DNA from: Styela clava
Lineage: Eukaryota; Chordata; Ascidiacea; Stolidobranchia; Styelidae
Assembly: GCF_964204865.1 (NCBI RefSeq)
Contig: NC_135263.1
Coordinates: 12,817,426 to 12,881,425, forward strand
Length of the DNA: 64,000 nucleotides
Reading direction: 5' to 3'
Numbering within the stretch: the stretch's first letter is position 1; every line of letters starts with the position of its first letter. This document shows, in pieces, positions 1 through 64,000 of the stretch. A program made the position numbers and the translations under genes. The notes beneath the pieces are model-generated. The model was not told where the DNA came from and did no database searches. It saw nothing but the letters and a program-made list of their open reading frames with translations.

Positions 1-125
1 ATCATCCTTGTACAACAACGAGAAGGAACCAGCAAAGTTTTTCGTTTAACTTTTTCTCGCGCATGGCAAATATTCTAAACGGAATTGGATTTAACTACGA
101 AGTAGAGCCAAATGATGATTGTTGA
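1..125 (+). CDS. 3' end of a family A secreted Lys/Pro-rich Cys protein (partial)
   Basis: Only the last 40 codons are inside the window; the frame starts at base 3 and stops with TGA at 123-125. The translation ends in a Lys/Arg/Thr stretch with a Cys (HPCTTTRRN), then FNFFSRMANILNGIGFNYEV and EPNDDC. This matches the C-terminus of the complete gene at 8500-9805 (FFSRL..., RGFGFNSEV, ENDDC), including the penultimate acidic residues and the terminal Cys. It is therefore the final part of exon 3 of another family member, on the same strand, and it shows that the cluster continues to the left. Function is not known; see the complete members. Confidence 0.8.
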   Translation, partial: HPCTTTRRNQQSFSFNFFSRMANILNGIGFNYEVEPNDDC

Positions 126-3100
126 TTGAGCCCAATGAAAAAGTTTTTATATTTAATGTTTTTTTTTCAAGGTGAACTTTTATCTATGCATTTTATGTTT
201 GGATAAATACAATTTTATCTAAAGACAAACCATGTTTTTTTTTTATATACATCATTGATCAGTCAGAAAACAGTTTTGTTCAGAGACAAGTTACGGTCTT
301 TACAGTTAATAGAAAAATGTTTCAGAAGAATTAAAAATCTTTTCTCTGAAGTTGGATTTCAATGATGTCTTAAATTTATCACTATTTAATATTATCCTTG
401 GTCAAAAAATATGCTTGATAATCGTTTCAAAAATCTTGTATAGGTCATAATTACAATTCCTAATTTGAATACAACATTCAACAGAAAACAAAATTCTATA
501 AATTAGACATGGGCTGATAAATATATTAAAAATAGTGTTCAAATTTTATGATTAGAAATTGACGTATTAAAGAATGTATTTCGAAGAAAATAAAAGCTGA
601 AACGTTTCGGTCTTAAGTAGTTTTAACGAAATTCTGCTTTCAAAGGTCAAGGACACTTATCGTAAAAGTCTAGACATTTTTGAGAACATTTATATTAGAA
701 AGATTTTCGTCACGATTGTTGTCTACTTTTAAAACTTCTATTTATTTTATACACATAGGTACAAAGTGTTGTGACGTCATACGTTTGATATTTTTAAAAA
801 CGCCACATGTAATTTATTTATAAAGTGCTGTTTTCTAATTTAAAAACATTATGACGCATTTATGATAAGATTACCACAATTAAGATGAATTCAAGTCGAA
901 GAGCAAAATCTTACATTATTTGTATTTGTTTTACACATTAATAAACGTCACTATGACGTCGTTAAATTGCAATTGAAACAGTGAGATTATTTTTTAGATT
1001 ATTTTTATTATAGAAATAAACTAAATGGTTATATTTCAAATACCCAGCAATGATGAACAGAATAAAAAATAAAATAAAGGGAACATGAAGTGCTCAACTT
1101 AAAAGTATATATATTATGCAATCGTCCATTATATAAATACATTTTTTACTTGTATGTCTTTGGCTAAATAATCTCTGGCACATATATGCAATAATTGCTA
1201 TTGCGAAACCAAAGAGCAATGGTCAAATAATTGGACACGAAGTAACTTACCATACCTAGTCTACAGGCCTTAACTGGTATCGAAAAACTTCCGACTTTCG
1301 TGTATCACGAGTTCACAAAATCAAAATTAAAGATAGCCGTCATACTTGACGGAATAAAAACCGTATTCCCATGTATAAAAATTGAACAGCGAAAATTTTG
1401 GGTAAAATATCAAATGTCATATGATTAATAGAAAAGTTAGGAACAAATAAAAGTAATAGCACAACAATAATATTTAACCACTGAAAATGTCATAGCATCT
1501 GGTCCAGTAGTTATAAAAACAATTTAGAAGCAAAATACTGAAAAGGAAATTAAGATAGGAAAAATAAGCTGATATAAAACTCTTTGCAAGATATTAAATG
1601 AAATTTATAAAGTTAAAACATATATACATATTTATTTATCAATCACCGTATTTTTCTTTGAACATCAAAATAAACGTTTTTTGCACTAACATGAATAGTT
1701 ACAAATGATACATTTTTCAATATCAAATTCAATCAAGAGGCAAAGAATTAAAAATATTCTCGATTTGAGATCATCACATTCATAACTATGATATCACATT
1801 TCTTACAATTAATTTGCGTATGTTTATTGTTTGGAAAAAAAAACTGTGAAATAAGAAATTATGTAATACAATGGTATTCTATTTTCACGTCAAACCTTTT
1901 CCTGTTCTATTTTTAAACGAGATATAACGTACTGCTCTAGGCAGAAAAGACAAACTAGAGCGATCATAGTTTCAAGATTTATTTTAATCGAATAGAATTA
2001 CGTCAGTATGACGTTGTTGAGTGCAATGACGAATTGTCAAAAATAATTTGTAATATTCAAATATAAAATTTGCTTCAAATTCACATGGAAGATGTTAAGC
2101 ATATTTCAATATTGGTTCTTTGTGAAAAGTCGAGACAATGTTAGGTATAAAAACGCCCTAAAACTTATGACAGTTAAAACAAAATTGTAAAAAGAAAGAT
2201 TACCTCCATCGTTGTACTGTTACTTCTTCATCAAAGTGATTACATTTACCTTACACGATATTTTTGAAACCCTTTTTGACAGAAAGTTACAGCAGAACCA
2301 AGCATAAATTGGTGGTATTGGAAGCTAAAAATGACACGTATTTATTCTTATTTTTAGTAATTGCAATGGGAAATCCAAACGGATTGATCATTGCAGAGTA
2401 ACACAAATTACCAAAAATTGTTTCATCAAAAAAGAATTCTTTGATGCAGCTACGGATGCCAGAATATGTACATTGGTCTCATTGTCAAAAGAAGAATTGC
2501 AGGGAAGAAATGAAAACAATAAAGCAACAAGAAATGATTTTATTAAAAAAATAAAAGTAATCGTAATCAAAAAATATTAAAGAAGTCTGTTAAAATATAA
2601 CTTCAAAGAGAAATCAAACAAAAATACTTTGAAGGCTTTTCAACAAATTGTTTATTACCGAATCATCAGTCAAAAAAGATTTTTACAAAATACCTAGCAA
2701 CTCACGAAGCCCAGACATCTCTTTGAAATTTTATTGCCTATTCAAAAGCATAAACGTAGAGATTAATTGTAGTAGTCATTGTAACTGATTTCTACGTTTA
2801 GCACCTTACTCAATACTTTGACGATATTGATAATTGCTGAAAATACCAAGATCAATCAATTAATCTAACATTAATCTATCTCTGAATTTTTCCGTTTACA
2901 AAAATATTTCAACTTCATTTCGAATAATGCTTCAAACTCAAGCTTATGTTTAAAATATCAGTCTCATTTATAAGCTAATATTTTAACCCGGCACCATATC
3001 TATTACAAATAAATCAGTTTTGGACACAAAGTGGAACTATTGATCGTTTCGTTATTTTTATGTTGTTATACTTATAAATCGCGTTTTTCTTTACCAACTG

Positions 3101-3744
3101 GACCAATTGCTTTGAAATTTTCAGTGGTTAAAGATTAAATTTTTGCTAGAAACTATTATTTTTATTTATTTCAAAGATTTCGATGATCTCTGAAATTTGT
3201 TTTTTTTTGTGTGTGATGACGTCACCAAAATTAAAAATTGCGCGTCTTGTGGCGGCTCCGTTTCGCGTAAGTTGATAAATGGCGGCCAGCTGCGGTATGG
3301 TAACGGTAGTCTGCTGTGACAGACATTACATACCAGTACTACTTCGTTTTGGCCATCATGTCCATTTATTTGTACATCGCTCTCTTGTTTAAAGAATAGT
3401 CACAAGCTCTATTCTATATAACCTATAGAGCATGACATGTGTATAATAAGCATTACTGTTTCGCTTGAAATCAATGACGAAAAGAAATACCTGAGGTGAA
3501 TAAAATAACACTGGATACTCTGTATTCATATTTATTATGAAATATAAATTGCTACGAATCAGATCACGTTCTATAATCAGGTATGTTTAACAACAACTTT
3601 GATCAATTCAGAATACAATATCGAAAACATTGAAATAAAATAACAAATAAAAGAAATAGAATAAATAGGAGGAAAAAGACGATGTCTAAATGTAATAATT
3701 CAATATTATTCATTTTTTTTTTCAAAAATTCTGCTGCGTGCTAA
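126..3744. other. AT-rich intergenic stretch
   Basis: I see no coding exon with family support here. The stretch is AT-rich with many homopolymer runs. The only structure I recognise is a dispersed repeat at about 3081-3195, listed separately. Confidence 0.5.
3081..3195 (+). repeat. Dispersed repeat, copy 1 (second copy near 53061)
   Basis: This segment and 53061-53175 share a recognisable run: a GCG-T-rich start, then ACTGG(A/G)CCAATT, (A/G)AAATTTTCA(G/C)TGGTT, then CTAGAA and CTATTATTTT, and a TTTCAAA(G/T)ATTTC block. By eye about three quarters of bases agree. The two copies lie in the same orientation 50 kb apart and neither is coding. The family of mobile element is not recognised. Confidence 0.55.
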
Positions 3745-4030
3745 TCAATTACAAGAATCATTTTTCACAACGTTTGAGTTGAAACCAAATTAATCCATCA
3801 TAAAAGAAAGTCGAGGAAAGAACCCTAAAGAAAATAAAAGTTTTGTTTTTTTCTCAACGCAAGGCTTCTTTCTTGGCTTCATGTGAGAAGTATATGTTTT
3901 TTTATCCGTTAATTTTTCTTTGCTAAGTTGTTTTGAAAATTTATTCTTGGCAGACGACTTTGTTACAGATGGCTTATTACCACTTGGTATTGGCGGTTTT
4001 TGTTTGATTATTTTTTGTTATGTGACCTCT
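3745..4030 (-). pseudogene. Decayed copy of family A exon 3
   Basis: Read on the minus strand, the segment encodes a basic Lys/Pro/Ser stretch (QKPPIPSGNKP ... MKPRKKPC), then FSLGFFPRLSFMMD, an in-frame TAA, then FGFNSNVVKNDSC. This follows the C-terminus of the gene at 8500-9805 almost residue by residue (KKPC, FSLDFFSRLSFMM, FGFNSEV, NDDC). The stop falls where intact copies encode the Arg-Gly before FGF. The natural stop is also disturbed: the Cys codon is followed by AAT-TGA, as if one base of TGT-TAA-TTG had been lost. Upstream, the frame soon hits a stop and the Lys/Pro density is low. No Cys-module exon or signal exon could be found further upstream, so it is called a pseudogene. Confidence 0.75.
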
Positions 4031-7000
4031 TAGCTTTTATTGCCGATTTTCACCTTGGACTACTATTGCCGACAATCCAACGTAAGTTCGCATGTCAATA
4101 TAGGTTTTAGGCACAATTCGTAATTTCATTCACATCATTGGCGTCATAGTGACGTATTTTTCGTAATCCCTAACAAACTATACTCAAAGAAATATCATTA
4201 CTTAATGCTCTCAAAGAATCGACACACTGACCTAATCGCTGTTGCCACGATTAAACGTCATAGCAAGGTAAAAATAGAACTAGATTAGGTCGATAGATTG
4301 AGTTTTTTACGTAATAACTCGTCTACGACAAGGTTTAATTCAATTTTCTTATAAATTAAATATAGAAACATAAAGATCAAATGAGACATAAAATTTTCGA
4401 ATTACATAAACAAGACTTTATTTGTTAGTATTCATCCTCCTTTATTTAATTGTGATTAAAATGATTTTTTACGTTAATGAGTTAATGGCGTTATCAGAAA
4501 TATCTCCATATAAAATATAATTATAATGGTGATTAGGACGGGATAAGATTAAAACCTTAACTCTCATTTAATTAAGCAATATTCTTCTCAGAGCATATTT
4601 TGAAGTTAGATTCCGCTTTCATTGAATTCCACTACATTTTTTTATTTTTTTATTAAAAGTGAAAAGATTGTGAATTTAACATATATTCAATTCAAATACG
4701 TCTGCTTGATATTCTAATTTTTTCCAAATTCACTCACATTTATTATTATTAAAATTATATATGTTGTTCATTTAAAGTGTAAACATATGCATGTTATCAT
4801 TGATTATTTCCTACTTGGTATTCAAAATTTATAATGCAAAAATTGGAAAAAAAATTATAAATGTAATCATTTTTAGTATTATTTCACCAGGCACATATTA
4901 TGGAATGCGACTACTGTACTATGCAACAAAATCATTTTTTACTAAAATCTGAATTATTGCCACGACTAGCCACAAAAAATGGATAACCAGGGTATAAATT
5001 GTAGCTGGCTTTATTGTTCAAATTTTACTTAAAAAAATATTATAACTTAAAATAATGATGCAAACAAATTATGACTTTTAAATGAAAAACGAAGCATTTA
5101 AACATGTTTATATAAATTATATTCTTCTCAGCAAACTATTTACAAAATAATATTTATTTGAACAACTTTTTATTGAATTATTGCTGCACAAAACGGGATT
5201 GAAGTACAATGTGCCTGCAGGAAATTTAGCTAAATTGGTTATCATGTAGCCCCAATATAAAATTGAAATACGTAGAATTCATGAAAACGAAAAATATCGT
5301 ATAAAATTATAAATACACAGAATAAATGATAAATTCATGCTTTATTCAAATGTACAATTTAAACTGTTATAGAATATAGATTACAATTAATATATGAACA
5401 AGTAATGAATAAAAAACATATTTATTCGTATATTCATATTTTTAATATATTTCCCAGGTGTAATTCGGATATCAGATTTTACCAATAGAAGATTGGACAT
5501 GTTCTATGTATGTAGGATTTTGGTCGAGATTATGGGTGCGCAACTATCAGGATGACTAAAAATGTATCGACTATAAAATAGCTAAGAATTGGCTCAGTTG
5601 ACGGGTTATTCGACTACTTAAAATATCGATTTTATATCACATATTTATTTATTCAACATTGCAAAATATTTAATTGATAATATTTTTTCCGTAAATGCTT
5701 GTTCACAATATCAAAAGCATAAAAAATCATATTGCTTTTGTAAAACACTACTTTATGAATTTTATTGGAATATTTTGCGAAGTAAATATGTATATGAAAT
5801 TCATTATCATCATTCATCATCCAAGTCCGCAAGTTAATACGTAAATGGTGAACTTTCTCAAGAATTTTTATTTCCTGTAGGTTTTCGTCCACATATATTG
5901 ACGTAAATGAATCAATCCTCATTGAGCTTGCTTGCAATTAACTACTGCTCTTCTTATACACAACAGTAATTTGGTTATATTTTTAAACTTGTAATGATGT
6001 ATTCACGAAGGATCATTGTGGAGAAACATTGAATCGTATTATAATTTAGTGTAATTTTAATTGCTGTGAACGGATGGAAAATGTCAATATAAACATGTAA
6101 TATCACATTAAATTTGGAATAATGAACAGTGTTTTACTAAAAAGTGAAACATTAAAATAAATTCAAAAATCGAATAGGAACAATTGTACTGAATAGAGAT
6201 GAACTGAAATGCCAATATTAATTTCAATGGCTATATGTGGATACTTTTGTGTACGTTATATTTAAGATATTTTATAGATAGATAAAATAAAATACAGATA
6301 AATAAAATCCATAAGCGTATGTTAATTAAAACCACACCATTTTAATGTACCTTCTTCGTGTTTGTTAAATATATCGACGACAAGTTTTTAATTCGATATA
6401 GCCATCTTTAACTTATCAGTTGTTTTGTGTGATGAAGCACTAGCCTCATTTCAGAATGAATTAATAAACTCTTCAACGGTTATAAAGTTTTAATAATTTT
6501 ATAACTTTGAAATGGTAAATAACAGTAAACTGGGACGTTCAAAGGAATCATTAATATTGCTATGGTAATTTTCTACTGAAAAAGTTTCATAAAAATTTTG
6601 GAGATATTTTTGAAATTCATGAAAGGGTTGATTATAGTCGATAGGATAATAATGACGTAACTTATAGGACGATTTGCAATTGTCGGAAAAAGATAAGAGT
6701 TGATTATTACTGATATTAAATTTGTTTACTCTTAAATATTAGGCCTACGTCATACCCAATAAGCTGTGAACTTTCCTTAGATGACTCTTGTTTTGGACTA
6801 AACTTTTCTTAAAAATGAACAATGCGTTCAACCTACATTTAGATATGTGACAAGTATGATTTACTTTTAATAAAGTTTGAAATTACTCGAACAAGACAAC
6901 TTAACTTAATTATAACATTTTCGGTCAGGATTAGTGAAACGTATTCTGTTTTCAAAGATATGAGTATATTTCCACTTAAACATGAAGTAGTATAATAGTA

Positions 7001-8212
7001 GATGTGAATAAAGCATTGACTTTGACAAAACAATATTAAAGCAAGAAACTAATAAAAATATGCAAAATTAACAACATAGAGAAGTGTGAAGAGAGCAAGT
7101 CATACAGGCTCAAATGATAATTTTTGTCTTTTCGTTGTTCCACTTCTGCAAATTTCATAGTAAACACTACGAAATTATAGTATAAGCATTACTTCTAATA
7201 TTCTTCAACAATTTACAAGTAATATGCAATTTTCTAATGCTAATATTCCAAATTTTATTCAATTAAATACATTTTTGTGATAAAAAGATTTTTAATTTTT
7301 TGGCATAATGTCTAAAAATGTTCAAAAAATATTAAACAATTTTAATTCCACTGAAATCGTTTTTGTCACTTCATTTATGACAAAATAAACAGCTTCTGAT
7401 TCTTCGAAACTGACAATTTTTCTATTATAAATAGATGACATTTGACGAGATTATATTAAATAATCCGTATAAATGTCAAGAAATTTAAAAATCATAAAGT
7501 TACAACTTTTGTTTAAGTAAGGCGTAACTTAATATTATAGATGATTATAACAATGTGAAAGTTTAAAAGTGTATTTACGTAGGTTAAAAGATAACAATTT
7601 TGTTGTAATTGAGATTACAACTTTGTCAAAATAATCTTGTATTTATTTTTTAATCACGAAGCAATGACAATTCCGACGTGAGGGTGCAGTGCATCCGTGA
7701 CTCATGTATATCGTGGAACTTTTAAAGTCGACGTAAAAGTAAACATGTTATAATTGTGAAAATAAGAATATTTGAAATGATTCTATTATCTGTTAAATTT
7801 TAGATTCAAATTTTTTTTTTCTGTTTCATAGTATTGTCTTTGTAGATATTTCTTTATGTAGTTTATTACATTTTTCCCAACTTTTTCGAATTAACATAGC
7901 TGTCACAATCGAGTGCTTCTAGATTAACATCGTGATTTCATTAACATTGTATAGCTAAAATTATGTTCAAACTGACGAAATTGTCAATAAAAGTTTCAAG
8001 ACAAATATTTAACTCGTTAATTTACATTAATAAAAACAAAGTTAATTTCACCTTGTTTTAAAAACCTTGTGGTTAAAAAGACGTCAAAATGACGCACTTA
8101 CACTGTATCAATCGCTAGTCGAAGAGGCTCTGCATTCAAATTTTGCAAAAAAAAATCGCATATAAATTTGCCTACGGGCAGGTGGACAAATGTCAAATAA
8201 TGGTATTGTTTC
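4031..8212. other. AT-rich intergenic stretch
   Basis: No exon, RNA gene or repeat that I can support. Short open frames here (for example 5653-5937 minus) have no recognisable motif and no splice context. Confidence 0.45.
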
Positions 8213-8220
8213 TATAAAAG
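8213..8220 (+). promoter_or_regulatory. TATA-like box for the gene at 8500
   Basis: TATAAAAG lies 287 bases before the ATG at 8500. A 5' UTR intron could link it to the gene: a possible donor lies at 8292-8293 (ATCT|GTAAAA) and a pyrimidine-preceded acceptor AG at 8476-8477, leaving 22 bases of leader before the ATG. No transcript evidence is available, so this is a candidate. Confidence 0.4.
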
Positions 8221-8499
8221 GCACTACTGTTGGACCTTCAGCAACAGTTTTGTGAGGGTCTTGATCCTCACAATAGAGGTTTTGCAGATCTGTAAAAAAG
8301 TTTATACCTAAATTTTTGGTATACTGAGAAAAACGCAACAGAGAAAAAAACCTGATTTTATTTCCGATTCAATACTGAAATTAATGTAACGTTTTTGTTA
8401 AATAAAACTTTTTTCAATGTACTTCCTATTTTCTAATATTTTGGTATATATTTCTATAATATTTTATTTCATTTTAGTACATTAAATTCTGAAAATAGC

Positions 8500-9805
8500 A
8501 TGAAAGGGCTTCTATTTTTTGCTATTACTTGTGTATTAGCTGATGTGTCAGTTAGTTTGACTCCGTTTCAACTGCGATACAAGATCAGTAAAACACAATG
8601 TGCTCCAGGTATGTTTTTGTTTTTGAATCGGCACATTTCTCAAACTTTGAATACCCAATCTAGATAATATTTTGATGTGAACTGTATAGAATTTGCGTAC
8701 CCTATTTAATTTGGTAATGTGGTAAAGTGTGTTGAAAGTTTGTTCTCTCATTTATCAAACATTCATTTGTTTTTATTTTCAGTGAGTGGATATGAAGACA
8801 AAGTTATTCCATGTTACGATTTCAGAAGAATGAAAATAGTTGACCCTACGAAATGTGGACACAAAGCATATTCACACTGCTGTGTATACAATTGCACTTG
8901 TATTATGAAAGGAGGTGGGCATCGTTTGTAATTTCATTTTTCTGATTTTTTTTCTCAATAATTACTATGCTGATATTAAAATTGCCAATATCACAAATAT
9001 CACGGCTTTAAGAGCATCTGACGCAGTATTCTCGATGGCCAAGTTGCTTTTGTATTGATTTGGTAGTCCAATCGACTTATTCAAACATTTATTTTCAGCG
9101 GGAACATCAGCTGGCATTATTCCAGAAAATTTCAAATTGAAGATTGCTTCTCCAATAAAGAAAAAGCACATACCACCACGTTTACTAGAAGGTTGTGTAC
9201 CGGACCCACCGGTTGACGATTCTACAACAGTAAAACCACCAGTAAAGCCATCAGAAAGACCAGTTATTGTCAAACCAAAACCAAGTGTACGAAGGCCAAT
9301 TGTGCCAACGAAGAAACCAATTCCAAGAAAGCCCGTTCCAAAACCAAAGAAGCCCGTGTCAAAGAAGCCGGCCAGAAAACCAACAATCAAAAAACCTGTC
9401 TCGAGAAGACCAGCAATAAGAAAACCCACAATAAAAAAACCGACTGCAAAAAGACCGGCAACAAAGAAGCCATGGACCAAAAAACCTACATCTAGAAAAC
9501 CAGTTGTGAAGAAGCCCATGGCAATAAGACCGACACCAAAAAAGACAGTCAAAAAGCCTGTCCGAAGAAAACCTTTAAATACCAAAAAACCGATTGCAAG
9601 AAAACCAACACAAAGAAAACCATTAAAACGGAAACCCCCAGTAAAGAAACCAACACCCTCTCCAAAAACAACAAAGAAACCGTGTGCCAAATCAACCAAA
9701 GCAACCAAAAAGCCTGCATTTTCACTTGATTTTTTCTCCCGACTTTCCTTTATGATGCGCGGTTTTGGATTCAACTCAGAAGTAGTTGAAAATGATGATT
9801 GTTAA
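8500..9805 (+). CDS. Secreted Cys-module / Lys-Pro repeat protein (family A, complete)
   Basis: Three exons, 8500-8608, 8783-8914 and 9099-9805, all joined in phase 1, give 315 aa. Exon 1 encodes a signal peptide (MKGLLFFAITCVLADVSVS) and a short mature N-terminus ending in Cys34. Exon 2 is a Cys module with spacing C-x12-C-x13-C-x7-CC-x3-C-x-C, containing IPCYD, HCCVYNCTC and IMKG. Exon 3 starts AGTSAGIIPE, has a Cys in LLEGC, then about 150 residues rich in KKP, RKP and KPT units, and ends KKPC..., FFSRLSFMMRGFGFNSEV, NDDC. A polyadenylation signal follows at 9857. No domain family is recognised. The architecture fits a secreted, disulfide-linked, strongly basic structural or adhesive protein, by inference only. 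The exon structure is shared with the genes at 13761, 19091 and 25113. The G/F-rich frame on the opposite strand is a mirror of AAA/CCA codons. Confidence 0.88.
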
Positions 9806-9856
9806 TTGCAAGTATACATAAAACAGTGTTTTAACTAGTACTGCATCAACATTCTG

Positions 9857-9862
9857 AATAAA
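9857..9862 (+). terminator. Polyadenylation signal AATAAA
   Basis: AATAAA lies 52 bases after the stop codon of the gene ending at 9805, a normal position for 3' end formation. Confidence 0.6.
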
Positions 9863-11796
9863 ACATCGTTTGTTAATTTACAACAAAATCAAAATCAAAA
9901 ATGTTTGCTATAATAATTATTCTTCCATTCTAAAAAAATAGAGTTTTATTTTTTATCCTCTATTATTTTGACAATTTTCGTGTGTAAATGTCTGAAAATC
10001 AAAAAGGAGGAAGATGTATGATCACTATTTTTTGTAATAAATCTTTGCAATGTGAATCCAAGCATGAAGTATAGACAAACTAAGTCAAAATTTTGTTCAG
10101 TGTTATCCCAGTTTGTCGCTATTATAGAACCAAGGGTGATATATTTAAACCTAACCGGCGGTCTTCATCATGTCAAAAAATAACATAAACTGCAAAATTT
10201 TTACAAAGAAATTAGAATTATTGATTCGAATTAATATAGATTATTTGATATTTCATTAGGACAAAAATATATATTATATATTAGAATGATATCTAGACGC
10301 TTTATGTGTGAGATCTCTAAAAAAAACATCGTTAAGTATAAACATAAAAATCTTTTTAAAAAAATTGCTAGAGACATCGGCAAGTGATAATTACTCAATC
10401 ATCTCAATTTTGAGAAAACACAAGAAATAAATGAGGAAAAACATTATATCCTTACACATACCAAGCCAGTAAATATAAGTAAGTCTGATAATTCATACTT
10501 ACCCATACGGATTATTTAAAATAACTATTAAAATAATTATTTCAATTTTATTTCTCTAGTTCTTTTGTTGCTGTACAACAATTCTTCATTCTTTTATTTC
10601 AGAAAACTGTTCTCAACATAATTGCACTTAAACGAGAGTATTAAATTGTTTAGCCCGTTTTGACGTAAAGTGATTTTTAAGCGAGAATTTATTGTGCTCT
10701 AGCTTAGTATTAAAATGCTCGTTTTGAAATTTGATAGTTCTTATCACAAATTGGTGGCGTGCAGTTTGCAACCATGCGGTATTTGTTGTCCTTCCTGTCG
10801 TCAAAGTATTTCTGGAGTAATAAAAAAAAAAAACATATACTGTAGTGAAAGAAAATATGATACTCAGTAAGTAAAATTTGTTAGAGAAATAATAAAAAAA
10901 GATACATATTCAAAAGTACAAACAGGAAATTTTTTTTTTTATTGTTAATATAAAAAGTCATATGGCCACTTTATCTTTATTTTTGCTCAAAAGTAACTTT
11001 TGAAATAAACCCATGCAATTTATAAAAATTTGACACTAATGTATAGTGTTAGATTTTCTTTCAATGTGGCGTTTGATGGGTTTCAAAGTAAAAAATCATT
11101 CAGACCACAAACAGCTAAGCTAAACAAATAAATTAAGCAAACAGCTAAACAAACAAATAAGTTAAAAGTGTCAAATAAAATGAATACCGTCAACTATTAT
11201 GCTATCGAAACCATTCAAAGTAGACTTGAGTCTGACTAAATTATACCACTTTGAACTGAAGAGGAAGTTAAAATTAATTATCACCGATGCGTTAATTTTC
11301 AAAAGACAATTTCCTGTAAAAAACTAAAAAGTTAATTACTTTGGTAATTTCTCAATTATGAAGCCCGTAATGTATTAGTTTAGTAGTACAAAATTATGCA
11401 AATTAATTAGCAAGATATGACAGAGTCACTGTCTAAAAATTTTTAAAAACTTAATCCCTATAAAACATCAACAAATTTGATAAAGGCGTTTATGTTTTAT
11501 GTTGAATGTTTTATATCTTGATAAAAAAAATACTGTTCATCGTTTTCTTAGTAACGCAAAAACACAAAAACATAACCGCTTTAATGCACTGTATATTGTG
11601 GTGATATTCAAAGAAAGTATTCTCTGCTTTTAGCGATTACTAGAAATACATTGTTGAAACCACAATGTTGACAATGTCATCGATATTCTTATATGAACGC
11701 TTTTTCCTTGAATATTTGATTAAGCACTTCCCAGAAAATATTTCCAGCGAGTGCATGGCTTAAAATAGCCTTTTTTTTCATTTTTAACGGCGTATG
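9863..11796. other. Intergenic stretch, no gene seen
   Basis: AT-rich sequence with no supported exon. A run of A/T tracts and short direct repeats of AAACAGCTAA-type sequence near 11111-11165 are the only local structure. Confidence 0.45.
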
Positions 11797-11804
11797 ATCT
11801 ACGG

Positions 11805-12814
11805 CGGGGGTGGTCAACACGTCGATCGCACGTCTCGAGTAGTCGATCGCCACGTCTCGAGTTTCGAACCAGTTTCATGCAGCGCCTGTTGTGTGTTTAA
11901 AACAGGATGAATGCTGTACTGTACATACGCAAACTATAATGTATCCATACAGTTTTCGAGTCGGGGCAAACCCGATAGAGCATATTAATACGTAACAAAT
12001 GGAATATTCGCCGCTGCCAAGATTTAGAAATGAACGTACCGATTATCTCGCGTTTTGACCGACAAACGATCCTACAATAACTTCTGCAGTATGCGGTAGT
12101 TATTGTCTCACTTCAATTTTTTCTAATTTTAAGCGAGCGAAAAATCGGATTTGGAGGAAATTGTAAATTAGATACCGAAATTTGAGCAGTAGTGTAACAT
12201 TTATTGTTTGTGAATATTTATTGTTCGCTGTTTAGATAATATGAATGAGGTTTTTTGAGGAACTTTCAACGCTTACGACTAAAAATTGGGAAGGCGTTAG
12301 ATCTGAATTATATGGTTCAAATAAATGATAAAATTCACTCTGAGTACAATCACATTATCAAATTAATAAAATGAAATGGAACATAAAAAAGGGCGTACTC
12401 AAGGGCGTGGTTTTTCGGGTCGAACCCATTCCTCTTTTGCCTTTTGAAATATAAGAAAATAAAAGCATTTTCTGTATCAAACATAGCAATATTCGTAGTT
12501 CAAAACGCTTTTGATCAAAACGCCCTCAATACTCTGAAAACCCTCTTTTCCCGTCCTTCCACCGGACCCGCTAGTGGTTACGGTCTAACTCGGCAATTAG
12601 AAAATTCAGACCCCTTCCCCCCCTCTACGCTGCCGATATAGAATACAAATTTTTGCGCCACCGAGCCGAACTTGGCAGCGGTGGATTTTTTGTTTGCGTG
12701 TGCTGCATATTCAGTATTCATTCGTTATTGTGTATGACTTATTATCGATCATTCGATCGCAAACTATTTGGATGATTTTAGTCGATCGCGTCGAAAGCAG
12801 GTTGGCCACCCCTG
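11805..12814. mobile_element. hAT-like DNA transposon, 1010 bp, non-autonomous
   Basis: The left end reads CGGGGGTGGTCAAC, and the right end read inward is CAGGGGTGGCCAAC, forming terminal inverted repeats. The flanks ATCTACGG (11797-11804) and ATCTACGA (12815-12822) form an 8-bp target-site duplication with one mismatch, typical of the hAT superfamily. GTCGATCGC motifs occur near both ends. Two short open frames lie inside or across the right end, but I recognise no transposase motif in them. The element is visibly more GC-rich than its surroundings. Confidence 0.75.
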
Positions 12815-12822
12815 ATCTACGA

Positions 12823-13427
12823 TATCGCATGACTTTGAAATCACCATATCGCGATCACGTTTCTACATGGAATACTTTTACCTAAAACTCAGTTTTTGTG
12901 TTTGTTTTGGCAGATCTATGTCAAAGCATTACGACATAGTTTAAAAATAGATTATAACTTTTGAAGGCGTTTGTTGCATCATCTAAGATTATGCTCGGCA
13001 GTAATGCGTAATTTCAGCGAGATATAATGCTTGTAACAGGATCCGTTATTGCAATATTATTAGCAAATTTCAACGCTATACGATTTATAAAAGTTGCACT
13101 ATGCGTACGCCCAATAAAATAGTAAAATATAGAATGTAAAGGAACAAAAATTGAATGCAAATACATATATATTTAATCTTCATTTACCCTAATAAGTTTC
13201 TTTTTTAACTTTATTAATTTTTTTTATATGCATGCTTTTCACGTTTTTAAAAAAATAAAAATAGATTACAATAGATTTTTGATAACTTATAATAATTAGT
13301 GAAATCCCCAGAATAATAATTTTCTCATTGTGGTTACAAAAAGTAAAACAAAACTATTTTTTGTCCATTACGAGGCGTTCTGCCCAAAGGCGAGTTGATT
13401 ACATCAGTACGCCTCCTCGTCTTCGAC
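12823..13427. other. Intergenic stretch, no gene seen
   Basis: AT-rich sequence between the hAT-like element and the promoter region of the next gene. I see no supported feature. Confidence 0.4.
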
Positions 13428-13435
13428 TATAAAAT
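13428..13435 (+). promoter_or_regulatory. TATA-like box for the gene at 13761
   Basis: TATAAAAT sits in a short palindrome (GACTAT-AAA-ATAGTC), 333 bases before the ATG at 13761. The distance implies a long leader or a 5' UTR intron. A possible acceptor AG is at 13679-13680. Candidate only. Confidence 0.35.
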
Positions 13436-13760
13436 AGTCAGCCGAAGCCACAAAATGCATTCAATATTTTGTGCCTGTAGCCGTTCACTTGTTGAAGAAA
13501 AAAATTGTTGATAAGCTGAACTAGAAAACATAGGTATTTAGACAAGTTCGAGAGCCAAAGTAAAATTTTGCTACATAGTTCGAATTGCATTTTTACCTTA
13601 CGGTTGCACGCTTGCATGTAAGAGAAATCAGTTTATTTGATTTACTACAATTCCAATAACCGTTTATTTATACCAACTAGTTTTCTCTATATACTGCTAT
13701 TACGCCAAAATGCAATAAACAGAAATGTATTTTTATTTTGAAAGATTGATAAACGCCAAA

Positions 13761-15584
13761 ATGAGGACATTACTAATAGCCATAGGACTATTTGTCTTTG
13801 TCGATGCTTCCCTTGATCCAACTTTAACAATATTTCAACAAAGATACAAATTAAGCACAGGAGTTTGCGAACCAGGTAAATAAAGTTTTAATGAATTTTT
13901 ATGGTTTTGTACAAGTTAAAATTTTTAAATCTTAACGAGGGTGAAAATAACGCAATATCCATGTACAAATTTGAATCCTTTAAATTTTTTCTATATGTTA
14001 GAATCTAAATAAACTGAAAAGTGTTTATTCGAACCAAAAAAATAATAGGATAAATACATCCTGGTCACTATTTATGAAATACTGTTAACGATTTAAATTT
14101 GTGATCTATACGTATCTGAAAATTTATATAACATGGAACTAAGATCCATCACGGTATTCTTAAATATGATATTCGAGTGTTTCAGTTTCATCACGTGACA
14201 ACGAAAAAATTTGCAAAATTTGCATTCAATACTATTTTTCAATTTGTCTTTAGATGCCAAAAAACGTAGGCATTAATCGTTTCAATATATTAACTCCGAT
14301 TTTAATATATATATATACCATTGTATTACTGCAGCGTCCAAAATTTCTAGTAGAAGTAATTATTAAATCGTGTAATTGTACGTTTGTGCAATCAAAACGG
14401 TCGAGAACAGGACTGATAAGTCAGAGATCAACGTGTACACTGTTCAGTTTCTTTAATATTCATTTTTTCTTTATATAAAGCGAAAGGATTTGAAAATAAA
14501 GTGACGCCGTGCTATGACTTAAAATCCAAGAAATTGGTCAAGCCAGAAGATTGTTTACACAAACGAAATTCGCATTGCTGTATATACAACTGTACATGTA
14601 TCGTGAAAGGAGGTAAGATATTACTTTATTTATTTATACCATTTGGACCAATTTCACGATCACAACACTAAGTCAAAATGTTTATGCATAGGCGAGCAAT
14701 TTTGTTTGAGACCTTTGTGGACAATGTCACTTTTTAAAAATTAGATGAATATTACTGCAGCATTACATTTTTGGTAAAATTCAGTTTATTCCGTAATTTG
14801 AATGAAATTCAACTATCTGTTTTTATATCTCAAATATTTTTTTTTAGCTGGAACTGATCAAGGAGAAATTCTAAAGAAGTATCAACTTCCAGAGCCAAAA
14901 TTGCCTGCAAAAAAGAAAGCTTTGCCCAAAACTACATTGGAAGGATGCATCCCAATTCCTCCACCTGCATCCGAACAACCAAAAAATACACCCAAGCCTA
15001 TGAAACCAACTCCTAAAAAACCAGCGGGACCAACTCCAAAAAAGCCAGTGAGACCAACCCCTAAAAAACCAATGAGGCCAACTCCTAAAAAGCCAGTGAG
15101 ACCAACTCCCAAAAAACCAATGAAGCCAACTCCTAAAAAACCAATGAAGCCAACTCCTAAAAAGCCAATGAAACCAACACCTAAGAAGCCTACAAAACCA
15201 AAGCCAAAGAAACCCATGAAGCCGACGCCTAAAAAGCCAGTAAAACCAACTCCTAAAAAGCCAGCAAAGCCAATCGGTAAAAAACCGGCGAAACCAACCC
15301 CAAAGAAACCAGCTCCTAAAAAACCGATGAAACCAACTCCTAAAAAGCCGATTTCAAAAAAACCCGGAAACAAAAAACCAAAGAGACCAACACCAAAACC
15401 AAGAAAGCCTACGCCAAAACCAAAAAAGCCCACGCGACCAACTAAAACGCCAGCACGTACCACTAAGAAAATGTGCACCACAACAAAGGGATCACGGTCA
15501 GCGTTCCAAGCAAGTTTTTTCGAGCGTCTTTTGATGTTGACTCGGGGCTTTGGTTTCGAGGGTGAGGTAGTCAAGGAATGCTAA
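13761..15584 (+). CDS. Secreted Cys-module / PTPKKP octapeptide-repeat protein (family A, complete)
   Basis: Exons 13761-13875, 14481-14612 and 14848-15584 join in phase 1 and give 327 aa. Exon 1 encodes the signal peptide (MRTLLIAIGLFVFVDAS) and ends in VCEP. Exon 2 is the Cys module, with exactly the spacing of the gene at 8500 (C-x12-C-x13-C-x7-CC-x3-C-x-C; TPCYD, HCCIYNCTC, IVKG). Exon 3 opens AGTDQGEILKKY and has a Cys in LEGC. It then runs through a regular octapeptide of the form KPTPKKPx (x mostly Met, Val, Ala) with Lys/Arg exchange, many copies in register, and closes with KKMC, FFERLLMLTRGFGFEGEV and KEC. Lys and Pro dominate the mature chain. This is the most regular repeat of the family. 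An adhesive, matrix or binding role for a polycationic chain is inference. A polyadenylation signal lies at 15735. Confidence 0.9.
14988..15370 (+). repeat. 24-bp coding tandem repeat (KPTPKKPx octapeptide)
   Basis: Within exon 3 of the gene at 13761, units of the type CCAACTCCTAAAAAGCCA plus a variable codon and AAG/AGG recur every 24 bases. Synonymous variants (AAA/AAG, CCT/CCA/CCC) show that the copies are diverging while the peptide is kept. Irregular units appear towards the 3' end. Confidence 0.85.
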
Positions 15585-15734
15585 ATGCATGTGATGTCAT
15601 ACACCAGCTCATTTACTTGTTCAAATGATTCTGAAATATAATATTGGTCAGTTTACTTGACTTCGTTATTCCTACACTTACAGCGAATACTCTATATACG
15701 CGTGGTGCTGGTTACCTGAATTGTTATTTTTTGA

Positions 15735-15740
15735 AATAAA
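15735..15740 (+). terminator. Polyadenylation signal AATAAA
   Basis: GAAATAAAATAAA overlaps two possible signals about 150 bases after the stop codon of the gene ending at 15584. Confidence 0.5.
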
Positions 15741-16583
15741 ATAAAAAAACATACATTTGTCTGATTGTACATTGCAGGAAAAATGGAAAGTCACGGTTAT
15801 AATGGATTTTGTTGTATTCAAATGAATAAGTATTTTTTAGTATTTAAATCAATCCCGTTACTTTTAACTTACCACAGATTTCAAATAATTAAAAAGGCAA
15901 ATTTAAAAGATCTTAAAACGTACTTCAAAGTTGAGGCAAATAAAAATTTTCATTCATTTATACTGGAGCAGTGAATATTTCTAATTGCGTTCTTAAACTT
16001 CAACGATTTTTCAGAATAAAATTAAACTATCCAATGTAGTAAAGTAAAAGTCCAGCGTCAATAGTCGACAAACTGCATCAAATTCGCACTCAATCTGAAG
16101 ATCAGAAAAAAACGAAGAATTTAATGTGTAATAAAATTTTACTTGGTGATAGGCCAAGCATGTACTTTTGTTGAAATCAATAATTTCTCTCGCTGCTGTG
16201 ATTTACTTTTAAAATCATTTCTAATCATATCAAAAAAGTTTTCCTGAGGCAATAATTACATTCTCAGCTTCTTATTATTATATACACACCCCATCTTGCG
16301 GCGCCGAGGAGAAAATACCATTTTTGAAATTATGCCCGATTCGAAATGTATTTGCTTTATTATGTGGGGGTAAAAATACCCCAGATACATTGACAAAACA
16401 ATGAAATATTTTGTAATGTTTTTAAATGCGATACCTTTTTACTTTAAAATGTTTGGTCAATAATCTATAATAGTTTATGCGCGTACATTATTGCACTACT
16501 GTTGTATTAAAAAATCAGCGCTCCAGAAGTATGTATAACAGTACGGAGGTAACTAATTTTGTTCGTCTTTTTCACATCAAATT
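15741..16583. other. Intergenic stretch, no gene seen
   Basis: No supported feature. A 69-codon open frame at 15765-15974 lacks any recognisable motif. Confidence 0.4.
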
Positions 16584-16591
16584 GTGCAGAG

Positions 16592-17448
16592 CAGGGGTCG
16601 GCAACCTTGTTCCACCCGCGGGCCAAAATTAAAGATTTGAAATTAAAGTATTGGCGGGCCGCACATGTTTTTATAAAGGTAAAAGCGAACAGATGGCCGA
16701 TGAATCGCTATTTTTTCACACGGATCAGAAGTTGTCATTTTAGATTTTAAACAGCGCACGAGGACTGCGACAATTCGTGAACTCAACTCAGTCGTCTTAC
16801 CAAAAGAAAAAGATATTACAAATGACATTAATGTCACACTTGTTGTTGCATCACGCTTGATAGCATTTCGAAATTAGGCGTCACACTGGATGAAGACAAG
16901 ATTAATACATTTTTCAAATGGCCATCACTAATCCGAGTTCTCAGATTGTTCTTTGTGATGTTCGAAAATAATTGTTTACACGCATATGTACTTCCACACA
17001 TCGATGTGAATTTTCTCGCATGATGGGATGTCAAATTTGGATAGAGATTTTCTTCAAGAAGATACTTTTTATGAAAACCAAGTAGTGATAAATCTCTCGA
17101 ATAGAATATGGATTTTATTTCCTCATTGCATTGCATGTCAAGAAGCTCTATTCAAATATTTTCTGCGCCATGGAACTCTCTGCACTCAGCACCAACTTTT
17201 CTGCGTGTTGCCATTTGTCTAATTATAATTAAATTGTAGGCTCGTTAAACGAGTAGATTTCCACTGAATTGCTCGATTATGATAAAATTTAATCTACAAA
17301 TGTCTTACAATAAATTCTGTTACGTACAGAATATAATCAATTCCTCGAGCGTAGAATATAAAATTAATTCATCGTCAAAATCGGCGTTTTTCGCCATAAT
17401 TTGTCGCGGGCCGGATCTGGCCCTTGGGCCATAGGCTGCCGACCCCTG
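16592..17448. mobile_element. hAT transposon, internally deleted, 857 bp
   Basis: The left end CAGGGGTCGGCAACCT and the right end read inward, CAGGGGTCGGCAGCCT, form terminal inverted repeats. The flanks GTGCAGAG (16584-16591) and GTGTAGAG (17449-17456) are an 8-bp target-site duplication with one mismatch. Subterminal GCGGGCC motifs at both ends are typical of hAT elements. A remnant of the transposase C-terminus lies inside on the minus strand, so this is a deletion derivative of an autonomous element. Confidence 0.85.
16834..17136 (-). pseudogene. hAT transposase C-terminal (dimerisation) remnant
   Basis: The minus-strand frame carries the signature of the hAT C-terminal dimerisation region, as in Charlie-type transposases and the domesticated GTF2IRD2/ZBED-like proteins. 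In order these are MQCNEEIKSIF, YPNLTSHHARKF, GSTYACKQLFS, RTRISDGHLKNVL and TPNFEML. The codons before the Met (IELLD) also fit the family but are preceded by a stop. The N-terminal zinc finger and most of the RNase H-like catalytic core are absent. It is contained entirely within the 857-bp element and cannot be an active transposase. Confidence 0.75.
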
Positions 17449-17456
17449 GTGTAGAG

Positions 17457-19090
17457 GGACTGAAACCTATGGGCAGGGGAATATTCTCTTGGCTAACACA
17501 GACAGTCCCCAAACTTATAATTTAACTAAAATAAGAAAAATCAGAATAAAATTATGGCCTAACCCTAACTTGGTACACATACTTCGGGAGTACGGAAAAA
17601 TCTTCAGCTAATCATTTTGCTTTCATAAAAAGACAAATGCTTTGTAGATCTGTAGTGTAACACAGAAGTTCTGCATATTTAACTTCGGCCACGTTTCCTG
17701 CAATTGATTAGACTTTGGGTATTTGGCGAATAATATCACGCTAACAACGTCAGTTTTACAGACTAGTACGAATAAAAATGGGAATAACAGAAAATAGGAA
17801 AAAATTAGGTTTGATCAACCTTCTGAAACCTCAATGTCGATTTCATAAATTCCTAAAATTATCGACAAGAAAGACGCCTAATTAGCAAAGTTTTTTACTT
17901 GAATGAAACAAACATTTAGACTTAGACTAAATATTTACAATTAAAATAAATTTTAAATAAACTTGTGTAATATAAACTAATATATAGACTAATATAAACT
18001 TGTGGGTGGAAGAATAATACGAATTTTATATTTTCGACCAATAATTAAACATTTGAAGTCGACTCCAATTTTTTAAACATCGGTCAAATTGTAAAGGCGG
18101 AGCTATGGCGTAGATGACGTATGCAGTGAGGAAATACAAAACATACTCTGCACTTAGAACTTAGTTTGATTATTTCGAGTCAAATTTGCTAAAAAAACAA
18201 ACGAATGCTACTCAACTCGCTTCAAAAATGACGAATATAAATTTACGCATAGGATGTAGCCTTGACTTACCTAATGAATACTTAAACAAGCTAGTTCTGT
18301 AACAAGATTGTTATATTCGATTATATTTTCAAAACATTACTGTCAATTGTAGTTTAAAATTCTTTCAATTAATAAATTTTTTTTATGTATATACATTTAT
18401 CGACGAAAAAATCAAAATTATGTTTTGCGGTGACTTCGATTTCTATGATAAATAAATCAGTATTCCGTGGAATGCTTTATTAAATAATATATGTGTGATA
18501 CAATACTTATCGAAACGTATCCCTGCGAGGGTTGGGAATTTTAGACTACCGGATAAATTCAGAATTGAATCGAATATTTTTTTCTAATCAAATCGATTCT
18601 GGAATACTTAGAAGATTGATAAATGTATGTGACTTTTTATGATAATGAGTAATGTAAACTCATAAATTACTGAAAACATAGAATCCTCAGACAGTTCGAT
18701 AAGCGTTCACACACAATAAGAAACATATTTCATTATCAAATAACTAGGAAGAAAAGAGTCACATTTCAGTTTGCATTTAGAAATATTGCTTCAACAAAAA
18801 AAAATTTCGTATTCACCTTAACTTTTGGTGAAGCAAAAAAACAAGATGGCGGTGATTTGAAATTTTTGCCTGAACCGATTCGAATAAATTACTCATACTC
18901 ATTCACTTTCAAAAATATGTACAACCATTTCAGCAAGAAACAATAGAGAGAATAAGAATTAAATTAAAAGTTGTTTGCGACCTACATGCAGGCCGTCGTA
19001 TTACAAAATATGATCCACATATATATATTTCAAATACAGCTTGGATCAGCGTGAAGTTGACGCATGATATAAAGCACGTGTTTGTTAAAA
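17457..19090. other. Intergenic stretch, no gene seen
   Basis: AT-rich; no exon or RNA gene supported. This is the 3' flank of the minus-strand gene at 19091-20401. No clear polyadenylation signal lies close to its stop. Confidence 0.4.
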
Positions 19091-20401
19091 TTAACATGGT
19101 ACTAAGTCTGCTTCAAAACCGATTTGGCCTAAAAAGAAACTAAATCTATCTGCAAACAAAGATGCAAAAGGATTTTTTGGCTTCTTTGTGGCACATGGCT
19201 TTGTTGTTGGTTTTCTGGATGTGGTCGTTGGCCTAGTGGGTCTTGGTTTACGCTTTGGTTTTGTTGGTGAAGGTTTCTTGGGTCCAGGTTTCCTTTTTAT
19301 TGGCTTTACTGGTATTCGTTTGGGTTTTTTAGTTTTCATTGGCTTCGGTTTTTTGTTTTTTATTGGCTTCGGTTTTGCAGATGCTTTTGGTCTTCTTGGA
19401 GGGATTGCAGTTGTTTTCCTAGTCGATACAGATTTGGGTGTTGGTGCCTTTGATGCCAGTTCGGGCTTTGCTGGTGTTGCCGATGGTTTTGATCGTTTGC
19501 ATCCTTTTATTCTTGGTATTTTGCTTCTACCCAACGATGCAGATTTCAATATTGCGTCTGGCATTCTGAGTTGATCTGGTATTTTGACGAATCCAGCTAA
19601 ATATAAAATGTAAACTGTATGCTCATTACCGCGAATTAACTTCAATTGCACCAAACTTTCATGCCTACAAATCATTGCTTTATTCGCATGTATATCTTCT
19701 TTCTCAATTATACTTCGATGGATATGTTGTTTAAAATATGAAAGGTGCCATAACATACCTAATGAACTGATTGGATAATTGTTGCTAACGTTAGTTTGCT
19801 TCCATTTTATTGAAACAAAATTCATATAAAAATACCTGACTAAACAGAGTAGAGTATTTTCAATTTATTTTATGTAATCAACTAACCTCCTTTCATCACG
19901 CATTTGCAATTATAAATGCAACATTGTGGATAATCTGTGCAATTCTTTGGATCAATCAGAGTCTTTTCACATGGATCGTAACATGCCTGTAATTCTTTTA
20001 TTGATCCAGGTTCTAAATGAACAAAGATTAATGTTTCAATTCAACAAAAAATATTAACATCTTGTGCTGTAACGATATATATATGCATATAAAAAATTAT
20101 ACGTTAGAAAGTAGGAGTAATTTCAGATAATGAATTTTGGCCCACCTTGGATTCGAAGCTTCGGTTTTGATAATTATGTAGGAAGCTAATTTTATTTCGG
20201 AAAACTAATTTTGACCTACTTCTGCACACACTATCATAAGTAAAACACATAGTTTGTTAAATTTTTGTGAAAATACTTACTTGGTTCACAGGTTTTTAAA
20301 TTCCCAATTTTGTAACGCAAAGCTCCACATTTTATTTCGGCAACAGCAGCTGAATTTGTCAAAAATGTAGCAATAACTATCAACGGTATTGCTTTCAGCA
20401 T
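19091..20401 (-). CDS. Secreted Cys-module / Lys-Pro repeat protein (family A, complete, two extra Cys)
   Basis: Minus-strand exons 20401-20281, 20012-19887 and 19596-19091 join in phase 1 and give 250 aa, the shortest complete member. Exon 1 is a signal peptide (MLKAIPLIVIATFLTNSAA) followed by EIKCGALRYKIG and TCEP. Exon 2 encodes ACYDPCEK, QCCIYNCKC and VMKG. Exon 3 opens AGFVKIPDQLRMPD, has a Cys in IKGC, a Lys/Pro/Thr/Arg repeat region (KKPKPMK, KRKPRPTRP), then KPCATKKP, DRFSFFLGQIGFEADL and VPC. Relative to the other members it has two additional Cys, one before the module (KCG) and one inside it (DPCEK), and C-x5-CC instead of C-x7-CC. The upstream CAG six bases before the ATG could be a leader acceptor. 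This is the only complete member on the minus strand. Function unknown. Confidence 0.87.
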
Positions 20402-23400
20402 CGTTATCTGAATTAACAATTTTCATTCATTTTTTTATTACAAATTTTGAATTAAATGATCGACTAAAAATTTCTCAGAGTATTCATAAAAATGTTAAGA
20501 ACAAAGTCACGAGTTTGTACTTTACTGTGTATTCACTGTGTAAAATTAATTTGGGATAAATTTTCAAAAAATAATTTGTAGTATATTTGGAATAATGCAG
20601 TCAATTCAATATGTATACTAAACAAGCTTGGAGCGTTCAAGCGCGATATCCAATATTTATGTATAAAGGTTTATATGCAACATTTAAAGACAAATTTAAA
20701 CGTATATTACGCTATTTTAAGATATGTTATACTTTTTTCTATCATATTTCAGGTATCCAACAAATATCCTTTCTATTATAAGAATAAAAAAGACACCTTT
20801 CGCATACTAACTTTTAATGATTTTTTCAATCCACTTCTAGTTGTCAGTCGGCCAGTTCAGCCAGGTACTCTTAAACAACACGCGGAATTTAAATGTGTAC
20901 TTGATTATTCTTACTCTTTTATAGAAACGTGTGAGATTATTATTAGAATATTCCCAAAATGAGCCGTGAGGCAAGACAAAGGTTTAGAGCTTTTTTCATA
21001 TAGAACTCGTAATATCACATTATTCTGATTGTTATCTAAGAGCTTTAATGCTATTCGTTTAAAGAATTGTAACAAAGTTGGTCAATTCACTAAATTCTCA
21101 CATGCAGTCAATTATGTTGATTACGATAAACTTGTAAATGTAAAGTCGCAATTCTCGACGGCTTTATAATCAAGTTCGGGATGGTATCGGATACCACAGT
21201 GATATCAAGAGTTTGGTCAAATTTACAGTTAGCAACAGGAAAATGTTCCAGTGAAATACTGTTTTTTTTTAATCCTCAAACCCACACTCACAACAACTTC
21301 ATTGCGTGATCTAGTGAACCGTTGGATATACCCGAGGCACCAAACAAACAAATGCTGACAAAAACGAAGGAAGAATAAATTATTATGAAAATGTGACGTG
21401 TCATTCTGATAATATTCTAATTTATATCAGATTACCCATCTGAGTCATTGCTTTGTCGACTTTATTTAGAAGATTTAACGGCCACGAACTATACGTACGG
21501 ATCGTTTCAGTATATTGTTGTTTCTTTGTTTCCAATTTCTAGTACTTGAAAAATATTGAAACCACTAGAGGGCTATTACTTTTAATTTTTTTTAAACTTT
21601 TTTTGACTTCAATAGGGCTCAAATTTAACCCTAAATCTACTTACTATATGTCTGAGAATATTGCACCGCCAGGTGGCGTTACGTTAGACCAGTCCAAAAT
21701 CACTGCTCAGCTGTGGTCTTAGCGGTGCATATTATTACCGTTTTGAGTCCTGTAAGGCCAGACTGAAATTATTTAGGTATGCTTGTTTGTATTAGGTTTG
21801 AAACATTACGTTTATAACCCCAACTTTCAACAATGAACTTCTCAGGAGAACTAGCAACAGATTAAAATAGAAGGCCATGATCGCCGATGTCTGCAACAAA
21901 TTTAGTACACGAAGAAGAAGATATAACCACAGCATATGCTGCAGTTGAGTGGAAATATAAAAATTCCTCATGTAAAATTAAACTTCGATTGCATGTGAAT
22001 ACTATTTTATGTGTAAAGAGACAGAGAAACATTTCACAACAAAGCGTACTGGACTTGTCATGTGGACTCGTGATGTAACTATCAAGGGATATATTACAGC
22101 CATCTATGACAGCGTGGTCCCGCCACCTAGCGGACAAGTTGATATTGATTTGTGCACACGATTTTATCTGATTTTGCTGCAAAATCTGTTTCGTCGCAAA
22201 GTGTGTAAATTTACTTACACCTTGTTAAATCTATTAATTTTATTTCCGCTACCAGTACAAGCAGTCCGGCAATTTTTGTAAATAATTGAGAAATACAATG
22301 GGGGCATGTTTGTCAATTCATAAAAGATATATAGATATGTATATTATGAAAAAAAAACATTCACTCTCTCAGAAATCCACTTACAACTCAATGAGCGCAC
22401 ATATCGTATAAGAAATAGCATAAGACTCAATACTCAATTTGCTAGGTTGTGATTGATGGCGATAAATATACCTGGATATACTCGATGCAAGTTGTTTTAC
22501 CGTGGTCGAATTGCAATTACAATTGTTTTTGGGAGAGAGCATTAGAATGGTTTTATGAATTTCAGGACTATTTGTCATTGTCGAGTGGTCATCACTTCTC
22601 AGATACACTGTGTTTTTTATGAACCACTCTCATACATCATCTTGTAATATTGAGCCCTTGTAACCTTCTGCCCTATATTATACTTAACCTGAGGTAACCG
22701 GACAAACAATCGTGGTTATGCAAACAAAGAAGGAGTTTTAAATGTTTTAAAAAACGAAGAATGTGTCATTTCATTTGCCTGAAACAGAAAAAAAATCGCA
22801 ATTGCCGTAATATTGGATTATCGCTTTTTGGGACATATATTTTGTACTTTTAGATTGTTGTAAGCTGCAGTGATAAGGTATTTCGCCATTGGACACGAAT
22901 GGTCATTTATATCATATCTCAGGCAAAGAAACATGTCATAAAATTACACTACTTTTACAATCGGAAACAAAATAAATCAGCTTATCTACAAAATGATGTC
23001 GTTTAAATATTTTAACATGAAACTGTTAAAATTTGGCGTTTTTTCAGATAGATATATTAGTTGAATTTCATTACAATTTTGTACATTCTAAAACATTGAT
23101 AATATTGGGAAAACGACCAGAATGCATATGTTTCTTTCTTGGTTGTTGATATTTAAGAATACTAGCTCTATACATCTTAACATTTGGTTTTGGTGACACA
23201 CTCCGTACAAGTTCATTTTTTTTGCATTTAATTTGAACGCTGCAAGTTTCATTTGATTTGAATGCTAACCATCCAATGAGTTCAAAAATTAGTGTATATA
23301 TGTATATATCTTACATAAATATTTCCTGATCCAACTATTTTTAAAATTGACATTCAATTATGACATTCAAGCAACATAAATTAGTAAATATCATAATTTC

Positions 23401-25069
23401 ACAATTCGGTTTTTATACCTTGTTCACACAAACAATTTCAAGAAATAGTTACAAAAATAAACACTTGCTGCATATTAGTGGCGGAGATGATTCAGTTCAA
23501 CTTCATTTAATGAATATGGTGAAATTTGTTGTATGCTGTGGACAGGCTTCTTGGAACTGTGCTTTTGAGAAGTACATGAAAAAATGATATATACCGCTAA
23601 AAATAACATTTTCATGACTCACGGATAAGGTTATAATGACTTCCAATTACATTATTTCGTTAGGTCAAATGCATCATAGTTTTGTTTGGGAAACTATAAA
23701 CATGAAGCGAGAAGCTATTTTTAGATACACTATGACGTGCGAAAACAGCGATTAACAGTAGCGGGCTGCACTGCTACGTTCAATCACACGACAATGTTAT
23801 AACTTGAAGTGTCCCTTAATTGTTTATTTGAAATTATATTGATTTTGACGTCATGATTAGGCTGATTTTTCGACTAATTTGGGCAATGAGATACGTTCGA
23901 CATGTTTTGGGTATCAACTTCAAATTACAAAAACGATCTAAAGAATATGAAATTTTAAAGAATTTTTTAATACCGGTGTATTCTCTGCACGCTCTATATA
24001 AATGGGTCAAGCAATCTCTCTATCATGTAGACTCGAAAGGTAAGTTGACTTCAACTAAAGTCGATGCTATTGGAGCGCAAAGTACGGTAGAGGCTTCATC
24101 GCCTGAATTAATATTTATTTTCAGAAACGGTGACAGTAATGTGTCGTTCTTGTATGAATTGGTACTTGGTATTCATATAAACAGCAATTACGCGTTTTCA
24201 AAGTGTTAATATCATATTGAACAATTCATTCAATGATAACAAGTTGGTAATTAGTCAGCATGAGCTATAGTTAAATAATTTAAAAACTGTCCAGATTTGA
24301 AAAAACTCTGACCCGATTACCAGAACAATAAAGTGGCACGGATACAGTGGGATTTTCAACGATATATATATATATCGAACGTATATCTTCCAACATTTCA
24401 TAAAGCTTTAAGTGAAATGCCTAATAAAATTCGCCCTACTTCATGTGCCCAGAAATAATTGATTTACATATGTTGTACCTGTATCTAGCTATATACTCAT
24501 ATTATTCATTAAAAATTGAATATTAAACACTCCATTTTGTTTCAGTAGTCAGAACAAGGTGAGGTCATTTGGCATAAAACTAAAAAAAATATTCGCGCTT
24601 TCCAAATGCCGCCATTTTTTTTTGTTTAACAAAATTAAGTTTAAGCAACATGCGCACGACATTTGATTTTTTCTATTGAAGTAATATATCAGCTAATCAA
24701 ATTTTTGTTGTATTTTCATCTGACAGAGCTTATATTTTCGAGTAGAATTTAAAATAGAAATCGTATTTATGAGTTACCTGAACTAGCAATTCAACAAATA
24801 CCGTGGACAAAAATAAGAAGTTGTTTCATATAGTCTTATTTTTTTATTTGGCACACAGAAATTTCTGTGGAAATTCCAATATTTTCTATACAGATAGAGA
24901 ACAAAAATTGATAAATTTTATTAAAGTACTGAGTATTAGTTTACCACCCCAATAAGTATTGAATGGAACATGCTGCTTTGAAACCTAAAAAAGGCTTAGA
25001 GTAAATCTAGCAAGTTTGGACTTATATGATTGAAGTTATTGTAATCCTATTTCACTTTATTCCATTTCT
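20402..25069. other. Long divergent intergenic region, no gene seen
   Basis: This lies between the divergently oriented family A genes at 19091-20401 (-) and 25113-27034 (+). Open frames such as 23853-24209 (+) have no recognisable motif, no signal peptide and no paralogue in the window. A self-complementary AT stretch at about 24361-24378 is the only local structure. Confidence 0.4.
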
Positions 25070-25112
25070 AGACATACGTTTTGTTATAATCTTCACAATC
25101 ATAAGCTCAGAT

Positions 25113-27034
25113 ATGGACATGAAATTCATATTATTTGTCGTTGTAGCAGTCGGAATGCTGGATATTGCAACTTGTTTAACTCCGTTCCAACTCAGATTTA
25201 GGATCAGCAAAGCCCTGTGTGCACCAGGTATGTGATTGACCTTAGGTACAATATAAATATATTAATTTCTTGTATGATCCTGCATATCACGGCTGTTAAC
25301 AGAGTAGCCGCGAAATAATTCAAGCGACTCCTGATAGAACTTCTTATGGATCGAATGTTATAAATGACATGCAGGCTACAAAATGAGAAACAAAATGGCC
25401 GCATTGTCTAAAATTCCACTAGCCATTTTTTGTCTGTAAGTTTCCATTTCCTTTTAGTAGGTTTCTGCTACTTTTCTTTGGGTGGTATATTAATGAAAAT
25501 TACATATATTTAACATTAAAAAATTAGTTTCAGGACACGAAAAAGATATCGTTCCATGTTATCAGTTTCATACCAACAAAACAGTTCAAGCAAAAGATTG
25601 TGGAAAAAAACCGAATACCCATTGCTGTATGTACAATTGTACTTGCATCATGAAAGGAGGTTCGTTAACACTATCTTTAAATAATTGAAAAATTAATTAA
25701 TTAGTCAGATTATCTCAATAAATTTGTTGGTTTAAGTTGAAGTAATGTTAGTGTAAGTGCAAATTACTAAACTAGTTTCAGTGTGAATAGAATTTGACAA
25801 TTTCAAGATCACAGGTATCAGATTGTTATTTAAAAATATACAAAGTACAATGAGAAAATAAGCAGAGCGCACTATGGCAAGCAGCAGATTTTTCCACTAT
25901 ATTTCAAGTCAGGCATTTTGTTTTCATCAGACATTTAATTTATTGTTTTAATCAAATTATGGTACTAGTAATTATGTCTGGTTAACTAAATCAGTTGAGA
26001 CAAAATTTCGAATCGCCGCCATTTTTTTTTCGTTTGCCAAAGATCTAAGTAAATCCGTCAATTAATCTTCAATTATTCGAATAATCTGAAATAATCAGGT
26101 ATTTGAAAATGCCCAGCCTTACTAGCAATAAGTTAAGCAGAGAATGATATAAATATAATTCACAAAATTGATGTTTCTAATTCTCACGCATAACTCAACA
26201 ATAAACTTTTGTACTGTTTGTGCATTTTATTCCCGAAAGTGTATAAATATAAACATATACATTTCTCAAGATAATACCGAAAATCTTTTCTATATATATT
26301 CAACTTTTATCTAATATTTTTTAGCTGGCACAAAGCGCGGTATTATCCCGAATGAATACAAGTTGCCGCCATCTTTGCTCAAATTCAACAGCAGTGGAAA
26401 CTTCACCAATCGCTTAACGAATTGTGTACCTGAGTTGACTACAAACACAACTTCTCAGCCAAAACCAACTGTGGGCATCCAGAATCTTCCGAATTCAAAA
26501 CCAGGTTTGACTAAAACAAAACCACAAGCAGTTACTCAAAAGCCAGTGAAGACGACGCGACCAAAACGGATTTCGGTAAAACCAACTCGATCCAAGGCAC
26601 CAACTAATAAGCCGTGGAGTGCTGAAAAAAGACCTGTGACTAAAAAAACAGGACTAAAAAATCGCATACCAGCTCCCAGAACACCGATCAACAAAAGAAC
26701 AAAAACCAAAGGGCCACGAACCAAACGAATTCAAAAATCTACTCCAAAACCTACTGGAAGAACAACAACCAAAGGGTCACGAACCAACCGAATTCAAATA
26801 TCCACTCGAAAATCTACTGCAAGAACAACAACCAAAGAGCCACGAACCAAACGAATTCAAAAATCCACTCGAAAACCTACTCCAAGAAAAACTACAACCA
26901 AAAAAACTCCACCAACCAAAAAGCCTTGCCGACCATCCTCGCAGTCAGGTGGATTCAGCATATTGTCGCGACTATCCTTTCTCGTACAAGGATTTGGTTT
27001 CAACTCCAATGTTGAGGCTAAAAATTGTCGTTAA
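25113..27034 (+). CDS. Secreted Cys-module / Lys-Thr-Pro repeat protein (family A, complete)
   Basis: Exons 25113-25227, 25534-25659 and 26325-27034 join in phase 1 and give 316 aa. A second in-frame ATG at 25119 is also a possible start. Exon 1 encodes a signal peptide (MDMKFILFVVVAVGMLDIA), then TPFQLRFRISK, nearly the same as TPFQLRYKISK in the gene at 8500, ending LCAP. Exon 2 is the Cys module (VPCYQ, THCCMYNCTC, IMKG). Exon 3 opens AGTKRGIIPNEYKLPPS and has a Cys in LTNCVPE. Its repeat differs from its siblings: less PKKP, more Thr/Arg, with a 21-residue unit repeated three times. It ends KKPCRPS, LSRLSFLVQGFGFNSNV, KNCR. A pyrimidine-rich acceptor at 25070-25071, 41 bases before the ATG, suggests a spliced leader or 5' UTR intron. 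Secretion is predicted; the function is unknown. Confidence 0.88.
26705..26893 (+). repeat. 63-bp coding tandem repeat, three copies
   Basis: Units begin ACCAAAG at 26705, 26768 and 26831, exactly 63 bases apart. They encode a 21-residue unit of the form TK-x-x-RT-x-RIQ-x-ST-x-K-x-T-x-R-x-T-T. The copies are nearly identical, so the duplication is recent compared with the 24-bp repeat in the paralogue at 13761. Confidence 0.85.
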
Positions 27035-29429
27035 CAAGAAATCCAACTTCATCGTGTTGCTCTAATGCTTTATTCCTTATCACTAAGAAAATTTTGAATT
27101 AGGTATAATCATATAATACTGAAAAAATATATATCCTGAAACACGAAATTAAATGAAAGTATACGATTGGAAATAGTTCTAAATAGGATTTTGAAATGTT
27201 GGTTTAATGATAATGATATATACCTATACTATATGTTTGATACACTTATATACTATTTGACTAATACACGCCTTCCCGAACGTTTCCATATACCTTATAA
27301 TTTGGTAATTACTGTAGTTAAAATTGCTTGTTTAATAAGTATTGTGTCTACACAATGAAAAGTGCAACAAATAAAGACAAAAAATTGAATTCGCTTATAA
27401 TGTAAAAGGTACTGAACAGTACTTTTCCATTGTCGCAGTAGTTAATATCTAAATATTCCTTCTCCATATTGAAAATTTGGCAACAATATTACATTTATTT
27501 CAAAGGTGCTGTTGTAGTTTTTCGATATAAAAAATTGTCGCACTTTTTTTTTGTGTATGTAAGCTAGTCTTTATATTTTTTTGATTAGGCTCCATCAATA
27601 TAACCTTTCGGCTAAAAAAGACGACATTAGTTCGCTTTCATATGGAAAAGAATCAGGTGGTGAGGCAGGAAGCTCGTAGTTGTTAGAAAATTCAGTTTCA
27701 ATTAGCATGACATGCATAACGTAGGTTTATTTAGTTGAAACAAGAACTTTTTATCGATATGTGGGAAAAATAATCTGCGTAATGGATGTGGTGAAGCGCA
27801 TGAAAATGTGGTGAATGTACTTGACGATTATTTTATTGACAGCGTTTTGTTGAAAGAATCTAGAGAGGGTGCAAAGTCACCTTTTCCCACTGTAGTGATT
27901 GTCACGTTGTACCTACTCACAACAATGTCCGATTCGATCACGGTGTGCCACAGAAGGCAATACCAAAAATTCATTGTTGACGCGTTTTTTTATTGTGCTC
28001 TTCCGGACGGCGCCTTCAGAAACGAACAATTTCCCTACGGTCATAACTCAGAATTTCGATATTCTGAAATTTATTATGTCGTCCGCTCATGGTTGGCAAT
28101 GTGACCCGAGTATTACAATCACTCAAATTCAAACGATTAGAATATAATTATCAGTTATAAAGCTTGAATTCGATTGGCCATTAAGAACACACTACGTCAA
28201 CATTTGTGTATCAGACATTGCTTTAATCAACACATGTAAGGTCTTCGAATTCTATGCCACCAAGCTGAGCAGGCACAGCACAAACATTTGAACCGCCCAT
28301 CCCTGCAGTTCTTCACTCATATGAAGCCAAGATAAGTTCATTATCTTTTTCCTGACTTTCGTTACCTGTCTCTTAAAATGAGAAAATTTCCGTTTTTAAA
28401 TACATGGCCATTATTTAGCCTATTGAAAAAAAAAACTGTGTCCGCTACAACAGTACCTTGAGCTCCGATTCAGCTTGTTCATAAACATCCTTAGTATTCA
28501 CAAGAAAATAGCCACTTACAGCTTTTAACGGGCCCTCAGACATTGACTGCTGAAGAAAAATGATTTGGTACAAAAATGTTTCTTATGCTCTGCTCCGTTT
28601 AGACAAGGTTCAATTATTGTTCATCTCGATAAGTTGATTATAAAATAAACTGAATTTATCGGATGGAAAGCAGTCTATCTGTCTGTTCTCCGTCACTCTT
28701 CTCTTGATATGTTCTTTTTTTGAGTCATTTAATATCCAATCCGATGTACTAGTCTTTTCATTAACTGCATGACTTTACACACGCGTTGGCTTCAGGCTGA
28801 TAATATCAAGCTCGACGATCACCCCCGCCATTACTTCTTTCCCTCGTCTGATCGCTCTCCAAATCCTGATTGTATACAGTGGCTTTCCTTTTTACGCCCG
28901 GTCCTTTTGTATCTCTCGAATCTCATTGATTACCTCTTGCGTTATTACTACCACTCACTGTGATTCAGCAAGAGCGTGCCCTACTCGCGTTGACAGACGG
29001 TATTTTAATGCTTTTACAGATGTATACCTGAAAGCACACCTTTACTAATTTCGTCACTAGATTACCCGCATCGATAAATGATCGCGAGAAAAAAAGCGAA
29101 TCTGACGTAAAATGAATTAGTTACCTTGAACAGTCGAGCGCAGGAAGCCGAGTAAAGCAACCAGGATCTGTAAAAAATCCTACAATCCAACGGGCACCAG
29201 TTTAAAAAAATAAGGTCACCAGTTTAAAAAAATAACTCACCCTTATACGAGTACTTGGCTTCAATGCATTACCATATCTATCTGCTACCTTTACGACACT
29301 GCTGTCCACGAGTATCGCGCGGGATCTTACTAAATCGATAGGCGTTTATCAACGTCACACTCAGCAACAGCAACTTGAGTTGCCATCTCGAGATATGAAT
29401 CTCTACCATAGTGATCAGAGAGAAATGTC
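27035..29429. other. Gene-poor stretch becoming GC-richer to the right
   Basis: No supported gene. An AATAAA at 27370-27375 may be a distant polyadenylation signal for the gene ending at 27034. From about 28.2 kb the base composition rises above that of the flanks, and a short direct duplication (CACCAGTTTAAAAAAATAA) occurs around 29195-29236. This suggests old inserted repeat sequence that I cannot classify. Confidence 0.4.
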
Positions 29430-29775
29430 TTCGGCTCGGCAGTGTGGCGCATCGTCCTTAGTGTTGGGAATACGCCAGCCACCGCACCTCTGATTAACCT
29501 GCGTGGGTTCGCAGGTTCAAATCCCGTTGGGAATAATTATGTGCGAGATGATTGCTGGACTCACCATACCTAACATGTAATGGTAACGTGAGGTTGTGGT
29601 TCGCCATATGATTTAGCGACTTTCCTCTCCCCCGATATATGTAATTCGACCTTTTTGATATGTAATATGTCAAAAGATTTGAGAGGATAAAACTGCAGAC
29701 TTGGTAGTGGTCATACTGTTACCTAAATTTGTGCCAGAATCACCTTTGTATAGTGTTAATAAAAATTGCCTTTGA
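29430..29775 (+). repeat. tRNA-derived SINE
   Basis: The head resembles a tRNA gene with Pol III promoter boxes. A degenerate A box lies around 29441-29460 (GTGTGGCGCATCGTCC), and a good B box, GGTTCAAATCC, is at 29514-29524. No tRNA cloverleaf closes at the ends. The head is followed by about 240 bases of unrelated body, ending near TTAATAAAAATTGCC. That head-plus-body layout is typical of a SINE. The exact ends and the family are uncertain. Confidence 0.5.
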
Positions 29776-29904
29776 CAATCAGTTGTCAAGTTATTTGTCT
29801 TATTACTGCTATGTAAACAGTGCATACTTTTGCTTTTCAAGCCACAGCAGGGGACAGAAATCTTTGTAGTCTGCTAGGTTAACGGTATTCAGCGTATAAG
29901 CTTG

Positions 29905-30939
29905 TAGGGATGGGCCGGGATTCGGATCCGGACTCGGATTCGAGTCGAATCCAGGCATTTTTTGGACTCGGATTCGATTTCGAGTCCAAGTCGTTTTTAC
30001 CGAGTCTATAATCAATTCTGTTTTTACTAATTTACGCCTATGTTTGTACCTTTACCCTTATAAATTTCACTACATACCTTAACTAGTTGAAATTCAAGGT
30101 TAGATATTTAACAATATCACTAATGTGTATTATAAACACTCCTAATAAAAAGGACGACAGATATCCAGATAATATAACGCAAGTTAAAAACTATAGATCG
30201 CTTATAACAATGATGCGACAGTCGCCTTCAAACTATCTATCCTTTTTGGTATACATATAGTACACAATAAAATATGTGTTAGCGCAATATTTTTGAGTTT
30301 TCGATTCGCATAAATAAATATGAAACATGCGCAGGATCAACCCAAGAGGGAGTTTCATCAATACCTCTTTTAAATCGAGGTAATTACGTGCAATCCTTTC
30401 TCTAAAAAGGGAGCAATGGAAAGCATGGAGCTTTTTAGAACGTTTACATGAACTACTAAATTGCAAGCATTGTATTGACGACGAGTGGCATCTCTCTACC
30501 ATTTGCGCACACGACATAGTAAATTTAGGGCTAGAAATATCTGGAATTATGGGAAATCATTGTAGTCAAAAGCTTTTTATTTTTCATATTGACATGTAAA
30601 AATTTCTAAATAGCCGCCCAGAATTGACGCAAAGTGGTGTGCTGGAAATCCAGTTCACAGCCAAGGCGCACATTGACCCACAGTTACGTTTGTATTATGA
30701 CTGCCGAAAAAGAAGAAAAGTATATTTTCAAATTGATTCAACAGCCATCTGCGGAACCATTGGGGAAAAAATATGAGCTACGATGTATGTTTGTGAGCGC
30801 GCGATGCTGTAGTATGGTCAAAAACGTGTTTTTCTGCTTTAACATTGTGACGTCACGGACTCGGAGGATTCGATTCGAGTCCGTGACCTATTACTCGGAT
30901 TCGTCGAATCTCTGTAATGCCGGACTCGTCCCATCCCTA
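29905..30939. mobile_element. hAT-like DNA transposon, 1035 bp
   Basis: The left end TAGGGATGGGCCGGGATTCGG and the right end read inward, TAGGGATGGGACGAGTCCGG, form terminal inverted repeats. Both flanks read TAAGCTTG (29897-29904 and 30940-30947), an exact 8-bp target-site duplication. Subterminal copies of GACTCGGATTCGA-type sequence are repeated at both ends, as expected for transposase-binding sites. A 94-codon minus-strand frame at 30233-30517 has only a weak suggestion of a hAT core segment and is not called. Confidence 0.8.
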
Positions 30940-30947
30940 TAAGCTTG

Positions 30948-32639
30948 AGAACTGGGGTGGGTAATGATCACAGCTGCAAAAATATTCTCGACAAACATTA
31001 TCGTTGTGGTAGTGGCAGAAATCGTTGCCCGTATTTATTATTCAGGATGTTTGTTATTCTACAACTGGTATCGTTAGGCTGTCCAATCTCACAGCGCCCA
31101 GCGCCCAACAGATTATAGGACATGCCTCTGCAGGTAGGGTAGAAGTGAGACTGGATTCGTCGAGTTTATTTTTTCCAACCGGTAAAAAAATCGCACACAA
31201 ATTACGAGAAAATGATATTTACAGTTTTAAATAGAAAGAGAAGCCGCGGAGAACCAATTGCGATGCGATTGCGATTGCGAATTATTCGACTAACATCGTT
31301 TATTAGAAATAGATTATTAATAGAAATTGACATGTATTTAATGAGCAGCACAACCAACGAATAAACGGAGAATCTCCAACTCTACGCACCACATGAAGCG
31401 AACGTGCTGTTCTGAGAAATATTTGGGGAAATTTAAAGGTGACCCAGCCATCCTCGTGGTGTGAAATGGTAGACATTGGCCATTGATGAGGAAAAACAGA
31501 TACAATATATAAGATAAGATTGACACACAAGTGTTAAAATAAAGAATATTTGCATTTGATTATTAACGTTAATCGCCAGCGGTAGCCTACCGGTATCGCT
31601 TGTAAATGTACAAATGAACAGGGTGGATAAATATATATTTTTATGAAATGAAACATGTTTCGCACATAGATTGAAAATAATTCGACAATAAGTTGAAATG
31701 GCGACTGAGCCGATGCTCAGATATAAAATATCATTGCCTGAGGAAAATGGCAATGAAATGTCAAGTGTAAAATGTGTCGGAAAAGTAGACTGCTAAGAAT
31801 GAATATGAATGAATTAATAAGAAAACAAAGAATGAACAATCTTGACAGAAGGCAAGACGAAAACGTACCTGAGTGTCTAAAACACAATTACTAGAAGGTT
31901 ACCATTTATTAATGATAGGATGCAGTAGGACTGCTATGATCGGCTACTTGTAAATAGGCATTAACTCGAAGGTAATACCGTAATATGTAATGCCTACTGC
32001 AATACTGTTTATGTGACACACATAACAAAGGCGAAGTACCATCCCAAAAAGTCTATCCCAAAGTAGGCTCTATATTGTGGGAATAAATGTATTTTTAACT
32101 GTGATGTGAAGAGCTGATGGGGCATGCTTTTTAACTCACTCGGTATATTGTTTCACATTTTACTCCCTTATATAGCAATTATGAGTTTTGGAATGTGACA
32201 AAGAAAGTAAATAGAAAAAAGTGCATGTGGGTTGATCGTGTGTTGTGAGTATAGATGTTACTATGCCTCATAAAATAGCCACCTATTTCTACATATTCCT
32301 CTTTCGTCGTACAAATGTGGAAGTAGCCTATACTTTTCAGCATCTCCGGGAAGACTGGCTTTCAACTGGGTAGACGTTTCCAGCAAATGTATTTTTACAA
32401 TTATGAAAGATCGGCATCTGTAAGTAATTGATAAAGATATTTTTATGCAACAACAATGATAAGCAGTTTCGCATGTTCAACTTAACTGGAGGGAAGGATA
32501 CCGAACTTTTCATTCTGCTAGGTCAGGGATGGCGAACCACTAAACCGCGGATCACAAAGTAACCAATGCGTTTTTTTAGTGTCTCGCCAAGTCACAAACT
32601 GGATAGCGAACGGAGACCGCCGACTTATCGATCTTGCGG
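30948..32639. other. Intergenic stretch, no gene seen
   Basis: No supported gene. A CAGGGATGGCGAACC sequence at about 32525 looks like one end of another hAT-type element, but no partner end was found. Confidence 0.35.
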
Positions 32640-33230
32640 TTTCGATTTCTTTGCTCTGACTCAATAGCGACGCCGCGTGTCCTATCCCATCACCAATTAT
32701 TACCTCGCTAATTATACGGCATTATTCATCCTAAATCAATTGGCTTCTAGTTCGAGCTATGATGAATGCGCATGCAAAGTTTGGAGCAGATTTAACCTCG
32801 CTTTCGTGAGATATGGCGTGTATCTAACAGACATACAGACGAGAATATCAGTCGGAGACCGGAGACTTATCGATCGAAATTTAGGGGATCTCCCAATACA
32901 GAAACTGCAGTTTCGATTCATGCGCTTTTACTCCATAGTGACAACGTGTGTCCCATCACTAATTAATTAATAACTCGCTAATTATAGGACATAATTCATC
33001 CAAAACCGATAGGCTTCTGATCCGAGATATGATGAATGCACGTGCAAAATTTGAAGCAAATTCCACCTCGCTTTCGTGATATATCGCGTGTATCTAACAG
33101 ACAGACAAACAAAAAACAAACAAACAGACAAATACCTATCAACATGCTTACCGATCTTTAGATCGATAAGTAACAAACAGACAAATACCTATCAACATAC
33201 TTACCGATCAAGATCGATAAGTAACAACAT
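32640..33230. repeat. Diverged tandem duplication with CAGACA-rich tail
   Basis: Two related units follow each other, about 32655-32860 and 32935-33110. Each runs through GCGTGTCC(T/C)AT, CTCGCTAATTAT, ATTCATCC, GGCTTCT, GATGAATGC, ACCTCGCTTTCGTGA and GTGTATCTAACAGACA. The second is followed by a CAAACAGACAAATACCTATCAACAT...GATCGATAAGTAAC unit that is itself duplicated (about 33114-33172 and 33174-33226). It is a repetitive element of unknown class and non-coding by eye. Confidence 0.6.
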
Positions 33231-36200
33231 CGGGCCGATATAACGGTTGAGCTCTAATCCTGAAGGAGTGTGACAATGAAGATTCATGCCTCCAGTCACA
33301 ACGTGAATCGAAATACCAAAAGATACAAGTCACAACTGTAGTTTGCAATTTTCCGGTACCTAGTAGTCTGCCTCAGGGTGGTTCAAGGTTGCTAGATTGA
33401 AGGACCGCAAAAACTTTTGAGAAGGTCTCGCGGGCCGCAGGTCAGAGAAAACCCAAAAGTGATCGAAATATCGCGAGTTTACTTATTTAAATTTAATAAA
33501 CAACGAGTGTTTACCGTTCTAATCAGACCATTATTATGTTGCATGGGTGGCGTTCTTTTAAAGAAGATATAGAAAGCCTTCAGTCATTTAAAAATTAATT
33601 CCCTAAAATTAACGTTGTATTTCCGCATCTCGCGTTTGATGTCGCTTCAAATTTTAATCATTTCATGACAGATATTACTTGAAATCAAACCAGATACTGT
33701 GTGATGGGCAAAGAAATACGTTTCCGTGTTTTCCTTATGCCACTTTTCTTGAGACAATCATTTTATTACGAATTGTTTTATTTGAGTAGTTTAAAAACGT
33801 GTAGCGTGGGGAAGCTTAGTGCCATTGTCAAATAACCACCAAGTATTTCGGGATCTTGCTGAAAAAAACTGCATTTTGTGCGGCGTTAAGTCGGCTCTGC
33901 GTTTTGTCACTACTGTCACATGGCTCACGATTGAAAACAGAGGAGTGTTTTTACTAAAAATAAAGGCACAAAGCGTTAGAAAAAAAGGGTTTGAATCTCG
34001 GGATTCCAACCCCAGTTGGGGCAATGAGGTACCTATGCACCCGGGCGCCAAGGTACAGGGGCGCCAAAATGAGGCTTGCAAAAATTTCACAACAAGGGTA
34101 AAAAACCGGTCACAAGCCAGGTTGCACTGGCGGCAGACATCTAGTTGTAGTACATGGCTAACTTCACACTCGGTCAGACCACTTACGTCGACTGCCGACG
34201 TCATCAGCCACATAGCTCGCGCACGGTCAGATTTCCATCGTAATTACAAGGCCAAAAAGGCTGGCCGGGAAACAAAGCAAAAATTGAATTGGTATGACAC
34301 GGGGTTGATTACGTGCTTCTGTATCGTTAAATTCTTGCCTGTGCACTTCGGTGTAAGTTGATATTAGTTCTGTGCTGGAGACAAAGGGCAACGGAATTTG
34401 GTTGAATGATGTTGAACAGCGAAATGCTGGTAATACATGTTTTGAGTAATACGTGGTTCTGTATTTCGTGGTTGTAAAAGGCAGACCTTGCGGCAGACTT
34501 ACATAAAAAATATTATACTGTGCTAAAAAACCCGATGCCGTTTTCGACAAATGATAAAGTGAGCTGCAAAACGTTTCCAGGTAGCCCACGACGCAGACCT
34601 AACTTTTGGTGGCAAGGGTTTGTTCAGTTCCCGCCTGGCAACGGCATTCGTAAAAAGTGTGGTTTACTGAGCCCTTGGCCTAATATTTATAATTACCACA
34701 ACTTGCAACGCAACAATTCAGTTTGATGCATCGTGTCACCTCAACACTAGGCTACCACGTACCGGTTCTTCTAAGTGTTGAAAGAGAAACATTGGAAAAA
34801 AACAGATTTTGATGTAGAGGTTAAACAGTTTGCGACATTAAAACAAAAAAAATTTATTGTAGACTATGTAAATTATCTTTGACAGTAACGGAGTGAGACA
34901 TTATGGACATATGCTATATTTTGTATAGATTTGCTTCCTCTTTTAATAAAATGTTCCATTAAAATTTGAATTGTTTTTACATAATAATATAATATATATG
35001 ATTAAACGTGGAGATCAGGGCGCCAATTTTATAGTTCGCCCCGGGCGCAAAATATTCTGGCTACGCCTCTGGTCCCACGGTCTTTTTCTCCATGATAAAA
35101 ATATAATTTCTGACCCATTCGTTAAAAAAGATTCGCGATTCCTGTGCTATACCAATGGCATGGACAGATAAGCCTACAGGCTGGAGTAGTCGTGACAAGA
35201 GAAGTTTTGCTAAGAACCCTCTTCGTGATATTAGCAAAGATCAGTATATATTCTAAAATAAGTGTCGATTGACTGTACTGATTTTATGAATTTTGAATGA
35301 TCATGAATTTTTCGTGGAACACTGAACAAAAATTTCCGATTTTGTGGAAACTATCCGAATAACCAACCAACAATCTCGATCAGTTATAGCGTAGGAATGA
35401 AATTACAACAAGACCAATGGCTTATGACGTAACAAATTCATGACTACGGGAAACAAAAGTACGCTAAAAAAATCCAATGAGAATTATTTAAAACTAAATG
35501 TTTTTAGCCGTTAATAGAAATGAAATATCAATATGATAAATGAGCTTGTTTAAATCAGCACGAATCTTCTATTTTGGCTGGGATTCAGGTAATTCAAACA
35601 CGTAGTTCTTATTCGACGGTTGTCGGTTTCTTATCATTATAATTGTGAATGACGTTGATAAACTGCCTTGAAATAGCTAACTAGATTTATCTTATGATGT
35701 TATAAACCTCAAAACGAGATTCTGACATTCCAGAGGTCGCTTGTTAAAGAACGTTGTTGATTTCTCGAGCATCGATTTGTTTATTACGTATCGTTTATTT
35801 TTTATTAGGTACTTCAATTGAATCAAAATTCCTACGCGTGACCCAGCTTCAAGCATTTTTTTTATAAAAGGTCAGAATGACCACTTGACTCAAACTAAAT
35901 TCCTAAAACACAGCAGAATTTGACCAATCACTACCAACATTACGAAAACGAGTCAAGTTGAAAATGTCGTCTGAGCGGCTGATTAAATTTCAATCGTTAC
36001 GTTTTCGTTACCATTTTGCTCTTTAATTAACCCTTGTTTCGGAAACGAGGAAATCCGTATCAAGGAAAACGTTTATTACACGCAACAGAATCGTCTTAAA
36101 AACTGAATACGTGCCCGGTTTATTTGGATTCCTTTTTATTATCATAAAATATGCAAAAAATATTAAAAAAAATGGGGACAACAATTTGACACGAAACAAT

Positions 36201-37112
36201 TAAAGATCTCTCTCTTATGGAACACCAGTCTTCCGCCGTTTGAAACAGTGAACACCGGTTGAAAATCACTGTGTTATGGTTTGGAGTATCAATTGTTTCT
36301 ATTCTACTTGTGGGAAAACTCTCATATCGGCGATGAGTTGAAGTCTTTGAGTGGTTGAACCTGCAGTCTGTCCATAAAGGCTAAATTTTCATAAAAGCAT
36401 CTTTTCGGATTTAACAAAGATTCCGTTTGGAAATCCATTTCGTATGCGATTACTTAGTTCTTTAATAATATTGCATATAAAACAACACACGGCACTAAAT
36501 ATTTGAATCGTTTCCCTTGGACGTCAAACCGACATGCGCGTTGTACTGAGATCGGTGTCCGGCGTTTCAAGAATCGCTATTTGCTACTTTGATGAACATT
36601 GTGTAATACTAATTTGTTACTGATCCTTCGTGCACAAGATTCTAAAATACACGTAGATTTGATGCCCCGTTCTACTCTTATTCGTATATCTGTATTATTG
36701 ACGTTATATCAAACAACAAGATGACAAGATTGTCATGTCACTGGCAGGCTTCGGATTGATATTCATAGTTCACTCCAGTGCTAACTCCCCATACCCCAAC
36801 TGGCTGCTTCTAGGGGGAGGACACAACTAGAAAATACAAATCTTATGAATAATTAAATGAACGCTACGAGTATTCAATAATCTCTGAATAAAATTTAAAC
36901 ATCTAAACTGTATATATATGTCAGCTACATTCAAAATAGGACCACAGCATATTTTTATGGGTTTATAGGTTGACGTCAAATTCTTATTCAAAATAGCTGC
37001 ATTTATTTGGATATGTCTAATCAAATCTTCCATGAGAATTCCCATCGCAATTTTGTTGTTTAGAAACTTTATTTTGCTATATTCATCAGAAAACGAATAT
37101 TGTTGTAAACTT
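33231..37112. other. Gene-poor, repeat-like stretch
   Basis: I see no gene with recognisable domains. CAGGGTGGTTCAAGG at about 33374, followed by CGCGGGCCGC, resembles a hAT left end. GGCTACGCCTCTG at about 35060 resembles a right end of a different element. Neither has a partner. The 180-codon open frame at 33819-34361 lies in this material and has no recognised motif. Confidence 0.35.
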
Positions 37113-37113
37113 A

Positions 37114-37484
37114 TTATTATATATATAATTATTCATGTTAACTGTTGAGTCAATAAAGGACTCACCAAAAATGAGATATATATGGAAATTCTTAAAGAAT
37201 TATCATAGATAAAAATAAAAGGTAAATCTATCATTTCTTCTCTGATAGAATGGCTTATAATTGTCAATTTGTCTAATGACTGGTTTCGTCAACGCATTAG
37301 CATTGAGATGAACTTATGATAATGATAACTTATTATATATATTTATTCATGTTAACTGTTGAGTCAATAAAGGACTCACCAAAAACGAGATATGGAAATT
37401 CTTGAAGAATTGTCATAGATAACAATAAAAGGTAAATCTATCATTTCTTCTCTGATAGAATGACTTAGAATTGTTAATTTGTCC
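37114..37484. repeat. Tandem duplication, two copies about 214 bp apart
   Basis: Copy 1 (about 37114-37274) and copy 2 (about 37328-37484) both contain ATTCATGTTAACTGTTGAGTC, AATAAAGGACTCACCAAAAA, GGTAAATCTATCATTTCTTC and TCTGATAGAATG, with few differences. About 50 bases of unrelated sequence separate them. The high identity points to a recent local duplication. Confidence 0.8.
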
Positions 37485-38518
37485 ATTGAGATGAACAAAA
37501 TTACGATAATTTTTTTTATCTCAATTGCAAAATTGACTACGTCCGCTGCCCGTTCCAGATAATATCCGCATCGCGATAATAATAATGTGTTTACGGAAAC
37601 TTGCGTTCCATTTTTTAAATTTGAAAAATGTTTGAATCTTTTTTTGACTGCTAAATTATTCCATAGTTCTAGATTATAAAAACTTTCCAAACTTAGCATA
37701 TATTATACCTTTAGTATACTCGAAATATTTGCAAACTGGAAAGAAGTTTATTTGAATCTCTCATTACTTAAAATATTACAGCTGACCGCTGAATGATTGG
37801 TTGACCATCGTAACCAAAGTAAAATGCCGTCTTCCAGAATCTAGATCGCCACTTTGAAACCAAGTTAGGTACTTTAAATATATTCCCTTGAAGTGAGTTT
37901 AGAATCTTGTTTAGTGCAAACTTGTATAAAATAACCACAAAACTCATTTTCACTTATCTCTAAAATCTGGCAATGTAAAAACTCGTCCCACAAGACTTAT
38001 TTGCTAAATGTTTTGATTTATTAGATGGAGCTACACAGCAAATTATACTAGCTGAAGAGGTTTGTGTACACGCACACACACATATATATATATGTACATA
38101 ATATTTTTGCAATCTCGTATATTTGAAGAAATAGTATATTTTGATTATATCTTCCATAGACAAAATCTTTACAACTTGAAAGTCTATGTAACAATAAGTT
38201 GGATATTGTAATAACTATATTTCCATGTTTATTTAAACGATTAGTAAACGATACACTTTAGGAATTAGTAATTATTCAAGCACATATAAATTCTACCAAT
38301 TTTGTAGACCACCGATATTCATGAATGCAGCATAAATCATCTTGCTACAAAAAGATTGTTAAGACAAATAGTCCATGAAATATAGCTCATTCTAGATGAT
38401 ATGCAAATATAGTAATTTTTTTTTTTTTAGGGAATAGGCATTTATGGAGATTTCCGGAATACTTTCATTCTACTTTAAAAATAAATTGCATTACTACGGT
38501 TTTGCAATTTGAAATTTA
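37485..38518. other. 3' flank of the CAP gene, no other gene seen
   Basis: No supported exon. TTTATT at 38228-38233 (AATAAA on the minus strand) is a possible distant polyadenylation signal for the gene ending at 38519. Confidence 0.35.
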
Positions 38519-41500
38519 TCATTTTTCTTTTTTAACGTTGTCTTTGAAGTGATTCTGTACGTTTCCTGCAGGATCGTACAAAGCAACAATATATGTTTTT
38601 CCATCTTTATTGGACGCAACTCCAATACCAACACTTTTACTTCCACCCCATATCATTTGTGTGAAATTTCCTAGAAAAATGTATTGCAGTATTTGTGACA
38701 ACTGAAATTGTTTTATAATTTGATATTAAAACAGTTCAAAAATACATTACAAGAAATTAGTTTTATTTTAAGACTGTTTCTCTGTTTGCAAATGCGTGTT
38801 GTTAGGTTGAATATACCAAATAAACATAAGAACTTTTTCTCTAATCAGAATATATGCTAGTTATCGTATAGTTACCAGATTCGCTGCTGAACTCTCCTCG
38901 TTTAAAGTCATATTCATCCTTTCCCTTGTACCACATTTCCGCAATGCTATCGCCTGAAACGAACATTCAACAGATAAATCGACGATATTTATGCTATTTA
39001 GTTAGTCAATTACAAATTCTGTCGTCGAGTAACACGACAAGTTTACCTGACGGTCTTGGTAGCTTCATTGCAAGGGTTTGTCCGTAGTTGCCTGAATGGA
39101 GCGAAATTTTGTCTTTTTTCAACATTTTGTCCGCGTGTTCCTGAGCAACTTTGTCAATGTTGCTGTCGGCTTTAAGTCTGTGTGAAGTTTTAATTAGCTG
39201 AACATAATGTAGGTAGGTAGACTTGTTTTATAGGAGTAATGTTTTTTAATGTGATTTAATTGTTGTATATATATATATATATTGTTATATATAGGATTCT
39301 AGACAATAATTGTGGCGACAAGCAATGCGGAGCATGCGAAAAATTCAAAACAAAAAGCGTTCCTCCTTAATTAATACAACACAGCAAAATGTTTGGTGAA
39401 TATGATGTCGATTTGAGTAATACCTTTCCAGCCAATAATTTCGGCATTAGTTGTGGAGAAAAGCGATTTTTCAAAAACAAAACAAAAATCGCTACAACAA
39501 CAATATATTAGCGAAAAGATCCCACATAGTGTTTAATTAGTGCGTTTTTACTCGATGAACGTTTTTGTTAACAAACCCGGTTGCCTGGTGCTTTCGTCTG
39601 AATTGGTTGATTTTTATCAGAAGATCACTTCGAAATTCCTTAGTATTTGAATTAGACATGTCGTTTTTTCCGTCGTGTTTTTTGTCGTCATCTGAATCAC
39701 TAACATTCAATTTTTTCATTTTGTCGCTCAGCTTGCTTTTACCTTTGAATTTCATTGTTTAGAGTTAGATATCGGGTATATAGTGATAATCATATTACCC
39801 ATATATCAAAATAGAATTTTAATTCAGTGCGTTAAATGAGGTTTGGTTTTTTATTGGGTATCAGAGTTATTTGAAAAGCGACCTAATTATAAAAATGACT
39901 TCAGGAAATTAAAGCAAGTTATTTTGATTTACCATGGTTTTTCAAATCATCCTTCTTTACAACCCTAATCGATATTTATTTTGGATACACTACTGCAGGG
40001 TGGTCCAAACCCAGGCCCGCGGGCCACATGTGGCCCGCCGCTCCATTATCTGTGGCCCGCCGCGCATTCGAAGAGTAATCAAAATATGATATTTTAAATT
40101 GCTTCTCATGAAATAAATCAGAAAAATCGTTTGACCTATTGTTGTTATATCACTACTGTGACTGAATTGACTAGTATGATGGCTAGCTGAAGCAACTAGC
40201 GAAGTTGAAGATGTGATGGGCAGTCTAAATTGTTACCTGAATTTCTATCGTTTTGATCGAGAATATATGCTAACAATATGGACATGATAGAAAACTAAAC
40301 ATCGGATACGGATTCCATTAGCCTAGGTTGGCAATGCCTGATAACTATGTGTTTACACAATAGAAGTGCTTGTTTTGTATTGCACTGTTTACCTATTCTT
40401 GATATACTATTGTGGCCCGCGACCAATGCCAAAAAAAATTTGTGGCCCGCGGAGCCCACAACCTTGGACCACCCTGCACTACTGTATCATTGTTTGTAAA
40501 TATTCTCCTCATTATGTGAATGTCTGCTGCCTGGTTTTAAAGTAGCATCACAACATGTGAAATACCTCCTTTTGCGCCACTATCACTATCATCATCTGAC
40601 CCGACTTCTTGCTTTCTTGTGCTAGTATTTATTTTTGTTTTGTATCCTCCATCAGCGGTCTTTGTAACAGTCGTCGTTGTGATTATTGTCTTTTTTATTC
40701 TTTTTCCTGTAAAAATTAAAAAAAAGACATGCATCAAGCAACATGCACGTTCTTAGGACTTAAAGCATTAGTACATATGCTGCTAAAATTAGTTGAAAAA
40801 ATGATAAAATGAGTTGCGGTAGATTGATGATATTTTTAAAAGTTTACGATTATATGCATTTTATTGTCTTCGATCAGTCATTGCAAATTTTATGCATTGG
40901 TGAACGTAAAGTATGCACGTTTACCCAGAATGATATATTCAGAGACAGATATAAGTTTATTTAATGCAGGTATATGTTACACGAATATTCTATCCTCGCT
41001 ATGGAGACAAGATAAACTAGGTCCACGCCCTGACATGGACAAACTACGGTCTCGGGAATCAAATCAGGCTCTTTGGGTAATTCAATATGCCCGCCTGATG
41101 CTGCCACAACCAAATTAAAACCAAATTTTATTTAAAAAATAACTCAACAAATTTGTTGGTAATGCGATTAAATTTAGTTTTGTCACGAGGCTTATTGTTT
41201 TCCACATTGGCTATTGTAACACTGTAAATATTGTCGATAAAATGTAACTTTACACTTAAATGGCCCGCTAGTCTAGGTAGCCCCTGGTACAAAAACCTTG
41301 GCATCTTTGTCTTTAGCGAGTATATATGAACCCAACTTCAAATAGCGAATTTCTCTCGTATAATAATCATTTTTTAGAACTGATCATTACTATTTTCAAA
41401 CTCTTTATGCAAAGACCTTCTATGCATCAAAAATACAATAACCCCTCAGATATTTTATTGACTGCTAAGATATCTATATTTTCAATAGCATTATAAATCA

Positions 41501-43552
41501 AACATATATACGTATGTATTGAAATGTTGTGGACAATATTATTTGCAGAATTATAACATAAGTTTTTAATTTTTGGCTATAATTGTATAGAATTTAATAC
41601 CTCCTTTATGTGTGGACAGTACGGTGGATGTACGGATCAATCCAAGATACGACTAATATAGCTAAAATACTACAAAAAATGACAGAAAATAGCTATATAC
41701 TTTATGCATTAAATCAGGGCTACTCATCTGGCGGTCCGAATCTGGACCTTTCGAGTATTAGATTCGGGCCGCAGCTAAATCTTTATTTTAACGTTTCATT
41801 TTATAAAATGACTTTCATTGTTTTGAATATATATGAGAAGAACTATAACACCATATTAAACAATCTTGATCAGCTAATAAATAATCGTTAGCCGGCCGAG
41901 GAAGTGCGCGTTTAAGGATGCCGAAATATAATTTCTGGAAACACCGGACCGAATTAATTTTGGAGTTTTGTATGCGGATCTTAGGTAAAAATAGATGAGT
42001 AGCCCTGCATTAAATTATTCATACTACATTCCTAAAAAGGGAGAGGCGGGTTTCATAAAATTTCACAATTCTCAAATTTTCGTCATGTTCGATCACGTAC
42101 AATGTGACACGCCCGCTGTGTGCTCTGTCTCGTCCATAATAAAACACCATACGTTCAGAACAAATAAAGAATAAGATCACGCAATGGAAACGTGCTTTGA
42201 ATAAAAGAAGAATAAATATATATATCGAGAAACGCATGATGAATTACTATAGATTATTCTAAAGTTTGATTTTAGGGTTTTCAATTACCTTTTGGTTATT
42301 TCAAAAGAATATTGACAATGTCTACCATTCAACGGTTTTATATGTGGTCTTATTGCATTCAAGTTATCGTACATGGAGGTTTGAAATAACTGGTTCACGA
42401 ACCAGCTATTATTTTTTAGGATGTTTTACAGAAGTTCATTTATGTATTAAGAATGACTACTTCCAAAATACAGTTTTTGATTGAATCTTACAGGGAAAAT
42501 TCATTCACGTAAGTGACCGACCGTCGGCGCAATAAAAACATAGCATTATTTAAAAGTAGGGAAATTCTCCCAGAGATGCCAATCCTTAGAAAGGCACGCG
42601 TTAAATATACCAATTTTGTTTTGATTTACGTCAATTCGCCCCCGTATCAAACCGCACGCCTCCTTAAGTGCTTAGATAACGGTCTTACGGAATATTTGCA
42701 CAAAAAATATTCATGATGCTTTTAAAAATCGAGTATTAAATATCCAGTATTTTGAAAGGAATTTTGAAGAAATACTGTATCTTGGTTATTTACAATGTAT
42801 AAGCTCACCATTAAAATAGAATTATAAATATAGTTAGTCCCATAAGTACTGCAATTCGCATTCACTTTTGTAAAATCGTTTTTAATATCAACATTTTTAA
42901 AAGGCTTCCACGGCTCACGGCTTCACCCAAAGTCATTTCACGTGTACAAAACTTGACGTAAATCTCAATTGATGGACGTATGCATCCGGTTTCTTGTTGA
43001 AGCGTTTGAATGTTCATTCAATCTTAAATTGATTCATTCAGACGTCGCTATTTGGTATAATGTGTATTTGATGATCTAGCCCTGAGGGCATAATCGAGTT
43101 TGTAGTCTTCATGGTTACAACTAATTGGACTTTTATTTGAAAAATGTTGTAAGCCGAGGTCAAATATACAGAAATAAACAAAATGTAACTTATCGCTCGA
43201 TTTTATTTGAAATCTCAGCTCAAATATTGAAACAAATGGTTATATGTGGTGATGCGCAAAATACCCGAGACTTTGAGATGCTATATAACGCCTTGGTATC
43301 GATTTTGTTTGAAAATATTGCAAATTCTGAGTTCACAAACAAGCTTAACTTTGCTTTTCTTTGGAATGCTTTTTGAAGTTGAAGTCTTCAATAAAATGTT
43401 TTGTTACAAATATTTTTTCCAACATTTCAGTAACAAATGTACTTTTAAGCAATTTGCGCATTTGATATACACAATATATATAATGACGAAAACTTACCAT
43501 CTTCTTTGACGTATTCCGTGGTCGTAGTCTCAGTGGTTCCTTCCTTCGGCAT
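38519..43552 (-). CDS. GAPR-1-like CAP protein, single degenerate CAP domain with Thr/acidic linker
   Basis: Minus-strand exons 43552-43498, 40706-40566, 39742-39577, 39177-39047, 38953-38876 and 38670-38519 give 240 aa, with frame kept at every junction. The first exon encodes MPKEGTTETTTTEYVKEDG, matching the linker exons of the two larger paralogues. Next come KKTIITTTTVTKTADGGY and an acidic stretch (SDDDSDS; SDSDDDKKHDGKNDMS). The CAP domain covers about residues 101-240: LLIKINQFRRKH, AEMWYKGKDEYDF, NFTQMIWGGSKSVGIGVASN, YIVALYDPAGNV. Cavity residues are mostly replaced: GQTLA for GEN, GNFTQ for GHFTQ, and Gly for the Glu after WY. There is no signal peptide, so it is probably cytosolic. 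The acceptor at 39743-39744 has a poor pyrimidine tract and is the least certain junction. Introns 1 and 2 each hold a hAT-like insertion. A TATA-like box at 43644 supports this start. Confidence 0.82.
39996..40476. mobile_element. hAT-like MITE, 481 bp, in an intron of the CAP gene
   Basis: The left end CAGGGTGGTCCAAAC and the right end read inward, CAGGGTGGTCCAAGG, form terminal inverted repeats. The flanks at 39988-39995 and 40477-40484 are identical (CACTACTG), an exact 8-bp target-site duplication. GTGGCCCGC motifs repeat inside near both ends. No coding capacity is seen. It lies between the exons ending at 40566 and starting at 39742. Confidence 0.88.
41715..42007. mobile_element. hAT-like MITE, 293 bp, in intron 1 of the CAP gene
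   Basis: The ends CAGGGCTACTCATCT and AGATGAGTAGCCCTG are perfect 15-bp inverted repeats. Both flanks read CATTAAAT (41707-41714 and 42008-42015), an exact 8-bp target-site duplication. It is short and non-coding. It sits in the 2.8 kb first intron of the gene at 38519-43552. Confidence 0.9.
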
Positions 43553-43643
43553 TTTCTTGATCTACCTGTACCCGATTATCTGCTGACAAACACTTTTTGA
43601 CAGTTCAATAAGCCTACTAATGCGAAATGGCAATGATCCAATG

Positions 43644-43650
43644 CTTTATA
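43644..43650 (-). promoter_or_regulatory. TATA-like box for the single-CAP gene
   Basis: TATAAAG on the minus strand lies about 95 bases before the ATG at 43552, a normal promoter distance with no intron needed. It supports the view that the shortened paralogue has its own start and is not the tail of the upstream gene. Confidence 0.45.
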
Positions 43651-44983
43651 TGGCTGTAACCAGATGAACCGTAAACCCTATTTGTCTGACGAAAACATAT
43701 TTCGTTCACGTTTTCCAATATTGTACAGAAATCGTAGGCGTTGTCGTCTGCAGCGTTCATGCGTATCGCTTACGTCATACTTCGACCGCACATTTCGTGC
43801 GCGTTTTCACAAAAATGTCGTTGTAAAATATCAAATCGTAAATCACGAATTTTCGATTACGACATACACTGAATATTCGTTGAAATGGAACGTTTAATAT
43901 ATGTAGTATTTATACAGAGAAGTGTTGTATCTCAAAAAGTTTGCTACATATATATGAGTTTAGGCTGAACCAGTTATGCCAGTAGTGTAACTCCCAGCTT
44001 CCTACAACACTGGTAATTCTGGAACAATACAGTTTTTGGCGTAATTGAATAAAATAGCTGCGGGAGGTATAAACGTTACGTGGACATGGTGAAAATTTGT
44101 AGCACGGCTTTTACTTGGGTGATTGCGGCAATAATTCATTTTCCGGGTTTATAAGTGAATAAACCCAGCTGTCAATTTATATTACGCTATTCATCTGTTT
44201 ATGACCCTTTTGCTTTACATAGAATATATTGATGAGGTCATATTTTATGTCATGCAGATCTCAAAATGATATGTGCTTATTAACATTCAAACCCAAGGTC
44301 TATATTTAAAACCACTCGCATGTAATAAACGACGTAATTAGTTTCTACTGTTTCCTTTTCTGTATTTCGGGTATATTGAAAAAATTTGGATTTTAAGTTC
44401 TTTCTGACCATTTGAGAAGACTAGTTTACCAATGTCACATGTTGAAATTAAATGATATATAAGAAAATTTACTGTTTTTTGGCGTTTGGCTGATAATGAT
44501 ACAAATGATATTATTATGTTAGTATGTGATGTCAAGTTTTGATATCGGAGAAGGTAGGTATATACGGCTGTGATTCATCGTTAGTGCTTCTATTCATACA
44601 AGAAACTGCAAAATTAAAATTTTGAAATATTATTATTTATTCTCCTGCCAAATAATTGGAAGTGACAAACATTAAAACTATCATGTGTGTTTAGATTGAA
44701 ATTCAGTATCAATTTAGTTATATTTATATTTTAATGGTAAATAAAAACAAACTTCCAAGTTATATTCACAATACATTTCTACATTTTTACGAATATTGTT
44801 ATAAAGATGTTGAGTTCACTTATTATCGAATCATAAAATTACCGATTGTTTTACGAGATCTCACAGGGTGAAATAAAATATGTCTTTTTAATTACTAAAG
44901 TGACACTCGCAGTTCAAACTAATTCTACTTTAGCTTTGGTATTATACCAAAAAAAAATTGTTTTATCTTATATTTCAGTTCTT
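43651..44983. other. Intergenic stretch between two CAP genes
   Basis: No exon found. TTTATT at 44637-44642 may be the polyadenylation signal of the upstream minus-strand gene that stops at 44984. Confidence 0.4.
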
Positions 44984-45226
44984 TCACAATTCTTTAGCTC
45001 TGACATTTTCCTTGTATTGGCCTCTCGTGTTTCCTCCAGGATTGTAGAGTGCAACAATGTAAGATTCTCCATCTTCGTTTGAAGCAATTCCAACTCCGAT
45101 CTCTTTTGTACTACGCCATACCATTTGAGTGAAATAAGCTGAAAGATGCAAATAAAATTTTCATTAAAATTGGAGATCCAATTACCACAAAGCGCGATAT
45201 AGGAAGATCAAACATATCCACTAGTC

Positions 45227-45281
<55 letters not shown>

Positions 45282-48200
45282 AGTTCCTATGATAATACAG
45301 TTTAAACTGATGGCGTAAGGAGAAATATTCAAATAAAAAATCGACAATGAGCAAATATACCATAATAATAATAAACGTAATGACTATTATATATATTTGA
45401 ATTTTCAAATCATGTCAAAAATTTCATCACTTCGGTTAAAATAACTAAGTTGTGGCAATCTCATATCTTCGCACTACATTCAAAAATTTCGATAAACAAA
45501 CTTCAATTTGAATTGCAATTTTGTTCTGCAATCGTCAATGTGGAAAACCGATAAAAATTATCTTACAAGCAGCTGTTGTATTCTTGTCTGGATTGTCAGA
45601 ATCGTAATCTTTCCCTCCTTCATACCACATATCAGCAATTTCCTCACCTTCAAAAATAATTTTATATAAACAATTAAAACTAATTCGAAACGCAGACTTC
45701 AACAATCTCTAGTTTTTGTAATTGAACTGAAAATTAAAAAAAAAATTATAATACTAGTCAGTTACGCACTTTCTCAAAATGCAATTCAAGTTTAATTTTG
45801 TATATAATGCAACTAAAACATAATTGACATTGAAAAACCATTAGGACACAAAAACGATCCTTAAATATGCAGCCTGAAGCTCATCTTGAGTGAAGGAACT
45901 TTTTCATTTATTATCAATCTATGAATGGTTTTAAGTTATTTCGCTAATTTTTTTATATAAATATTTTTAAGATAATAGACTTGGGATATCTCATTAAAAT
46001 TACTTTAGTAATATATAATATATTGTTAGAAAAATATGCGTTGAATAACTGTTGCGTCTCCTGTACACATTTTCAAATTTTACATATAAATTAATATTGA
46101 CAAGAAACTTACCGTACCGTACCAGAGAACTGACTAATAGATGAAAAAGTGATTTTAAAATATATTTCAAACACGCAATTGAACCTGATGGTCTTGGCAT
46201 TTTCATTGTGATGGTTTGTCCGTAACTCCGATCGGTATAACCAAAAAGATCGCCCGATTTTAGCATTTCCTCAGCATGTTTTTGTGCGGCATCTTGCATG
46301 GAACGTTTCATTTGAAGACTGAAGTTGTAAGACAAAATACAGGTCAATGTCATTTGCTTACATAGATTAAAAGTTGACAAAAATAAGTGAGGGAGATATT
46401 AAACTTTCTTAATCCTAAATATCACCTTATCAGTCATAATAGTTGCTTGATGGGCGTGCTGTTCCAAGTCCGCTGGTAGGCATACTTACAGTATGCAACA
46501 CTGTTTGTGTGCATACTTGTGTCAAAATTTCATGCTTATCGAGAATTGGTAATGATGGATAATTTAATGTAAAAGGGTAATGTAATGATAGAGTTGTAAA
46601 GTTATATTAAGTAATCTAAACTGTTGTGTTCAGGTAGAGAAAGATTAACAATGAACTATGTGTTTTGTTGAAAAAATGGCTAGTTTTATTCTACCTTCCT
46701 GCTCCATGGTTTTCACGACGTTTATTTATAACATTGATCAGATCAGTAGAAAACTTGTCGGTATCACCAGAAGATAAAACATTTTGTCCATCACGCGGTT
46801 TGTCTTTCAACCCAAGTTTGCCCATGCCGTCTGACACATCATCTGTTGAGAGTTGGAATTAGTGTAGAAACTGGCTTTTTCTGACTTTGCCATCGCAAAC
46901 TTTACGAAAGCAATTGGGTATAAGCAGTATCACGCATGTAAAAACTGTGACTCAACCCTTAAACGCATATTAATAATGTTTTATCAAATGAAAAATCCTT
47001 TTTGAGTATTTCCGAACGCTTTCTATTCTTGCAGGAGTAGTTCATCGGAGTAGTTCATTTGACCTCCATATATAGGTATACTTTATTCACACATTTTTAG
47101 TGCTATTTAAATTATGGTTTACATTGATGAATAGGAAAAAGACTCTAAACTTTTTGTTGTTATGACAACAGAATATTATGTAGTATTTATGCAATGTCAA
47201 TGACTCAAATCCCATATACAATATCACTTAATGAAGAATTTCTTATGAGAATGTGTTTCTGAACATTAAATATTGTATAGCTACTTAGTTGTCTGGACTT
47301 CATTACAGTAGAAATTGAAGTCGCCAGACCCCCATCAGAGTTTTTGGTCACAGTTGTCGTTGTTATCGTCGTTTTCTCCCATTTTTTGCCTGTTTTAAAA
47401 AATATTTTATGTCAAACGGTAACTCAAAATACGTTCAAAAATTCAGTATTAATCTAGTATTAAAAATAGACAATTTTTTTTATTATTAAGATTACATTAT
47501 TTGGTTGGTATCGAGTAGTAGTATCTTTTAACAAAAGTCACTATTGGAAATAAAAATTTACGTAAGGAACATGACATTTTCACAAAGGATATGAAGTAAA
47601 ACATAAAATGTATTTACAAAATTATAATATTAAACAGAAGTATAATAATTGAATTATTTATATAAACTGAACAATCTTTCAACTACCACCAGTTACGTAT
47701 TTGTGTGTAGTAAATAATATACCTATTAATATATTTTTACCAATATCTTAGACTACAAAAATTAAATGATTATTTTTCTTATTTCGAGCATTACCGTCTA
47801 TATCGACGATTTCGACATTGGTCTTTTCGGTTACACCGGGTTTTGGCACATCGGAACCTGACAACATAAAGCAATAAATGTATAAATTACAAACTAAACA
47901 GATGTATTGAGTTTTATATAAACTAATCGATCAAAATTTGAATATTAAATTATGCTAATAATGTGATATTCCTTTTTTACTTTCCGACTCTGTTTCATTT
48001 TTCGGATCCAGTTCTTTGTCCAGTTTTCCAGTAAGCTCTCCCACATTATCTTTGTATTGTCCGTAAACGTTTCCTTGTGGTGTATAGTTTCCACATGCGT
48101 ACATCACTAAATTGCGTAAAAAAATAGTCAATTCAATAAGTAGTCTTGAGGCTGGCGTTGAAGGCAAAACTTGCCTCATCCGGGAGTCGGGTATTCCAAC

Positions 48201-49783
48201 ATTATTTCTCAAATCCATCACTAAAATAATCATAATGTAAAAGAATACAATTATCTCAAAGTTTTCTAATGCAGAATATATATGATAGGCTTCATATTAT
48301 TATACGTGATTGATGCTTTTACGTTTAAAAGCTGCAACACTACCAGTCCGCCATTACTATATCATATTTTGAAGTCAGAACACCACATCCTCTAGACAGC
48401 GCTGTCGAGTCGTATAATTTTTTTTTTTTTTTTGCTTTCCATTTTGGTGCACCCTATTTCAGAATGCCCTTACCAATTTAAAACCTTTGAAGCCGGCGTA
48501 TTTATACACAGTAAAAAGTCTGACCCAACGCCAATTATCATTTTTTTTTACCAAGTGTTATTGTTCAATAGATTACTTATGAAAAAGTACTCACTTCCGT
48601 TCTCAGCTTTTGCAAAACCAAATCCAGCTTCTGTACTTTCCTTCCAAACTACTTGAGTGAAATGACCTGAATAATTTTGCAACAAAATAAATATGATTTC
48701 AAATATTCTAAACTAGAAGGCATGGTATTGAATTTCATCGTGACATCACATATCATGAGCTAATCATTTTTGAAACTCTATTCTTTTAATTTACAAATTC
48801 AACACAGAACTCACCAACAGGTTTTCCATTTTTTGTACCATGATTTTCGAAGCTATAATCTTTAATTTCACTGTACCACATTTTTGTAGCGTATTCTCCT
48901 GAAAAGTATGGGAAGATATATATTACATTGGTAATAAAAAATATATGTAGTTATTTGGGCGCAAAGTCTCAGACAATTATTGTCGGCATTATTCCAGGAA
49001 TATTTACTCATAAAAGGAAACTCGTAGCCATTGTGTGTATATTGTCAGCGAAAAAAGTAATTCGATCATGATCAAGAATTATGTAATACGAACCACTCAA
49101 AATTACTCGTTGGAATTAGTCGATAAAGCTCGTTGCAGCAACATGAAAAGACATTTTATCCAAACTCGTACTTTGTTAAAAGTGTACTAAAAATCGTGAT
49201 ATTTTCAATAAAGCCAAGTATTCTTCAGAACTTTAGGATGCTTTACACCTAGGGTGCATAAATTTGAAAAGTCCGCACAAGTACTGTGAACTAATAAACA
49301 TACATTACACTCAAGCATAAAACAATGTGGTTTGTCAGTTAGATGGACCGATAAAGCAACATTCAAAAACATTTTGCCTTTCTCTAATACACCAATTTTA
49401 GATGTACTGTATATAGTTAAAATTATGTAATTATTGAATACTTTTGGTTCTAATGAAAAAATTATAGCTCCATAATAACAGTCGATCAAATTGGACTTCA
49501 ATTGATTACGAAACAAATCGTTTCGAGTAGAATACGTTAAGTGCACAATGCAAATTAAAGGTTAATACTGAATTGTATCACCTGTGAAATCCACTCCCAT
49601 GGCGCAAGCTATGTTTTCTCCCAATTTATTATCAGAGTGTTTGAAATTTCCAGTTTTTGCCATTGTATTAGCCCATGCTTTGGCCTTTTCGGAACATTGT
49701 TTATTCCACTTTAAAGGACGCGTGTTGTGGGCTTTTCTATATGCATTATGTGCGTCCAAACAAGCTTTCTCAAAGATATCCAT
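44984..49783 (-). CDS. Double CAP-domain GAPR-1-like protein (389 aa)
   Basis: Ten minus-strand exons: 49783-49582, 48898-48815, 48666-48595, 48106-47981, 47857-47795, 47389-47285, 46842-46695, 46318-46185, 45647-45567, 45138-44984. Frame closes at 389 aa. The start follows a strong acceptor 17 bases upstream. CAP1 (about 1-145) has DAHNAYRKAH, HSDNKLGENIA, MWYSEIKDYSF and GHFTQVVW, and keeps the canonical cavity residues His49, Glu56, Glu78 and His97. The linker contains EKTTITTTTVTKNSDGG and a DG-rich part. CAP2 (about 246-389) has INKRRENHGAG, AQKHAEEMLK, MWYEGGKDYD, YFTQMVWRSTKEIGVGIASN and YIVALYNPGGN. It has lost the cavity residues (GYTD, GQTIT, SYFTQ). There is no signal peptide and no Gly2, so it is likely cytosolic and not N-myristoylated as GAPR-1 is. 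The donor at 47284 (GTAGCT) and the linker exon ends are the weakest points. Confidence 0.87.
45230..45279. repeat. (TA)n microsatellite, 50 bp
   Basis: An uninterrupted TA dinucleotide run lies in the last intron of the double-CAP gene at 44984-49783. It is likely polymorphic. The apparent open frame across it (45111-45347 minus) is an artefact of the repeat. Confidence 0.95.
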
Positions 49784-49799
49784 AACTATGCGCCAAGGT

Positions 49800-49802
49800 T
49801 CT
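49800..49802 (-). promoter_or_regulatory. Leader 3' splice site upstream of the double-CAP start
   Basis: On the minus strand TTTCTATTTGTATTTCTCAG precedes the exon, leaving 17 bases of leader before the ATG at 49783. It is a strong acceptor with no coding exon upstream. It serves either a 5' UTR intron or spliced-leader addition. Confidence 0.5.
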
Positions 49803-52800
49803 GAGAAATACAAATAGAAAGGTTTCATTTTTCGACCCAAGTTATCTCTTTCAATCACTAATTTTCTTACGCTTCGTTTAAATTTGAAACATTACTATAA
49901 ACTGCGTCGTCACGATGTGCCTTTGCTGCATGCTTTCATGAATCATTCTATCTGTATGTATAGTATTTTCGTTATAAATATGTCAATACCAAAACCATTT
50001 CTAGCAACAACAACACTAGTGTTATAATATGCGGAAGTATATATATCATGAGCTGACGTTAAAAATAAAGTAGAATTTAACTTGCTATTTACAAACCAAT
50101 CTAAACTAAATCAACTAACCAATATTCGGTTTTTCATTTCCATGGACTGTCTGGTATTCATGCACAACAAAAAATCATAATCTGTTGAATTTTATGTATA
50201 TGGCCGTTGTCATGCGTTTACATAGGGAATAAAAAATAAACATCTGTAGAAGCAAGAAACTGCTGTACCTGATGTTCCTGTTGGACCTCAATCTTGACAT
50301 CGGGTAAAAAAACGTAAATGAATTGCCACAGATAGAAGGTAATAATTTTATCAGATATTAAATATTGCAAACTACAGTACCTATTAGAACTGCTTCCAAT
50401 CTAGCCTGCTAATATTTGGATTTGATTGTTTAAGTAATTAATAGCGAATCGTCTTCATCGATTTTTTTACAAGAGGTGTTCAATTTCAGAAGATACAAAA
50501 GTAAGATGCATGCTGAATTGTTTTAGTAAATATAGCCACATCATAATTGTCTTCTGTAAACAATGTTTATGCCTTCGAAACACCAACGGATTCTTTAACC
50601 CTCCGTATAGGCTTTACCAGAATAGCTTACTTCGATGTAACTACATAACGGACTGATTTTTATTAGACGAACTATGATTTTTGCACCATTGCAGCTTATA
50701 ACTAAAAAACATTCTCCGAGCTCCAATGCAGGTTTGATATAATGTAAGGTATGTGGCGGAATAAAATACCCCGTTCCCATTTATTAGCATTTTAGCGCGA
50801 ACGCGTATTGATAAGTGTACTTTTACACCATAGAAAAATGTGAAAAATTTAAACACGCTAGTTTAAATTATTTGAAATTTTTTTTAGAATATAAATTATT
50901 CAAAAAATTCTTAAGAAAGCAATCCATGGTACTTAAAAAACTAACACACTTTTTCGAATAATCTAAAGCTTTTCTGTTCAACAATATCCTACCAAAATCA
51001 TTACTCCGTGGGTGAATACGATACAACTATATGTTTTTAGAACAACACATTCAAGCTTTGTAATGAAACGAAAATTGCAAATGCGCTTTTTCTATAAAGA
51101 ATTTTTTTTATATTACATCTCACGCGAACTATCCCATACGGATTCGCACGAGTTGACTAGAATATTACACCCAAGTCCTAATTCAGAACGACCAACATTC
51201 ATCGATTCTGCAATAATCATGCATGAGATGGTAATAAATTTAACTTATTAAGCTTGATTCATGTACATTCCGAACTTGATAAAAAAAAATTGTCAATACC
51301 AGTCACCATGTTTATCCATCTATTGTTGATCCGTAACATTCATAATCCTATATATTATCTTTTCATAACCGTTTATATGAAGCTGTATTGTATTTTTGTC
51401 ATGGATGTATGGCTCAATGCTCCACAATGATAGCTTGGTATAAAATATTACAATATATCAGCAATAGCGTACGTAGTCTGCAAATGGCGATCACCATCCT
51501 TTGCATAATACGACATCCACTATCTCCAAATGCGACCCCAAATGTTGATTTATTCACAATCCGTAAGACTCCAGCAATAAGATACACATCACCCAAAAAG
51601 AAGTGTCGAATATTTATGTGCTTCTGTTTTATAACATTTACTTCTGGAACGGTTCAGTATCCAAAATCAAGTCAGATGTGGTACAGATTATTCTGGAATG
51701 ATTGATATCTTGCAACACCAACCAACAACGTTTTTTTATGATATTAGTTTTATTTTTACACGACTTATGTGTTTTGAAACACTATAATATGTCAGTGCCT
51801 ATATTTTTTAAATGTTCACTTGATAAGGTTATATTCTGCAAAAAGAGAAGACTAGTGGCCAAATTATTGGAAAGTTTCACCCTTCATATTTACTTTTCAT
51901 GGACATTTGATATCATAATTATTTTACAATTTTAAAATTGATTTTATGCCCGCTCAAATCATGATATCAAACAAGTTGCTATTCACGAGTGACGAAGCCT
52001 TCACCATTTAGCCTTTTATTGTTCGTTTAAAACTGTAATGATAAATCAAAACTGGTATTTAGTCATTATTATGGAATACATATATTGTATCGATATACAA
52101 TTTTAATATAAAGAAATTTGATTTACATGTTTTATAATGGCCACTATCCATATACTGGCTTTCAATACATATTTCTTTACGGTTGACAAATCAACTATCA
52201 GTGAATATTTTTAGTTTGATGCCACGCCCAGATTTCATGACTTACTTTACGCACCATTAGAGTGCAATTAATTTTTGGAGTATTGAGAAAAAGTATATAT
52301 ATATACATATTGAAAATTATTGAAATATCATAGAAACCTTTTGAAATGCTGATGCTCGAATGATTGCGAACAGATGTATCAAAAAATGGGACAATTGCAT
52401 GGCTATAGTTCATTTGAATTGCATGGTTGGTTTGCTTATCGAATAAATTTACCTGTTATATGAAATTCCAATCTATAAATTTGGACGAATGGCAGAATGT
52501 AAAATCACCATGCATACGTGACATATTTTCTAGTAACTGTTCGTCATAATACACGAATTTTTTTCACGAGGTCGCTGCAAAATGGACTAGAGCTCGTTAT
52601 GAGTGAGAAACCTTTATCAAAATTTCAGTCTAAAGATGAGGTTCGTTTAACATTTCTATGTAAAAATTTGAAATACAGTGTATCCCGAAGTTGTGACTGT
52701 TTGTACCAGCGTATAGAAATTTTATTTTTATAAAACATATTTGTTGCCTTGTTACAAAACACCAAATTACAAAATTAAGACTGTTGAACCTCTTCATATA

Positions 52801-54366
52801 GTTGTTTTGATTCTTGCTGCAATATCCTTACTGCCATTACACACTACACCTAAAATACGGGGAAATAACTATTCAGCCCTTAGACATGGGAAATCATTAC
52901 GCTTCTACATTTTTACTTCTGCAGCAATTCTCTTTGTGCTCGGGTAACAAGACTCCAAGCCCTTCTTTCAGCGAATTACAGACGAGAGAGCAATGCCAAA
53001 AATTTATGGACAAAAAGGGTATGAGAAAAATGTTGGACACTTAGTGGAAAACCCCAAAAGGCGCTTTTCTCTTTGATTACTGGGCCAATTTCTTCAAAAT
53101 TTTCACTGGTTTGAGATGGATTTTTTTTTCTAGAAGGCTATTATTTTATATTTCAAATATTTCTGTTAGCGCTGTGGGATTCGTTTTTGTATTTTTGGAT
53201 TTGGACTCGTAATGAATTTGTTTTTATGCTAGCACTCTTCTTTTAGTTCTTTTGATAACGTGCTCATCAAACGTCGGTGGTTCCCGTGTAACGTAACTCT
53301 TGCTTTGCTAATGTTTGTTCATGGGGAAGGGCGAACAGCGCCGTACTTGGTGTTACTACAGCTGTGAGTCGGACCATCTTGCAATTTCAATTCACGCTGT
53401 CACAAGGCAGGAACTTCTAAATATTGGGCAGTTCTGGTACCGTAATACAGCGCGCTGACACTGAACTAACTCCTAACTGTCTCATAAAAGCAGGGCTTGC
53501 ACTCACTGTTATAACTAATGCCTTTTAATGTTGCTGCTTTTTTGGAATCGGTAAACTGTGCCGTACTGAGTAAGACACTGTAACATAGCCATGTAGCTGT
53601 TTCACTTTTCAGTTTCGTTCAGAATACACTATTTCAGTGAATTGATGATAAAATATTTCGTATGGTCATACGTGTCCATATATTTGAGCATAGCTCTCTC
53701 GATTTCATATCAACAAGAACAAGAAAAGCAGTTTTGCATGGCACAAAATGAGGATTTATGAAGGTTCACGTAGTATCGATAGAACAAAATATTACCCTTA
53801 TTATTTAAATTGTATTTCATGTATCATATCCTCCAAGCTTTTCTAAATATGGAAATTGCGTCAAATATTAGCTACTGCCTCAGCATCTACCAACATGTTG
53901 GCGAAATACTTTCGTCGCTTCTATATTTCGTCGGTAACCTTCGTCAGTAAAGTTATATTTTTGAATTCTACTCTTTCTTTTGTTTGATCACAGAGCATTC
54001 ACATACAGGGCATTCACTCTGGGAAACAATTAGACTATGTGTTTAGCATTTCAAACCTATCCCACAATCATCACACTAGTTTGTATCAATAATATACCAT
54101 TGGATCACGTATTTATTCATGCTCTTTATAGGTTCCAAGAAAATGAATGTCAAATTAGATATTAGGTAGATATTATGAGCTTCTGCAATTATATTCATCA
54201 GTACAACATGAGCCACACGTTTATACTAAGTAGAAACTGATTAATAATACTCACTACACAAACACCGAACATTGATAAACATGAAAAACTACATTCGACA
54301 TATTCTGAATAATATATTTGAATCATGATTGTGAATACCTATTCGAGTATTGCTAATAGCTGATAC
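49803..54366. other. Intergenic stretch, no gene seen
   Basis: AT-rich sequence between two CAP genes. Several short open frames show no recognisable motif. A dispersed repeat copy at about 53061-53175 is listed separately, and the stretch to about 53.5 kb after it is more GC-rich and probably also repeat-derived. Confidence 0.4.
53061..53175 (+). repeat. Dispersed repeat, copy 2 (first copy near 3081)
   Basis: See the copy at 3081-3195. The shared core includes ACTGGGCCAATTTCTTCAAA versus ACTGGACCAATTGCTTTGAA, and the following TTTTCA(C/G)TGGTT. Same strand, non-coding. Confidence 0.55.
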
Positions 54367-54372
54367 TTTATT
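54367..54372 (-). terminator. Polyadenylation signal AATAAA (minus strand)
   Basis: TTTATT on the plus strand begins 18 bases past the stop codon of the minus-strand gene ending at 54390. The 3' UTR would be very short. Confidence 0.45.
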
Positions 54373-54389
54373 AGCCAGTTTAAACATTT

Positions 54390-57300
54390 TTAGTTGACTT
54401 TTTCTTTAAACTGATCCGGAATATTTCCTTTCGGTTGATATAGAGCAATAACGTATGTTTCTCCTTCTTTGTTTGATGCCACACCCACTCCAATTTTCTC
54501 GCTTCCACTCCACACAAGCTGAGTGAAGTTTTCTATACAAAACACAACACGAAGGTTATGGGGAAATATAAACATAATATTGAGTCAATCAGAAAACCGA
54601 AGTTGAAAATAATTTTCTATCAATATTCAAAGCAGATTAATATTATTATAAAGCAGTTAATATTATAAAATCCAATGCAAATGTTTAGGCAGTTATCAGT
54701 TCTCAAGATGGAAAATCGGGATCCACACTGTAATAATAATGTAGTTCATAGTTGAACGAAAGAAAAAAAAAGAACTTATCGTGCGATCTAGCCCTTAATA
54801 TATTTAAAAGATCAAACTGTTTATATTCAATGCTTCGAAACTCCAATGCTTTTTATGGGCTCGATATATAGAATAAACCATAAAATTTCTTACTATTCGA
54901 ATCATTTGAAATTGGATTGATGTAATCGTATTCCTCGTTTTCATCGTACCATATCAAAGCAATTTCATCACCTTAATAAATTAGGTTTAAACGTATTCAA
55001 CATACAAAAATTTTAACGAAGAAAATATTAATGTAGATGCAGTGATATAACATATAGTATTGTGTTGATAAAAATATATGTTCAATTATTATCAACACAT
55101 TCATTATTAGGACGCCCTTCAGTCTGCTTATAGTTTTGTACTGTTGTACTACTACTAACTAGTCAAATTACAATTTATGTTAGACGATTTCTTTCATAAT
55201 ATCTACAAAAACTATATATTTTACCTCTTGGTCTGGGCATATTAACAGCAAGAGTTTGTCCACAATTGTTATCCGAATAATCAATTAGTTGATCGTTCTT
55301 CAGCATCTTTAACGCATGTTTCTGTGCATCTTTAGTCAACTCCTTGCTGGTTTTAAGCCTGTTTAATAAGTAAGATTATCAGTAAATATGTTACTATATT
55401 GTCTTAGACTTAATTATACAGAGCATTCAATAGGATATTGACATCATCTGAAGCCTGCATAAGGTTTCTAATTTGAATGCGTAGACATGATACTCATGTA
55501 GGTTCTTTTAACCTTTTTTTTTTGTATTTCTTGGAAATTTGTTTAGGTTTCCAACATAAAAAATTTTTAACAACAACATTTAAAAAATGAATATTATACA
55601 TATATATTTGATTTTCATCTCTTTGTTTTTCTCATGTTTATAAATTTATGGGTTTTATTCGCAATACAACTATGGCAAGAAAATGTTGAGATACGTTTTT
55701 TATCACTGAAATTTGAATGTTAATTTAAGCAATTTAACCAGATTACAACTATTTGTATTTATTTTACAATTGTACAACTCTATATCTTCTGTTTAACACA
55801 CGATGTAATCAAAATTGAAAACTGACGACCTAATGCATATACATTTGGGAATAAAAATTGAAGGTTTTAACTTCGATAGAATTTACTTTGGCGCTCCGTG
55901 TCCTCTGCGAAATCTGTTGATTTGCTTCAACATACTTTTACGAAAAGATTTCGCTTCAAGTTTTGACATATCGTTCACTCCATCATGTATGTCTTCATCA
56001 CTATCGCTATCTTCTTCCTCGTCGTCAACTAAAAATCAAAATTATTTTTTACGTCTTCCAAGCCGCTGTTATAAAAATGTGACAAGATATATACTTCTTC
56101 TATCAATAAAATTGAGACATTTAAATCTATCATGAATAGTTCATATTGGTGTTTTTTTTTCAAGTAAATATCAAAATTTCTTTTCTGAGTGTTCATGAAA
56201 TTTGTCATTTTTAATTTTCAGTCTAGCTTTTACCAGATATTCATCTTAAATCGAATCCTAATCAGTTGATCATAAACGGAAATATAAGGAAATGGTTCCC
56301 CGGTCGAAATATCTCGTAAATGAATATATATATAGAGTTCAATTGTGAAAGCGGACGATATATTTAGAGCCATCAAATCATGCTTGTAATGAGGTATTTT
56401 TATTAACGTGCTCGTATTAACCTCCTCATTTATGTAAACAGCATGAAATATTGCGTTATTACGGAGCATAGGCTTTTAAAATATCGAAGATACATGTCAT
56501 CGACATGCTATGTTACAACCATTAAATTACCTTTAATGTGAGTGAATTTATTTTTGAAATAAGTGCCTTACTTTCATCACCATCCAATACTTCAACTTCC
56601 CATCTAGATGATGTAGAAGAACTCCATCCTCCACCAGGTGTTTCTACTACAGTTGTTGTAGTGATGATTGTTTTCTTCATCAAAACATCTAAATACCAAG
56701 AAAATATGATGAGATTAATTTCAATTACTTTCATCTTAATTTGGCACTGAATGTCGTCTCCTCATTTTTTTCATTTTGTTCTTCTAATCAATAAATCAAA
56801 GAGTAACAAATGGTCAAATACTGTATCTACCACGTTTAAGAATGATGTATTATAATTCAATAAATAATTATTTAAAATAGAAAATACTGTTTTGAGTAAA
56901 AATCTCTGTCTTTCTTGTTTCTGTCGTTCCTGGAGTTGGAGCGCCTGTAATTCAAGATAAAATATAAGGGATTAAGCATTTGCATTAAAGTACATCATAA
57001 AATAATCGCATCTAAGCCTTAAACATTTTGTGCGATTTGAGCAATAAATAAAAGAAAGGACTTTACTTTTCATGCAAATGCATATGCAAAAATTGGATAC
57101 GATTTTGCAGTGCAGCGCTAATATAATTAAGAGGTGAGCGTAGTATATGTTAAAGATATATTGGCATGAAGTTATCATACATGAACAGTTGACAGCTCTA
57201 CTCCTATATTCGCTATTTTCCATACGGTAGGGATTGTAAAATCAAAGAAATAATATCCAAGAAATGCTCTAACATCAGAGTCTAACATCAGATGCATGAA

Positions 57301-59026
57301 GATTTGGGAAATACTAACAATGTTCATTTTTGTAATGTGCTTATAGCCAAATCCTGATGGATGGAATACAACACTTTTTGTCTTAATTTTTTTTTTCCTT
57401 AGTTCCTAAAAAACATTATATTGTATGGAAAGTATTTCTAAAATTGTATCCACCTCGTTGTCCACCGATCAAAAAAGTTTACCAACCTGTGTCCGCTGGC
57501 AGCGTAACGTCTCGGCGCTCTCCTTCACCCTTGCCAGTTTCTTCGATATGTTTTTGCGGCAAATCTATTTTGGCCGACTTGGGTAAAACGTTTTCTTTAA
57601 ATTGCCCACCGACATTGCCTTGCGATGTGTAATTCCCACATGCATATATTCCTATTAGATAAAAAATTACTACAATCTAGATAGGTACCGATATATTTGC
57701 AATATCTCTACAGCTAACCGATCGTCTATGTTAGGTGAAAATGTATTGAATACAGAACTGTGAGAAATAAATTATCTACATTGAAATTACTCCTAGTGTT
57801 GTGTGAATAAAGACATTTCAAGTTTTTAAATAGATGCCGAATGGTGATTGTTGTTTCGTTGTTTATGTAAATATTTTTATATTAGGTTTTTAAGAAGCAT
57901 ATACACCTTAGAATGGCATATGACGCCCTCATTAAAGGTTGCATCATATTTCAATGAAATTTTACCATATGTCAACCAATATAGGCAATTATCGTAATAT
58001 TTATGATGGTTATGATCGTCGATATCATATTGTAATTGGAAAGGATATATCGGTGCACGTTTTCTACCAACTGTAGAAAAATTTAACTATAAATTATCTC
58101 CCAAGCATACTGTTCTTACTTCCATTTGGCGCTGTGGAGACTCCAAATCCAGCCTTTTCCGTGTTTTTCCAAACAATTTGAGTGAAATGACCTGTTCAGA
58201 AATATTTGTCAAATCAAAAACGTCCTTAAAAATTATTTTAGATTCTAATGACACAAATATGGAATTCATATTTCATCTTTCATTTCAAAAAACCAACAAG
58301 AGTATTAGGAGTTTGTTTTCCTAAATATAATATTTAGAAAGTTTTAATATTACCAAAAATGTAAGTATAATGACATATAAAATAACAATAATTTACTTAA
58401 TTAATATTGGGTTTTATATATTAATTTAAGCTCAAAAAATGATGGTAAATGAAATCATTTTTGTAACTACATATATATAGTATTGTTTAACGTAACCATA
58501 CTGATTTCACGATACAGAAGTCTCGTACCTACTGGTCTCCCATTGGCGGACTTATTCATAGAAAAACTGTAGTCATCTACTTCATCATACCACATCTTTG
58601 AGATTATGAATCCTGGAATAAAATTAATAAAATAAAACGAAAAAAAAAATTATTATAAACTTGCAAAATAGTATGTAATATATTTCAAATCGAATACCCA
58701 TTCACCTAGAATTGTAGTAAAATGGTATTATGACTTGAATATGTTTGATCAGTGATGGTTAGAAAAATATGTCAGAATTACTGATATAATCCAATTGAAT
58801 CAAAAAGGGACATACCATTGAAAGGGCGCCCCGATCTATACGCAATATTTTCGCCCAGACCATCTTTGTCTGAATGTTCCAGCTTTCCTATTTTAGTCAG
58901 TTGTTCAGCCCAGTGCTGAGCTTCTTTAGTCAAGTCCGGGTCCTTCTCCAATGGGCCCACGCCATGTGCTTTTCGGTAAGCGTTGTGAGCGTGAAAACAC
59001 TCATCTTCAAATTTTTGTGGATCCAT
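54390..59026 (-). CDS. Double CAP-domain GAPR-1-like protein (400 aa)
   Basis: Ten minus-strand exons: 59026-58816, 58612-58529, 58191-58120, 57651-57487, 56944-56888, 56688-56572, 56028-55887, 55358-55225, 54971-54894, 54532-54390. The frame closes at 400 aa. Exons 2, 3 and 8 have exactly the lengths of the paralogue at 44984 (84, 72 and 134). CAP1 has HAHNAYRKAHG, LEHSDKDGLGENIAY, MWYDEVDDYSF, GHFTQIVWKNTEKAGFGVS and YACGNYTSQGNV; the canonical cavity residues His51, Glu59, Glu81 and His100 are present. The linker has TPGTTETRKTE, MKKTIITTTTVVETPGGGW and an acidic block (DDEEEDSDSDEDIHDGVNDM). CAP2 (about 262-400) has LKQINRFRRGHGAP, CGQTLAVNM, IWYDENEEYDY, NFTQLVWSGSEKIGVGVASN and YVIALYQPKGN. 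Its two His and first Glu are replaced, while the Glu after WYD is kept. There is no signal peptide. Role unknown; GAPR-1 relatives bind membranes and lipids. Confidence 0.88.
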
Positions 59027-59056
59027 TACAAGCTTTAGGATTATTTTTTCTATGAA

Positions 59057-59059
59057 GCT
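59057..59059 (-). promoter_or_regulatory. Leader 3' splice site upstream of the 400-aa CAP gene
   Basis: On the minus strand TGTTTTTTCACAG precedes the exon, 31 bases before the ATG at 59026. It is the same arrangement as in the paralogue at 49783, so either a 5' UTR intron or spliced-leader addition is likely. Confidence 0.5.
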
Positions 59060-61407
59060 GTGAAAAAACATGAATTAAGATCAAATTTTTTTGGTCATTG
59101 TATACCGTACGAAGCATTTGCAGAAACTGTTTCTTTGTTGTCAAAAACTAAAATTTATGAAGCGAAAGATTTTCTTTAAGTCAACCTTACCCTTTCCTCT
59201 ACTTTTCGCGAATTATTTTATCGTTTTATCACCATCCGATCGCATACGCATTTGATCATGATGATACATATGCTATTGTAACAAAAAACACCAGGTGAGA
59301 CCGGAAGGTCCATTTCAACAATTTCCTCAATTAGTTCTCAGTGTAGTTTTTGTTCCTTTCCGCCGACGAATGAAGCGGACAATGGGAAAATTAGGAACCT
59401 ATTAAGTTGGAACCGACAACTTGTCTACCACGAAATCAAAAAAAATTAAAGAAATCATAAATGTTTTGAATGCAATTCTCTACAAGTGAAACTTTGTAGT
59501 ATCACGCAATTTGAGATATTTGTAGCGTCAGAAAAGTTACTTTCAACATCTTGGCCTCACCGCGAACCCGCTTTATATAACTATAAATTTTAATTCGTAT
59601 CTCAACCTCATTTTTGATGATAAATAATCTCTGTGATTGTAATCATTCAGTCGCAATCATACTCCTTCACAGAATCTATTTACACGTAAAGTATGCTCTC
59701 AATGCTAATGCCCAGTGTCCATCAGGTTTGCAGCATAAATAAACTTTTCGAGCTACCTCAAATCATTAAGTATATAAACTTTTTCAACGCGGGAAACCTC
59801 GTCACACTTGTTGACTAGTGGCACGATTGAAAATAAGCTTTGTATATTTATGTAAAGTGGTCAAAATGGCTGTTTAGGTCCATATGCACAATTTCACACA
59901 GCTGCTGTCCATATTTGTATTTAGAATCGAATAAGAAAGTTTGGATATTTTTCTTATTCTGAAATTATTCACTAATAATCGTAAATCAATTTTCGAATTG
60001 GTAACATATAGCTTATAGCTTCAAAAAAGAATTTTGCATTACTTCTACGAGTATGCTGATGTGTAACAATCAGAATATATATTAATTTTGTCACCACATT
60101 ATCACATTGATTTCCCCTTCCGTAAATGAAATAGAACAAATTAGAGAGCACATCGTCTAACACTGTTACGTATATTTATATTCGTATTACTTATACTCGT
60201 TATTTTGATGTAGAAGAATTGCCCGATTTATGGTGATGTTATGAAATATATATTTGTTAAAGACCGTAATTGTATCACAGAGAAACGGAGGTTTTTACAA
60301 CCACCCCAGAATATAACTTCTCTTTGTCGAGAGCTGTATGACTTTTCTTTACAAAAGTAGTATTCAATTGTACATTTGTCAAAATTCTAGGATTAGCCTA
60401 GAAGGCAGGAATCTTACGGATCAAATGACACTTGGGTGTGAGATATATCAATTTTTTCTCCCACAAAGAGCGAATCAAGTGTTGCAAACACGTCAATAAG
60501 ATTAGTAAAAAGGAGAAAATGTATTCCTAATGCTACTACACCCGTTTATGGAACAAACCACATATGCACGCAAAGATGATAATGCTATTAACTTAGTGGA
60601 TATTCTCACTTTTAGGTCTAATTAGAAAATTTGAATAAAATCAGTTCGTTTAATCAGCTTACAACATGGCGTTCATAAAACATAACTTTAGGCTTTCCTC
60701 AATCTGTACCAAAATGTACCTCAAAAAAATATTTCAAATTTTACTGAGTGTGCTCGTCAAGAATATTGCTAAGATGTTATTTACATATATCTCAGATGTC
60801 GGCAAAGAAACTTGAGAATTTTAAATAGGCTTAAAAGTGAAAAAGAAAGCACACTTTTTGGATTCAATATATAGATTGTAGTATATTTTCCCCATATGGT
60901 GTCATGGTTTCACATATCTAAAGCATATCTAAAGTGACAAAATTTATTGAATTTACGATAATATGTGGCTCATTCAAACGTGACTGATACAAGAATAATG
61001 TTATTGGAATACGACGCATGCGTAATCAACTCAATCAATTTTATTCGGTTATTTGGATCTATTGTAATTCTGATATTAATAGATTAATAAGCGTTTTTGT
61101 ATCCGCTTATTTTTCTGAATGTTATAGATACATGTATGTTCTGAAAAAAAATTGGAGCGTCATTAATATTTTATACAAATACAGCCTATTCATTCCGGGT
61201 AGGAAATGGTTTTACGCTTTGCACGGTAATAATATAATGAAAAAATTTCCAGTTATTTTGGGGATATCCAACAAAAAGCGGATGATTGATATCCGGTAAT
61301 GGTGATGTATATTTTTATCCGACATGATTTTTGAGAAATTTTTTCAAAACCATTGTATGTTTTATTTGATTAGAAATGCGCATAGTACATTTACTTTTTA
61401 ATGTATT

Positions 61408-61427
61408 ATGTTGATGTAATCAACCAT
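61408..61427. repeat. 20-bp repeat with palindromic core, copy 1
   Basis: ATGTTGATGTAATCAACCAT recurs exactly at 63480-63499. The core GTTGAT-GTA-ATCAAC is an inverted repeat around a 3-base centre. It could be a dimeric transcription-factor site or a fragment of a dispersed repeat. Confidence 0.6.
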
Positions 61428-63479
61428 ATTGATTTTTTTTTATTTATTTATTTTTTTGACTTACGGTAGATCATTTGACGGACCAAAATACACACACACT
61501 GACATTCTAAGAGACCGTAAGATATACCAACGTGGACGATATTACTATCACCTCCCCGGTGAATTTCTAATCTTAATTTCAAGAAAAGTTGAAATCATTG
61601 CAATTTTTTTAATGTTTGCCGAAGTTTTCAATATAGATCACAATTTACGACTCTCTACTCCATTAATGGTCAAGTAACGTTAAAAGGTTACATTTTATAT
61701 ATATATATACATATAAACATTTTAATACGTGGTTCAGACTCGGGTATTCAACAAATTTATGTCTATAGGGCACAAATATAGTCGGTCATTCAAAAATCAG
61801 GGCTTCATAAATATGCAGTAAAATAAAGTCATCAAGATGGCATAACAAAATGTCTAACCTCAAACATAAGATATAAAAATTGTCATGCATTTCATATTTT
61901 CTGCAGAAATGTATTTGGGGATTAGTAGATGTACTAGACCTCGACTGTATTACACGGAGGCGAGAGATGAGTAAGCAACACGATCTACATCCGATTCGAT
62001 ATTTAAATGGGGGACTTTTAGCGCAACGTTGTTAGTGTGAGCCAAAATCGTCAATTGAAAATAAAATGACACAAATAGCAAAGATTTGTGCAGGAAAACC
62101 TATACTAATGTTCTATGAACGCCATGTTGTGAGTTAAATCCGTATGTGGTCTATTCTCTATTGCATAAACAGCGCAGTAGTATTAAGAATACATTCTCTC
62201 CTTTTAGCTAATCTTATTGACCTATTTTCAACACCTGATTCGTTCGTTTTGTGAGAATATTTGATTCCACTCACTTCAAAGTGTCATTTAATCCGTAAAA
62301 TCTTTGCCTTCCGTAAGGCCTGATTCTAGAATTTTGACAAGAGGACAATTGAATACTATTTTTGAATCGAATCGTTGAAATACTTAACGTCATAATATAA
62401 ACGTAAAAAATATGTTTTTGTCTTATTGACTTGACGCAAGGGGGGACGTTTACGTGTGTCTTATTTTATATCTTCCTGCCAAACTGTGCAATAGGTAGCT
62501 TTGGAATTATTTTTGAAATATATTTTTCCTATTTTTGTGGTCTAATATAAAATCAAATGGTCGGCGATGTTAGCTTTGGTTGCAAGCCAGCTCTTTATCC
62601 ATATGCTTCTATTATTAATTTCAAGCATCTATTCAACACAGATTTCCTTATAATGTCGCGTTATGTAACCATCTGGAGCCAAAGATAAAATCAAAATTCT
62701 TTGATTTCAATCTGAAAAAAACCTAGTTTTGACTAAGATAAGTTCCCATAATTACAGAAAATGTTTGCCGTATATTGTACAATGCGCTTGTGCAAATGGT
62801 AGAGAGTTGCCACTTGTCCACACGGTATCATACAGATACAGCTGCTAACAGTTTCATGTAAAGATTCCATATCCACATATTATGGAGTTATTTTGTTTTC
62901 GAGTTGGTTGCCAAGTTTGCTCCCAGCTAAACTCTGTCCCTTTTAGTAAAACTTTTCTTTTAACTGCGCGTAGTGTACTAGATTTCAGAAAGATATAGAT
63001 AAAATGACAGCTTAAGTTGATCTTTTTCATATTTTGTGTTATAATAAATTGATATAAATATGCCTATTTATCAGGCATGAGAAGATGTATACTAGTGATA
63101 AGCATGTTTTATTTCTGCGTGAAACAAAAACTTCTACATATATTTCTGATTTATAAACCGAAAAGCGTATATATATATATGTTTTATCATCCCATGAGAA
63201 TGGTGTATATAATATCAGATTACTGTATAGTTGGTAACCCTTCACGATATGATAACTAGCGGAAAAAAGGTGACATTTTGTAAATATGATCCGTAATACA
63301 TCACTCATGTCTATTTTGAGATCTTATGCGATCGATCACATAATTTCAACTCTATATTGTATGTACTAAGTATGAGAAGTACACGTCAATTATTAAAAGC
63401 ATAACTAATTAAAAATTCGACAAAAATGGATTGAACTCGATATCGAATCTGAGTATTAAAAATGCATGTATTCGATTCG

Positions 63480-63499
63480 ATGTTGATGTAATCAACCAT
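63480..63499. repeat. 20-bp repeat with palindromic core, copy 2
   Basis: Exact second occurrence of the sequence at 61408-61427, in the same orientation 2072 bases away. The flanks are not obviously related. Confidence 0.6.
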
Positions 63500-63624
63500 A
63501 ATGCCTTATGTGACACCCTGTCGCAATGTCATGGCCGTGAGCCAAATACATTGTCATTTGGAAGTAAAATGGCATTGAAAATGTAACAAAGTGATACAGA
63601 AGCTGAGTGATGAGATCGTTTTTT

Positions 63625-63710
63625 AGAGGAACGCTTCACGAGTGTTCGTGTTATCCATGAGCAGGGGTCATGCTATTCTTCTCCGTATCGTCTCAATTTT
63701 TTTCATATGT
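63625..63710 (-). pseudogene. U6 snRNA pseudogene
   Basis: Read on the minus strand, the segment follows U6 snRNA from the ACATAT...AAAATTG part, through GACGATACGGAGAAGA and ATAGCATGACCCCTGC, to CGTGAAGCGTTCC. Against metazoan U6 it has several substitutions, including ACGGAGA in place of the invariant ACAGAGA that pairs with the 5' splice site. The 5' end (GTGCTCGCTTCGGCAGC) is not recognisable. The 3' end lacks the T run needed for Pol III termination and instead reads TCTAAAAAACG. It is therefore most likely a truncated, perhaps retroposed, copy and not a working U6 gene. Confidence 0.8.
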
Positions 63711-64000
63711 AAACTCGAAAGTACTGAAGAGATCAAGTTTTGATTGGATGGTCAAACTCCGCACTGCCATCTCGTGAGACCAGTATTGAAGAATGTAAAA
63801 TGCACCTAGGCCAGGCCACGCCCAAAACCGCGCCTAACAAATATTGTGTAAGAATATAGTATGATATGCGATGCGACCGATGGATTAAATTTAATAAAAT
63901 AAATTAAAAAATCAATATATTATAAGCTAGTAAACAACTGTTTATTAAACTTTCTTCTTTCTGACACCAATGAGAATGATTTATTGCATTTGAAATAAGC
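63711..64000. other. Window end, no feature seen
   Basis: No supported gene or repeat in the last 290 bases. Confidence 0.4.

Follow-up and report, generated by a model that had tools for sequence, protein, structure and literature searches.

The predicted secreted proteins described here form a family that is defined, on present sequences, by a pair of conserved cysteine caps, and a lysine- and proline-rich chain between the caps appears to fit one branch of it. The preliminary description of the window, the stretch of 64,000 nucleotides of Styela clava DNA that was analysed (C18:12817426-12881425), had taken a Lys/Pro repeat as the hallmark of the family. The sequences do not support this view as it was put. 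Among the 21 tabulated members, linkers between the caps span 39-198 residues and net charges of −1 to +62, and the Cys caps are what the members have in common.

Gene models in the window

Four intact genes (A to D) with a three-exon plan had been proposed, and all four could be modelled with three coding exons and GT-AG introns, which lie at the same two positions in each predicted gene. Gene A (8500-9805, forward strand) carries the leader and the first core Cys in exon 1 (8500..8608) and the Cys module (PCY..HCCVYNCTC) in exon 2 (8783..8914), which was also matched by tblastn. Its exon 3 (9099..9805) encodes a linker of 162 aa with a net charge of +54 and the C cap. Gene B (13761-15584, forward strand) consists of exon 1 (13761..13875), the Cys module in exon 2 (14481..14612), and exon 3 (14848..15584) with 24-bp repeats, a linker of 175 aa (net +62), and the C cap. 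Gene C lies on the reverse strand (20401-19091). Its exon 1 (20281..20401) holds one Cys of a covarying pair, exon 2 (19887..20012) holds the Cys module including the second Cys of that pair, and exon 3 (19091..19596) holds a linker of 101 aa (net +36) and the C cap. Gene D (25113-27034, forward strand) has exon 1 at 25113..25227, the Cys module in exon 2 at 25534..25659, and 63-bp repeats, a linker of 167 aa (net +46), and the C cap in exon 3 at 26325..27034. Exon 2 is symmetrical in all four genes (phase 1-1, 126-132 bases). The products have 250-327 aa with a pI of 10.3-11.3, computed without the first 19 residues, and visual inspection was used to class their leaders as signal peptides. 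All four models share ten Cys located after the leader, in agreement with the earlier count, and gene C has two more.

The match at 1..125 (forward strand) had been described as a partial copy. It is indeed a family copy, found as a genome match overlapping the window start, and it is merely cut by the window edge. The segment forms the 3' terminus of L005, a fifth intact gene, which starts to the left of the window and gives a complete reading of 346 aa with all ten core Cys once the upstream sequence is added. The decayed copy that had been noted is present as well, as a C-terminal relic on the reverse strand (3751..3891; tblastn E 2.5e-11) with an in-frame stop. Judged by eye, a basic remnant seems to reach about 4030, and no exon 2 was found beside this copy among the tblastn matches listed.

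The stop-to-stop frames that contain exon 3 of genes A-D are 239-260 aa long, above the longest frame (191 aa) in 200 first-order Markov sequences of 27 kb. These long frames alone are weak evidence for coding, because the antisense of gene A exon 3 is also open (278 aa). Low-complexity coding opens further frames, and conservation from copy to copy is therefore the stronger evidence for genes. In about 10 of 12 listed upstream sequences, judged by eye, an AG acceptor lies shortly 5' of the ATG, and in 7 of the 12 a TATAAA-type box is located farther upstream, a pattern that suggests a non-coding first exon or trans-splicing.

Genome-wide copies and the tandem array

A search of the 376.6-Mb assembly (379 contigs) with exon 2 of gene B matched 28 places, 27 of them credible. 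Five of these belong to the window cluster and 14 to an array at C18:14.350-14.408 Mb; C19 has one and C14 the remaining seven. When the search was repeated with a C14-type query, the identical 27 copies came back, together with an extra weak C14 match (E 0.07) that has two stops and may be a relic. The genome thus holds at least 27 exon-2 copies, all such counts being lower bounds. The window cluster of the preliminary description stands, and the family extends beyond it, with copies on three scaffolds (C18, C19, and C14). Weak exon-2 matches on C5 (E 0.6) and C3 (E 0.6) and a pattern match on C6 were put down to chance, and tblastn matched neither the C5 nor the C6 stretch.

Twenty-two of the 27 copies, L020 included, read as intact three-exon proteins. 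The five broken copies comprise L006 with a stop, L016 and L017, which are truncated, L024 with its C cap in a different frame, and L028, in which one module Cys is replaced and exon 3 was not found. Three of these (L006, L016, and L017) belong to the array, where the other 11 of 14 copies are intact over three exons. One pair of neighbouring array units shows 99.3% identity over 9.1 kb, and identity between units and the far end of the array is about 92-95%, a difference of roughly 5-8%. Family genes occur in both orientations. The array is best read as a recent tandem amplification.

Conserved caps and a variable linker

Cysteines and linkers were tabulated for 21 of the 22 intact members. 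All 21 keep the ten core Cys, in the pattern C.P...CY...C...CC...C.C plus three more Cys in exon 3, and all end in a segment with a common Gly and the last Cys. By sequence, the hydrophobic leader and core Cys 1 come from exon 1 and the six-Cys module from exon 2; exon 3 adds the eighth Cys, then the linker, and then a C-terminal segment that carries the final two Cys. Of two extra Cys positions, one precedes the first core Cys and the other follows CY. Both are occupied in seven members and both are empty in 14, as the two halves of a disulphide pair would be. One or two events may lie behind this covariation; the family tree has good support on 4 of its 14 inner branches.

Measured from the eighth to the ninth core Cys, the linker has hardly any net charge (−1 to +3) in each of the five intact copies on C14. 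At the other extreme, the linker of gene B is 36% Lys+Arg and 35% Pro. Acidic residues are few in the window cluster (4 of 162 in A, 1 of 175 in B, 1 of 101 in C, and 3 of 167 in D). Tyr is absent from the A-D linkers and occurs zero to two times in those of the 21 tabulated members. The repeat units differ among genes A, B, and D, which suggests that what counts is the composition of the linker and not its exact sequence.

Selection was estimated in nine close pairs, which overlap in members and whose ratios carry no significance test. The dN/dS of the N module is 0.10-0.39 in these pairs, and this module is under purifying selection. The linker ratio is above that of the N module in eight of the nine and spans 0.21 to roughly 2, with a single synonymous change behind the highest value. 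The C cap gave a mixed picture, with a ratio below that of the linker in only five of the nine pairs, and it does not clearly appear more constrained than the linker. Synonymous sites are mostly saturated in five more distant pairs. The N-module dS is 2.5 between genes A and B and 1.3 between A and D.

For exon 2 by itself, an AlphaFold2 (AF2) prediction from four sequences reached a pLDDT of 50.9 and yielded no confident structure. The AF2 model of the C cap (mean pLDDT 60.6) was used for its helix only, at residues 16-29 with a block pLDDT of 64-75. The amphipathicity of this helix is beyond 95% of shuffles in only three of eight stretches.

Searches for relatives

The earlier statement that no known domain family is recognisable agrees with our searches. 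Pfam searches with 10 of the 22 intact members returned only sub-threshold matches, each in one member: Nha1_C in B (E 0.27), DUF1823 in L023 (E 0.11), and DUF7772 in L021 (E 0.038). No PDB match fell below E 0.9 in sequence searches that used B, L025, or a profile of the four genes. The match to DUF7772 (PF24977) was rejected as chance, as it reached 14.8 bits in L021 against a curated cut-off of 25 and the other nine scanned members had no match. A DUF7772 search of the species' own genome found no match, and control genomes were silent too. The active-site motif of secreted phospholipase A2 is CCxxHDxC. Family members carry CCxHDC or CCxY[NK]C, and no phospholipase A2 match was found in Pfam for the 10 scanned members, so this candidate was dismissed. 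A likeness to insulin-like or cystine-knot proteins, which the Cys spacing had raised, was likewise set aside, with no such Pfam match in the same 10 members. Bacterial and archaeal genomes and viral contigs contained no relatives, a result of little weight that is expected for an animal gene. We did not find a description of such proteins in the open-access literature, where five peptide strings matched no paper. The family is thus apparently undescribed within Pfam, PDB, and the open-access literature, and relatives may already be annotated elsewhere, for example in tunicate protein collections.

Proposed function and alternative explanations

We tentatively favour, short of calling it probable, a secreted tunicate protein of matrix or mucus that presents a retunable chain between its ends, in the window cluster a polycation that would bind acidic polymers of the tunic or mucus. 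The N module and the C-terminal segment would be the folded parts, possibly of one unit in which the linker forms a giant loop. The linker itself would lack fixed structure, and each paralogue would set its charge independently. In proteins of the window cluster, the Lys/Pro chain, poor in acidic residues, may bind acidic or sulphated polymers of tunic or mucus, or its lysines may be offered to quinone cross-linking. As an outcome, the protein would cross-link or coat the extracellular matrix.

Matrix or mucus is our best single guess for three reasons. The host has the cellulose machinery of the tunic, tunicate matrices hold many proteins without known domains, such as the oikosins (PMC3390340), and a long Lys/Pro chain suits polyanion binding. 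The machinery was found on C9, where about 2 kb separate a GH6 domain (E 1.5e-6; E 9.9e-11 with the exon alone) and a cellulose-synthase frame (PF03552, E 8.8e-7; PF13632, E 2.6e-16, from a query that carried a stray ten-residue prefix). A cellulose synthase-GH6 gene is a tunicate marker, and the host is accordingly regarded as a tunicate; a COX1 search intended to place the taxon gave no match. Tunicates are described as the sole animal exception that makes cellulose (PMC3390340). The same paper reports that about half of the oikosins, the house proteins of Oikopleura, are without known domains and that almost a third arose by gene duplication (PMC3390340). Lysine cross-linking is a reasonable sub-hypothesis, because ascidian phenol oxidases have been suggested to act in tunic sclerotisation via quinones (PMC9395347). 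Given the near-neutral linkers on C14, a function common to the whole family cannot lie in polycation binding.

The main rival, possible though somewhat doubtful, is a role as cationic antimicrobial or immune effectors, in which a Cys-rich head with a basic Pro-rich chain attacks or agglutinates bacteria in the style of penaeidins. The joining of such a chain to a Cys-rich module is in its favour, and the recent tandem expansion, with neighbouring 9.1-kb units at 99.3% identity and a mix of 22 intact and five broken copies, also fits immune effectors. However, the intact C14 linkers are near neutral, the chain is held between two conserved caps instead of being free at one end, and neither Pfam (10 of 22 members) nor PDB gave a significant match.

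An underwater adhesive of the larva or adult, secreted by papilla, stolon, or ampulla, is unlikely. Most tunicates are sessile as adults, and a tunicate host with repetitive, lysine-rich chains would suit such a role. The A-D linkers lack Tyr, though, and thus the mussel-type DOPA chemistry, and the neutral C14 branch is left unexplained. In the available portion of a review of ascidian adhesion, the words 'lysine' and 'proline' are absent from the text (PMC4275875). Reproductive or egg-coat proteins under rapid turnover, a quite improbable explanation, could account for the fast change of the linker and the arrays of paralogues, whereas purifying selection on the N module argues against them. 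It is very improbable that the array results from faulty assembly or consists mostly of decaying repeats, as the 99.3% identical neighbouring pair and the 3 of 14 broken array copies (L006, L016, and L017) might indicate, since 11 of the 14 are open over three exons, other compared units differ by about 5-8%, and the N-module dS between genes A and B and between A and D makes the case for the family independent of the array.

A bolder form of the matrix proposal, doubtful as a whole, is a tunicate-specific disulphide fold that is split by the linker into N and C parts and frames a retunable polymer loop of 39-198 residues with a net charge of −1 to +62. One scaffold would then yield matrix components of graded charge, and the Lys/Pro branch would be the lysine-rich partner for quinone tanning or for binding tunic polyanions. 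Much of what tunicates secrete is unlike the proteins of other animals. With fixed ends and a middle that goes from neutral to cationic, the family would offer a natural series for studying how the charge of a chain governs the way in which mucus or a cellulose-based matrix assembles. Should the proteins prove antimicrobial, that series could be used instead to examine what charge contributes to killing.

Comparison with known systems

Penaeidins place a Pro-rich chain first and a six-Cys domain last. The proteins described here likewise combine a basic Pro-rich chain with a compact Cys-rich module, but the order is reversed, the Cys module preceding the chain in 21 of 21 tabulated members. 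They also differ in having ten core Cys and, at the C end, another conserved cap, and there is no family match between the two: no penaeidin-type profile or sequence match appeared in Pfam (10 of 22 intact members) or PDB searches. Mussel foot proteins are repetitive secreted chains and include the DOPA adhesives with their Tyr-rich repeats, and in cnidarian minicollagens Cys-rich ends flank a Pro-rich middle. The family shares the repetitive secreted chain with both and the Cys-rich ends around a Pro-rich middle with minicollagens. In contrast to these proteins, the A-D linkers have no Tyr and no collagen repeat, and the Cys spacing is different; mussel-type Tyr-rich repeats were found in none of the 21 tabulated members, with at most two Tyr in a linker. 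Oikosins resemble the family as secreted tunicate proteins that are in part without known domains and in part duplicated (PMC3390340). They were compared by description only, so the likeness is one of broad description and not of a sequence family, and presence in the matrix is a feature of the oikosins. From its sequences, the family is best described as an unusual design within a known kind of lineage-specific secreted tunicate proteins.

Tandem array of the family genes

The region at 14.350-14.408 Mb of the contig that holds the window (loci L032-L035) is a tandem array with a unit length of about 9.15 kb. Each unit carries two family genes in opposite orientations, and the units examined each contain an additional fragment resembling exon 2, the exon coding the six-Cys module. 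The array is recent and would lend itself well to work on gene conversion. All 14 array copies carry TATAAAAG upstream, at -215 to -230; gene A, an intact family member in the window, has it at -287. An AG acceptor lies near the ATG in about 10 of the 12 printed upstream sequences of family genes (judged partly by eye), probably indicating a non-coding first exon or a trans-splice site.

Other elements in the window

Two hAT-like elements were recognized by eye. The first (11804-12813), a non-autonomous element, has the ends GGGGTGGTCAAC/GTTGGCCACCCC, and its 8-bp target duplication, GATCTACG, is exact; the second (16592-17448) has the ends CAGGGGTCGGCAACC and GCTGCCGACCCCTG with imperfect 8-bp flanks, GTGCAGAG/GTGTAGAG. 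A tRNA-like SINE at about 29430-29760, containing the B-box-like GGTTCAAATCCC, was likewise judged by eye. ARAGORN called no tRNA genes across the window. A U6 spliceosomal RNA gene is located at 63620-63724 on the minus strand (61.3 bits).

A cluster of CAP-superfamily exons occupies 38522-59074 on the minus strand. PF00188 matched above the cut-off in 4 of the 10 scanned frames, with one further frame just below it. These exons appear to belong to several genes of the GAPR-1/GLIPR2-like type.
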